Source: Salvelinus alpinus (Eukaryota > Chordata > Actinopteri > Salmoniformes > Salmonidae). From it: DNA of 64,000 nt. The notes below the pieces were generated by a model. It was not told the DNA's origin. It saw only the letters and a list, made by a program, of their open reading frames with translations, and did no database searches. Position 1 is the stretch's first letter, and each line of letters opens with the position of its first letter. The DNA lies in assembly GCF_045679555.1 (NCBI RefSeq), contig NC_092091.1, positions 77,702,902 to 77,766,901 of the forward strand. The letters run 5' to 3'. The translations under genes and the position numbers were made by a program. This document shows, one piece after another, positions 1 through 64,000 of the stretch.

Positions 1-487
1 GAGGAGTAGGGATATTCAGAGGAGTAGGGATGATCAGAGGAGTAGGGATGATCAGAGGAGTAGGGATGATCAGAGGAGTAGGGATGATCAGAGGAGTAGG
101 GATGATCAGAGGAGTAGGGTTGATCAGAGGAGTAGGGATGATCAGAGGAGTAGGGATGATCAGAGGAGTAGGGATGATCAGAGGAGTAGGGATGATCAGA
201 GGAGTAGGGATGATCAGAGGAGTAGGGATGATCAGAGGAGTAGGGATGATCAGAGGAGTAGGGTTGATCAGATGAGTAGGGTTGATCAGAGGAGTAGGGA
301 TGATCAGAGGAGTAGGGATGATCAGAGGAGTAGGGTTGATCAGAGGAGTAGGGATGATCAGAGGAGTAGGGATGATCAGAGGAGTAGGGATGATCAGAGG
401 AGTAGGGATGATCAGAGGAGTAGGGTTGATCAGAGGAGTAGGGATTATCAGAGGAGTAGGGATGATCAGAGGAGTAGGGTTGATCCG
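1..487. repeat. 18-bp minisatellite, about 27 copies
   Basis: The core GATCAGAGGAGTAGG repeats every 18 bp from the window edge to 487, so the array probably extends further left. Units differ mainly by GAT/GTT at one codon position. Because 18 is a multiple of three, open frames of six-residue repeats appear. They have no start context or splice sites and I do not regard them as genes. Confidence 0.97.
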
Positions 488-2200
488 AGCGTTTTGATCT
501 CACAAAGGCAGTCAAGCACCCAAGCTAACTGGCTAAAGTTGGCTAGCTACTTCCAGACAGAAATGAGAGAACACCTCACACCATTTTACTCTCCCTAGCA
601 GAGCTGGTTAGGCTGTTTTCATGTTTTCTGGAGGGTTGGTGAATTTAACTGTGCTGCTGGCAACAATTGAATTACGTTTTTGCCGATGTTTACTCACACT
701 GGTCATATTCAACAGGTGTTGCGCATCAGTTCTTGTGCGCTCTGGCACTGCTCTGAAATTGGAGTAGATAGCCAGAGTGAATTTACGAACCCACCCTAGA
801 GTAACTCATGGAAACGTAATTTGTAATTAAAGGCAATATAATGTAGGCATTATGATAAAAGCATTATGCACACTCCTAAAACGGGTCTAGTATTGACTTA
901 AAGGAAAATGGAAACACTTGGCTTTAGAACGCCAGCTAACTGTAACCGCCATATTGACAGTGTTGCATCACTGGCACGAGAGAAAGTTGAGAGCTGCCAA
1001 CTCGCGCATTGACTGTAAACACGCATTTGACCCTCTTCTCAAGCTTTCACTGCACATCTCTTATATCTCACGCACTGAAAAGGACTGCTTTTATTTTTGT
1101 AATTAGTCCATTGTATAGTCAGCGCGTTAACTTTTCAACTGTGCTTCAAATCATTTTGAAATCGGAGCATCTGCGCCTGCAACTCAAAATGAGAGGAACC
1201 TCTATAATTGTCCCGTCTTGCCACAGCACTGTGAAACGGATCACATTGAAGCATATGATTGGTCTAGTTATGTAAGTGCTAAAGGGGATTGGATGCATGT
1301 TTTAAAGAAACGCCCCTCAAGATTAGAACGGGAATGAATGGGAAGAGAACGTTCTCCGCAGTTTATAAAACTGTAAAGAGTAGCACGGTGGCGCTGTTTT
1401 ATATACAATGTTGGTTTATATACAAATTTGGTTGCTGTTACTCCCGTCCCTATTATGCTGGCTTTTGACAACATGTACTAACATCGATGTAATCCACACT
1501 GGTCTGGTGATTGGCATTTAGGAAGGGACAACGAAAAGGCAGCAGGTATCTGATTTGTAACTATGAAAATCATTTTGTCAGATTGGGAACCCAAAAGTAT
1601 ACATTTGATTCTAGACGGGGGACAATAAATAAAAACATAATTTGGTTAGGGTGGGGGGCAGATTAATCTAATATTGTCTTCAGTGGATTGTATTATCTAT
1701 TTACTTTATTTAGTCTGATCAGTGGAACAATTCGCATTCTTAACAATGGCCTAAAATATAGGGTAATTACTGCGCTTATCAGCAAGAACACGGTTGTTAT
1801 GCTCCACACTTTCTTTTTCCACTTCCCATTTCTTCCAGTGTAATTACATATTTGAAATCTGATATGCCTACTTGTGTCTTTGAACATGAATGATAAGAGG
1901 CTATGTATTTTTGCAGCCATTCGTGGACAGTTTTGAATAAATCATAGAAATAAGCATTGGATATTAAATGCTCCAGGAATAAAATATACTTTTTGACATT
2001 TTAGTTTTGTGCACATGCTAGGCAGAGATGGTAAGGGGACGCTCAAATCATCAACACATCATATTTTGTCTATGTAGAGTAAGATGATGGAAGGCATCTT
2101 CAACTAGTAGACATAAACCACCTGAATATTAATATTCATTAGATTTGTCTTGAAGGTTGGTGATAAAAAAAACACATTGTTATGATAAGAACATTTTCAA
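488..2200. other. Non-coding stretch, nothing recognised
   Basis: No exon with convincing splice sites, RNA gene or clear transposon end was seen. Open frames are short and scattered over both strands. The base composition is AT-rich, as in the rest of the non-coding sequence. Confidence 0.5.
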
Positions 2201-3789
2201 ACACCCAGCACTTGGGAAGCATAGATCAGGGGAGGCCAACCCTCCTGGAGAACAAGCAGGATTTTCTACCAGTCCTATTTTAAAGAGATAGTTCATATTA
2301 AAAAATGTGAAATGTTTGTGTCCTTACCTTGAAAGCAGTCTATGGACAAGGAGACTGTAATCTAGGATTTGGCTACCAACTGCCATCAACCATTAATATT
2401 ACAATTGTTGTAGTGGTAACACTCCCACGTGTCACATACAACTTTCCACCTGAGAATAGGGATCAATCCCTGCTTCCCACCTTCCCATCTCATTTCCTTA
2501 CTGTCTGAATAAAGCGTCAAATCGCCCCAAAAAAAGAATAGCATACTAAAATGTCACCCCCCCCCAAAATCTCAAAGTAACAAAATTGTTGAATTTTAAG
2601 TGTTCATTTAGTGTTCAAATCATCCTGAATACACCTGATCTGGGTTTATTTGATATTTTTACTATGTCAATGAGCTTTAAAACAGTAACATTTTTCCCAT
2701 CTAGGGGTTGTGCCAGGGGCAATGAATTTCACATCTCACTCCAAGCTTTTTTCAGAAGTTGGCAGCCCTGAGTTTTGGAACTCCCAAAAATGGCTGAATT
2801 TACAGAGTAGTCAAGTAACACCAAGTCTGAGAAAGAGTTTATGACAGAGAAAATAATGTTACTTAGGGAGCCAATAAACTTACTGAAACCATTTATTTTT
2901 GAGCCAATCGGTGCCCCAGATCAGAGAGTTCGTTCTCGTAGCAGTAGGAAGTCATATGCTGTATATGCCGCCAGCGGCACCTCAGCTAGAGGGTTGGCGT
3001 AGTGCTGACAAACTGGTGCGGATTCTGACAGATAATGGACGATATATTGGACGTGTCACTAATTCTTATGAAGGACATCCTGGCGGAAGAGGTTACTCGA
3101 CCAGTCAGCAGCCGATATGCCAGTTAAATAGTTACTGCCATTTTTCTTGATTATAAGTTGTTTGAAGCTAACATCCGTTTTTTTTCTGAAGACCAATAAT
3201 GGCGGAGTGCTCCATTTATATATAATCAGTAACCTACAACAGTAATTATTACCAGTGTTGTTTGGGGTGCTTTCACCTTTTGATTAGACGACTAGAGTTC
3301 GAATCGCAGTCAGCATCATGAAATCTCATTTTAACCAATGAGTGCTCAATATAAATACATTATGCTTAGTGCCAGTTCACCCTATTGGCACAAGAGAGAA
3401 TTGGACGAGGTGTAGGTCGCATCATCTCTAGGTGTGTGGTGTCTTCCATAAGGTGCACATACCCAGAAGCAAGTGGGATCTACATAGGGTTTGAGTTGGA
3501 ATAAAACCAGGTATTTTAGTGAATCTAGCCTGCTTTAATTTTTTCAAGACATAGGACTAATGCCAGCACCTTTTGTACAAATAGTAAATCAAATCAAGTG
3601 TTATTTATCCAAAGCAAACTGGGTACATGGTAGTGGAGACAGATCACAAAACAGGATTACAAAAATACTGTACATAGCTAGCTAGTAAATTACAGGGGTA
3701 ATTAAGGTGTTTTTACAAGTTCCAATGAAACAAGAAGAGGCATCACATGAAAGGCTTGATTTACAAGAATAATACAACAGTAGTTTATC
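2201..3789. other. Non-coding stretch with weak repeat remnants
   Basis: 2225-2285 resembles a common fish dispersed repeat (text like 'ggccaaccctcctggagaa'), and a related remnant lies at 62920-62995. 3280-3320 holds a B-box-like GAGTTCGAATC without a foldable tRNA around it. 3585-3660 resembles a decayed SINE tail. No exon was recognised. Confidence 0.4.
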
Positions 3790-3799
3790 TTTAGTTTAT

Positions 3800-5030
3800 C
3801 TTTAGGGGGCAGCATTGGGAATTTTGGATGAAAAGTGTGCCCAAATTAAACTGCTTGCTACTCAGCCATAAAAGCTAGAATATGCATATAATTAGTAGAT
3901 TTGGATAGAAAACACTATGAAGTTTCTAAAACTGTTTGAATGATGTCTGTGAGTATAACAGAACTCATATGGCAGGCAAAAACCTGAGAAAAATCCAACC
4001 AGGAAGTGGAAAATCTGAGGTTGGTCGTTTTTCAACTCATTCCCTATTGAAGATACAGTGGGATATTGGTCATGTTGCACTTCCTAAGGCGTCCACTAGA
4101 TGTCAGTCTTTAGAATGTTGTTTCAGGCTTCTACTGTGAAGTGGGGCTGAATGAGAGGGGAATGAGTCAGGTGTCTGGCAGAGAGCCACGCGCTCGTGAT
4201 GCTCGTTTACGTGAGAGCGACCTCGCGTTCCATTGCTTTTCTACAGACAAAGGATGAAGATGAAGAAGGATCGGACCAAAGCGCAGCGTGGTATGTCTTC
4301 ATGAGTTTTATTAAAACTGAACACTAGAACAAAAATAACAAAGCGAGAAACGACAACGAACAGTTCTGACAGGTGCAGAAACACAAAACAGAAAATAATT
4401 ACCCAGAAAACACAGGTGGGAAAAGGCTGTCTAAGTATGGTTCCCAATCAGAGACAAACGATAGACAGCTGTCCCTGATTGAGAACCATACCCGGACAAA
4501 ACAAAGAAATACAAAACATAGAAAAATTAACATAGAATGCCCACCCTAGTCACACCTTGGCCTAACCAAAATAGAGAATAAAGCCTCTCTATGGCCAGGG
4601 CGTGACACTCGGATTCCTGGGAGTGCATTCTGATGAAGATCATCAAAGGTAAGTGAATATTTATAATGCTATTTCTGACTTCTGTTGACTCCAACATGGC
4701 GAATATCAATTTGGCTTGATTTGTCGTCTGAGCGGCGTACTCAGATTATTGCATGGTTTGCTTTTTCCGTAAAGTTTTTTGAAATCTGACACAGCGGTTG
4801 CATTAAGGAGAAGTATATCTTTAATTCTGTGAATAACACTTGTATCGTTTATCAATGTTAATTATGAGTATTTCTGTAAATTGATGTGGCTCTCTGCAAA
4901 ATCACCGGATGTTTTGGAACTACTAAACGTAACGCGCCAATGTAAACTCCGATTTTTGGATATAAATATGAACTTTACCGAACAAAACATACATGTATTG
5001 TGAGTAAAGTGCTTAAATATATTGTCAACT
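3800..5030 (+). mobile_element. Dispersed non-coding element, family A copy 1 (interrupted)
   Basis: It starts with a block like GGGGGCAGCATTGGGA followed by conserved text around 'gaaaacactatgaagtttc' and 'ccactagatgtcag'. The same order of blocks recurs at 14277-15677 (plus) and 12245-13310, 16968-18008 and 20396-21618 (minus). No transposase frame is present, so it is non-autonomous or an unrecognised class. Better preserved copies end near TTAACCT.../...AGGTTAA, which would fit a TTAA-targeting element, but that is inference. An LTR-like insertion interrupts this copy at about 4253-4607. Confidence 0.6.
4253..4607 (-). mobile_element. LTR-like or other retroelement insertion in family A copy 1
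   Basis: Read on the minus strand it begins TGTCACGCCCTGGCC and carries an AATAAA-type signal near its far end (plus strand 'gagttttattaaaac'). It contains an internal inverted pair (4436-4450 and 4477-4492, 'tggttcccaatcagaga' and its near complement). It breaks family A sequence that is continuous in other copies. I could not define a clean target duplication. The sequence resembles a very common salmonid repeat. Confidence 0.5.
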
Positions 5031-6232
5031 GCCCTAAGATGGTTTTATAGACAAACATGTACCAGTGAGTCTATCGCATTACAGTTAAGATGTCCTTCCT
5101 GCTAACTGATATTAGGTAGAGTGGTAAAATATCTTGTGTTGGTTACAAGTCTTAAAGCAACATGGTAATATGTGTCTAGTGTGTGCAGGTAAGAACAACT
5201 AATGGTATTCTCAAGAACAAGAACTGGGCTTGTTTTGCAAAATGACCATCTGAGACAGTGTAGGAGATTGCTTTCTTGTTCTTGAGAATACCATTTTTTT
5301 CTGCATTTAAAGGGGCAGTTAGCGGTTGCTACATCCATTTTTGGACTTTAAAATTATTGATATGTACCCATTGATTCTTGAAGAATATAATGTATAAATG
5401 CCTCATGAGCTTAGTTCAACTGTCATACCCCTTCAAAACCCCAAATCCAAGCTTATTTTAGTCAAATGTTTGTAAACAAAGTAAATATAAACAAACAATA
5501 TTGCCTCCAAACATAGTTAAAACTGTTGGTATCATGGATGGTCTGTCCTTGCATCCATAGCTCTGTCGATGAATTTGAGAGTAATTACAATTCTCAATTC
5601 CACAGCTTTATACCAAAACAGGGACAGGGATTACGCTTTGTTATTGTTTCAACTTCTGATTACCGCCATAAAACCAATTTGAGATTAAAGAGGTAATGTT
5701 GGACTACATAAAACACTTCCTGCAGTTTGAGAAATACCCAAGAATGGAACACTGTGGTACTCCAGTATTTCCAGAAAGCTTGTCAGAAGTCATGTCATCA
5801 ACATGTACACATTGTGATCTAACACTAAGATAAGCATCAGAAGTGCATCATCTGTATTATAGTTTAATTAATTTAAATCCCAGATTGGAGGGTTGTTGAC
5901 CACAGATTGCACATGTTTTTAAACCTGCTCTTTTAAACTCTCTTATGCACTTGACACTATTTTAACTTCCATTCATTGCTATTGTTTATGTTGTGTTGTG
6001 TCTCATGTGTAACTATATGTATGCTTGGCCAGGGCTCACTTGAAAAAGAGATGTAAACCTGAATGTGACTTCTCTGGTTGAATAAATGTAAAATAAAAAA
6101 TGTAATAGAATTCCTTATTAGCAGACATGCATAAAGATGGCAGCCTCCATGCATTTACCACAAATGCCTTGTTAAGTTTTCCATGTCTAGCTTGTTCTCC
6201 GTTACTCTGTTTTGTATCTGCATTAGCAAAGT
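5031..6232. other. Non-coding stretch with hairpin and LINE/SINE tail remnant
   Basis: A perfect inverted repeat occupies 5201-5295 and is listed separately. 6015-6095 resembles the 3' tail shared by fish LINEs and SINEs ('ggttgaataaatg'). No exon was recognised. Confidence 0.45.
5201..5295. repeat. Perfect 23-bp inverted repeat, 49-nt loop
   Basis: 5201-5223 is exactly the reverse complement of 5273-5295; the arm begins AATGGTATTCTCAAGAACAA. A transcript of either strand could form a 23-bp stem. It could be the remnant of a short inverted-repeat element or a structured RNA; the sequence alone does not decide. Confidence 0.85.
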
Positions 6233-6233
6233 A

Positions 6234-6829
6234 TGGGATGATCTCTATTCTAGCTCCTAGAGTATGGATGATCTCTATTCTAGCTCCTAGAGTATGGATG
6301 ATCTCTATTCTAGCTCCTAAAGTATGGATGATCTCTATTCTAGCTCCTAGAGTATGGATGATCTCTATTCTAGCTCCTAGAGTATGGATGATCTCTATTC
6401 TAGCTCCTAAAGTATGGATGATCTCTATTCTAGCTCCTAGAGTATGGATGATCTCTATTCTAGCTCCTAGGGTATGGATGATCTCTATTCTAGCTCCTAG
6501 AGTATGGATGATCTCTATTCTAGCTCCTAGAGTATGGATGATCTCTATTCTAGCTCCTAGAGTATGGATGATCTCTATTCTAGCTCCTAGAGTATGGATG
6601 ATCTCTATTCTAGCTCCTAGAGTATGGATGATCTCTATTCTAGCTCCTAGAGTATGGATGATCTCTATTCTAGCTCCTAGAGTATGAATGATCTCTATTC
6701 TAGCTCCTAGAGTATGGATGATCTCTATTCTAGCTCCTAGAGTATGGATGATCTCTATTCTAGCTCCTAGAGTATGGATGATCTCTATTCTAGCTCCTGG
6801 AGTATGGATGATCTCTATTCTAGCTACCA
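6234..6829. repeat. 30-bp minisatellite, about 20 copies
   Basis: The core GATCTCTATTCTAGCTCCTA repeats every 30 bp with very few substitutions. The period is a multiple of three, so an open frame of ten-residue repeats runs through much of it. It has no start or splice context and is not called a gene. Confidence 0.97.
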
Positions 6830-7310
6830 GATGGCTGTGATTTTAAAAACCGTGAATATAGATTGTGCTGATTTATTGGCACATTGAAACATTTTGTGCT
6901 CCATTGTTAAAAAAACGGTGTTTATAGTGTTAAAACAATGACATCATATCTGTATTCTGACATCTTCATGCATGTTAGCCATTTTGAAGCCTACACTATT
7001 AATAACACTTAATTTTCCTTGAACTGTGTATTGGATATGTCAAGGGAATCTTTGGAAGGCAGTATGTTTTGTAATGTAACTAAATTGTAGCTACATTTTC
7101 AGAAGCAATGCTATGTAGGTGATCTAGAGAATTTAAAAAACAATACCACTGACAGCCAGTGTAAGGAGAACAACATTTCACAAATTTGAGATCTTTTCTT
7201 AGTGTTGGTTGATCATCCACTCATTGTATTTTTTGTGAAAGTAAACCACTAACAACATTTTTTTTAACCTTATTTTGAGAAACTCTAAAAACTATATTAT
7301 GTTTCCCTGC
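6830..7310. other. AT-rich non-coding stretch
   Basis: No exon or recognisable mobile element was seen. It ends at a pyrimidine-rich run and CAG (7305-7313) that could serve as the acceptor for the possible exon described next. Confidence 0.4.
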
Positions 7311-7313
7311 CAG

Positions 7314-7413
7314 ACTTTAGAAGACTTCTGCAGCCCGTCAATCTTTAGGTGGTGGGATTCCCCTCCTGGTGGAGTTAAAGTGATGGAGAGGCCTGATGAT
7401 GAGGGGTCACCAG
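7314..7413 (+). CDS. Possible upstream exon of the FN3-GTPase gene, ending at the first minisatellite unit
   Basis: A TTTCCCTGCCAG-like acceptor precedes 7314. The frame stays open, and at 7413 the text CACCAG|GTGAGG is a near-consensus splice donor. The exon would end after the first base of a codon (phase 1). The exon at 8139 needs exactly that phase, since it begins with the last two bases of a codon. The encoded stretch is acidic and Pro/Gly-containing and resembles no domain I know. The acceptor is uncertain: CAG at 7333 and TAG at 7349 are alternatives. This is inference from phase and splice strings; transcript reads would decide it. Confidence 0.35.
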
Positions 7414-7897
7414 GTGAGGTTACAGAGGTTGAGAGGCCTGATGATGAGGGGTCACCTGGTGGGGTTATAGAGGCTTGATGATGAGGGGTCACTTGGTGGG
7501 GTTATAGAGGCCAGATGATGAGGGGTCACTTGGTGGGGTTATAGAGGCCTGATGATGAGGGGTCACCAGGTGGGGTTATAGAGGTGGAGAGGCCTGATGA
7601 TGAGGGGTCACCAGGTGGGGTTACAGAGGTTGAGAGGCCTGATGATGAGGGGTCACCTGGTGGGGTTATAGAGGTGGAGAGGCCTGATGATGAGGGGTCA
7701 CCAGGTGGGGTTATAGAGATGGAGAGGCCTGATGATGAGGGGTCACCAGGTGGGGTTATAGAGATGGAGAGGCCTGATGATGAGGGGTCACCTGGTGGGG
7801 TTATAGAGGTGGAGAGGCCTGATGATGAGGGGTCACCGGGTGGGGTTATAGAGGTGGAGAGGCCTGATGATGAGGGGTCACCTGGTGGGGTTATATT
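7380..7897. repeat. 45-bp minisatellite built on an exon-donor-like sequence
   Basis: The core GATGATGAGGGGTCACC recurs every 45 bp. Three consecutive units starting near 7463, 7500 and 7537 are 37 bp, each lacking 8 bp, so the net loss is 24 bp and the frame returns to that of the first units. The short units create an in-frame TGA near 7476. Both strands are open over long parts because 45 is a multiple of three. Each unit contains CCAG|GTGGGG or CCTG|GTGGGG; only the first has GTGAGG. Confidence 0.95.
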
Positions 7898-7969
7898 CAT
7901 GGAGGCCTTTCAAAAAAATCCATGTGTAACTCTGTGTTGTTGTATGTGTCGAACTGCTTTGCTTTATCT

Positions 7970-8035
7970 TGGTCAGGTCGCAGTTGCAAATGAGAACTTG
8001 TTCTCAACTAGCCTACCTGGTTAAATAAAGGTGGA
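7970..8035 (+). mobile_element. SINE/LINE 3' tail remnant
   Basis: Text such as 'gagaacttgttctcaacta' followed by GGTTAAATAAAGGTG is the 3' tail shared by salmonid SINEs and their partner LINE. No tRNA-related head precedes it, so this is a truncated copy. The same tail occurs in reverse orientation at 42705-42755. Confidence 0.7.
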
Positions 8036-8138
8036 AAGAAAAATACACAACAATTAAACAGTTCATAAGAAGTCTGCAAAAGAACCACTTCCTGTATGTA
8101 TGTTGATGTACAATACTATATCTCACCCTCCATTCTAG

Positions 8139-8191
8139 ACCCAGAGGAGGTGTTAGGTGAACACCTTGACAAGAAGGAGGCAGCAGAGATG
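8139..8191 (+). CDS. Small upstream exon of the FN3-GTPase gene (predicted)
   Basis: A pyrimidine-rich tract ending CATTCTAG precedes it and ATG|GTAAGA follows, both good splice strings. The 53-bp exon begins with the last two bases of a codon and ends on a codon boundary. It encodes a short Glu/Lys-rich stretch with no domain I recognise. Its phase-0 end matches the phase-0 start of 12123-12216. That exon ends in phase 1, as the FN3 exons require. The chain of matching phases is the main argument that all belong to one gene. Its reading frame upstream of the acceptor is also open, so a chance frame cannot be excluded. Confidence 0.5.
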
Positions 8192-8515
8192 GTAAGACAA
8201 ACTTACATAATTTACATCCTCCGTGGTCATGCTGATCATTTTCCTGTAATGAGATATGATTTAAGGGGAATTCCACCACTCTTTAACCTCATAATATCTC
8301 TAGCACCATTCCAGTGTCTTCATATGTGGGAACATCGTGTTTCTAGTTCTGTGTTTAAAAGATAAGAAAGTGCCACATGAGTTTCAAGTACTATACGAAC
8401 TTCCCCTTGTTCTGTCACCAACTTGCACGCATTGCCTTCATGCGGCACTGTTTTAAAACACAGAAAGGAGTATATTGAACAGTATAAAACAATCAGAATG
8501 GAGAAAGACGCATTG
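8192..8515. other. Intron sequence, nothing recognised
   Basis: It follows the donor at 8192 and contains no exon-like or transposon-like text that I recognise. Confidence 0.4.
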
Positions 8516-8517
8516 AA

Positions 8518-8722
8518 ATCAAGTTTCAAGTTTTAATGTCACATGCACAAGTGTACAGTGAAATGCCTTTCTTGCAGCTCTAACCCCAACAATGCAGTAA
8601 TCAATAACAATGTATTACTAAAATAAAACACAAGAAATAAGAGTAAGAAATATGAAATATACAATATAGTAAGTAAGCATACTATATACAGGAAATATTT
8701 AAAAGGTCAGTTCCAATACCAT
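8518..8722 (-). mobile_element. LINE 3'-end fragment
   Basis: Text such as 'caagttttaatgtcacatg' and 'acagtgaaatgcctttcttg' matches the type of 3' end found in salmonid non-LTR retrotransposons, read on the minus strand. It may be the 3' end of the same broken LINE as 9410-10870, with most of the reverse transcriptase region lost between them. Confidence 0.5.
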
Positions 8723-8727
8723 ATTTA

Positions 8728-8935
8728 CAGTGAGGGAAAAAAGTATTTGATCCCCTGCTGATTTTGTACGTTTGCCAACTAACAAAGAAATGATCAGTCT
8801 ATAATTTTAATGGTAGGTGTATTTGAACAGTGAGAGACAGAATAACAACCAAAAAATCCAGAAAAACGCATGTCAAAAATGTTATAAATTGATTTGCTTT
8901 TTAATGAGGGAAATAAGTATTTAGATTAGATCTGA
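8728..8935. mobile_element. Tc1/mariner-type transposon end, solo
   Basis: It opens ACAGTGAGGGAAAAAAGTAT and continues as the terminal region of a fish Tc1-like family ('gcatgtcaaaaatgttata', 'gagggaaataagtattt'). The repeat of the AGTATTT motif about 190 bp apart fits nested terminal repeats. No second end or transposase was seen nearby, so it is a truncated copy. Confidence 0.65.
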
Positions 8936-9056
8936 TAAAAGAAAATACAAAGAAAAAAACAATTGTTCTTTTGTATTTTTTTTGTACCATCATCTTTTAA
9001 ATGGAAGAAAAAGGCCATAATGTATTATTCCAGCCCAGCTGCAATTTAGATTTTGT

Positions 9057-9070
9057 CCACTAGATGGCAG
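9057..9070 (+). promoter_or_regulatory. CTCF-like motif
   Basis: CCACTAGATGGCAG agrees at every position with the vertebrate CTCF core consensus CCASYAGRKGGCRS. A related but mismatched string (CCACTAGATGTCA) occurs in the family A repeats at 4092 and elsewhere, so this one may come from a repeat. Binding cannot be judged from sequence. Confidence 0.5.
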
Positions 9071-9409
9071 CAGTGTATGTGTACAGTTTTAGACTGATCC
9101 ATTGAACCATTGCATTACTGTTAAAGTCTTTGGTTTATTAACATTTTTGGTTTATTAATAACTTTTCATGTTGAAAACTGTGCACTCTCCTCAAACAATA
9201 GCATGGTATTCTTTCACTGTAATAGCTACTGTAAATTGGACAGTGCAGTTAAATTCTTGTTAATCTAAGCTTTCTGCCAATATTAGATACAGTATGCCTA
9301 TGTCCTGGGAAATGTTCTTGTTACTTACAAACTCATGCTAATTGCATTAGCCTTAGCTCAACGTCCTGCAGGGGACCCACCGATATATATTTATTTTTTA
9401 AAACATGTG

Positions 9410-10870
9410 GGGATTACAGACTGGGACAAGGACAGGCTTAACATCACTGTGAATATGCCTGCCAGCTGTTCTGCGCATGCTCTGAGAACTCGCCCTGGAA
9501 AACCGTCGGGGCCCACGGCCTTGCGGGTGTTGACCTGATTAAAGACCCTTCTCACATCGGCCTCAGAGAGCGAGTCACCCAGTCCTCTGGGTTGGTGACA
9601 AACCTCACACCCGGCTTGATGTTGTTGTTGTCAAAGCGTGCATAAAATCCATTGAGTTCGTCTGGTAGAGAAGCATCGTTGGGCAGATCACGGTTGGGTC
9701 TTCCTTTATAATCCGTAATAGACTGTAGCCCCTGCCACATCTGGCTGGCGGTGGAGCCTGTGTAGTATGATTGTACCTTATTCCTATATTGTCCTTTTGT
9801 TTGTTTGATGACTCATTCCTGTCCTTGGTCGTAGCATCAGGGTTGTCTGCGATAGCTCTGTGTACTATAGCCCTGCTCTTTAGTTTAGCGCCAACCTCTG
9901 TGTTAATCCAAGGCTTTTGTTTGGGGAAACAGCGAACCCTCACCGTAGGTACAACGTCGCTGATGCATTTTCTAATGAAGCCGGTGACAGAGGTGGTTAG
10001 CTCGTCGATGTTATCGGCGGAGTCTAGGAACATATTGCAATCAACGCTAGCAAAGCAGTCCTGTAGCATACCCTGTGACTCTGGTGACCATTTCTCAACG
10101 GAGCAAATCGCAGGTACTTCCTGTTTTAGTTTCTGCTTGTAAACAGGAAGCAAGTGTACAGAATCATGATCTGATGATGGCGGACGAGGGAGGGCCTTGT
10201 ACGCTTGCTTGTGGGTAGAATAGAAGTGGTCTAGGACTTTATTGCCCCTAGTGGCATTGGAGACATGTTGATGGAAGTTGGGCATCGTGTGTTTTAGTGA
10301 TGCAGAATTAAAATCACCTGCAACCAGAAAGGCAGCCTCTGGGTGTAGGGTTTCCTGCCTGTTTATAGCCGTGTACAGTATTGTATTGTCCTGAGGTGGA
10401 ATTTATACAGCAGTCACGATAACAGCTGAAAACTCCATCGGGAGGTTGAATGGTCGTCATTTGACCATAAGGTATTCCAAGACGGGTGAACAGTGGGTCA
10501 ACACTTCCACCACGCTGGAATTAGCACACCAGTTGAAGTTGATGAAGAGGCAAACCCCTCCCCCCCTTGATTTCCCCGACTCCACTGTCCTGTCCTATCG
10601 GAGAATGGAGTATCCATGGATAGCCGTGGGGGGTATCTTGTCTGAGAGCCATGTTTCTGAAAAGCAAAGAATATTGCAATTCCGATAGTCACGTTGGTAG
10701 CGAATCCGAGATCAGAGGTCATCCATCTTATTATCAAGTGACTGACTGTACATTCGCCAGTAGAATGGAGGGAAGAGGTGGCCGGTTCTCCCTTCACCTT
10801 AATCTCACGAGATCCCCCTCTCTTACCTCTGTATCGCTGGCATTTCCTCTTGGGTAGCCTGACAATTGGG
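9410..10870 (-). pseudogene. Broken LINE ORF2 (endonuclease to start of reverse transcriptase)
   Basis: Read on the minus strand, an open segment (10285 to 9605) encodes the region between the endonuclease and reverse transcriptase domains of a fish non-LTR retrotransposon of the L2/CR1/jockey kind. Frameshifted text at about 9550-9420 continues with the 'NTRKAxGPDG'-type start of the reverse transcriptase. Upstream (10290-10870) lie degraded endonuclease remnants. Frameshifts and stops separate the parts and the catalytic centre of the reverse transcriptase is missing, so the copy is dead. It lies antisense within an intron of the FN3-GTPase gene. Exact clade is uncertain. Confidence 0.75.
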
Positions 10871-11124
10871 TTGGAATTAGAGCGAGTCCAGGGCAGATGA
10901 GTCTAAGTAGAAGCCGGAATTGGGGTAAGTAACTTACGATCTGATGTTCTTGTTGGTTGTAAGAAAAAATTTGCTGAAACATTACGTGAAAATAGACAAA
11001 ACATGTATTACAAACATAACCACAAAATAGCAAAGTTGGGTCGGAGCTTGCAAAACGGCGGTAATCCATGAATTTCCAGCCAGGGGGATTTTTGTGAAAA
11101 TGTTTGTGAAATTTATAGTAATTG

Positions 11125-11625
11125 AAAGAACATAGGTATTCGTTGTATTAACAGTCAGTAATAAACCATGTATTAACAGAAAGAACAGGGTAATACTTTG
11201 TATTAACAGTCAGTAATAAACCATGTATAAACAGAAAGAACAGGGTAATACTTTGTATTAACAGTCAGTAATAAACCATGTATAAACAGAAAGAACAGGG
11301 TAATACTTTGTATTAACAGTCAGTAATAAACCATGTATAAACAGAAAGAACAGGGTAATACTATGTATTAACAGTCAGTAATAAACCATGTATAAACAGA
11401 AAGAACATATTGTAATACTTTGTATTAACAGTCAGTAATAAACCATGTATAAACAGAAAGAACAGGGTAATACTTTGTATTAACCTTCAGTAATAAACCA
11501 TGTATAAACAGAAAGAACAGGGTAATACTTTGTATTAACAGTCAGTATTAAACCATGTATAAACAGAAAGAACAGGGTAATACTTTGTATTAACAGTCAG
11601 TAATAAACCATGTATAGGGCATTTA
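11125..11625. repeat. 55-bp minisatellite, about 9 copies
   Basis: The core AACAGTCAGTAATAAACCAT recurs every 55 bp with few changes; one unit has a small insertion near 11405. It is AT-rich with no coding frame. Confidence 0.95.
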
Positions 11626-12122
11626 GAAACAGTTTGCTCACCATGTATTAATTACCCCAACATTTGTAAATTATTTAAATAAAATGTTTGATATATTTCC
11701 TTTAACATCCTGTGTGTGCTTATTATTTTACCATTCATACGTTCTGAGTTATTTTTAGACCTTAAGTGGGCATCAGGTACGGTTGGAATGTAAACCAATG
11801 GCATAACCGTCTTTTTGTGAGAAATTGCACTGGTCACTCAAAACATTTAAAAAGTATCAATAGCAATCACTTTAGGCGAGGGGCTGCAATAACACTTTAC
11901 TAATGATTTGTAAATGGTTATACATGTTGGACTAATGATGACTAAATGGTGAATTCACTATTTATCAAATCCTTATAAATGGTTTATTACTGTTTTTACA
12001 TATGTAGACACTGGTGTGGTGCTGGATATAATTTAAATGAGTTAATAAAGTAGTGGAATTTCCCTTTTTATTTTCAATTTCAACCTAACCAATGTTATGA
12101 ATTGATTTAACTGTTTTGTTAG
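11626..12122. other. AT-rich intron sequence
   Basis: Nothing recognised except the acceptor context TGTTTTGTTAG immediately before 12123. Confidence 0.45.
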
Positions 12123-12216
12123 AAATCGGAAGAGGTCCAACATCCTTTGTCCAAAGCCAATGAGACAAAACCAGAGACAGATGGCTCTTCAGGAGGAAAC
12201 AGAGAAACAACCAAAG
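12123..12216 (+). CDS. Small exon preceding the FN3 array (predicted)
   Basis: The acceptor GTTTTGTTAG and donor AAAG|GTATTG bound a 94-bp open exon starting in phase 0 and ending after one base of a codon. Joining that final G to the TA that opens each FN3 exon gives a Val codon and keeps the frame. The product is a polar, Glu/Lys/Thr-rich linker of 31 residues with no domain I know. The next coding sequence is FN3 exon 1, about 12 kb downstream across an intron full of transposons. Phase agreement with both neighbours makes this more likely than a chance frame. Confidence 0.55.
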
Positions 12217-12244
12217 GTATTGTCTCCTGTTTTAAAGTCTTATG

Positions 12245-13310
12245 GCTGCAATCCCGCTACCGGGATGATATGACAACAGCCAGTGAAAGTGCAGGGTGCC
12301 AAATTCAAACAACAGAAATCTCATAATTAAAATTCCTCAGACATACATGTTTCTTATATCATTATAAAGGTAATCTTGTTGTTAATCCCACCAAAGTGTC
12401 CGATTTCAAATATGCTTTTCAGCGAAAGCACTACAAACGATTATGTTAGGTCACCACCAAACCACAATAAGCACAGCCATTTTTCCAGCGAAAGATAGCT
12501 TTCACAAAAAGCAGAAATAGAGATCAAATTAATCACTAACCTTTGATTATCTTCATCAGATGACACTCATAGGACTTCATGTTACACAATACATGCATGT
12601 TTTGTTTGATAAAGTTCATATTTATATAAATAAATCTGAGTTTACATTGGCGCGTTACAGTCACTAGTTCCAAAAACATCAAGTGATTTTGCATAGCCAC
12701 ATCGTTTCAACAGAAATACTCATCATAAATGTAGATGATAATACAAGTTATACACATGGAATTATAGATATACCTCTCCTTAATGCAACCGCTGTGTCAG
12801 ATTTAAAAAAAACTTTACGTAAAAAGCACACCATGCAATAATCTGAGATGGAGCTCAGATTTAACAACATTTCTCCGCCATGTTGGAGTCAACAGAAATA
12901 CAAAATTACATCATAAATATTTCCTTACCTTTGATTATCTTCATCAGAATGCAGTGCAAGGAATCCTAGTTCCACAATAAATCGTTGTTTTGTTGGATAA
13001 TGTCCATTACTTATGTCCAATTAGCTAAGTTTGCTAGCATGTGTAGTACACGTGTCCAAACGCTCGCGCAGATGCAGGCAAACTCGGACGAAAACTTCAA
13101 AAAGTTATATTACAAGTCGACTAAACTGGTCAAATTTAGTAGAGAATCAATCTTCAGGATGTTGTTATCATATATATCCAATAACGTTCCAACAGGAGCA
13201 TTCTTTTCAGTCTCTATAAGTAATGCAACGCATGACGATATCATGAGGAAAGTGCGTGACCAAGAACTGGCACTCTGCCAGACCACTGACTCAAACACCT
13301 ACACTACAGC
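12245..13310 (-). mobile_element. Family A element copy 2
   Basis: The order of blocks is the reverse of that in copy 1. CCCGCTACCGGGATGAT near 12255 marks one end. Shared text includes 'gattatcttcatcagat' (twice) and 'gttccacaataaatcgttg'. The other end fades out near 13310. No transposase frame; the open frames here are short and unrelated to known proteins. Confidence 0.6.
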
Positions 13311-13900
13311 TACACTACAAACATCATTTTACTTGGTTCCCTCAAAGCAATTGTAATTACAGTCCACCACAACATACCCAATAGTCTTCTGACTAGTAAG
13401 GGGTGGTCTGTGTTTCATTTCATTGTGTATTAGAAACCGTTTTTTGCCAGAGGTTGAATGGTTAGTTGGGCTTCTCAGGAAAATGTTTCAACAGTAAGCA
13501 AGGGGGTTGGGGATTAGTGAAGGATAAATGAGCTAAATGTTCCTCTCGCTAAAACATGTGCAACCTGTGCATTGACCACCCTCATTGCTGTAGCAGTCAG
13601 GTAACCATGACAACGGAAGCTGCGACAGGGTCAAAGCAAACATTTGTCATGTCCCTGAGACAAGGAAAAGGACCGTCGCCTCACCTGAATTTGCATTTAT
13701 ACAGATCATGTAACACTTCGAACCTGTGTAGGTGGAGCAGAAAATGGGAGTGAGGTGAAGGAGGAGAGTATGCTTATTAGCCTTTACACATAAAATATAA
13801 TTTTATAAATGTATCAAGAGGCTATGAGGAGAATAAAACAAAGACAATAATGATCTGGAATAATTATTCCATAATATATCATAGGAAAGGGAAGGGATGC
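13311..13900. other. Intron sequence, nothing recognised
   Basis: No exon, RNA gene or clear mobile element was identified. Confidence 0.4.
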
Positions 13901-13901
13901 T

Positions 13902-14124
13902 AGTCAGTTGCAATTAACTGAAATGTGTCTTCCGCATTTAACCCAACCCCTCGGAATCATAGAGGTGCGGGGGGCTGCCTTAATCGACGTCCACGTGTTC
14001 GCTGTCCGGGGAACTGCCTTGGTCTGGGGCAGAACGACAGATTTTTTTGACCTTGTCAGCTCAGGTATTCAATCCAGCAACATTTCGGTTACTGGCCCAA
14101 CACTCTAACCACTAGGCCTATGCT
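13902..14124 (-). mobile_element. Salmonid tRNA-derived SINE
   Basis: On the minus strand the head reads GGCCTAGTGGTTAGAGTGTT (A-box region) and then GGATTGAATACC-type B-box text. A body with 'gacaaggtcaaaaaaatctg' follows, and the tail contains 'gttgggttaaatgcggaag'. This layout is that of the salmonid HpaI/AvaIII-type SINEs. Substitutions in both promoter boxes suggest an old inactive copy. Confidence 0.8.
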
Positions 14125-14276
14125 TTAAACAAGGCTGGTGTTGTTGCCCACTTTTTATATTTGGCTAAAATAGCCTATTGGTTTATTTTTGTTGATTATT
14201 GTCTGTGTAATGTATTGTTAAATAGCCTATTGGTTTATTTTGGATTCTTGTCTGTGTATTGTATTGTTTAAAACAT

Positions 14277-15677
14277 GTTGAGGATAGAGGGCACTATTTA
14301 CACTTTGGGGAAAAGTCGTGCCCAATTTAAACAGCCTCGTACTCTATTCTTGCTCGTACAATATGCATATTATTATTACTATTGGATAGAAAACACTCTC
14401 AAGTTTCTAAAACCGTTTGAATTATATCTGTGAGTAAAACAGAACTCATTTTGCAGCAAACTTCCTGTCAGAAAGTGAAAAATCTCAAATCGAGGCTCTG
14501 TTCCAGGCCCTCCCTCCCTATACATGCACTTCATACGCCTTCCACTAGATGTCAATAGGCTGTGAGAGGTGAAATGGGGTCTCAATTTCTTTCTATGGTC
14601 AAAAGAGACAGCTTGGAATGACATGACCCCAGAATTCGTTTGTTCAGGAAGCGCATAAAGGTCACCAGTATTGGCTTCTGAAAAGCAATCGTTATAGACG
14701 TCTTATATTTCCGGCTTTGATTTTATTTGATAAATGTAAAAATATCATCGTAAAGTATGTTTTTTCAATATAGTTTTATTAGATTATTGAATTTTTTTCG
14801 GGAGTTTAGACGTGTTGCGTTCTTTGCGTTTGGTGACGAAGGAGAGCTAAGTGCCATTTGGCTAGTTTTGCTTGCTCATTCGAGAGGGAAAAATGCCATT
14901 CTAAAACCAAACAACGATTGTTCCCGACAAAGGACCCCTTGTACAACATTCTGATGGAAGATCAGCAAAAGTAGGACCCATTTTATGATGCTATTTCATA
15001 TATCTGTCGAACAAGTGTACTATTAGTTTGCGCCCAGATTTTGGGCACTCTCTCGCCATAACGTAAGCTGCATGTCGTAATTAAGTTATTTTTAGAATTC
15101 TAACACGGCGATTGCATTAAGAACTAAGCTATCTTTAATTTGCTGTACACCATGTATTTTTCATAAATGTTTTATGATGAGTATTTAGGTATTTCAATTT
15201 GGTCTCTGTAATTGTTCTAGCTGCTTCGGTGCTATTTCCGATTGTAGCTGCAATGTAAAACTATGATTTATACCTCAAATATGCACATTTTTCGAACAAA
15301 ACATATATTTATTGAATAACATGTTATAAGACTGTCATCTGATGAAGTTGTTTCTTGGTTAGTTTGGTTGGTTCTTGGTTAGTTTGGTTGGTTTTGTGCA
15401 TGCTACCTGTGCTGTGAAAAATGTCTGTGCTTTTATATTTGTATTTGGTGGTGAGCTAACATAAATATACGTGGTGTTTTCGCTGTAAAACATTTTAAAA
15501 ATTGGACATGTTGGCTGGATTCACAAGATGTTTATCTTTCATTAGCTATATTGGACTTGTTAATGTGTGAAAGTGAAATATTTAAAAAATATATTTTTTG
15601 AATTTCGCGCTCTGCCTTTTCAGTGGAATGTGGGAGGAGTGGCGCTAGAGGAACCCCTGTCCTAGACAGGTTAATAG
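14277..15677 (+). mobile_element. Family A element copy 3 (most complete)
   Basis: It runs from GTTGAGGATAGAGGGCACTA to CCTGTCCTAGACAGGTTAA, giving the best view of both ends of the family. A short duplication of 'ttggttagtttggttggtt' lies at 15353-15391. No transposase frame is present. Confidence 0.65.
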
Positions 15678-15769
15678 CTTATTGGCTTCTTTTTGGATTC
15701 TTGTCTATGTAATGTATTGTTTAATAGCCTATTGGTTTATGTTGAATTCTTGTCTGTGTAATGGATTGT

Positions 15770-16884
15770 TTAATTAGAGCTAGGGTCTATTTTCCTGAAT
15801 TTCCGCCTGACTGACGTGGCCAAAGTAAACTGCATGTTACTCAGAAAACACTTTGAAGTTTCTAGAAATGTTAAAATAATGTCTGAGAATATAACACAAT
15901 TGATATGGCAGGCGAAATTACAAAGAAAAAGCAACCAGAATATATTTTTTTAGGTCCCAGGCTCTTATAATGGGAAGCTATGGGTCCTATGCAATTCCAA
16001 CTCCCAGATTGCAATTCCTATGGCTTCCACTAGATGTCAACAGTCTTTGTTTAAGGTTTCAGGTTTTTCTTCAAAAACGAGCAAGAATTTTGAGTTTTTG
16101 TACAAAGACTCCCGGTACAATATCAGTCTGTTGGAACGCGCTTTCTAATTTTATTTTCTATTGAGCATACTACTTTCCGTATGAAATATTATAGTTTATT
16201 GACATTTTAGGATACATGAGGATTAAATAGAAACATAGTTTGACTTGTTTGAAAGAAGTTTAGCGGTAGCTTTTTGGACTCATCGTTTTGTTCAGAAATC
16301 CATTGGCTCCAAAACCGATCACAAAATCCAGACGACAAGTCAAAATTGTATCACTAAAGTTCATAGAAACATGTCAAACGATGTTTCTAATCCATCTTCA
16401 AGTTGTTTTTAGCATAAATATGCAATAATATTTCAACCGGACAATAGTTTTGTCATTACAAAGGAAAAAGAACGAACGCCGCGCTTCACGGACGCGTGCC
16501 TCAAAGAAGGAAGGGACACCTGGCCATCCACCCTTAGAAAGAGGTCTTACTCTGTCATTCTTCATAACACAAGCCTGAAACAATTTCTAAAGACTGTTGA
16601 CATCTAGTGGAAGCCATGGGAAGTGCAATCTCAGTCCTAAGTCAATGGATACTCTATTAGACATGCATTAGAAAACTACAAACTTCAGATATCTCACTTC
16701 CTGAATGGATTTTTCTCAGGTTTTCGCCTGCAAAAAGAGTTCTGTTATACTCACAGACATTATTTTAACAGTTTTGGAAGCAAGTCTCTACTTAGCTTCT
16801 GGGCCTGAGTAACAGGCAGTTTACTTTGGGTACGCTTTTCATCCGGATGTCACAATACTGCCCCCTGCACTGGAGAGGTTAATA
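15770..16884. mobile_element. Foldback (palindromic) element related to family A
   Basis: The left half (15770-about 16290) and right half (about 16300-16884) are inverted versions of each other. 'ttccactagatgtcaacag' on the plus strand near 16026 has its complement near 16593-16612, and 'tctgagaatataacac' near 15882 has its complement near 16740-16760. The right end ACTGGAGAGGTTAA mirrors family A termini. A transcript could form a stem of several hundred bases with mismatches. Confidence 0.65.
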
Positions 16885-16967
16885 CATTTTAGCTCTCCCA
16901 AGTAAACAATCAGGTTTTCTTGCATTCATCATTAACAACTTAACTACGAAAGGATAATTTTTCTTTA

Positions 16968-18008
16968 AAAACCTCTTGGCGCACCGATCCCTTTAGCGGG
17001 ATCATTTTCGTCAACATTCGGTGAATTGCAGAGCGCCAAATTCAAATTAAATTACTAAAATATTTAATTTTCATGAAATCACAAGTGTCATATACCAAAG
17101 CACAGTTTAGCTTGTTGTTAATCCACCTGGCGTGTCAGATTTCAAAAAGGCTTTACGGTGAAAGCAAACCATGCGATTATGTGAGGACAGCTCTCAGCAG
17201 ACAAAACATTACACACAGCTAGCAGCAAAGTAGATTGGTCACGAAAGTCAGAAAAGCAATTAAATGAATCGCTTACCTTTGATGATCTTCGTATGTTTGC
17301 ACTCACGAGACGCCCAGGTACACAATAAATGTTTGTTTTGTTTGATAAAGATTATTTTTATATCCAAAAATTTCCATTTGGTTGGTGCGTTTTGTTTAGC
17401 AATCCACATGCTCGTGCGGTCACGACGGGCAGATGAAAATAGTATCCGTAAAGTTCGTAGAAACACGTCAAACGTTTTTTATAATCAATCCTCAGGCTGT
17501 TTTTACAATAAATAATCGATAATATTTCAACCAGACGGTAGCCTTTTCAATAAAAGAGAGAAGGAAAAGGTCCCGCTCCTGGGGGCAGCTAGCATACTAG
17601 CATGCACAAATCTAAGGACATCTGGCTATCCACTGACGCAATGTGATCATTCTCTGTCATTTTTCAGAATAAAAGCCTGAAACTATGTCTAAAGACTGTT
17701 CACACCTTGAGGAAGCCATAGGGAAAGGAATCTGGTTGATATCCCTTTAAATGGAGGATAGGCTTGCAATGGAAAAGAGAGGTTTCAGAAAAACAGCACT
17801 TCCTGGTTGGATTTTCCTCAGGTTTTCGCCTGCAATATCAGTTCTGTTATACTTACAGACAATATTTTGACAGTTTTGGAAACTTTAGAGTGTTTTCTAT
17901 CCTAATATGCATATTCTAGCTTCTGGGCCTGAGAAATAGGCAGTTTTACTTTGGGCACGTTTTTCATCCAAACATCAAAATACTGCCCCCTAGTCTCAAG
18001 AGGTTTTT
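16968..18008 (-). mobile_element. Family A element copy 5
   Basis: Minus-orientation copy from AAAAACCTCTTGGCGCACC to CCCCCTAGTCTCAAGAGGTTT. The ends form imperfect inverted repeats around AACCTCTTG/CAAGAGGTT. Interior blocks match the other copies, including 'tacacaataaatgtttgtt' and 'ggttttcgcctgcaatatc'. Confidence 0.65.
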
Positions 18009-18170
18009 CTTAAGAAAAACTTTATTGGCACCCCTGTCTTCAATACTTTGTGCACCCTCCCCTTGTAAGGATAACAGCACTGAGCTTTTTCGATAATGTT
18101 TTATTTAGATTGGAGAACATTCCTCCATACGGAATCTTTCCAGATCCTTGATATCCTTCGGCCTGCCGAA
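18009..18170 (-). mobile_element. Tc1-like transposon fragment
   Basis: Text such as 'tttattggcacccctgtctt' and 'cattcctccatacggaatc' matches a fish Tc1-like family read in reverse. Only this short piece is present, directly abutting the family A copy. Confidence 0.5.
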
Positions 18171-18590
18171 GATCTCGATTCCTTAAATCTCACAAATCTC
18201 AGTTTTGGAAGATACTGCCAGTGTCCAAAAACTCATACTAGTGTACTTAATAGTATGCAAAAAAAAAGATATTTTATAGTGTGTGAAATTACCAAAATAA
18301 TACTCTGAATGAGCCATCTAATGCGCAACTGCATTGACTCCTGCCATTCGTTCATTTTGGTACAGTGCATCAATTTATCTGATTATCAGCTGTTGTCAAA
18401 CACATCGGAAAAGACGAGTGAATTGTACTAAATCAAACGGCAAAATAAGTATGTTAAGTTTGAAGCTCATCTGCATTTCCTGCGATGTAGTAAAATGATC
18501 AGTAACAAAAAAATCTTACACCTGTAGGCTGTTTCCAACCAGAGAAGTGTTTTTTTATTGGTTCAGCTCTCCTTTTAAATGTGCAGGCTG

Positions 18591-19103
18591 ACAGGTAACT
18601 GCCAAAATAAAGGAAACACCAACATAAAGCGCCTTAAAAGGGAGTTGGGCCAGAACAGCTTCAATACACCTTGGCATAGATTCTACAAGTGTCTGGAACT
18701 CTATTGGTGTGATGTGACACCATTCTTCCACGATAAATTGTGGAAAACTGTCTCGGGCGCCGCTCCAGAATATCCCATAAGTGTTCAACTGGGTTGAGAT
18801 CTGGTAATTTGAGACGGCCATTGCATATGATTTACACCATTTTCATGCTCATAAAACCATTCTGTGACCACTCGTGCCCTGTGGATGGGGGCATTGTCAT
18901 CCTATGGGAGCATAGTCATGGTAGCCAAAATAATGGACTAACTTATGGCCTGCCCAGCATTTTTTTTACATGACCCTAAGCATGTTGGGATATTAATTGC
19001 TTAATTAACTAATGAACCACACCTGTGTGGAAGCACCTGCTTTCTATATACTGTGTATCCCTCATATACTCAAGTGTTTCCATTATTTTGGCAATTACCT
19101 GTA
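18591..19103 (-). mobile_element. Tc1-related MITE with terminal inverted repeats
   Basis: The left end ACAGGTAACTGCCAAAATAA and the right end TTATTTTGGCAATTACCTGT are inverted repeats about 510 bp apart. The interior, read on the minus strand from 18821, keeps a fragment resembling the transposase C-terminus (an ESMPR-type motif followed by IEAVL). It is an internally deleted, non-autonomous Tc1-type copy. Confidence 0.8.
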
Positions 19104-20346
19104 GATTGCTTGAGAAATATTTTTGATAGTATTTATACTTTTTGTTTTGCAACCATATTTGCATAAAACTCAATACATGTCAATGACCATAGCCTTTAAA
19201 TGTTAAAATATCTGAGATTCTCTTGAACTGTTTATGCATTGAACTTTAACTAAACCATTGTTGAAATGTGCAGACTGACTCAACTTAGATTGCATGCATA
19301 CAGCTTGTAGATACTATTTATACTTTGAAATATAACTTAGTATAAATTAACATGTGTTTGAATGAGAAAAGCGGTAGCTTTTCAAAATGGTCCTGCTCCT
19401 TGGCCAATTAAGCTAAAATACCAACTTTAGAACGTTTAGGCAATCCAAATTTCAAGTTTTCTAAAACCATTGTAAACTTTAAACAGTTGTAATTTGCATA
19501 AATTAGCATAACCGTTCATGGATTCAATGCCAACTATAAGAACACAGTAGTATATATTTCACATGCTACTGCTCTTTAACCATTTCAGCTACAAACATTA
19601 AAACAATTAATATTTTAAAAAACTTGATAAATTATAACTATTTAAATGTGCATGAATTAGCATTTAAGAGCCCACCAACATTAATCGTAACTCTTGAACC
19701 GTTCAAACTAGATTAACCAAACCAACTATCAAATGTTCAGGCTATCCTATCCTATCAACCATTAAGAATTCAAGACAAGCTAAGAAGTGCACACATTTTG
19801 TTTGGGACATGTAATTTTCTAGTTATTGTTATTCACCTTTCGCTGCCACCTGTAGTGCCAAAACCTTAAAAGCTACCAACACCAAACCAACTTTAAAATG
19901 TGCAGAATTACTCACAATTGATTGCTTGTATACAGCTTTTGACACTATGTATACCTTTTGAACTATACACTTAACATTTGCATAAAAGCTCCATAGACCT
20001 TAATCGGAAATATTTAAATTTAATACTGTCCGTAGCCCTTTCCTACAGTCAAATAACCTAGTGGCCTCATGGGTGGAATGTTATTCATATTTTTCAGAAT
20101 TTCATAATTAATTTTAAAAAATCATAAACCCGCCGAGAATCCGGTGATTCTATGTCAAACGGTTTGGTTAAATGTCTGTCTTCTGTGACGTATATGAAGT
20201 GTAATATAGGGATGCAGCCTCAAAATGTAATACATTTCAAATCTATATCTGACATGGTGTATTCTTTGTTTAAGCCCATAACCATGTGTGTGTGAGGTGT
20301 ATAATTTTGTTTCAAAGTAGATTTGTTTAAGACTACCAAGACACAC
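19104..20346. repeat. Degenerate tandem repeat region of unknown origin
   Basis: Diverged copies of a block with text like 'aaatgtgcagactgactcaa', then 'atacagctttt', 'aactata' and 'catttgcataaa' occur near 19265, 19885 and again at 21690-21860 after the family A insertion. The spacing is irregular. No coding potential was seen. Confidence 0.4.
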
Positions 20347-20395
20347 TGTGTGACCCTGATTTAGCCCACTGCAGTAAAAGGTTAAACCGTTTAAT

Positions 20396-21618
20396 TCTTA
20401 GGGATAGGCGTCCCATTAACGGGACAGTTGTAAATCATACAGCGCCTTGTGTCATGATCGCAGATTTTACAGAACAAGAAAATGTTGGTACATATAAGTG
20501 TCTTATATCGTCTGAAAGCTTAAATTCTTGTTAATATAACTGCACTGTCCAATTTACAGTAGCTATTACTGCAAAAAAATGCAATGCTATTGTTTGAGGA
20601 GAGCTCCTAACAACAAAACACTTTTTTTCACCGCGATAGGTTTGATAAATTCACCTCTGAAGGTGAAATGTGTACTTATATTCTGAAATCTTGCTCTGAT
20701 TTATCATCCAAAGGGTCCCAGAGATAACATGAAGTGTCGTTTTGTTAGATAAAATCCCTTTTCATATCCTAAAAAGGTCCATATAGCATGCACGATCGAT
20801 TTTGTATTTCCACTCGTTCAATTTGCAAAGAAAGGAATCTGTGAAAATCTAACCCTAAATGTTGTTTCAACCAGTCAAATCACGTTCGTATTTATTCCTC
20901 AGAGATCCTAGAACGTAACCAGACTTCACTATATCATTAGGGGTGTAGTATATCCTATAGGACACCAAATTTGGACAGAGAGCAACGCCTTCATGGCATG
21001 TCGTTGACGCGGCCGGTCTTCAGTTGATCGACTGCAACTTTGTCAAATAAGCACCAATCGGGGTCAAACAAAGCTAGCTAGATAGCCAATGAACTGGGCT
21101 TTACAGTATGGAGAGTTATGAATACTGGGTGTTTTGCAAATGTTTAACTTATAATATGGCTACTAATACTGGAAAAGCTAAATCAAGGTCCAAGTATACA
21201 GATTTGACAATATTCTTGCAGAAAAATGTAATGTGAATGTGAATGTCTCCTTCACGATTTGCCCAAATATATCTGGGTGACTTCACACTAAAAGTAATGT
21301 GGTTTGCTTGTACTTCAAGTTATCCGTCTGAAACTTTGCACATACACTTCTGCCATCTTGTGGACACTATCGGAATTACAACCAGAGTGATGGCTAGATT
21401 TGGGGCCTTTCTCTTGCATTTTAAAGATGGTGGTAGAAAAAAAAACGGTTGTTTTTTTCTTTGTATTTTCTTCTACCAGATCTATTGTGTTATATTCTAC
21501 TACATTCAATTCACATTTCCAAAAACGTCAAAGTGTTTCCTTTCAAATGGTACCAAGAATATGCATATTCTTGCTTCAGGGCCTGAGCTACAGGCAGTTA
21601 GATTTGGGTATGTCATTT
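20396..21618 (-). mobile_element. Family A element copy 6, flanked by 49-bp direct repeats
   Basis: It begins near TCTTAGGGATAGGCGTCCCA and ends with family A end text ('catattcttgcttcagggcctgag'). A 49-bp direct repeat with three mismatches borders it at 20347-20395 and 21619-21667. No transposase frame. Confidence 0.6.
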
Positions 21619-21899
21619 TGTGTGACCCTGATTTGGCCCACTGCAGTAGAAGGTTAAACCATTTAATAAGCTACAAACATGAAACCAACGTTGAATTGTG
21701 TAGACTGACTCAACTTACACTTCTTGTCAAAAGCTTTTGATATGAATACCTGTTGAACTATAACCATTTCACATTTGCATAAACACTTTGGCTCTGACAT
21801 AGTTCTTGAAACATTCATGCTACAAAAAACACACAAACACTGAAATGTGCAGAGTGACACACATTTTCTAAAGGACATTTCCTTTTCTAGTTATTATAT

Positions 21900-22330
21900 T
21901 GTTATTTAATTGTTAGCCCACTATTACCCCTTTATCACCCCTGTACTACCGTGCAGAAAAAGGCATCGGAGCATCAGCTCAGAGCAACAGGCTCTGAGAC
22001 AGCTTCTACCAAGCCAAGCCATACAACTGATAAATAGCCACACGACTGCTATATAGTTAATTAAATGGTTACCCAGACTATCTGCATTGACCCTATCTTG
22101 CACTGACTCAATGCACACTCAGAATACTATATACACACACTATATAAACACTCAAACACTACATTGACACTCTCACACAAAACCCACACACATTCACATA
22201 CACTGCATGTGCACACAAACATACTGAAATTACACACACATTTTAAATACTTTATTTGGATCCACAAATCAAATCAAGGAGGATCCAAACATCTCAAAAG
22301 TCCCTGTATACATCACCTTGTTCTCCAAAG
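21900..22330. mobile_element. Decayed salmonid repeat with CA-rich stretch
   Basis: 'catcagctcagagcaacagg' and 'ctgagacagcttctaccaa' are strings I associate with a dispersed salmonid retroelement. 22125-22245 is CA-rich. Boundaries and class are uncertain. Confidence 0.4.
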
Positions 22331-22432
22331 AGCTAGGTTGCCCACAACAACTGAAACAGAGAAGTACCTAGCTTTGCTTTGGTCATTGGCAGGCCAGCAA
22401 TCTGGAGGCCATGTACTACAAGCTAATGTACA

Positions 22433-23911
22433 GTTCATTCGGAAAGTACTCAGACCCCTTGACTTTTTCCACATTTTGTTACGTTACAGCCTTATTCTGA
22501 AATTGATTCAATTGTTGTTTTTCCTCATAAATCTACACACAATATTCCACAATGACAACGCAAAAACTGAAATATGACATTTATAAAAGTATTCAGACCC
22601 TTTGCTATGAGATGCAAAATTGAGCTCAGGTGCATCCTGTTTCCATTGAGCATCCTTGAGATGTATCTACATCTTGATTGGAGTCCACCTGTGGTAAATT
22701 CAATTGATTGGACATGATTTGGAAAGGCACACACCTGTCTACATAAGGTCCCACAGTTGACAGTGCATGTCAGAGCAAAAACCAAGCCATGAGGTTGAAG
22801 GAATTGTCCGTAGAGCTCTGAGACAGGATTCTGTCGAGACACAGCTCTGGGGAAGGGTACCAAAACATTTTGAAACATTAAAGGTGTCCAAGATCACAGT
22901 GGCCTCCATCATTCTCAAATAGAAGAAGTTTGGAACCACCAAGACTTTTCCGAGAGCTTGCTTCCCGGCCAAACTGAACAATTGGGGGAGAAGGGCCTTG
23001 GTCAGGGAGGTGACCAAGAACCCGATGGTCACTCTGACAGAGCTCTAGAGTTCCTCTGTGGAGATAGGAGACCTCCCAGAAGCACAACCATCTTTGTAGC
23101 ACTCCACCAATCAGGCCAGACTGCCTGCTTGGAGTTTGCCGAAAGGCACCGAAAGACTCTCAGACCATGAGAAACAAGATTTTCTGGTCTGATGAAAACC
23201 AAGATTGAACTCTTTGGCCTGAATGCCAAGCGCCACGTCTGGAGGAAACCTGGCACCATCCCTCCCTCCTATCATGCTGTGGGGATGTTTTTCAGTGGTA
23301 GGGACTGGGAGACTAGTCAGGATCGAGGGAAAGATGAACGGAGCAAAGTACAGAGAGATCCTTGATGAAAACCTGCTCCAGAGTGCTCAGGACCTCAGAC
23401 TGGGACGAAGGTTCACTTTCCAACAGGACAACAACCATAAGCAAACAGCCAAGACAACGCAGGAGTGGCTTCGGGAAACAAGTTTCTGAATGCCCTTGAG
23501 TGGTCCAGCCAGAGCCCGGACTTGAACCCGATCGAACATCTCTGGAGAGACCTGAAAATAGCTGTGCAGCAACGCTCCCCATCCAACCTGACAGAGCTTG
23601 AGAGGATATGCAGAGAAGAATGGGCAAAACTCCCCAAATACAGGTGTGCCAAGGTTGTAGCGTCATACCCAAGAAGACTCGAGGCCGTAATCGCTGCAAA
23701 AAGTGCCTAAAAAAAGTACAGAGTAAACAGTCTGAATAATTAAATAAAAAAATCATGAGTTACCAACATTTCTAAAAACCTGTTTTTGCTTTGTCATTAT
23801 GGGCTGTTGAGTGTAGATTGAGCAGGGGAAAAAAACAATTGAATCCATTAGAAATAAAGCTGTAACGTACCAACATTTCAAGGGGTCTGAATACTTTAAG
23901 GCACTTTATTT
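22433..23911 (+). mobile_element. Tc1 transposon copy 1 (defective transposase)
   Basis: The left end is CAGTTCATTCGGAAAGTACT and the right end contains 'aaggggtctgaatacttt'. The transposase reading frame (about 22770-23710) shows the family text '[20 protein letters not shown]' and the DLNPIEHLW segment with the last acidic residue of the DDE triad. Frameshifts near 23190, 23265 and 23490 break it, so it is a pseudogene. The downstream flank (to about 24660) is duplicated at 44640-45405, so insertion preceded that duplication. Confidence 0.9.
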
Positions 23912-24180
23912 AGTTGTGAAAACACATTAATATTAATGTTCCCAAACAGATTCCACTTGGCTTTGGATATTGTGGCTTATATGGACTACTGTCCGTTCCT
24001 TCCTGCCCTTTAAAGGCCAGCAGTCAGGTAGGCTACTGCCAACGACATGTCATCAATTCAACTGTAAATAATTCATTCAAGCCTAGTTGGCCTACCATTC
24101 TGCGAGGGGAAAAAATATAACTAATGGGAATATTAAATCACTTTAAACTGCAGCACTAACAATACTATATTTTCCCTTAG

Positions 24181-24450
24181 TACTTCCTGTTCCAGACCAG
24201 CTGACTGTTGACTCAGTGGACACCACATCAGCTGCTGTTAGCTGGAACCAGCCACCAGGATTGGACCAAACCCAACATCATTACCAGATCTCCTACTACT
24301 GTCCAGGGACAGAACCATACATCACTACCACATATTCACACAGCATCACTCTCTCTGACCTGAAACCTGCCACTCAGTACTCTGTTACTGTCTGCACTGT
24401 GCTGGAGAATGGAAAGCAAAGTCAACTGGTGTCAACAACCCTCATCACAA
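24181..24450 (+). CDS. FN3 exon 1
   Basis: The acceptor TTTTCCCTTAG and donor AA|GTAAGTT bound an open 270-bp exon in phase 1 at both ends. It encodes one fibronectin type III domain of 90 residues. The first-strand pattern DQLTVDSV, the conserved Trp of strand B (AVSW), the Tyr of strand C (YQISY) and the LxPxTxYSVTV motif near the end are visible. FN3 domains are binding modules of about 90-100 residues and this length fits. The exon ends in A rather than the G of most other copies, so the junction codon changes. It is closest to exon 6 (both carry the LKPATQYSV form), with near-identical introns. Confidence 0.9.
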
Positions 24451-24661
24451 GTAAGTTCTCTACTTAAAAATTATGTATAGTGTCAAAGTCAAAAAAATAA
24501 AACTAATGTAAATGAACTAATAAGTAACAATTTATTGTGACTACATACCCATAATGCATTCTCTAATATTACTATGGGTCCCACATATGCATTCAGTGTA
24601 AAGTCCAATCTATTTTTCTATTCATAAGGCGTTTATAGCTAGTGGTAATTAACTGTGCAGT
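24451..24661. other. Intron tail of duplicated block
   Basis: Nearly identical to 45194-45404. At about 24661 the similarity to that copy stops and retroposon-derived sequence begins, marking a junction. Confidence 0.7.
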
Positions 24662-25441
24662 TAAAAGGAGCAAAAGGATCGTGGATTGTGGCTTGTGAAA
24701 TGATCGACACATGAAGTGAACAGCTTTGATTTTAGGAGCAGGTACCTTGTAAAGATGGCCTTGTGTCACGTGTTTGCAGACGGAAGGAATAGGTTATTGA
24801 AGAGTCTTTGAATGGAAAATGTTGTAACTGTGGTGGGGATTTCCCAATTCCCTGAGTGCCCTGTTGGGGTGAAAGAGGTTGAGGTGTCAGGAATCAGGGC
24901 TCTACAGCAAATCTCCTATGTGAAGGAGGTGAAGCGAGTTGAATGGGCAAGAGGCCACAGTTCTGAAGAAGATATGGCGGAGGATGCACCACAACCAGTT
25001 GCAAATGTTATGAATCAAGTGATCTGGATACACGTATTGTGATAAAGGTGGATTTTGTATCATTTATAGCCACAGTTATTAAATGTACTGCACAAGTATC
25101 CAAGAAGCCCAAAAAGCTGGACATTATTTTATCTGCAGCCTAGAACTGTTTGGGCCTCCAAGACTTAACTGCAGAAGCACTGCAAGGACTACTGTCGCCA
25201 GGAAATGTCCCTCCATCACAGGATCCTTCTGAGCCTGTGTAGAGACATGATTCAAATAGAAAAGCAGGCTGATTTAGTTTAATTAACATTTCCTTACTGA
25301 TAGTGTGATGGATTTCTTCAATTCTTTTTTTACCCCGCATTTTTTCCTTTTAAGATTCTTATTATCTATAAGTACAGTAGGTGGCGGAATGCACATTTAA
25401 TTGTTGCAAACGCCATTACACCAAAGATGAAGACTAAGAAG
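24662..25441 (+). mobile_element. Gag-like retroposon remnant, copy 1 (truncated)
   Basis: It matches 49798-50807 but starts late and lacks about 240 bp (equivalent of roughly 49886-50128). It retains the second zinc-knuckle-like half of a LINE ORF1-type protein (24812-25042, CPVGVKEVEVSGIR) and the 3' tail 'cagtaggtggcggaatgc' before the Tc1 sequence. Confidence 0.65.
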
Positions 25442-26462
25442 TGCATGTCAGAGCAAAAACCAAGCCACGTGGTCGAAGGAATTGCCCGTAGAGCTCAGAG
25501 ACAGGATTGTGTCGAGGCACAGATCTGGGGAAGGGTACCAAAACATTTCTGCAACATTGAAGGTCTGGAAAAAACAATGGCCTCCATTGTTCTTAAATGC
25601 AAGAAGTTTGAACATCCAAGGCTCTTCCTAGAGCTGGCCACCCGGCCAAACTGAGCAATCGGGGGAGAAGGGCTTTGGTCAGGGAGGTGATCAAGAACAC
25701 GATGGTAACTCTTACAGACCTCTAGAGTTCCTCTGTGGAGATGGGCGAACCTTCCAGAAGGACAACCATCTCTGCAGCACTGCACCAATCAGGCCTTTAT
25801 GGTAGAGTGGCCAGACAGAAGCCACTCCGTAGTAAAAGGCAAATGACAGCCCACTTGGAGTTTGCCAACAGGCACCTAAAGGACTTAGACCATGAGAAAC
25901 AAGATTCTCTGGTCTGATGAAACCAAGATTGAACTTTTTGGCCTGAATGCCAAGCGTCCCGTCCGGAGGAAACCTGGCACCATCCCTACGGTGAAGCATG
26001 GTGGTGGTAGTATTCTGCTGTGGGGATGTTTTTCTGCAACAGGGACTGGGAGACTAGTCAGGATCGAGGGAAAGATGAACGGAGCAAATTACAGAGATCC
26101 TTGATGAAAACCTGCTCCAGAGCGCTCAGGACCTCAGACTGGGGCAAAGGTTCACCTTCCAACAAGACAACGACCCTAAGCACACTGCCAATACAATGCT
26201 GGAGTGGCTTAGGGACAAGTCTCTGAATGTCCTTGAGTGGCCCAGCCAGAGCCCGGACTTGAACCCGATCGATCATAGCTGGAGAGACCTGAAAATAGCT
26301 TTGCAGCGATGCTCCTCATCCAACCTGACAGAGCTTGAGAGGATCTGCAGAGAATAATGGGAGTAACTCCCCAAATACAGGTGTGCCAAGCTTGTAGCGT
26401 CATACCCAAGAAGACTGGAATCTGTAATCTCTGTCAAACGTGCTTCACGTAAATGGTCTGAA
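25442..26462 (+). mobile_element. Tc1 transposon copy 2 (both ends lost)
   Basis: It begins inside the element at GTGCATGTCAGAGCAAAAAC and stops at AAATGGTCTGAATTATTATA, so both terminal repeats are missing. The transposase frame keeps the WSDETK and DLNPI segments but has frameshifts and stops. In one segment HLW is replaced by HSW. Its duplicate at 50808-52042 shows what was lost at the right end (about 650 bp). Confidence 0.85.
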
Positions 26463-27086
26463 TTATTATAACACGTTCATGAAATGATTATAGATGTGTA
26501 ATGAATGTGTTATGGATATATAGTGCAAATGAATTGTTACTAACTAATCATAATGGATGTGTCAGCATGGCATGTAAAGGTTCAGTATCTTCCCTGATTC
26601 TAAATATATGATGGTGAATTCCTCATCTCATAATGCAGTTATGTATTAAAATCAATGAAAGTTTAGAATAATATCTGAATTAATTCTTGCTTCTATTCCT
26701 GTGATTCATTCTGTCAATGATTTTCCTCTGCTTGCTTTAACTTTATCAGTAGTACAGTGTTAAACACTTGTTATTGTGGAGAGGAATTATAATAAACATT
26801 ATTTTCATTTAAATATTTTTCATTTTTGGGCGGTGTGGCCGCAACAATTTAGCAAAGGTGCAGCACCGTTAATAAATTAATATAGCGGACACTCTTCATT
26901 TTTGTTAAATTACAAATCCAACTAACGTTGTGTGACTTCTGTTTTTAGCATATTTACTCCCATATCAAAAGTACTTGCAAACTGGCCTATTCTACTTTTC
27001 ACCTACTATTGTTATTTTCCTCCTGTATTATGCACTGTATTTCTGGAGTTAAACTATAGCGTTGACAATAATGTATTTTCCCTTAG
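26463..27086. other. Intron preceding FN3 exon 2
   Basis: Matches 52512-53135 closely and ends in the standard acceptor TTTTCCCTTAG. Blocks like 'gatgtgtcagcatggcatg' occur after every FN3 exon and mark the ancestral duplication unit. Confidence 0.7.
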
Positions 27087-27356
27087 TACTTCCTGCTCCA
27101 GACCAGCTGACTGTTGACTCAGTGAACACCACATCAGCTGCTGTTAGCTGGAACCAGCCACCAGGATTGAACCAAACCCAACATCATTACCAGATCTCTT
27201 ACCACTGTCCAGGGACAGAACCACACATCACTACCACATCTTCACACAGCATCACTCTGCCTGACCTGCAATGTGGTACTCAGTACTCTGTCACTGTCTG
27301 CACTGTGCTGGAAAATGGAAAGCAAAGTCAACTGGGGTCAACAACCCTCACCACAG
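27087..27356 (+). CDS. FN3 exon 2
   Basis: 270 bp, phase 1 at both ends, CACAG|GTAAG donor. One complete FN3 domain with the same Trp, Tyr and TxYSVTV landmarks as exon 1. The strand E-F turn reads LQCGTQYSV, which is shared only with exon 4 and introduces an extra Cys. It lies 2.6 kb after exon 1. Its frame is intact although its duplicate partner (53136) is broken. Confidence 0.92.
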
Positions 27357-28377
27357 GTAAGGGATTACATTACTTAAGTATTATCTCTGGTGTCAAAGTT
27401 TGTTTAAACCTTAACTAGTTATCAAAAGGACTCTATAAACAATTCATAGTAGATGTGTCAGTATGGAATGTAAAGGTACAGTATCTTCCCTGATGAGAAA
27501 TATAAGATGGTGAATTCCCCAGATCTCATCATGCAGAATGGTAAGGAAATTAATAAACGTTTTATTGATATCAGAATTCATGCTTGCTTCCCATTAGTGT
27601 CAGTCATTATGTCAAGGAGTTGATCTGCCTCTGCTTGCTTTAACTTTATCAGTAGTATAGTGTAAAACACTTATTTGTGTGGAGAGGTGTAACGGCGGGT
27701 GAGTGTAATGAATGAGGAGTCAACTGCAGAGAGCGAAATGTACGGGAAAAACACTTTAATGTCCTTCGGAAAAAGTATCAGGTCCAAACATGGGTGAATG
27801 CCCAAAACACTGTCGCAACACAAACCCCAAAACCTTGTTACCAACACTGGACAGCGAAACCCAAAAACAGACACGTAACATCACCACACGTAACAACTAA
27901 TATCGTACAAACACTAGCGGGCAAAACGAACCTAAATAGCACCCATCCCAAAACCCCAACAAGGAACAGGTGAAAACAATTAGACAGACATAAACGAAAA
28001 GGAAAAAGGGATCGGTGGCAGCTAGTAGACCGGCGACAACGACCGCCGAGCGCCACCCGAACAGGAAGGGGTGCCACCTTCGGTAGTATTCGTGACAAGA
28101 GGATTTATAATCCCAGCATACATGTTTTACTATTTAAATGTTTTGCTCTAATTTAGCAGAGGTGCAGTGCCATCAGATATGAATGTAGTGAAACCTTTCA
28201 TTTTTGTTACATTACAAATCCAACTTCTGTTGTGTGACTTCTGTTTTTAGCTTATTTCTTCCCACATCAAAAGGAATTACAATCTGGCCTTTACTATTTT
28301 ACTACTACTCTTCTTCTTGTCTGTGATATATTACTGGAGTTAAACTATTGCACTAATAATAATGTATTTTCCCTTAG
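27357..28377. other. Intron between FN3 exons 2 and 3 with LTR insertion
   Basis: Apart from the 410-bp insertion listed next, it is the ordinary duplicated intron. It shares blocks with the sequence downstream of exons 3, 5 and 7 and upstream of exon 8. Confidence 0.65.
27688..28097 (-). mobile_element. Solo LTR with 5-bp target duplication
   Basis: The 410-bp insert has TG...CA termini (plus strand TGTAACGGC to TTCGTGACA) and is flanked by AGAGG at 27683-27687 and 28098-28102. The related intron near 53464 lacks it, giving an empty site. Read on the minus strand, an ATTAAA signal lies near the 3' part ('gacattaaagtgttttt'). These features fit a solo long terminal repeat of an LTR retroelement; the internal region is absent. 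Confidence 0.8.
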
Positions 28378-28647
28378 TACTTCCTGCTCCAGACCAGCTG
28401 ACTGTTGACTCAGTGGACACCACATCAGCTGCTGTTAGTTGGAGCCAGCCACCAGGATTGAACCAAACCCAACATCATTACCAGATCTCCTACCGCTGTC
28501 CAGGGACAAAACCACACATTACTACCACATCTTCACCCAGCATCACTCTCTCTGACCTGGAACCTGCTACTGAATACTCAGTAACTGTCTGCACTGTGAT
28601 GGAAAATGGAAAGAAAAGTCAACTGGGGTCAACAACCCTCACCACAG
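28378..28647 (+). CDS. FN3 exon 3
   Basis: 270 bp, phase 1 at both ends, acceptor TTTTCCCTTAG and donor CACAG|GTAAG. A complete FN3 domain with LEPATEYSVTV at the end and a Ser-Pro-Ser segment (TTSSPSIT) shared only with exon 8. It is followed by the 11-kb intron that contains the SINE and the giant 28-bp minisatellite. Introns on both sides match those of exon 8. Confidence 0.92.
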
Positions 28648-29911
28648 GTAAGGAAGTACCCAACTTAAGTATTATTTCTGGTGTCAAAGTTAATTAAGCT
28701 TTGACTAGTTATCAAAATGATTAATGTAAATGAAGTAATCATAATGAATGTATCAGCATGGCATGTAAAGGTCCAGTATCTTCCCTGATGAGAAATATAT
28801 GATGGTGAATTCCCCAGATCTCATCATGCAGTTTGGTGGTATAATTAATAAACATTTTAGTAAACTCTGAATTCATGCCTGATTCTATTCCTGTGAGTCA
28901 TTATATCAAGGAGGTGATCTGCCTCTGCTTGCTTTAACTTTATCAGTAGTACAGTGTTAAACACTAGTTATTGTGGAGAGGATTTAAAATCACACCATTC
29001 TTTTCATTTATATTTCTACAAAAATGGTGTGTGGGGGGGGCGGGGGGGTTGTGGTGACAACAATTTAGAACCTGTTCACCACTGTTACTAAATGTATACA
29101 GCTAAAATTCTTAATTTCTTATTACATTCAGGACGGATCAAAATGTACAGAACGGTTACCTTGAGGAAAATGGGGTCATGCTTTTTCAGTTAAGGGAAGG
29201 GTTTAGGTTTTAGTTGCTTGTTAGGCTATATACTGTATCAATGTGTGGCTGATGCTGCCCCTCATCTCTGATTCTCCGCTGGGCTTGCAATATCAAGTGC
29301 GCCTATAGGCTATTTAGTGTGGTCTCAATCAAATGATCAATAGCCTATAGGCTATAAGTTACAAAGTGCATGCTCAGAGAAGCAGAGAGCAAAGTTATAT
29401 TTCTAAGATAGCTGCTGGGATGGTGTAAATAAAACTAGGCTGCACTAGCCTATGTTCTGTTCAGTTTGAGAAGGAGAGCGCAAATATGAGGAGGATCAAA
29501 GGTCAACTTTGATAGCTTGCAACTACTATTATAGATGTATTTTTTTAACAATATGTTTCTGTCCCATGATGTATTTATCAGAGTTACTGATCTCCCAATA
29601 AGCCAGATTCGAGTAACTTACATTTTGGTGTTGAAACTTGATGCACTAGCCGCTGCCAATTCAATCTGAAGTGGACAGCTCATGGTGCTGAAAGTAGACA
29701 AATTCCAGTAGGAATAATTCCTTTCAACGTCTTCATTTTAATTAGACTTTACTAACAACAAGAGGGCTTTGTATTGGTGCCTATTTCTTCCTATTTAAGA
29801 AATAATAGGTAGGCCTACCTGTTTGACAGACTAATTTAGGCTATAGGCTGCTATATCCATATATTTGTCGTTCAATTCCACCACCCACCATGCACTCTTT
29901 AAATGATCTAC
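28648..29911. other. Intron after FN3 exon 3
   Basis: The first 330 bp are the duplicated intron. A G-run lies at 29032-29048. From about 29100 the sequence is unique within the window and contains no recognised exon. Confidence 0.5.
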
Positions 29912-29914
29912 CTC

Positions 29915-30418
29915 TGGGGCCTCCCGAGTGGTGCAGCAGTCTAAGGCACTGCATCACAGTGCTAAAGGCGTCACTTCAGATCCGGGGTCGATCTCAGGCT
30001 GTGTTGCAGCTGGCCACGACCGGGAGACCTATGAGGTGGCGTACAATTGGCCCAGTGTCGTCCGGGTTAGGGGAGGCTTTGGCCCAGCGTCGTCCGGGTT
30101 AGGGGAGGCTTTGGCCGACTGGGATGTCCTTGTCGCATCGCGCTCTAGCGACTCCTTGTGGCGGCCGGGCGCATGCATGCTGACTTCGGTCTCTAGCTGT
30201 ACGGTGTTTCCTCCGACACATTAGTGCGGCTGGCTTCCGGGTTTAGCAAGCAGTGTGTCAAGAAGCAGTGCAGTTTTGCAGGGTCGTGTTTTGGAGGACA
30301 CATGGCTCTCGACCTTCGCCTCTCCCGAGTCCGTACGGGAGTTGCAGGGATGGGACAAGGCTGTAAGTCCCAATTGGTGAGAAAAAGGGGTAAAAAGTAC
30401 CAAAATAAACACATATAT
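29915..30418 (+). mobile_element. tRNA-derived salmonid SINE, long type, with internal duplication
   Basis: The head GCCTCCCGAGTGGTGCAGCA has the A-box-like start of a tRNA-derived SINE, and GATCCGGGGTCGATCTC near 29979 is a B-box-like region. Characteristic body strings include 'gtgtttcctccgacacatta' and 'tctcgaccttcgcctctccc'. A 32-bp block around 'tcgtccgggttaggggagg' is present twice in tandem (about 30054-30117). Confidence 0.8.
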
Positions 30419-30908
30419 AGTTTACCTCTGTAACAGTGTAGGGCTGTTAAGTAAAAACCAAGACTCTAATTGAGGGTGTATGAGAGGGTATTCCATAGGC
30501 CTACCTTTTATTAAAGAAAATCTTAAGATTTTGAAAACAATAAATAGGATCCGATTATATAAAGTGATCTATAACAGTGCTTTGGTCTGCGATGCTTTAT
30601 GCTTGAAACAAGCTGTAAAATACCCAGGAAAGACGTGACGCCAATGCAAAAGGGATATCATTGGTTTGTTAATTTGACATCCATAGACAGAGCTACAACC
30701 TTCTGTAACTGAGGACACAAAACATTGACTTTGCTTGGGAATTAATCTAATTATTTCACTATCAATTGATTAAGCTATTCACTTTCTGTACAATAGAATA
30801 TGTTTAAACCCAGACAGCTTTTAGGGAAACACTTATGACCTTCTCTCATTGGTTTAAGTCATGGAAGAAGAGTAGCCAGCAGTTAAAGCTTACATTTTTC
30901 TGTGTCGG
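30419..30908. other. Intron sequence, nothing recognised
   Basis: Unique AT-rich text between the SINE and the giant minisatellite; no exon or repeat was seen. Confidence 0.4.
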
Positions 30909-33900
30909 TTGGCCTACTCTGTCTGGGGTGGTTATGTAGACCTACTCTGTCTGGGGTGGTTATGTAGACCTACTCTGTCTGGGGTGGAAAGGTAGTCCTA
31001 CTCTGTCTGGGGTGGAAAGGTAGTCCTACTCTGTCTGGGGTGGAAAGGTAGGCCTACTCTGTCTGGGGTGGAAAGGTAGTCCTACTCTGTCTGGGGTGGT
31101 TAGGTAGTCCTACTCTGTCTGGGGTGGAAAGGTAGACCTACTCTGTCTGAGTTGGAAAGGTAGTCCTACTCTGTCTGGGGTGGAAAGGTAGTCCTACTCT
31201 GTCTGGGGTGGAAAGGTAGACCTACTCTGTCTGAGTTGGAAAGGTAGTCCTACTCTGTCTGGGGTGGAAAGGTAGTCCTACTCTGTCTGGGGTGGAAAGG
31301 TAGTCCTACTCTGTCTGAGTTGGAAAGGTAGTCCTACTCTGTCTGGGGTGGAAAGGTAGTCCTACTCTGTCTGGGGTGGAAAGGTAGTCCTACTCTGTCT
31401 GGGGTGGAAAGGTAGTCCTACTCTGTCTGGGGTGGAAAGTAGTCCTACTCTGTCTGGAGTGGAAAGGTAGTCCTACTCTGTCTGGGGTGGAAAGGTAGTC
31501 CTACTCTGTCTGGGGTGGAAAGGTAGTCCTACTCTGTCTGGGGTGGAAAGTAGTCCTACTCTGTCTGGGGTGGAAAGGTAGTCCTACTCTGTCTGAGTTG
31601 GAAAGGTAGTCCTACTCTGTCTGGGGTGGAAAGGTAGTCCTACTCTGTCTGGGGTGGAAAGGTAGTCCTACCCTGTCTGAGTTGGAAAGGTAGTCCTACT
31701 CTGTCTGGGGTGGAAAGGTAGTCCTACTCTGTCTGAGTTGGAAAGGTAGTCCTACTCTGTCTGGGGTGGAAAGGTAGTCCTACTCTGTCTGGGGTGGAAA
31801 GGTAGTCCTACTCTGTCTGAGTTGGAAAGGTAGTCCTACTCTGTCTGGGGTGGAAAGGTAGTCCTACTCTGTCTGGGGTGGAAAGGTAGTCCTACTCTGT
31901 CTGAGTTGGAAAGGTAGTCCTACTCTGTCTGGGGTGGAAAGGTAGTCCTACTCTGTCTGGAGTGTAAAGGTAGTCCTACTCTGTCTGGGGTGGAAAGGTA
32001 GTCCTACTCTGTCTGGGGTGGAAAGGTAGTCCTACTCTGTCTGAGTTGGAAAGGTAGTCCTACTCTGTCTGGGGTGGAAAGGTAGTCCTACTCTGTCTGG
32101 AGTGTAAAGGTAGTCCTACTCTGTCTGGAGTGTAAAGGTAGTCCTACTCTGTCTGGGGTGGAAAGGTAGTCCTACTCTGTCTGGGGTGGAAAGGTAGTTC
32201 TACTCTGTCTGGGGTGGAAAGGTAGTTCTACTCTGTCTGAGTTGGAAAGGTAGTCCTACTCTGTCTGGGGTGGAAAGTAGTCCTACTTTGTCTGGGGTGG
32301 AAAGTAGTCCTACTCTGTCTGGGGTGGAAAGTAGTCCTACTCTGTCTGGGGTGTAAAGGTAGTCCTACTCTGTCTGGAGTGTAAAGGTAGTCCTACTTTG
32401 TCTGGGGTGGAAAGGTAGTCCTACTCTGTCTGGGGTGGAAAGGTAGTCCTACTCTGTCTGAGTTGGAAAGGTAGTCCTACTCTGTCTGGGGTGGAAAGGT
32501 AGTCCTACTCTGTCTGGGGTGGAAAGGTAGTCCTACTCTGTCTGGGGTGGAAAGGTAGTCCTACTCTGTCTGGGGTGGAAAGGTAGTCCTACTCTGTCTG
32601 AGTTGGAAAGGTAGTCCTACTCTGTCTGGGGTGGAAAGGTAGTCCTACTCTGTCTGGGGTGGAAAGGTAGTCCTACTCTGTCTGGGGTGGAAAGGTAGTC
32701 CTACTCTGTCTGGGGTGGAAAGGTAGTCCTACTCTGTCTGGGGTGGAAAGGTAGTCCTACTCTGTCTGGGGTGGAAAGGTAGTTCTACTTTGTCTGGGGT
32801 GGAAATGTAGTTCTACTTTGTCTGGGGTGGAAAGGTAGTCCTACTCTGTCTGGGGTGGAAAGTAGTCCTACTTTGTCTGGGGTGGAAAGGTAGTCCTACT
32901 CTGTCTGAGTTGGAAAGGTAGTCCTACTCTGTCTGGGGTGGAAAGGTAGTCCTACTTTGTCTGGGGTGGAAAGGTAGTTCTACTCTGTCTGGGGTGGAAA
33001 GGTAGTTCTACTCTGTCTGGGGTGGAAAGGTAGTCCTACTTTGTCTGGGGCGGAAAGGTAGTCCTACTCTGTCTGGGGTGGAAAGGTAGTCCTACTCTGT
33101 CTGGGGTGGAAAGGTAGTTCTACTCTGTCTGGGGTGGAAAGGTAGTCCTACTTTGTCTGGGGTGGAAAGGTAGTCCTACTCTGTCTGGGGTGGAAAGGTA
33201 GTCCTACTCTGTCTGGGGTGGAAAGGTAGTCCTACTCTGTCTGGGGTGGAAAGGTAGTCCTACTCTGTCTGGGGTGGAAAGGTAGTTCTACTCTGTCTGG
33301 AGTGTAAAGGTAGTCCTACTCTGTCTGGGGTGGAAAGGTAGTCCTACTCTGTCTGGGGTGGAAAGGTAGTTCTACTCTGTCTGGGGTGGAAAGGTAGTTC
33401 TACTCTGTCTGGGGTGGAAAGGTAGTCCTACTCTGTCTGGGGTGGAAAGGTAGGCCTACTCTGTCTGGAGTGGAAAGGTAGACCTACTCTGTCTGAGTTG
33501 GAAAGGTAGTTCTACTCTGTCTGGGGTGGAAAGGTAGTCCTACTCTGTCTGGAGTGGAAAGGTAGTCCTACTCTGTCTGGAGTGGAAAGTAGTCCTACTT
33601 TGTCTGGGGTGGAAAGGTAGTCCTACTCTGTCTGGGGTGGAAAGTAGTCCTACTTTGTCTGGGGTGGAAAGGTAGTCCTACTCTGTCTGGGGTGGAAAGG
33701 TAGTCCTACTTTGTCTGGGGTGGAAAGGTAGTCCTACTCTGTCTGAGTTGGAAAGGTAGTCCTACTCTGTCTGGAGTGGAAAGGTAGTCCTACTCTGTCT
33801 GGAGTGGAAAGTAGTCCTACTTTGTCTGGTGTGGAAAGGTAGTCCTACTCTGTCTGGGGTGGAAAGTAGTCCTACTTTGTCTGGGGTGGAAAGGTAGTCC

Positions 33901-36900
33901 TACTCTGTCTGAGTTGGAAAGGTAGTCCTACTCTGTCTGGGGTGGAAAGGTAGTCCTACTTTGTCTGGGGTGGAAAGGTAGTCCTACTCTGTCTGAGTTG
34001 GAAAGGTAGTCCTACTCTGTCTGGAGTGGAAAGTAGTCCTACTTTGTCTGGGGTGGAAAGGTAGTCCTACTCTGTCTGAGTTGGAAAGGTAGTCCTACTC
34101 TGTCTGGGGTGGAAAGGTAGTCCTACTTTGTCTGGGGTGGAAAGGTAGTCCTACTCTGTCTGAGTTGGAAAGGTAGTCCTACTCTGTCTGGAGTGGAAAG
34201 TAGTCCTACTTTGTCTGGGGTGGAAAGGTAGTCCTACTCTGTCTGGGGTGGAAAGTAGTCCTACTTTGTCTGGGGTGGAAAGGTAGTCCTACTCTGTCTG
34301 AGTTGGAAAGGTAGTCCTACTCTGTCTGGGGTGGAAAGGTAGTCCTACTTTGTCTGGGGTGGAAAGGTAGTCCTACTCTGTCTGAGTTGGAAAGGTAGTC
34401 CTACTCTGTCTGAGTTGGAAAGGTAGTCCTACTCTGTCTGGGTTGGAAAGGTAGTCCTACTCTGTCTGAGTTGGAAAGGTAGTCCTACTCTGTCTGGGTT
34501 GGAAAGGTAGTCCTACTCTGTCTGGGGTGGAAAGGTAGTCCTACTTTGTCTGGGGTGGAAAGGTAGTCCTACTCTGTCTGAGTTGGAAAGGTAGTCCTAC
34601 TCTGTCTGGGGTGGAAAGTAGTCCTACTCTGTCTGGGGTGGAAAGGTAGTCCTACTCTGTCTGTGGTGGAAAGGTAGTCCTACTCTGTCTGGGTTGGAAA
34701 GGTAGTCCTACTCTGTCTGGGGTGGAAAGGTAGTCCTACTCTGTCTGGAGTGTAAAGGTAGTCCTACTCTGTCTGGGTTGGAAAGGTAGTCCTACTCTGT
34801 CTGGGGTGGAAAGTAGTCCTACTCTGTCTGGGGTGGAAAGGTAGTCCTACTCTGTCTGGAGTGTAAAGGTAGTCCTACTCTGTCTGGGTTGGAAAGGTAG
34901 TCCTACTCTGTCTGGGTTGGAAAGGTAGTCCTACTCTGTCTGGGGTGGAAAGGTAGTCCTACTCTGTCTGAGTTGGAAAGGTATTCCTACTCTGTCTGGA
35001 GTGTAAAGGTAGTCCTACTCTGTCTGGGGTGGAAAGGTAGTCCTACTCTGTCTGGAGTGTAAAGGTAGTCCTACTCTGTCTGGGTTGGAAAGGTAGTCCT
35101 ACTCTGTCTGGGTTGGAAAGGTAGTCCTACTTTGTCTGGGGTGGAAATGTAGTTCTACTCTGTCTGGGGTGGAAAGGTAGTCCTACTCTGTCTGGGGTGG
35201 AAAGGTAGTCCTACTCTGTCTGGGGTGGAAAGGTAGTCCTACTCTGTCTGGAGTGTAAAGGTAGTCCTACTCTGTCTGGGGTGGAAAGGTAGTCCTACTC
35301 TGTCTGGAGTGTAAAGGTAGTCCTACTCTGTCTGGGTTGGAAAGGTAGTCCTACTCTGTCTGGGTTGGAAAGGTAGTCCTACTTTGTCTGGGGTGGAAAT
35401 GTAGTTCTACTCTGTCAGGGGAGGAAAGGTAGTCCTACTCTGTCTGGAGTGTAAAGGTAGTCCTACTCTGTCTGGAGTGTAAAGGTAGTCCTACTTTGTC
35501 TGGGGTGGAAATGTAGTTCTACTCTGTCTGGGGAGGAAAGGTAGTCCTACTCTGTCTGGAGTGTAAAGGTAGTCCTACTCTGTCTGGAGTGGAAAGGTAG
35601 TCCTACTTTGTCTGGGGCGGAAAGGTAGTCCTACTCTGTCTGGGGTGGAAAGGTAGTCCTACTCTGTCTGGGGTGGAAAGGTAGTTCTACTCTGTCTGGG
35701 GTGGAAAGGTAGTCCTACTTTGTCTGGGGTGGAAAGGTAGTCCTACTCTGTCTGGGGTGGAAAGGTAGTCCTACTCTGTCTGGGGTGGAAAGGTAGTCCT
35801 ACTCTGTCTGGGGTGGAAAGGTAGTCCTACTCTGTCTGGGGTGGAAAGGTAGTTCTACTCTGTCTGGAGTGTAAAGGTAGTCCTACTCTGTCTGGGGTGG
35901 AAAGGTAGTCCTACTCTGTCTGGGGTGGAAAGGTAGTTCTACTCTGTCTGGGGTGGAAAGGTAGTTCTACTCTGTCTGGGGTGGAAAGGTAGTCCTACTC
36001 TGTCTGGGGTGGAAAGGTAGGCCTACTCTGTCTGGAGTGGAAAGGTAGACCTACTCTGTCTGAGTTGGAAAGGTAGTTCTACTCTGTCTGGGGTGGAAAG
36101 GTAGTCCTACTCTGTCTGGAGTGGAAAGGTAGTCCTACTCTGTCTGGAGTGGAAAGTAGTCCTACTTTGTCTGGGGTGGAAAGGTAGTCCTACTCTGTCT
36201 GGGGTGGAAAGTAGTCCTACTTTGTCTGGGGTGGAAAGGTAGTCCTACTCTGTCTGGGGTGGAAAGGTAGTCCTACTTTGTCTGGGGTGGAAAGGTAGTC
36301 CTACTCTGTCTGAGTTGGAAAGGTAGTCCTACTCTGTCTGGAGTGGAAAGGTAGTCCTACTCTGTCTGGAGTGGAAAGTAGTCCTACTTTGTCTGGTGTG
36401 GAAAGGTAGTCCTACTCTGTCTGGGGTGGAAAGTAGTCCTACTTTGTCTGGGGTGGAAAGGTAGTCCTACTCTGTCTGAGTTGGAAAGGTAGTCCTACTC
36501 TGTCTGGGGTGGAAAGGTAGTCCTACTTTGTCTGGGGTGGAAAGGTAGTCCTACTCTGTCTGAGTTGGAAAGGTAGTCCTACTCTGTCTGGAGTGGAAAG
36601 TAGTCCTACTTTGTCTGGGGTGGAAAGGTAGTCCTACTCTGTCTGAGTTGGAAAGGTAGTCCTACTCTGTCTGGGGTGGAAAGGTAGTCCTACTTTGTCT
36701 GGGGTGGAAAGGTAGTCCTACTCTGTCTGAGTTGGAAAGGTAGTCCTACTCTGTCTGGAGTGGAAAGTAGTCCTACTTTGTCTGGGGTGGAAAGGTAGTC
36801 CTACTCTGTCTGGGGTGGAAAGTAGTCCTACTTTGTCTGGGGTGGAAAGGTAGTCCTACTCTGTCTGAGTTGGAAAGGTAGTCCTACTCTGTCTGGGGTG

Positions 36901-38841
36901 GAAAGGTAGTCCTACTTTGTCTGGGGTGGAAAGGTAGTCCTACTCTGTCTGAGTTGGAAAGGTAGTCCTACTCTGTCTGAGTTGGAAAGGTAGTCCTACT
37001 CTGTCTGGGTTGGAAAGGTAGTCCTACTCTGTCTGAGTTGGAAAGGTAGTCCTACTCTGTCTGGGTTGGAAAGGTAGTCCTACTCTGTCTGGGGTGGAAA
37101 GGTAGTCCTACTTTGTCTGGGGTGGAAAGGTAGTCCTACTCTGTCTGAGTTGGAAAGGTAGTCCTACTCTGTCTGGGGTGGAAAGTAGTCCTACTCTGTC
37201 TGGGGTGGAAAGGTAGTCCTACTCTGTCTGTGGTGGAAAGGTAGTCCTACTCTGTCTGGGTTGGAAAGGTAGTCCTACTCTGTCTGGGGTGGAAAGGTAG
37301 TCCTACTCTGTCTGGAGTGTAAAGGTAGTCCTACTCTGTCTGGGTTGGAAAGGTAGTCCTACTCTGTCTGGGGTGGAAAGTAGTCCTACTCTGTCTGGGG
37401 TGGAAAGGTAGTCCTACTCTGTCTGGAGTGTAAAGGTAGTCCTACTCTGTCTGGGTTGGAAAGGTAGTCCTACTCTGTCTGGGTTGGAAAGGTAGTCCTA
37501 CTCTGTCTGGGGTGGAAAGGTAGTCCTACTCTGTCTGAGTTGGAAAGGTATTCCTACTCTGTCTGGAGTGTAAAGGTAGTCCTACTCTGTCTGGGGTGGA
37601 AAGGTAGTCCTACTCTGTCTGGAGTGTAAAGGTAGTCCTACTCTGTCTGGGTTGGAAAGGTAGTCCTACTCTGTCTGGGTTGGAAAGGTAGTCCTACTTT
37701 GTCTGGGGTGGAAATGTAGTTCTACTCTGTCTGGGGTGGAAAGGTAGTCCTACTCTGTCTGGGGTGGAAAGGTAGTCCTACTCTGTCTGGGGTGGAAAGG
37801 TAGTCCTACTCTGTCTGGAGTGTAAAGGTAGTCCTACTCTGTCTGGGGTGGAAAGGTAGTCCTACTCTGTCTGGAGTGTAAAGGTAGTCCTACTCTGTCT
37901 GGGTTGGAAAGGTAGTCCTACTCTGTCTGGGTTGGAAAGGTAGTCCTACTTTGTCTGGGGTGGAAATGTAGTTCTACTCTGTCTGGGGAGGAAAGGTAGT
38001 CCTACTCTGTCTGGAGTGTAAAGGTAGTCCTACTCTGTCTGGAGTGTAAAGGTAGTCCTACTTTGTCTGGGGTGGAAATGTAGTTCTACTCTGTCTGGGG
38101 AGGAAAGGTAGTCCTACTCTGTCTGGAGTGTAAAGGTAGTCCTACTCTGTCTGGAGTGTAAAGGTAGTCCTACTCTGTCTGGGTTGGAAAGGTAGTCCTA
38201 CTCTGTCTGGGGTGGAAAGGTAGTCCTACTCTGTCTGGGGTGGAAAGGTAGTCCTACTCTGTCTGGGGTGGAAAGGTAGTCCTACTCTGTCTGGGTTGGA
38301 AAGGTAGTCCTACTCTGTCTGGGTTGGAAAGGTAGTCCTACTCTGTCTGGGTTGGAAAGGTAGTCCTACTCTGTCTGGGGTGGAAAGGTAGTCCTACTCT
38401 GTCTGGAGTGTAAAGGTAGTCCTACTCTGTCTGGGTTGGAAAGGTAGTCCTACTCTGTCTGGGGTGGAAAGGTAGTCCTACTCTGTCTGGGTTGGAAAGG
38501 TAGTCCTACTCTGTCTGGGGTGGAAAGGTAGTCCTACTCTGTCTGGGTTGGAAAGGTAGTCCTACTCTGTCTGAGTTGGAAAGGTAGTCCTACTCTGTCT
38601 GGAGTGTAAAGGTAGTCCTACTCTGTCTGGGGTGGAAAGGTAGTCCTACTCTGTCTGGAGTGTAAAGGTAGTCCTACTCTGTCTGGGTTGGAAAGGTAGT
38701 CCTACTCTGTCTGGGGTGTAAAGGTAGTCCTACTCTGTCTGGGGTGGAAAGGTAGTCCTACTTTGTCTGGGGTGGAAATGTAGTCCTACTCTGTCTGGGG
38801 AGGAAAGGTAGTCCTACTCTTTCTGTGGTGGAAAGGTAGGC
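30909..38841. repeat. Giant 28-bp minisatellite, about 280 copies
   Basis: The core GTAGTCCTACTCTGTCTGGG recurs every 28 bp for 7.9 kb; a common variant lacks one G (27 bp). Variants such as GAGTTGG, GAGTGTA, TTTGTC and TAGTTC are interspersed. Rare variants recur at a constant offset of 2,567 bp, showing a higher-order duplication (see findings). There is no open reading frame of note. It lies wholly in the intron between FN3 exons 3 and 4. Confidence 0.98.
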
Positions 38842-39654
38842 TTAACTTTGGAAAGTACCATGCTTAGATTCCTAATGATCAGATTTAATGATTTGCCAAC
38901 AGGGACAGTTTTGTTGCAAACAAGACACACTGATTTGGCATTGGAGAAATATGATAAGATGAACACATAGGCTTATCTCTCTGTCTTTTCTTAGAATGTC
39001 AATTCTGTAATTTGTGTGGTACTAAAAATGATTCTGCTATATGTACAATGACGTAGATTTGCATGACATTTTTATAACAGGCCACATTTTTTTAAGGCCT
39101 GTAATTATGATGATAGATTCATGCAATGCTTTTACTATAAAGGAGATCTTTCCACCCCTACTCTTATCCACGGTGGTCTGTGAACCCACAACCTTCTGGC
39201 CTGCAGCCCTGTGTGATGTCATGATTCCTGCATTGACATGCAATGCTTAAAGAAGAACAGTTTCTAAAACTGCATATATGGCGCTCTGGTCTGTCCAATA
39301 ACTGAGGGTAAACGGTACATGTTCTCTCCTATCCACATTATTGTAATTATTATTTGGGGTATATTGGGGGGGTCACTTTTTTTTCAAGCGTTCAGGCAGG
39401 GTTAAGGTAAAATATATTTTGGGAGGGCCATCGATTTTCATTTCAGAGAGGTCCGATTTTCTCCATGTAATCTTTATTATAAATAACGTTCACTCGTTTA
39501 CAAATCCAACTTCTGTTGTGTGACTTGAGTTTTAAGCTTTTATCTTCCCATTTCAAAACAAACCTTTTCTACTCTTCGACTACTATTCAACTTTATCCTG
39601 TAATATATTTCTGGAGTTAAACTGTAGCCCTGACAATAATGTATTTTCCCCTAG
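38842..39654. other. Intron before FN3 exon 4
   Basis: Unique until about 39490, then the standard duplicated pre-exon block ('caaatccaacttctgttgtg') and acceptor TTTTCCCCTAG. Confidence 0.55.
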
Positions 39655-39924
39655 TACTTCCTGTTCCAGACCAGCTGACTGTTGACTCAGTGGACACCAC
39701 ATCAGCTGCTGTTAGCTGGAACCAGCCACCAGGATTGTACCAAACCCAACATCATTACCAGATCTCTTACCAGTGTCCAGGGACAGAACCACACATCACT
39801 ACCACATCTTCACACAGCATCACTCTCTCTGACCTGCAATGTGGTACTCAGTACTCTGTCACTGTCTGCACTGTGCTGGAAAATGGAAAGCAAAGTCAAC
39901 TGACGTCAACAACCCTCACCACAG
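39655..39924 (+). CDS. FN3 exon 4
   Basis: 270 bp, phase 1 at both ends, donor CACAG|GTAAG, acceptor CCCCTAG (one base different from its sisters). A complete FN3 domain carrying the LQCGTQYSV form seen in exon 2; one position differs in that a Tyr replaces Asp/Asn after the PPGL segment. It sits between the giant minisatellite and a second intronic minisatellite. Confidence 0.92.
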
Positions 39925-40212
39925 GTAAGGAAGTACACTACTAAAGTATGATGTCTGGAACTGTAGTTATTGGAAACATGTTTATGGTAGGCTGACATTG
40001 CGTAATTGATTACGTGGGTCAAATTTGATCAACATAAGTATATTGTTCCATTTCACACGGTGTTGCTGAACTCAAGAGCAGCATGATTTTCCATGTTGAA
40101 GCGGTCCTATAGGCCTATTTATTTGTCTAAACAGCTGTTCACGGCTGCGTCTCACTGTAAGAGGCTGTAGGCTGTTTTGGCTATTTGGATCTCCATTCAC
40201 CTGTTGTTTACT
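39925..40212. other. Intron after FN3 exon 4
   Basis: Short unique stretch; it diverges from the other post-exon introns within about 40 bp of the donor. Confidence 0.5.
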
Positions 40213-41728
40213 GTTAATGTAACTAGTCTAATATAGTCTGTGTCATGTCTTTATCTATCTGATATTATGTTAATCTAACTAGTCTAATATAGATTGTGTC
40301 ATGTCTTTATCTATCTGATATTATGTTAATGTAACTAGTCTAATATAGTCTGTGTCATGTCTTTATCCATCTGATATTATGTTAATGTAACTAGTCTAAT
40401 ATAGATTGTGTCATGTCTTTATCTATCTGATATTATGTTAATCTAACTAGTCTAATATAGATTATGTCATGTCTTTATCTATCTGATATTATGTTAATGT
40501 AACTAGTCTAATATAGATTGTGTCATGTCTTTATCTATCTGATATTATGTTAATGTAACTAGTCTAATATAGATTGTGTCATGTCTTTATCTATCTGATA
40601 TTATGTTAATGTAACTTGTCTAATATAGATTGTGTCATGTCTTTATCTATCTGATATTATGTTAATGTAACTTGTCTAATATAGATTGTGTCATGTCTTT
40701 ATCTATCTGATATTATGTTAATGTAACTAGTCTAATATAGATTGTGTCATGTCTTTATCTATCTGATATTATGTTAATGTGACTAGTCTAATATAGATTG
40801 TGTCATGTCTTTATCTATCTGATATTATGTTAATGTGACTAGTCTGTATATAGATTGTGTCATGTCTTTATCTATCTGATATTATGTTAATGTAACTAGT
40901 CTAATATAGATTGTGTCATGTCTTTATCTATCTGATATTATGTTAATGTCACTAGTCTAATATAGATTGTGTCATGTCTTTAACCATCTGATATTATGGT
41001 AATGTAACTAGTCTAATATAGATTGTGTCATGTCTTTATCTATCTGATATTATGTTAATCTAACTAGTCTAATATAGATTGTGTCATGTCTTTATCTATC
41101 TGATATTATGTTAATCTAACTAGTCTAATATAGATTATGTCATGTCTTTATCTATCTGATATTATGTTAATGTAACTAGTCTAATATAGATTGTGTCATG
41201 TCTTTATCTATCTGATATTATGTTAATGTAACTAGTCTAATATAGATTGTGTCATGTCTTTATCTATCTGATATTATGTTAATGTAACTTGTCTAATATA
41301 GATTGTGTCATGTCTTTATCTATCTGATATTATGTTAATGTAACTTGTCTAATATAGATTGTGTCATGTCTTTATCTATCTGATATTATGTTAATGTAAC
41401 TAGTCTAATATAGATTGTGTCATGTCTTTATCTATCTGATATTATGTTAATGTGACTAGTCTAATATAGATTGTGTCATGTCTTTATCTATCTGATATTA
41501 TGTTAATGTGACTAGTCTGTATATAGATTGTGTCATGTCTTTATCTATCTGATATTATGTTAATGTAACTAGTCTAATATAGATTGTGTCATGTCTTTAT
41601 CTATCTGATATTATGTTAATGTCACTAGTCTAATATAGATTGTGTCATGTCTTTATCTATCTGATATTATGGTAATGTAACTAGTCTAAATATAGATTGT
41701 GTCATGTCTTTATCTATCTGATATTTAT
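40213..41728. repeat. 56-bp minisatellite, about 27 copies
   Basis: The core TGTCATGTCTTTATCTATCT recurs every 56 bp. A rare variant with TCTGTATATA in place of TCTAATATA occurs at 40844 and 41517, 673 bp apart (12 units plus one extra base). Other variants keep the same offset, indicating duplication of a 12-unit block. Confidence 0.97.
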
Positions 41729-42372
41729 TATACTAGGTCTACTACTTGTTACCGCTGTTTTCTTCTGTTCACATTCATTCATTCATTCACATTTGCAGTT
41801 GTGTCTAAGCCAAACTATTCAGTATTTTTCTTTGCATGCATGAATAACTAGGTTAATACTTACAGCATTTAGTTAGCATTATTTTGGTAAGACAGCTGTG
41901 TGTACATAGGCTGTTTGTAATAGGTGAATTATCCTCTCTATCTTGTAGTCTATAGTCTTTACAAAAACAGCATTGATGTAGGGTGCTGTCCATTGTGCTG
42001 ATACAGTGCAGCAGAGATAGGTTACAGATTTCAAAAGGACACCATGATCTCAGTCTGGACATTTGAACTCTATGTTTATTGCGGTAGATGAGAATGATTA
42101 TATAAGCAGAATTCTATATTATTCCAATGCAAGAACTCCCCGCTGACCCCAAAAAATGTTTACCCCTGTGGCGCAGCGGAAAATCTTTATTTTTGTTACA
42201 TTACAAGTAAAGCTATTGTTGTGTGACTTCTGTTTTTTGCATATTTCTTACCCATATCAAAAGGAATTGCAAGCTGGCCTTTTCTACTTTTTTACTACTT
42301 TTAAACTTTTTCCTCCTGTAGTATATTACTGGAGTTAAACTGTAGGCCTGACAATAATGTATTTTCCCTTAG
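41729..42372. other. Intron before FN3 exon 5
   Basis: Unique text to about 42180, then the duplicated pre-exon block and acceptor TTTTCCCTTAG. No other feature was seen. Confidence 0.5.
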
Positions 42373-42642
42373 TACTTCCTGTTCCAGACCAGCTGACTGT
42401 TGACTGGGTAAGCATCATATCAGCTGCTGTTAGCTGGAACCAGCCACCAGGATTGGACCAAACCCAACATCATTACCAGATCTCCTACCACTGTCCAGGG
42501 ACAGAACCACACATCACTACCACATCTTCACACAGCATCACTCTCTCTGACCTGCAAGGTGGTACTCAGTACTCTGTCACTGTCTGCACTGTGCTGGAAA
42601 ATGGAAAGCAAAGTCAACTGGTGTCAACAACCCTCACCACAG
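42373..42642 (+). CDS. FN3 exon 5
   Basis: 270 bp, phase 1 at both ends, donor CACAG|GTAAAA (weaker than the GTAAGG of its sisters). A complete FN3 domain with the LQGGTQYSV turn, which is shared with exon 8. The strand A-B region differs: the usual acidic Asp-Thr-Thr is replaced by Ser-Ile-Ile. The DNA change creates TGG|GTAAGC at 42408, a good cryptic donor inside the exon. Using it would leave 35 bp and shift the frame. Confidence 0.9.
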
Positions 42643-43127
42643 GTAAAAAAGTACTCTGCTTATTAATTATTTTGTCTGGTGTCAAAGTTTATATTTATTT
42701 CTTTTTTATTTCACCTTTATTTAACCAGGTAGGCTAGTTGAGAACAAGTTCTCATTATATAACTTTGACTAGTTATCAAATGACTAATGTAAATGAACTA
42801 ATCATAATGGATGTGTCAGCATGGGATGTGAAGTTTTTTTCCTGAAGATAAATATGTGATGGTGAAATCCCCAGATTTCAAAATGCAGTTTGGTGTTGAA
42901 ATCAATAAACATTTTAATAATATCTGAATTCATGCTTGCTTCCCATTAGTGTAAGTCATTATGTCAAGGAGTTGATCTGCCTCTGCTTGCTTTAACTTTA
43001 TCAGTATTACAGTGTTAAACACTATTTATTGTGGAGAGGATGTATTATCACAACATTCGTAAATTGGGAGGTGCTGGAACACCTCTAACTTATATTGTTA
43101 TAATTAATACACTGACACATTACTTTC
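42643..43127. other. Intron after FN3 exon 5, with reversed SINE tail
   Basis: Duplicated intron text interrupted at about 42700-42756 by the reverse complement of the SINE/LINE tail (CACCTTTATTTAACCAGGTA). Confidence 0.6.
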
Positions 43128-43447
43128 AGCTACAGAATATCTCACCACAGTGTTTCCATCACCTCTCCTCTTTCTATCTCCTTCATTCCTTTAGCTTCAG
43201 AATATCTCACCACAGTGTTTCCATCACCTCTTCTCTTTCTATCTCCTTCATTCCTTTAGCTACAGAATATCTCACCAGTGTTTTCATCACCTCTTCTCTA
43301 TCTCCTTCATTTCTTTAGCTACAGAATATCTCACCACAGTGTTTCCATCACCTCTTCTCTTTCTCTCTCCTTCATTCCTTTAGCTACAGAATATCTCACC
43401 AGTTTTTCCATCACCTCTTCTCTTTCTATCTTCTTCATTCCTTTCTT
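43128..43447. repeat. 65-bp tandem repeat, 5 copies
   Basis: The core AGCTACAGAATATCTCACCA recurs at 43128, 43193 and onward with small deletions in the third and fifth units. It is pyrimidine-rich; each unit resembles a splice acceptor (TTCCTTTAG), which could make this stretch act as decoy acceptors. Confidence 0.9.
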
Positions 43448-43489
43448 GAGTGTGCAGAGAGAGGGGCTGTCAACAGTTTAATGAAATAT

Positions 43490-44650
43490 TCAGTGCCTTC
43501 GGAAAGTATTCAGACCCCTTGACTTGTTCCACCTTTTGGTACATTACAGCCTTATTCTTAAATTGATTAAATATGAATTTTTCTCAGCAATCTGCACACA
43601 ACCCCCCATAATGATAAAGCAAAAACTGTATTTTTTTTAATTTAGCAAATGTTTTAAAAATACAAAACAGAAATACCTTATTTACATAAGTAAAGGCACA
43701 CACTGGGGAAGGGTACCAAAACATTTCTGCAGCATTGAAGGTCCCCAAGAACATAGTGGCCTCAATCATTCTTAAATGGAAGAAGTTTGGAACCACGAAG
43801 ACTCTTCCGAGAGCTGGTCGCTCAGCCAAACTGAGCAATCAGGGGAGAAGGGCTTTGGTCAGGGTGGTAACCAAGAATCCGATGGTCACTCTGACAAACC
43901 TCCAGAGTTACACTGTGGAGATGGGAGAACCTTCCACGACTATCTCTGCAGCGCTCCACCAGTCAGGCCTTTATGGTAGAGTGGCCAGACTGAAGCCAGT
44001 TGTCAGTAAAAAGCACATGACAGCCCGCTTGGAGTTTGCCAAAAAGCACCTAAAGACAGACCATGAGAAACAAGATTTTCTGGTCTGATGAAAACCAAGA
44101 TTGAACTCTTTGGCCTGAATACCAAGCGTCATGTCTGTAGGGAACACGGCATCATCCCTCAGGACCTCAGACTGGGGAGACGGTTCAGCTTCCAACAGGA
44201 CAACGACCCTAAGCACACAGCCAAGACGACTCAGGAGAGGCTTCAGGACAAGTCTCTGAATGTTCTTGAAATGCCCAGCCTGAGCCCGGACTTGAACCTG
44301 ATCGAACAACTCTTGAGAGACCTGAAAATAGCCGTGCAGCAACGCTCCCCATCCAACCTGACAGAGCTTGAGAGGATCTGCAGAGAAGAATGTGAGAAAC
44401 TCCCCAGATACAGGTGTGCCAAGCTTGTAACGTCATACCCAAGAAGACTTGAGGCCGTAATCGCTGCCAAAAGTAAACGGTCTGAATAATAAAATTAAAA
44501 AATCATGAATTACCAACATTTCTAAAAACCTGTTTTTGCTTTGTCATTATGGGCTGTTGAGTGTAGATTGAACAGGGGGAAAACAATTGAATAATAAATA
44601 AAGCTGTAACGTACCAACATTTCAAGGGGTCTGAATACTTTAAGGCACTT
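43490..44650 (+). mobile_element. Tc1 transposon copy 3 (internally deleted)
   Basis: The left end TGCCTTCGGAAAGTATTCAG and the right end match copy 1. The interior has lost about 100 bp near 43690 and another segment near 44158. The remaining transposase pieces (43735-44088 and 44088-44489) are frameshifted; the last acidic segment reads DLNLIEQLL. Its right flank equals that of copy 1, so the two are duplicates of one insertion event that later decayed separately. Confidence 0.88.
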
Positions 44651-44923
44651 TATTTAGTTGTGAAAACACATTAATATTAATGTTCCCAAACAGATTCCAC
44701 TTGGCTTTGGATATTGTGGCTTATATGGACTACTGTCCGTTCCTTCCTGCTCTTTATAGGCCAGCAGTCAGGTAGGCTACTGCCAACAACATGTCATCAA
44801 TTCAACTGCAAATAATGCATTCAAGCCTAGTTGGCCTACCATTCTATGAGGGAAAAAATATAACTAATGGGAATATTAAATAACTTTAAACTGTAACATT
44901 AACAATACTATATTTTCCCTTAG

Positions 44924-45193
44924 TACTTCCTGCTCCACACCAGCTGACTGTTGACTCAGTGGACACCACATCAGCTGCTGTTAGCTGGAGCCAGCCACCA
45001 GGATTGGACCAAACCCAACATCATTACCAGATCTCCTACTACTGTCCAGGGACAGAACCATACATCACTACCACGTCTTCACACAGCATGACTTTCTCTG
45101 ACCTGAAACCTGCCACTCAGTACTCTGTTATTGTCTGCACTGTGCTGGAAAATGGAAAGCAAAGTCAACTGGTGTCAAGAACCCTCACCACAA
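44924..45193 (+). CDS. FN3 exon 6
   Basis: 270 bp, phase 1 at both ends, donor CACAA|GTAAGTT as in exon 1. A complete FN3 domain with the LKPATQYSV form. It differs from exon 1 by a few substitutions, such as His for Asp/Gln near the start and Arg for Thr near the end. It is the block-duplication partner of exon 1; the shared sequence starts in the Tc1 upstream and runs to about 45404. Confidence 0.9.
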
Positions 45194-47347
45194 GTAAGTT
45201 CTCTACTTAAAAATGATGTATAGTGTCAAAGTCAAAAAAATAGAACTAATGTAAATGAACTAATGAGTAACAATTTACTTTGACTACATACCCATAATGC
45301 ATTCTCTAATATTACTTTGGGTCCCACATATGCATTCAGTGTAAAGTCCAATCTATTTTTCTATTCTTAAGGCGTTTATAGCTAGTGGTAATTAACTGTG
45401 CAGTTTGCCACTCTGATTTATAACACCAACATTACATGTATATGTATGAATTCTATTTAGTCAATGTAATGTCATTTCTATTTCCCCATTCATAAAGCCT
45501 TTATAAACATGCTTAACTGATGGACACAACACAGAATGTTAAATTGAAACTTTAACATTTTATAAACATTTTCCAGATGTAGTACAGAAAACAATTGCTG
45601 AGGACTTCACCTAAGAATTTCTTCTATTGACATTTTTCAGTTGGACTTTTCTTGAATAGATTTAAGAAATATTCATATTCAAACCATTCAAATTAATTTC
45701 CCATATGGTAATTTTCCATGAAGAAAAAAACCCTAAAGTCTAAGGTTCTGGGCTGGGCTTCTACTAAGCTAACATATGGAATTGTTTTAAGATGGTCATA
45801 CCAAGGGTCATTTAGCTCCTTGATTTAGAATTGTAGGACCCCTGTAGGCAGATGTAGAAATAACATCGGACCAACACTTTACATGTTGCGTTTATGTTTT
45901 CGTTCAGTGCAGTAATCGCATCAACTACATTTTCTGTCAACTTTTAAAAACAGACATTTCTATCACTTTCCCAAAAACTTATACTAAACCAAAAATATAA
46001 ATGTAACATGTAAAGTGTTGGTCTCATTTTTAATGAGCTGAAATAAAAGATCCCAGAAATGTCCACAACATAAAGACCCGACACAAATCTTGGATTGCTA
46101 CCCAAGCCGGTTGGTCATTCGTTCTATCGGTTCGGTAGCCAGAGCACGACCCAGTTATTCAGTCTTTTTGTTCTGTATCTATGGACGCGACCCAGTCGTT
46201 CGTTCCAAATGTTCCATTGCCATGCTGGTTGGCAATGTTCTTATCCCTTGCTTGCTAGCTAGCCAACTACGGCTAACTTAGTAACATCAAACCGTGCAGC
46301 CACAATATCAACAGTAGCTGCATTTGCATAAATTTAAGCTCTTTTCTAGTGACCTTTATTTAGATAGATCCATAACAATGAGCGAATGAGGTGCGATTTC
46401 GCCTGGCATAGAAAATGTGCTCTCTCGCCAGGACACTGTTGTTTAGAGGATCTAGCCAACAAACACAGCTAACACAATAACTTCAAACTGAAGCTGGAAA
46501 GACTGCAAACTAGATGCACTTCATTTCGTTTTACCTTTTTTCAAATGACATTTCTTTGTATATATCCATAAAAATGATGCCAGTTGATTCATTATTTTGA
46601 CTGGCTGAGAACCGCTGCTTGCTTGTCTGTCTCATCCTGACTACAGACTTGTCATTACTATGGGACAGCTGGAGATCGAATTTGAATATTGAAACAATGT
46701 TGCAAATGTCGGAGACAGACAGCAAGGTTTATACAAATATCTGCTGTTGAAAACAAAATGTTAGTCTAAAAGAAATGTGAGATAATGTCTAGACGCTTTT
46801 ATAGTGGAGATTAAGTTTATGAATTGCGCAGTCAGATGGAACAGAGTAAATAGGCATTTTAATGTCATAGATTTAGCCGGTGGTAACTTGTGGAATAGAC
46901 ACTGACTGAAATGCTGTTTTAACAAATCAGAATACAGGATTAGAACTACCCGTTGTGTAATGCCCATTCATCCATTGGCAACATTAATTCAGTGAGGAAA
47001 GAGATGCATAAGCGCCAGGGTTCCATAGCCCGATGACACGTTTTGTCTTGGCCTCTTAAATCACTAACAGCTGTAAAAAAATATAAAAAAAACGACAACT
47101 GGTAAACAGCCTCTTAATATGTTTATATTCGTGATTTAAAAAATTCTGACAACTGAGCAATGTAAAATATTAATATTTAGGAAAAGTCAGGGAAGGAGCA
47201 GGACGTTGCTATTTTTTAAAAATATTGTTTTACGTACAAAATCCTACGTCAGAGTCCGTTGGCCTATGGCGTAAAATGAGTAGCGTTTCAAGTAATAATA
47301 ATATAAAATATGAGAAAGATTTAAAGTGGGACATTGGCTTTCGCAAG
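45194..47347. other. Intron, largely unique, with a short inverted repeat
   Basis: 45194-45404 is duplicated from 24451-24661. Beyond that the text is unique in the window except for 45870-46022, whose ends are 26-bp inverted repeats with two mismatches (ACCAACACTTTACATGTT and its complement) and resemble a small DNA transposon. No exon was seen. Confidence 0.5.
45870..46022. mobile_element. Short inverted-repeat element (MITE-like)
   Basis: 26-bp arms at 45870-45895 and 45997-46022 differ at two positions. The interior is about 100 bp and non-coding. Adjacent text ('gagctgaaataaaagatccc') is familiar from fish DNA transposons. Confidence 0.6.
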
Positions 47348-47908
47348 TGTTGATAAAACATTTACTGGAGACAGGAGATCAAGTTGAGACATAGGACGAG
47401 GTGGATATTGTATAATAAGGCAGTTTATTCACAGGTAAAGATATCTTAGAAATCGTGCAGCACGGCCCCGTTCTGTCTGACTCGTATGGAATCGTCGGAA
47501 AAGAGACCCCTAAACATATTGTGCTGATTATATATGCAATAAATGAAGTAGGTTGATCTTGTAGTCTGGCCTTCTGATTGGTCGATCTGGGTCGTGGGTA
47601 GTCCTGTTCGGGCCTGATGTCGACGTTCCATTGGCTCTTAACATAGTTCTTTGTCTTAGAGTCTCAACCTCGAGCAGAATGCATGTGCGTTCTGTTTTAG
47701 CAGGGGCCTGTTCATGGGGGAGGGGAGTGTGTGTGGGTCTGTGGTTATTATCATTAAGGGTACGAAGTGTGGGGGTATAGAGGGGGATGGGTGCATGTTG
47801 TGTCAAGTATAGCTTGTGTTGAGAAGTTGTTAAAACAAGTTGCCAGTATCTATTACAATTTCTTACACAAGTCACATTAACTATTTTAGTGAGTGAAACT
47901 TTCTAACA
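47348..47908 (-). mobile_element. Solo LTR candidate
   Basis: On the minus strand it would start TGTTAGAAAGTTTCAC and end TTTTATCAACA. It would contain a TATATATAATCAGC TATA-like string and an AATAAACTGCC polyadenylation signal in the right order for U3-R-U5. I could not find a matching target duplication, so boundaries are approximate. Confidence 0.45.
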
Positions 47909-48905
47909 CAGGGTGTTAACACTAGATAGCATTCCCCTCTTATTCACTAATAAATAGCTGTAGCTAGGAACTACAGTAGCTGGAACAATATAAACATGTT
48001 TTCTAACTAGGACAATAAACGTTACAAAATCGTTGTAAAATTCATGAAACATTTAGTTAACAGTTAACTATCTCACTATTTTAAGATTTACATTGTACTT
48101 TTGCACATTCGGAACCTTTAACAACAGGAAAAAATAAGAGAAAGGAACATGAGATTCTTTCCATTTTGGCTGCATGGGAGGATAGGGTGAGAGGTCAGTA
48201 AAATGTCACTTCCAGTTGACCTCTTGCTTCCACCAAAATCATCAAAAAACAAAAATGTAACATTTAGTTAACCTTTTTTGTTCACTATTTCATGACTGGC
48301 GTCGTACATTTGCACATTTAAAATAAGAAAAATTGTTAAGAAGGAAGTGATGTCATTAACCTGTCAGCTCTCCTCTGCAGTCAATATGAATGCAGCTGGT
48401 TCCTGCCTCATAATTCTTCCTGTTTTCAAAGGTTTGTAATGTGAAAAAATACAATGTAATAGTGAATTTTTAAAAACTAAATGTTTAATGAGTTTGATGA
48501 CGATTTTGTAACGTTTATTGACCGATTTGAAAAACATGTTGACATTGTGCCAGGGGCTTACCTAGCTGCTAGCTAACTAGCTACATCAGTGAATAAGATG
48601 GAAATGCTTGCTCCTTTACCACCCAGTGTTAATACATTTTACTCATTAAAATAGTTACTGCTATTAGTCTGAAATGGGGAATTGAATTTTAATGGTTTGA
48701 ATGGTCAAGAAAAGTTAAACTGAAAAATGTCAATAATAGCCAGGAGTCCTCAGCAATCTGGAAAACATAAATAAAATGTTCACATTTCCTTTAACATAGT
48801 GTGTACATCAGTTATGCATGTTTATAAATGCTTTAAGAATGGGAAAATAGAAATGACATTACATTGGCATATAATTCATACATACCAAGCTCTTCATGGT
48901 AATTA
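47909..48905. other. Intron sequence, nothing recognised
   Basis: AT-rich text without exon, RNA gene or mobile element that I recognise. Confidence 0.4.
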
Positions 48906-49287
48906 TGGTGCATTGGAAAGTATTCAGACCCCTTCACTTTTCCACATTTTGTTACGTTACTGCCTTATTCTAAAATGGATTAGATAGAAAATAACCATCA
49001 TCAATCAACACACAATACCCCATAATGACAAAGCAAAGGTTTCTAGACATTTTTGTAAATTTATAGAAATAAAAAAAACATAAATATCTTATTTACATAA
49101 GTATTCAGACCTTTTGCTATGAGACTAAACATTTAGCTCAGGTGCATCCTGTTTCCATTGATTGTCCTTGAGATGTTTCTACAACTTGATTGGAGTCCAC
49201 CTCTGATAAATTCAATTGATTGGGCATTATTTGGAAAAGCACACACCTGTCTATGTAAGGTCCCACAGTTGACAGTGCATGTCAGAG

Positions 49288-50807
49288 GTGGTGAGATGGC
49301 GGAAGCAGAAGTGTCATTTGAAGTTGAAAGCACATTGAGTACAGTTAGCGAGAACAGTGAAGTTCAAGAATGGAACAAAAAGGGCTAAAATTTATGTGGA
49401 AAATGAGTCTGATGAATCGTTGGAGTGCGTTCTTTGGATAAGAATGTTTATTTGGGAAACCCTTTTGAAGTCACGAGGACGTTGAAGAAGGCGTTGGGGA
49501 AAGTGGATGCAGTTAAAGTAACCAGGAGTGGTATGGTGTTGATATCGTGTAGTCATAGTGACCAGGAGTGGTATGGTGTTGATATTGTGTAGTCATAGTG
49601 ACCAGGAGTGGTATGGTGTTGATATTGTGTAGTCATAGTGACCAGGAGTGGTATGGTGTTGATATCGTGTAGTCATAGTGACCAGGAGTGGTATGGTGTT
49701 GATATCGTGTAGTCATAGTGACCAGGAGTGGTATGGTGTTGATATCGTGTAGTCATAGTAACCAGGAGTGGTATGGTGTTGATATCGTGTGTTTCTAAAG
49801 AGCAAAAGGATCGTGGATTGTGGCTAGTGAAAGTATCGACAGATGAAGTGAACAGCTTTGATTTTAGGAGCAGGTACCTTGTAAAAGATGTTATCTATGG
49901 TGTCCAGTTGGACATTGATAATCAATATCTTAGGTTGAAAACTCCAGGAGTAGTTAATGCACATCGCTTGACCCGTATGGAGAATGGGGAAAAGGAGCAG
50001 AGTTTATCTGTATTATTGATGTTTGATGAGTAATTACCACCCTATGTAAAGTTGGGATACGAAAGATACGCCATAAGAGCGTTTGTGCAAAACCCGATGC
50101 AATGCAGGAAGCGTAAAATGTTTGGCCATGTGTCACGTGTTTGCAGACGGAAGGAATAGGTTATTGAAGTGTCTTTGAATGTAAAATGTTGTAACTGTGG
50201 TGGGGATTTCCGAATTCCCTGACTGCCCTGTTGGGGTGAAAAAGGTTGAGGTGTCAGGAATCAGGGCTGTACAGCACATCTCCTATGTGAAGGAGGTGAA
50301 GCGAGTTGAAAGGGCAAGAGGCCACAGTTCTGAAGAAGATATGGCGGAGGATGCACCACAACCAGTTGCAAATGCTATGAATCAAGTGATCTGGATACAC
50401 TTATTGTGATAAAGGTGGATTTTGTATAATTTATAGCCACAGTTATTAAATGTACTGCACAAGTATCCAAGAAGCCCAAAAAGCTGGACATTATTTTATC
50501 TGCAGCCTAGAAATGTTTGGGCCTCCAAGACTTAACTGCAGAAGCACTGCAAGGACTACTGTCGCCAGGAAATGTCCCTCCATCACAGGATCCTTCTGAG
50601 CCTGTGTAGAGACCTGATTCAAATAGAAAAGCAGGCTGATTTAGTTGAATTAACATTTCCTTACTGATAGTGTGATGGATTTCTGAAATTACTTTTTTAC
50701 CCCGCATTTTTTCCTTTTAAGATTCTTATTATCTATAAGTACAGTAGGTGGCGGAATGCACATCGAATTGTTGCAAACGCCATTACACCAAAGATGAAGA
50801 CTAAGAA
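49288..50807 (+). mobile_element. Nested gag-like (LINE ORF1-type) retroposon with 13-bp target duplication
   Basis: The insert of 1,520 bp lies between two copies of GTGCATGTCAGAG (49275-49287 and 50808-50820). An ATG occurs 9 bp inside the left end. Frameshifted pieces encode a gag-like protein of the LINE ORF1 kind, with CRKRKMFGHVSRVCRRK and CCNCGGDF zinc-knuckle strings (about 50090-50220). It has no reverse transcriptase. The 3' end carries 'cagtaggtggcggaatgca', known from fish retroelements. It must have been moved by another element's machinery. Confidence 0.8.
49521..49798. repeat. 40-bp tandem repeat inside the gag-like frame, 7 copies
   Basis: The core ACCAGGAGTGGTATGGTGTT begins at 49521, 49561 and every 40 bp to 49761. 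It lies within the gag-like coding text, contains TAG, and its period is not a multiple of three, so its growth destroyed the frame. Confidence 0.95.
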
Positions 50808-52042
50808 GTGCATGTCAGAGCAAAAACCAAGCCATGTGGTCGAAGGAATTGTCCGTAGAGCTCAGAGACAGGATTGTGTCGAGGCACAGATCTGGGGAAG
50901 GTTACCAAAACATTTCTGCAACAATGAAGGTCTGGAAAAACACAGTGGCCTCCATCGTTCTTAAATGGAAGAAGGTTGAACATCCAAGGCTCTTCCTAGA
51001 GCTGGCCGCCCGGCCAAACTGAGCAATCGGGGGAGAAGGGCCTTGGTCAGGGAGGTGATCAAGAACCCGATGGTAACTCTTACAGACCTCTAGAGTTCCT
51101 CTGTTGAGATGGGAGAACATTCCAGAAGGACAACCATCTCTGCAGCACTGCACCAATCAGGCCTTTATGGTAGAGTGGCCAGACAGAAGCCACTCATCAG
51201 TAAAAGCCAAATGACAGCCCGCTTGGAGTTTGCCAACAGGCACCTAAAGGACTTAGACCATGAGAAATAAGATTCTCTGGTCTGATGAAACCAAGATTGA
51301 ACTTTTTGGCCTGAATGCCAAGCGTCACGTCCGGAGGAAACCTGGCACCATCCCTACGGTGAAGCTTGGTGGTGGTAGTATTCTGCTGTGGGGATGTTTT
51401 TCTGCAGCAGGGACTGGGAGACTAGTCAGGATCGAGGGAAAGATGAACGGAGCAAATTACAGAGAGATCCTTGATGAAAACCTGCTCCAGAGCGCTCAGG
51501 ACCTCAGACTGGGGCGAAGGTTCACCTTCCATCAGGACAACGACCCTAAGCACACTGCCAATACAATGCTGGAGTGGCTTAGGGACAAGTCTCTGAATGT
51601 CCTTGAGTGGCCCAGCCAGAGCCCGGACTTGAACCCGATCGAACATCTCTGGAGAGACCTTAAAATAGCTTTGCAGCGATGCTCCTCATCCAACCTGACA
51701 GAGCTTGAGAGGATCTGCAGAGAATAATGGGAGTAACTCCCCAAATACAGGTGTGCCAAGCTGGTAGTGTCATACCCAAGAAGACACGAGGCTGTAATCG
51801 CTGCCGAAGGTGCTTCAACAAAGTACTGAGTAAAGGGTCTGAATACTTATGGAAATGTGATATCAGTTTTTTATTTTGAATACATTTGCAAACATAAAAA
51901 AAACTGTTTTAGCTTTGTCATTATGGGGTGTTGTGTGTAGATTGATGAGGAAAAAACGATTTAATTAATTTTACAATAAGGCTGTAATGTAACAAAATGT
52001 GGAGAAAGTCAAGGGGTCTGAATATTTTCCGAATGCACTGTA

Positions 52043-53135
52043 GACATTTAATGTTGGTGTTATATATCAGAGTGGCAAACAGCACAGTTAATTACCACGA
52101 AGTGCTTAGCTGTAAATGTGCTTAGCTACAGTATAAATGGTTTATGAATGGGAAATTAGATTTGACTTAACCTTGACTGGATAGGATTAATGGGTTACGA
52201 AAGAGTTCTGTATGAGTCTCAACGACATGATGTGATCAGTCAAATTACCCTGAGGATTCACCCCTGTGGAGATCTTCATGTATCATTGACCTCAAGGAGA
52301 AGAATAAGAAGTTATATACCAGCTGGTGGGGGAAATGAGGCGGGTACAGGCTATATATATCAGCATAACCTGGTTTGGCCTTTTGGCATATTCACTAACA
52401 CTGGCATTCCAGAAGTACACTTTAGAGAACAGCCATAATGATGACACTATGCTGTCATTGTAATGATGCATCTATAAAGATACCTACATATGAGCTCCTA
52501 CATGACATGACCTGTTATAACACGTTCATGAAATGCTTATAGATGTGTAATGAATGTGTTATGGATATATAGTGCAAATGAATTGTTACTAACTAATCAT
52601 AATGGATGTGTCAGCATGGCATGTAAAGGTTCAGTATCTTCCCTGATTCTAAATATATGATGGTGAATTCCTCATCTCATAATGCTGTGTTGAAATCAAT
52701 GAAAGTTTATTATAATATCTGAATTCATTCTTGCTTCTATTCCTGTGATTCATTCTGTCAATGATCTTCCTCTGCTTGCTTTAACTTTATCAGTAGTACA
52801 GTGTTAAACACTTGTTATTGTGGAGAGGAATTATAATAAACATTATTTTAATTTATATATTTTTCATTTTTGTGTTGCGGGGTGTGGATGCAACAGTTTA
52901 GCAGAGGTGCAGCACCGTTAATAAATTAATATAGCGGAAACTCTTCATTTTTGTTAAATTACAAATCCAACTAATGTTGTGTGACTTCTGTTTTTAGCAT
53001 ATTTCTTCCCATATCAAAAGTACTTGCAAGCTGGCCTATTCTACTTTTCACCTACTATTGTTATTTTCCTCCTGTATTATGCACTGTATTTCTGGGGTTA
53101 AACTGTAACATTAACAATAATGTATTTTCCCTTAG
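52043..53135. other. Intron before FN3 exon fragment 7
   Basis: 52043-52511 is absent from the partner block near 26462; 52512-53135 matches 26463-27086. It ends with acceptor TTTTCCCTTAG. Confidence 0.65.
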
Positions 53136-53234
53136 TACTTCCTGCTCCAGACCAGCTGACTGTTGACTCAGTGGACACCACATCAGCTGCTGTTAGCTGG
53201 AGCCAGCCACCAGGATTGGACCAAACCCAACATC
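53136..53234 (+). pseudogene. FN3 exon 7, 3' part deleted
   Basis: A normal acceptor and the first 99 bp of an FN3 exon (to CCAAACCCAACATC) are present. The text then jumps into sequence that normally lies in the following intron ('gatgtgtcagtatgggatg'), so the second half of the domain and its donor are gone. Reading on, the frame meets TGA near 53283. It is the duplication partner of exon 2. It is probably skipped in splicing; the GGTACAG near 53261 is only a weak alternative donor. Confidence 0.9.
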
Positions 53235-53749
53235 CTAATGGATGTGTCAGTATGGGATGTAAAGGTACAGTATCTTCACTATGAGAAATATAAGATGGTG
53301 AATTCCACAGACCTCATCATGCAGAATGGTAATGAAATTAATAAACGTTTTAATGATATCAGAATTCATGCTTGCTTCCCATTAGTGTCAGTCATTATGT
53401 CAAGGAGTTGATCTGCCTCTGCTTGTTTTAACTTTATCAGTAGTACAGTGTTAAACACTTGTTATTGTGGAGAGATTTATAATCCCAGCATACATGTTTT
53501 ACTATTTAAATGTTTTGCTCTAATTTAGCAGAGGTGCAGTGCCATCAGATATGAATGTAGTGAAACCTTTCATTTTTGTTTCATTACAAATCCAACTTCT
53601 GTTGTGTGACTTCTGTTTTTAGCTTATTTCTTCCCACATCAAAAGGAATTACAATCTGGCCTTTACTATTTTACTACTACTCTTCTTCTTGTCTGTGATA
53701 TATTACTGGAGTTAAACTGTAGCCTTGACAATAATGCATTTTCCCTTAG
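53235..53749. other. Intron between exon fragment 7 and FN3 exon 8
   Basis: Duplicate of the intron before exon 3 but without the solo LTR, so it serves as the empty site. It ends with acceptor TTTTCCCTTAG. Confidence 0.7.
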
Positions 53750-53911
53750 TACTTCCTCGCTGTCCAGGGACAGAACCACACATCACTACCACATCTTCAC
53801 CCAGCATCACTCTCTCTGACCTGCAAGGTGGTACTCAGTACTCTGTCACTGTCTGCACTGTGCTGGAAATTGGAACGCAAAGTCAACTGGTGTCAACAAC
53901 CCTCACCACAG
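53750..53911 (+). CDS. FN3 exon 8, shortened in frame
   Basis: 162 bp with normal acceptor and donor, phase 1 at both ends. Relative to its 270-bp sisters it lacks 108 bp (36 residues). The deletion follows the first eight bases and removes strands A to C, including the conserved Trp and the YQISY Tyr. The remaining part keeps the CPGTEP to TQYSVTVCTV half. The frame stays open, so it can be spliced but cannot make a complete FN3 fold. It mixes features of exon 3 (flanking introns, SPSIT) and exon 5 (LQGGTQYSV). Confidence 0.82.
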
Positions 53912-54425
53912 GTAAGGAAGTACCCAACTTAAGTATTATTTCTGGTGTCAAAGTTAATTAAGCTTTGACTAGTTAGTAAGAAAGTACCCTACTTAAGTAT
54001 TGTCTGTGAAAAATCTGGTTGAATCAACTTTATTTAAACGTAAATTGTCGACGTATTGTGACATAGAATCTATGTGGAAAATACATTGGACTTGAAAAAA
54101 GTAATCAACAAACTGTTTTTTTGAGGGGAGTAATTCTACTCCAGGATCATGTCATCATGGTAACCAAATTTCAACATAGAAAAACCTTTTTGTAAAATAT
54201 GTTGGATTTGTACCTTCAAAACAATGTCAGCTCTTCAATGTAATATCCACCTTCAGAATAAACAATCAGCTGGGAAGCACCTCCTACCTGAGAGTTGATC
54301 TACCCTTTTGTCTCCCAGGGTTTTAACCCAAGTAATCAACAAACTGTTGTTTTGACTGGAATACATTTTTGATGGTGAATTTCCTTGGATCTTTTCTTTT
54401 TCCTGATCTTCCTTTCTATTTACAG
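53912..54425. other. Last intron before the GTPase exon
   Basis: The first 75 bp are the FN3-type intron; the rest is unique. It ends with the strong acceptor CTTTCTATTTACAG. Confidence 0.7.
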
Positions 54426-57400
54426 AACCCAGTCTCAAGGAGCTGTTGTCCAAGACTGGACTAGAAGATCATTATGAAAACAAGCTGACGTTAAGTACTG
54501 TCCTTGAGATAAATGATGATACTACATCAGATGAACCTCTTACCACTATGCAGTCACTTCCAGGGGCCTTCCTTAAGAAATTAATGATGGCAAATGTGAA
54601 TGCTAGGAGTGTGAAATGTCTGAACACTGACCAGGAGGTTTCCTATTGTGGTGTAGACAACCTGAACACTGACACTGATAACAGCAATGTCATTAATCCA
54701 CTGGACCTGATAACTGCCCTGTTTCTGTGTTCAGATGGTTTCCTGCAGCAGGAGATGGTCCAGAAAATGTCCATGTGTCAGTTTGCTGTTCCTCTTCTGC
54801 TGCCCAACTGTGACACAAAACAAAGCACTTTGATGCTGTGGGCCTTGAGGGACATAGTGAGGAAATTTAGACCCTCTTCCCAAATGGCTACAAATGCTTT
54901 CGTGGAGGAGAGAATTGTACTCTCTGATATTCCTATGGTGTCCTTTGTTAGGCTAGGAGAGAGCAGCTTGTCCAAGTCTCAGATTTTGAACAAGTTGCTT
55001 AGTAACCCTCAACAGTACCATGACACTTTTGTTCATCATGATATGGAATGTGGCGATGTCCCTCGTCAAATCTCAGATGGTCTGGTTGAAATCAGCTGGT
55101 ACTTTCCATGTGGGAACAGAAACATAGACATGTTCACTAAGCCTGTATCTGTTGCCAATCACAGAGGAGACATCAGGTCCTTTGAAACACAGTTCTCCTT
55201 TCTGTGTCAAACATCAGCTGCAGTTTACATTTTCATTGATGATTTTGAGTCAGACCTCAAGGTTTTGGAAGGAAAAATCACAAAAGCAGAGATATTTCTG
55301 GTTGTCAACTCTCAGAATAAAACATTCAGGGTGGACACATTGAAGAAAATGATCACAAACTACAGTATCAACCCAACAAATGTGATTGTGAAGAAGAAGC
55401 AGAATGATGCAGAATTTGTCAAAATCCTGCAGTCATCTGTGGGTGACATCATCGAAAAAAGTAAAAACAGATTGACAATTGAAAACATGGCTGAAGTAGC
55501 TCATCAGTTTGGGATTCTGGTTGATGAAGACGGTGAGTGTCAGAGTGCCAGGAATATGGCAGATGAAATCACCAGGAACTTCAAAGACACAATGATATTC
55601 AAAGATGAACAGCTACCCTTACAAGGGCAAATCTGGAAAGAGCTTTCCCAGTTAGAAAAAGAGATGTGTAGACTGAGAAAAGCAGGGAGTCAAGATATTG
55701 AACACTACAAGAGCTCTCTGAAGAGAAAGGAGGAAGAGCTGAGAAAGAAACAATATACATTTGACATGTCAGATGCAATGGCAAGCTTCATTTCAGGATT
55801 GTCAGGATCAGGAGCGGAGCGTTCCTATTTCCTCAAATGGATGCGGATAAATCTGGACAATCTGTCACGGCAGAACCTGTCTGATTTGAGGGACCGGTAC
55901 AAAGATCTTTGCCAAAATTCTCCTGAGAAAAAAGATGACATTAAAGATTTGGATAAGCAATTATCTGACTGTTCCTTAGGCCTTGAACACTTCCTGCGTG
56001 AGTTGGGCCAGTTATATGAAGCTGCCTGCTCCCTCCCTGAAGACAGTCCTCAAAGGAAACAGATGGAGAATCTCCCTGGATTGTGTGCTCAGATGCTGTT
56101 GGATGGTTTCCCCATTGAGCTTGTGGATGGAGATGCATCAAATATCCCTCTGAAATGGATATCAGCTGTACTGACTCAGCTTCATACTCTTGTCCAATCC
56201 AACAGCAAGATCCGGGTTGTCACAGTTTTAGGTGTACAAAGCACAGGGAAGTCCACTCTCCTCAACACCATGTTTGGAGTCCAGTTTGCTGTCAGCAGTG
56301 GAAGATGCACCAGAGGGGCCTTCATGCTACTGATTAAAGTCAACAAAGACCTCAAGGAGGAGCTGAAATGTGACTTCATCATGGTGATTGACACAGAGGG
56401 GTTGAAATCACCAGAGTTGGCTCAACTAGATGACAGCTATGAACATGACAATGAACTGGCCACACTGGTGATAGGACTCAGTGATGTCACTATCATCAAC
56501 ATGTCCATGGAGAACTCCACAGAGATGAAAGACATTCTACAGATTGTTGTTCATGCTTTTATCAGGATGAAGGAAGTGGGGAAGAAGCCAGTATGTCATT
56601 TTGTGCACCAGAATGTGTCAGACATGTCTGCTCATGACAACAACATGAGGGACAGGAAGAAGATGTTGGAACAGTTGAATCAAATGACCCTGGCAGCAGC
56701 CAGAATGGAGAAGAAGGACAATATCACCAAGTTCACTGATGTGATGGACTATGATCCAGACACAAGCAGCTGCTACATCCCAGGACTGTGGCATGGGACT
56801 CCCCCTATGGCTCCAGTCAATGCTGGATACAGTGAGGCTGTGTACAGCTTCAAGAAGACCTTGATGAAAGATTTCAGAAATTGCCAGAGTAATGATGACA
56901 TGACACATTTCCTGAAGTGGACACAAAGTTTGTGGGAGTCTGTTAAATTTGAGAAATTCATCTTCAGTTTCAGAAACAGCTTGGTTGCAGATGCATACTC
57001 CAGATTATGCTCTGAGTACAATGTTTGGGAATGGACCTTCCAGAAGGAGATGTATAAATGGATGGTGAGTGCTGAAAACAAAATATCCAATTTTGTCATG
57101 ACAGATCAACATCTCCAGAGGTCCATAAGAGATGTGCTACAAGACTTGATGATAGAAGCATCTGGGAAACTGTCAGAGGGAGAAAAGAAAATCCAAGACA
57201 ATCTGGTAAAATACTTTGAAAAGCAAGATGGACATGTCAATCTGGTGGAAAAATACAAGGAGGACTTTGTGTCTAGCGCCAAAACACTGAGACGAGAGAC
57301 AGAAAACACAGTGAGGAACAAACTGCAAGGAGCTGTTGAAATCAAAGAGGGAATGACAGAACTGAACAACATCAAGAGTTCTCAGGCAAATACAATGGAA

Positions 57401-59092
57401 AAGAAGGTTCTGACTCTGCTTCAGAAATGTAGACAGAAAAAATCTGTTCTATCAGATATGGAACTCAGTGAAGAGTTTGAAAACATGTGGAAGGAAACTC
57501 TTTCTGAGATACGCTTCAAAGGACTCCCAAGAAGAGATGTGGCTCAGGATGCCTTCTTTATGTTAAATGGAAATCTATCAACAAGGGGTGGCCACGTTAA
57601 TAGTATGGTGGTTGGAAACAACCTGGTGGAATGTGGTAAAAAAGAATTTGTTGTGAAAACGGGGGGTTTAGGGAAGAGACTTGAGGGCTTTGTTATGCAC
57701 TTGGACATCAACCATTACAGGAATAAACTACAAGAGTTGTGTGATGACATCATAACACAGTGTCATTTGTTTATAACACAGAAGGTGGAAAGCAAAACAG
57801 ATTACCATGATACTTACATCAAAGAGCTGCTGAACAATATTGATGAAACATTGCAACAACACAAGAATGTTGAAGTCAGTGATGAATGTGAGGTTTCTCT
57901 CAAACAACACATCTGTGGCAGAGCAGCAAGACAGTTCCAGAAGATGCATAATGATTTCATCTCACTCAATGACCCAAGGAAGTGTCTGGAACTGTCTAAG
58001 AACAAGTACCTTACTGAGTTCAAACACATATTTCACAACCAAGATCAGTGCCAAAAGAAAGCTGAGGAGTTCTCTAAGCTCTTACAGACAGCTGTACAGG
58101 ACTATGTGACCAAAATGATTGGTCCTGATGTAGTTGATGAAGTGAAGACAGGTAAAGGGTCAGAGGATTACAGCACCCGAAAGGCTTTCCAGTTCTCCGT
58201 TTTGAAACAACTGACTGAAGGAAAATATGAGAAATATAAAGAGTACATTAACTATTATGAAAAGTTTGTGAAGAACTGGCTGTTTGACCAGATTGTCCAA
58301 CAACTGTCAAAGGACCGCAGTCTGGAGAAATTGGAGAAGAAACATCTTTCAGAGATAGTCAAGATGATCACTGACACAATCTCTAACATCAGGAAAACAA
58401 CTGGCACAACAAATGTAAATGATGTCAAGACATTCATTCAGAACATCTGCAGAGCTCTTGAAGAGAAGCTGGTCCTCAAGGATGCTCTGGATTCCATCTT
58501 GATTCTGAACACTTCTGACACAAAACAGTTTGCTGTCTACCTCACAGAGTTTGTGAGAGAAATGGAGCAGTCACTAGCTGTTACGTACAACCATCAAAGA
58601 GATATTGAAGAGAGACTCAAATCTCTGCCATTCAAGCCTCAGGACAAGATGTTCACCAATTTGTTTGGCTGTGGCAAGCAATGTCCTTTCTGCGGTGTAC
58701 CCTGTGAAGCAGGAGGGAAGGACCATGCCCAACACTTTACATCAATTCATCGTCCACAAGGTCTAAAAAGTGTAACGTTCAGACCTACAAATAAGTTATT
58801 AACTAACATATGTTCCTCTGATGTAACCAGTAATTTATTATTCATCCACCCCCTGGTGACGGGAGAGAATCCTCACCCCTACAAGGACTACCAGAAATAT
58901 TACCCTGACTGGATCATAACTGGAGATCCCAGCATTAAGGCTTCAGACTACTGGAAGTATGTGATGACCACATTCAATGAGAGAATTGCTACAGAGATGA
59001 ATGCACTTCCTGCTGATATCCCAGATGACTGGAAGACATTAACACATGGTGACGCATTGAAGAGCTTGAAAGAGGCTTTCAACATGAAATAA
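54426..59092 (+). CDS. gvin1-like: VLIG-type large GTPase, terminal exon (GVIN1/URGCP family)
   Basis: One exon of 4,667 bp follows a strong acceptor and begins in phase 1, as FN3 splicing requires. It encodes about 1,554 residues; positions below count from the TTG codon at 54446. An N-terminal conserved block (MSMCQFAVPLLLP, about 110-122) is typical of URGCP and VLIG proteins. The G domain has the P-loop GVQSTGKS at 596-603, switch II DTEG at 649-652 and the family-typical HQNVSD at 721-726 where a classical NKxD would be. A long helical, Lys/Glu-rich region follows. Near the C-terminus, Cys1409, 1413, 1416, 1420 with His1427, 1430, 1435 form a probable metal site. The family is interferon-inducible, large and cytosolic/nuclear in mammals (about 2,400 residues); the exact role is unclear. 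The intact frame argues for function. Confidence 0.93.
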
Positions 59093-59296
59093 AGTGGAGT
59101 TTTACTGTATATAATGACTCTTGTTTACCAACATGTTAACGTATAACTGAATATTCAAAGACTTGACAACCAGAAATAACTCTGGTTTTATCACAGAATC
59201 AAAATGTGAGGAGCCAGTCACCCAGAGTTGTTGAAATAATGTGCAGATTTGGAAATACACAACTGGATCACAGAGAGTCAAATTTACAAGTACATG

Positions 59297-59302
59297 AATA
59301 AA
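59297..59302 (+). terminator. Probable polyadenylation signal
   Basis: AATAAA about 205 bp after the stop codon. Another AATAAA overlaps the stop at 59088-59093, too close for normal use, and further ones occur past 59940. Which is used cannot be told from sequence. Confidence 0.4.
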
Positions 59303-59576
59303 CTATATGATCTCTTAGCAATTTACATATCTGCATTTTCATCCTAATGTAAGTCTTATTGTGAAAAATGCATTTCTTGTTTCAAATAGAGGTATTACAC
59401 ATTCATTATACTTTCAATAGTTTACTTAATCAAAAATTATTACTAAGAAGATTTAAAACATGTTTTATTTGGCCACACCTTAATAGTGATTTGTTTAATG
59501 ACGTGGCTGGTTCTGAAGGTATTTCCCAATGTTCAAAGTCAATCTTGAGGGAAATGCCTGAATGATGATTTTCTTG

Positions 59577-59735
59577 TTGTTGTTGAGGATGATTTTCTTA
59601 TTGTGCTGATGATGATGATGATGATGATTTTCTTATTGTGTTGATGATGTTGATGATTTTCTTATTGTTGTTGATGATGATGATGATTTTCCTATTGTGT
59701 TGATGATGATTTTATTTTTGCTGTTGATGATGATG
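59577..59735. repeat. GAT-rich compound microsatellite
   Basis: Runs of GATGATGATGAT alternate with TTTTCTTATTGTG segments about every 40-50 bp. Confidence 0.9.
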
Positions 59736-61154
59736 ATTAAATGTTTCTAGTTAATGACCACAAATAGGGTGATTCTGATAATAATGTGAGTTTGAACTCT
59801 TTAGAGCTGGAGGGAATGACTTTCAGTTGGGCAAAGTTAATTTTGTTTATTATTATTATCACTTACAAATGATTTTTTTGTTGCAGTGAACACATAGTTT
59901 ACAGACATATCGTGAGTTAATGCAAATGACGAATACAAATCAATCAATTAATAAAACATTATTTGGTTTAAAAAGATTTGGATGAAAAACATTATTTGGC
60001 TTCATGAGAAATACGGTACATCAATAAAAAAATGTACACTAATTGTTCACCTGGAATCTGTTCTCTACCATTTTAATCAGCTAGATACAAATAAAGGCAC
60101 ACAAAGTGTGTATCAAGTGTCTGAGTAAAGTGCTGATCTAGGATCAGGTCCTCCCTGTCCATGTAGTCTTCTTCAATGTGATCTAAAAGGCTAAACGGAT
60201 CCTAAGTTAGCGCTCTTGCTCTGAATACTATTGATGTTCTGTGTTCTATTGATACGTTCAGCCCCTGGTAATAAAGAAAATACCAGAATGAATAACTAGA
60301 TGGGGGTGTTGGTATGTCATCTGTGACTTTAAACGGTCACAGACAATCTGACAGATAAATTCCTCTTGCTGCTCATTCTGGACCAGTGAATACACTGACC
60401 AAGACATTCTGAAACCTGAGTTGTTGACCAGATCGAACCATGTATTATTAAGTACCATGTCAGTGGTTATAGTAACATGTTAGCTGTCTGTTAAACATGT
60501 TTATGCCATATTTAAGTGGTTTTCACCTGTCAACTCTATAATTATCGGTGGTAGTAACGGCTGAGGAAACTTCCCATGTCAACGAATCAAATGTATGGGT
60601 GGTTTTGGGCCAACCAGATGTGTGAGTTGGCTACATAAAATACATGTAGATCTTGACATTGTCATGGTGTTTGTTGAAGTGCAACCCTTCCACCGTGGTG
60701 TATTAAAATAATATTGGACCTGGAGAACCTGTCATAGATACCTTGAGTCGTCTCATCACTCCTCTATAAATCTGAATTCAATATTTAATCTTCAGTTTCA
60801 ATCAGGGATTTGAAAAACAACCAAACAGCCTCTGCAACACTTGTTTACTAGAATAATTATCTTTAATAATCACAACTAGTCATCACACCAGTAGTGGTGC
60901 GTGGGTAAAATCACTGAGGGAGTCAGAAAAAAAACAATTTTACAACCTGTTGTGATAATTGCGTTGTTTGCTCAATAACCTGTTAATTCATATGCTTTGA
61001 CACCGTGATATATAGTCCTAAAGGTCAAGACAATAAGAACACACAGTGGCAGAATAAATAAAACTATACCTTTGTTTCATCACAGAACCAGAGAGAAATC
61101 TCTGTCTGCTGATCACACAGATAACTAGGTTCACCAGCATTGTTCTGTTCTTTT

Positions 61155-62862
61155 GACATCTACACTACTATAACAGGTCAGTTATCTGGTTCTGACATGA
61201 TAGTATAGTGTTGTGACATCTACACTACTATAACAGGTCAGTTATCTGGTGATAGTATAGTGTTCTGACATCTACACTACTATAACAGGTCAGTTATCTG
61301 GTGATAGTATAGTGTTGTGACATCTACACTACTATAACGTGTCAGTTATCTGGTGATAGTATAGTGTTCTGACATCTACACTACTATAACAGGTCAGTTA
61401 TCTGGTGATAGTATAGTGTTCTGACATCTACACTACTATAACAGGTCAGTTATCTGGTGATAGTATAGTGTTCTGACATCTACACTACTATAACAGGTCA
61501 GGTATCTGGTGATAGTATAGTGTTCTGACATCTACACTACTATAACAGGTCAGGTATCTGGTGATAGTACAGTGTTCTGACATCTACACTACTATAACAG
61601 GTCAGTTATCTGGTGATAGTAAAGTGTTCTGACATCTACACTACTATAACATGTCAGTTATCTGGTGATAGTATAGTGTTGTGACATCTACACTACTATA
61701 ACAGGTCAGTTATCTGGTGATAGTATAGTGTTCTGACATCTACACTACTATAACAGGTCAGTTATCTGGTGATAGTATAGTGTTGTGACATCTACACTAC
61801 TATAACAGGTAAGTTATCTGGTGATAGTATAGTGTTGTGACATCTACACTACTATAACAGGTCAGTTATCTGGTGATAGTATAGTTCTGACATCTACACT
61901 ACTATAACATGTCAGTTATCTGGTGATAGTATAGTGTTCTGACATCTACACTACTATAACAGGTCAGTTATCTGGTGATAGTGTAGTGGTCTGACTTCTA
62001 CACTACTATAACAGGTCAGTTATCTGGTGATAGTATAGTTCTGACATCTACACTACTATAACAGGTCAGTTATCTGGTGATAGTATAGTGTTCTGACATC
62101 TACACTACTATAACAGGTCAGTTATCTGGTGATAGTATAGTGTTCTGACATCTACACTGCTATAACAGGTCAGTTATCTGGTGATAGTATAGTGTTGTGA
62201 CATCTACACTACTATAACAGGTCAGTTATATGGTGATAGTATAGTGTTCTGTCATCTACACTACTATAACAGGTCAGTTATCTGGTGATAGTATAGTGTT
62301 CTGACATCTACACTACTATAACAGGTCAGTTATCTGGTGATAGTATAGTGTCCTGATGTCTAAACTACTATAACAGGTCAGTTATCTGGTGATAGTATAG
62401 TGTTCTGACATCTACACTACTATAACAGGTCAGTTATCTGGTGATAGTATAGTGTCCTGATGTCTAAACTACTATAACAGGTCAGTTATCTGGTGATAGT
62501 ATAGTGTTCTGACATCTACACTACTATAACAGGTCAGTTATCTGGTGATAGTATAGTGTTCTGACATCTACACTACTATAACATGTCAGTTATCTGGTGA
62601 TAGTATAGTGTTCTGACATCTACACTACTATAACAGGTCAGTTATCTGGTGATAGTAAAGTGGTCTGACATCTACACTACTATAACAGGTCAGTTATCTG
62701 GTGATAGTGTAGTGTTCTGACATCTACACTACTATAACAGGTCAGTTATCTGGTGATAGTATAGTGTTCTGACATCTACACTACTATAACAGGTCAGTTA
62801 TCTGGTGATAGTATAGTGTCCTGATGTCTAAACTACTATAACAGGTCAGTTTATCTTGTGAT
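61155..62862. repeat. 52-bp minisatellite, about 33 copies
   Basis: The core ACATCTACACTACTATAACA recurs every 52 bp. A distinctive variant (GTCCTGATGTCTAAACTACT) occurs at about 62350, 62454 and 62818. The first two are two units apart and the third is seven units further on, which suggests small block duplications. Confidence 0.97.
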
Positions 62863-63042
62863 TGTATAATCAACTGTCCTACAGTTAGAATAGGATGTTT
62901 GTCACTAATACTGGAACTGGAGGAAGCTACAAGATGTGCAGGCTTTTGTTTCAGCCCAACCCTAACATACCTGATTCTACTAATCAACCAATCACAATCT
63001 AAATCAGTTAACTGAATGCAAAGTCACTGTTTTCTACCAGAA

Positions 63043-64000
63043 GTGTTGTATTACCAGTGTTGTATTACCAGTGTTATATTACTAGTGTTGTATTACCAGT
63101 GTTGTATTACCAGTGTTCTATTACTAGTGTTGTATTACCAGTGTTATATTACCAGTGTTGTATTACCAGTGTTGTATTACCAGTGTTGTATTACTAGTGT
63201 TGTATTACTAGTGTTGTATTACCAGTGTTGTATTACTAGTGTTGTATTACCAGTGTTGTATTACTAGTGTTGTATTACCAGTGTTGTATTACCAGTGTTG
63301 TATTACTAGTGTTGTATTACCAGTGTTGTATTACCAGTGTTGTATTACCAGTGTTGTATTACCAGTGTTGTATTAGCAGTGTTGTATTACTAGTGTTGTA
63401 TTAGCAGTGTTCTACTACCAGTGTTCTATTACCAGTGTTGTATTACTAGTGTTGTATTAGCAGTGTTGTATTACTAGTGTTGTATTACTAGTGTTGTATT
63501 AGCAGTGTTCTACTACCAGTGTTGTATTACTAGTGTTGTATTAGCAGTGTTGTATTACTAGTGTTGTATTAGCAGTGTTCTACTACCAGTGTTCTATTAC
63601 CAGTGTTGTATTAGCAGTGTTGTATTACTAGTGTTGTATTACCAGTGTTGTATTACCAGTGTTGTATTACTAGTGTTGTATTACCAGTGTTCTATTACCA
63701 GTGTTGTATTACTAGTGTTGTATTAGCAGTGTTGTATTACTAGTGTTGTATTAGCAGTGTTCTACTACCAGTGTTCTATTACCAGTGTTGTATTAGCAGT
63801 GTTGTATTACTAGTGTTGTATTACCAGTGTTGTATTACCAGTGTTGTATTACTAGTGTTGTATTACTAGTGTTGTATTACCAGTGTTGTATTACTAGTGT
63901 TGTATTACCAGTGTTGTATTACTAGTGTTGTATTACCAGTGTTGTATTACCAGTGTTGTATTACTAGTGTTGTATTACCAGTGTTGTATTACCAGTGTTG
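63043..64000. repeat. 14-bp minisatellite, about 68 copies, reaching the window end
   Basis: Units GTGTTGTATTACCA/GTGTTGTATTACTA with GCAG and TCTACTACC variants. The array runs off the window. Groups of variants recur in blocks (for example the 'ttctactaccagtgttctat' groups near 63410, 63588 and 63768), a sign of higher-order copying. Confidence 0.96.

What the first reader, a model, noticed from the sequence alone, without database searches (positions are those of the whole stretch)
24181..59092. FN3 array spliced in phase to a VLIG-type large GTPase
Six intact 270-bp FN3 exons all begin and end in phase 1, and the GTPase exon also starts in phase 1, so any number of FN3 exons can be included without shifting the frame. 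Mammalian GVIN1/URGCP proteins, as I know them, lack FN3 domains. A variable FN3 front end on an interferon-type GTPase would be a modular sensor or effector design. The fusion is inferred from splice strings and phase; its novelty is not established.
Basis: partly seen in the sequence, partly recalled or inferred. Interest (0 to 1): 0.85.

Follow-up and report, generated by a model that had tools for sequence, protein, structure and literature searches.

The report
Fish FN3-fronted giant immune GTPase genes
In this fish genome, genes for a giant interferon-type GTPase sit behind strings of interchangeable fibronectin-type binding modules, and the most complete relatives also carry TRIM-like zinc fingers and short repeats in front, which suggests a family of build-it-from-parts immune proteins that is still unproven at the RNA level.

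Summary
Six intact 270-bp FN3 exons (phase 1-1) and two half-exon remnants lie before one 4.67-kb URGCP/VLIG GTPase exon that starts at a phase-1 acceptor. The window is C6:77.70-77.77 Mb of a 2.37-Gb genome, so the fusion could be tested by comparison. Of 111 FN3 matches found, 102 lie on C6 at 76.86-79.36 Mb among 15 GTPase genes; 6 lie beside GTPase copies on C31 and C11. The phase-1 GTPase acceptor is kept in 19 of 20 other copies. FN3 pairs also precede three distant C31/C11 copies, with introns of about 100 bp. Two near-identical complete 5' ends show a longer chain, all in phase: 30-aa repeats, double B-box, linker, FN3 alpha, beta, gamma(n), GTPase. This window's copy has no B-box, repeat or alpha exon in the DNA read, and its last FN3 exon encodes half a domain. 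So the architecture is well supported; this copy's transcript is not shown. Sensor or coat function is inference from human GVIN1. Ten literature searches showed no report of FN3-VLIG. New variant of a known kind.

The parts
24181..24450 (+). FN3 exon (gamma type), 270 bp, phase 1-1
   Evidence: AF2 model
27087..27356 (+). FN3 exon (gamma type), 270 bp, phase 1-1
28378..28647 (+). FN3 exon (gamma type), 270 bp, phase 1-1
39655..39924 (+). FN3 exon (gamma type), 270 bp, phase 1-1; acceptor TTTTCCCCTAG
42373..42642 (+). FN3 exon (gamma type), 270 bp, phase 1-1; donor GTAAAA
44924..45193 (+). FN3 exon (gamma type), 270 bp, phase 1-1; duplicate of 24181-24450 (96% DNA)
53136..53234 (+). 5' half of an FN3 exon; the matching part is 99 bp and has no normal donor (a possible cryptic donor after 53264, read by eye, would give an in-phase 129-bp exon)
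53750..53911 (+). Truncated FN3 exon, 162 bp, phase 1-1 with intact splice sites; lacks the first half of the domain
54426..59092 (+). Single large terminal exon: URGCP domain, URGCP/VLIG GTPase domain (P-loop GVQSTGKS, DTEG) and C-terminal region, stop included
46062..46961 (+). Relic about 84% identical to the intron between the two repeat exons of complete genes (L029/L030); no repeat exon found in it
50123..53975 (+). Duplicated copy of 24756-28711 with deletions; source of the two half exons

Best explanation
This is one unit of a fish multigene family in which FN3 exons are spliced in phase onto a single-exon URGCP/VLIG (GVIN1-type) giant GTPase. The most complete genes of the family read: 30-aa repeats (of the size described in fish NLRs), a double B-box exon like that of TRIM proteins, a short linker exon, FN3 alpha, FN3 beta, a variable number of FN3 gamma, then the GTPase exon. 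Most likely mechanism: an interferon-inducible cytosolic protein. The B-box and FN3 front end binds and clusters on a target, and the GTPase part polymerises on it, as human GVIN1 coats bacteria. Gain and loss of FN3 exons by duplication changes reach or specificity without breaking the frame. Shown: the modules, their order, strand, phases and paralogue conservation. Inferred: splicing in this copy, expression, location, binding, coat formation. This window's copy shows no B-box or alpha start and looks like a derived, 5'-reduced unit.
For: FN3 matches are concentrated at GTPase loci: 102 of 111 on C6 76.86-79.36 Mb, 5 on C31 (one of them beside a broken GTPase copy), 1 on C11, 3 elsewhere (150 of 222 candidates scored). 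13 of 15 C6 GTPases have a same-strand FN3 within 60 kb upstream, and 11 of 15 have a same-strand B-box upstream with no other GTPase between. The first GTPase met downstream is on the FN3's strand for 80 of 99 FN3 hits, cluster-strand shuffle p 0.0064. FN3 exons with phase-1 acceptor and donor: 33 of 35 full-length ones in held DNA. Phase-1 GTPase acceptor at the same place in 19 of 20 other copies. Chain phases 2-2, 2-2, 2-0, 0-1, then 1-1 repeated, then 1. FN3-FN3-GTPase with introns of about 100 bp at one C11 and two C31 loci. The FN3 tree splits {alpha, B} from {beta, A, gamma} (96/92), so two FN3 probably precede the C6 vs C31/C11 split, where GTPase dS is saturated in 15 of 16 pairs and 3.0 in the other. 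FN3 gamma exons are stop-free (17 of 17; joint chance 0.0004) and more alike than their flanks in 5 of 6 window pairs. GTPase dN/dS 0.14-0.35 among 4 C6 copies. Human GVIN1 coat: PMC11974893 (abstract, passages, section 9). In one salmon cell line VLIG-1 had the highest fold increase of the antiviral genes after type I IFN: PMC4337061 (passages).
Against: No transcript was available. No repeat or B-box exon was found in the window or in the 29 kb held upstream, and alpha and beta queries met only the gamma exons; the genome searches show none between 77.656 and 77.727 Mb either (capped candidate lists; C6:77656477-77673901 was not read). The FN3 exon next to the GTPase is half a domain. Two of 15 C6 GTPases have no same-strand FN3 within 60 kb, and only 9 of 20 other copies have FN3 in the 10 kb held upstream. 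19 of 99 FN3 hits meet a GTPase on the wrong strand first, and 3 more meet none. One such array is followed, in the part read, by a C-type lectin-like gene, not a GTPase. The complete 5' chain with FN3 was read only at two loci that are 94-98% alike. FN3 gamma amino-acid change is near the neutral proportion (142 of 190 changes nonsynonymous, neutral mean 0.719), which fits diversifying selection or weak constraint equally.
Confidence: 0.72

Rival explanations
1. The window's FN3 array is a passenger: a 5'-truncated segmental copy. The GTPase is made from a nearby promoter and an unseen short first exon, or from the internal Met at residue 41, without FN3.
For: No B-box, repeat or alpha start was found upstream in the DNA read or listed; the nearest FN3 exon is broken; gamma blocks have been copied around the cluster.
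Against: Six of six intact FN3 exons keep open frames and splice sites, and in 5 of 6 pairs compared the exons are more alike than their flanks. The GTPase exon opens at a splice acceptor, with the conserved LLSKTGLEDHYENKLTLS segment before the first in-frame Met.
Confidence: 0.25
2. Shared start, alternative last exons: one 5' module at C6:77.559 Mb (B-box, alpha) serves three tandem GTPase exons (77.654, 77.759 = window, 77.959) by phase-1 alternative splicing.
For: Between 77.559 and 77.962 Mb on + the searches list one B-box, two alpha exons and three GTPases; the three GTPase acceptors (window, L014, L024) are phase 1.
Against: Needs skipping of a terminal exon with its own stop over 100-400 kb; no RNA evidence. 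A second alpha lies after the window's GTPase, at 77.779 Mb.
Confidence: 0.1
3. The FN3 array belongs to a separate FN3-only or receptor-like gene; the GTPase behind it is a neighbour.
For: Arrays without a same-strand GTPase close behind exist: C6 78.006-78.198 Mb minus strand, next to a C-type lectin-like gene.
Against: Strand and order coupling; C11 and C31 copies with introns of about 100 bp. No terminal or transmembrane exon was recognised by eye in the frames listed for 45190-50200 and 51800-54500 (no transmembrane prediction was run, and 50200-51800 was not listed).
Confidence: 0.07

Closest known systems
GVIN1 / VLIG giant GTPases (human GVIN1, URGCP; Pfam URGCP and URGCP_GTPase)
   Same: Both Pfam URGCP domains at E below 1e-100 in one large exon; a VLIG gene is interferon-induced in salmon cells (PMC4337061, passages).
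   Different: Human GVIN1 is described as intronless and of 1,808 aa, with an N-terminal domain, linker and two LG domains; FN3 or B-box are not named in the section read (PMC11974893 section 9). Here FN3 exons, and in complete copies B-box and repeat exons, lie upstream.
Fish NLR-B30.2 (NLR-C) family
   Same: Clustered fish family with signs of exon shuffling and N-terminal repeats of about 30 aa (PMC4852459, passages); the repeat exons here are 90 and 114 bp.
   Different: NACHT, LRR and B30.2 were not searched for at these loci. That the repeats are homologous to those of NLRs is recalled, not tested; that paper calls its motif unique to these NLRs.
TRIM / finTRIM proteins
   Same: Double B-box exon, Pfam zf-B_box E 1e-14. 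Nearest matches outside the cluster have open frames of about 180-240 codons, as expected of TRIM first exons (recalled).
   Different: No RING noticed, none searched for by profile; FN3 and a giant GTPase follow. Cluster B-boxes form the top group (74-100% identity to the query, next 69%).
Tandem FN3 proteins (fibronectin, tenascins, DSCAM)
   Same: Canonical FN3 fold and phase 1-1 exons (that this is usual is recalled).
   Different: Placed before a GTPase that is presumed cytosolic.

Membership tests
URGCP/VLIG (GVIN1-type) giant GTPases | URGCP domain followed by URGCP-like GTPase domain above Pfam cut-offs | tested here: met
   384.3 bits (cut-off 27) and 675.4 bits (cut-off 55)
URGCP/VLIG (GVIN1-type) giant GTPases | Intact P-loop and DxEG motif | tested here: met
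   GVQSTGKS at residue 602, DTEG at 655
URGCP/VLIG (GVIN1-type) giant GTPases | Very large coding exon | tested here: met
   54426-59092, 1,554 codons plus stop
URGCP/VLIG (GVIN1-type) giant GTPases | Interferon induction of this gene | not testable with these tools
   print evidence is for VLIG genes not tied to this locus: PMC4337061, PMC5499884 (passages)
URGCP/VLIG (GVIN1-type) giant GTPases | Coat formation on bacteria | not testable with these tools
   reported for human GVIN1 (PMC11974893)
FN3 domain | fn3 profile match and FN3 fold | tested here: met
   profile run on 1 of the 6 intact window exons and 4 exons of other loci
FN3 domain | Truncated exon 53750-53911 is a whole FN3 domain | tested here: not met
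   no Pfam match for its 49 whole codons; half a domain by alignment
TRIM | RING, B-box, coiled coil in that order | tested here: inconclusive
   B-box met in L029; no RING or coiled-coil search run; no B-box in the window
Fish NLR-B30.2 | FISNA-NACHT | not tested
   no profile run over the loci for NACHT; the repeats resemble by size and recall only

The most novel reading that the evidence does not exclude
The 2.5-Mb cluster works as a combinatorial locus. A few 5' modules (repeats, B-box, first FN3) are spliced to variable sets of phase-1 FN3 exons and to alternative tandem GTPase terminal exons. Fish would then produce many target-specific coat-forming GTPases from one locus, and the window would be an internal cassette with no start of its own.
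Probability: 0.1. Interest if true: 0.9.

Novelty: new variant of a known kind. Interest (0 to 1): 0.62.

Why it matters
How giant VLIG-type GTPases choose their targets is largely unknown (for human GVIN1, O-antigen dependence and unnamed co-factors are reported; PMC11974893, PMC12133148). A fish family in which recognisable binding modules (FN3, B-box) stand in front of the GTPase, and vary in number between neighbouring genes, would give that question a natural experiment. It would also tie TRIM-type B-boxes, NLR-like repeats and VLIG GTPases together through exon shuffling in one cluster.

Tried and rejected
Relatives outside this genome: viral contigs and genome-contig scans with the GTPase exon gave no confirmed relative, so no other fish could be compared. 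PDB by sequence: five weak P-loop matches, E 0.5-0.68. AlphaFold2 of residues 1-884 of the GTPase exon failed (mean pLDDT 38.9) and supports no claim. Rfam: no match in the window at gathering scores.

First exon of this copy: repeat, B-box, C11/C31-type linker, alpha and beta queries were run on the window and on the 29 kb held upstream. Only the gamma exons answered the alpha and beta queries; the C6-type 43-bp linker gave chance-level matches only (E 0.49). The only trace is a relic of a 5' intron at 46062-46961. Rejected: that phase agreement alone is strong evidence (FN3 exons are normally 1-1, recalled). Not usable: the rainbow trout GVIN1 exon linked to cold-water disease (PMC8321248, passages); it codes 670 aa in one exon, unlike 90-aa FN3 exons, and I saw no sequence of it. 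A look for variable sites in FN3 gamma gave no clear binding-loop pattern.

Literature searches: among the papers listed I saw none that links FN3 with VLIG/GVIN/URGCP. Searches returned no paper; one search returned one, unrelated on its passages (PMC6047052); one search had 707 papers with two of five terms, 30 listed. The one listed with VLIG and 'fn3' (PMC5499884) has FN3 only as letters of an accession. PMC5894186 and PMC7959794 (passages) held nothing relevant. Database domain annotation was not searchable, so 'not in print' covers these ten searches of an open-access library only.

Correction to my own notes: note 2 says 11 of 20 copies have FN3 in the held upstream 10 kb; the right count is 9 of 20.
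Full report
What is there. On the + strand are six intact FN3 exons of 270 bp with phase-1 acceptor and donor, a 5' half exon at 53136, a truncated 162-bp exon at 53750-53911, and one large exon 54426-59092 coding URGCP and URGCP_GTPase domains. The GTPase exon starts at a phase-1 acceptor and is closed upstream by a stop at 54404. The two half exons come from a copied block: 50123-53975 corresponds to 24756-28711 with pieces lost. The truncated exon keeps phase 1-1 but encodes half an FN3 domain and has no Pfam match.

Comparison inside the genome. Pfam PF25683 gives 28 matches, of which 21 cover nearly the whole domain: 15 on C6 at 76.81-79.29 Mb, 3 on C31, and one each on C11, C19 and C36. 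The first FN3 exon as a protein query gives 111 matches (150 of 222 candidates scored, so a lower bound): 102 on C6 at 76.86-79.36 Mb, 5 on C31, 1 on C11, 2 on C3, 1 on C5. I fetched 10 kb upstream of the 20 other copies. FN3 exons are in that stretch for 9 of 20. On C11 and at two of three C31 loci an FN3 pair lies directly before the GTPase exon, with introns of about 100 bp. The GTPase exon opens with a phase-1 acceptor at the same place in 19 of 20; the exception is the divergent C36 copy.

Complete genes. At C6:79.265 and C6:76.916 Mb (94-98% alike, so not independent) the chain, measured at the first of them, is: two repeat exons (phase 2-2), a double B-box exon (2-0), a 43-bp linker (0-1), FN3 alpha, FN3 beta and FN3 gamma (all 1-1); the GTPase exon's acceptor is phase 1 (exon bounds read from splice signals, not RNA). 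The C11/C31 loci have a linker exon of their own with the same 0-1 phase, read by eye. B-box exon: Pfam zf-B_box E 1e-14; alpha, beta, A and B each match fn3. Genome-wide, the 13 closest B-box matches (74-100%) are 12 in the C6 cluster and 1 on C3; the next is 69%. All 7 repeat-exon matches listed are in the C6 cluster. Ordered by strand, 13 of 15 C6 GTPases have a same-strand FN3 within 60 kb upstream, and 11 of 15 have a B-box before them with no GTPase between; a twelfth has a split B-box.

Against this. 19 of 99 FN3 hits meet a GTPase of the other strand first (80 of 99 agree, cluster shuffle p 0.0064; 3 further hits have no GTPase after them). The largest misfit is the minus-strand array at 78.006-78.198 Mb; in the part read (L031) it is followed by a gene with a C-type lectin segment (Pfam Lectin_C E 1.2e-5 for one of two pieces tried). 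Two C6 GTPases have no same-strand FN3 within 60 kb, and the C19, C36 and third C31 copies have none in the 10 kb held. For the window's own unit no repeat or B-box exon was found in the window or in the held 29 kb upstream, and alpha and beta queries met only the gamma exons. The genome searches list none between 77.656 and 77.727 Mb; the repeat query left 30 of 180 candidates unscored, the alpha query 56 of 206 and the B-box query 259 of 409.

Evolution. In a tree of 34 FN3 domains, {alpha, B} and {beta, A, gamma} separate with support 96/92. Since alpha-beta is the C6 order and B-A the C11/C31 order, two FN3 domains probably preceded the split of those GTPase lineages. GTPase synonymous sites are saturated between them in 15 of 16 pairs (the other is 3.0), while dN/dS among the 4 C6 copies compared is 0.14-0.35. 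Gamma FN3 exons behave differently: dN/dS about 0.90 and 142 of 190 changes nonsynonymous, near the neutral 0.719; yet 17 of 17 are stop-free (joint chance 0.0004) and exons are 90-97% alike against 62-81% in flanks for 5 of 6 window pairs. The sixth pair (24183 and 44926) is a recent duplicate with equally alike flanks. The 17 were chosen as full-length, which biases the stop count. This fits frame conservation plus fast amino-acid change, as in a recognition surface, but relaxed constraint with gene conversion would look similar.

How it most likely works. Human GVIN1 is an IFN-gamma-inducible giant GTPase that coats cytosolic bacteria, depends on O-antigen and needs co-factors; its gene is described as intronless (PMC11974893, abstract, passages and section 9; PMC12133148, whole text). 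In one salmon cell line VLIG-1 had the highest fold increase of the antiviral genes after type I interferon (PMC4337061, passages). VLIG1 rose from day 2 in infected Atlantic salmon but was variable in some other challenges (PMC5499884, passages). Neither is tied to this locus. I infer that the fish proteins use B-box and FN3 modules to bind and cluster, and the GTPase part to build a coat. Fish NLR genes carry N-terminal repeats of about 30 aa and show exon shuffling (PMC4852459, passages), so mixing of parts between fish immune families has precedent.

Verdict. The fusion is well supported as a family architecture and unproven for this copy. It is a new variant of the VLIG/GVIN1 kind with a modular front end that I did not find described in ten searches of the open-access library; papers outside it, and database annotation, were not searched.

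Noticed in passing
window 30913-38839: A 28-bp minisatellite of 284 copies (7.9 kb) fills most of the intron between FN3 exons 28378 and 39655; the donor-like string AAAGGTAGT occurs 239 times in it.
   Followed up: partly
window 40212-41725, 61154-62868, 63042-64000, 6230-6825, 7365-7895, 11124-11616, 1-489: Further minisatellites with units of 56, 52, 14, 30, 45, 55 and 18 bp.
   Followed up: no
window 22762-23908, 25440-26443, 43694-44652, 50807-52042: Four related stretches, by eye Tc1-like transposon relics, between and before the FN3 exons.
   Followed up: no
window 46062-46961: About 84% identical to the intron between the two repeat exons of complete genes (L029/L030): a 5' gene relic inside the FN3 array.
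   Followed up: partly
G000 C6:78.006-78.198 Mb (minus); L031: FN3 array with alpha exons and no GTPase close behind it on its strand; in the part read it is followed by a gene with a C-type lectin segment.
   Followed up: partly
G000 C3:99.007-99.011 Mb: B-box, alpha and partial gamma matches with the same identities as those at C6:79.074-79.078 Mb, and no GTPase match on C3.
   Followed up: no
G000 C6:77.929-77.959 Mb; L024: Near-copy of the window's FN3 array and GTPase, with the exon that is truncated here (53750) nearly whole there, and two more FN3 exons closer to the GTPase.
   Followed up: partly
L020 (C6:78.65 Mb): GTPase unit with repeat exons and a split B-box but no FN3 found in the held 10 kb.
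   Followed up: no
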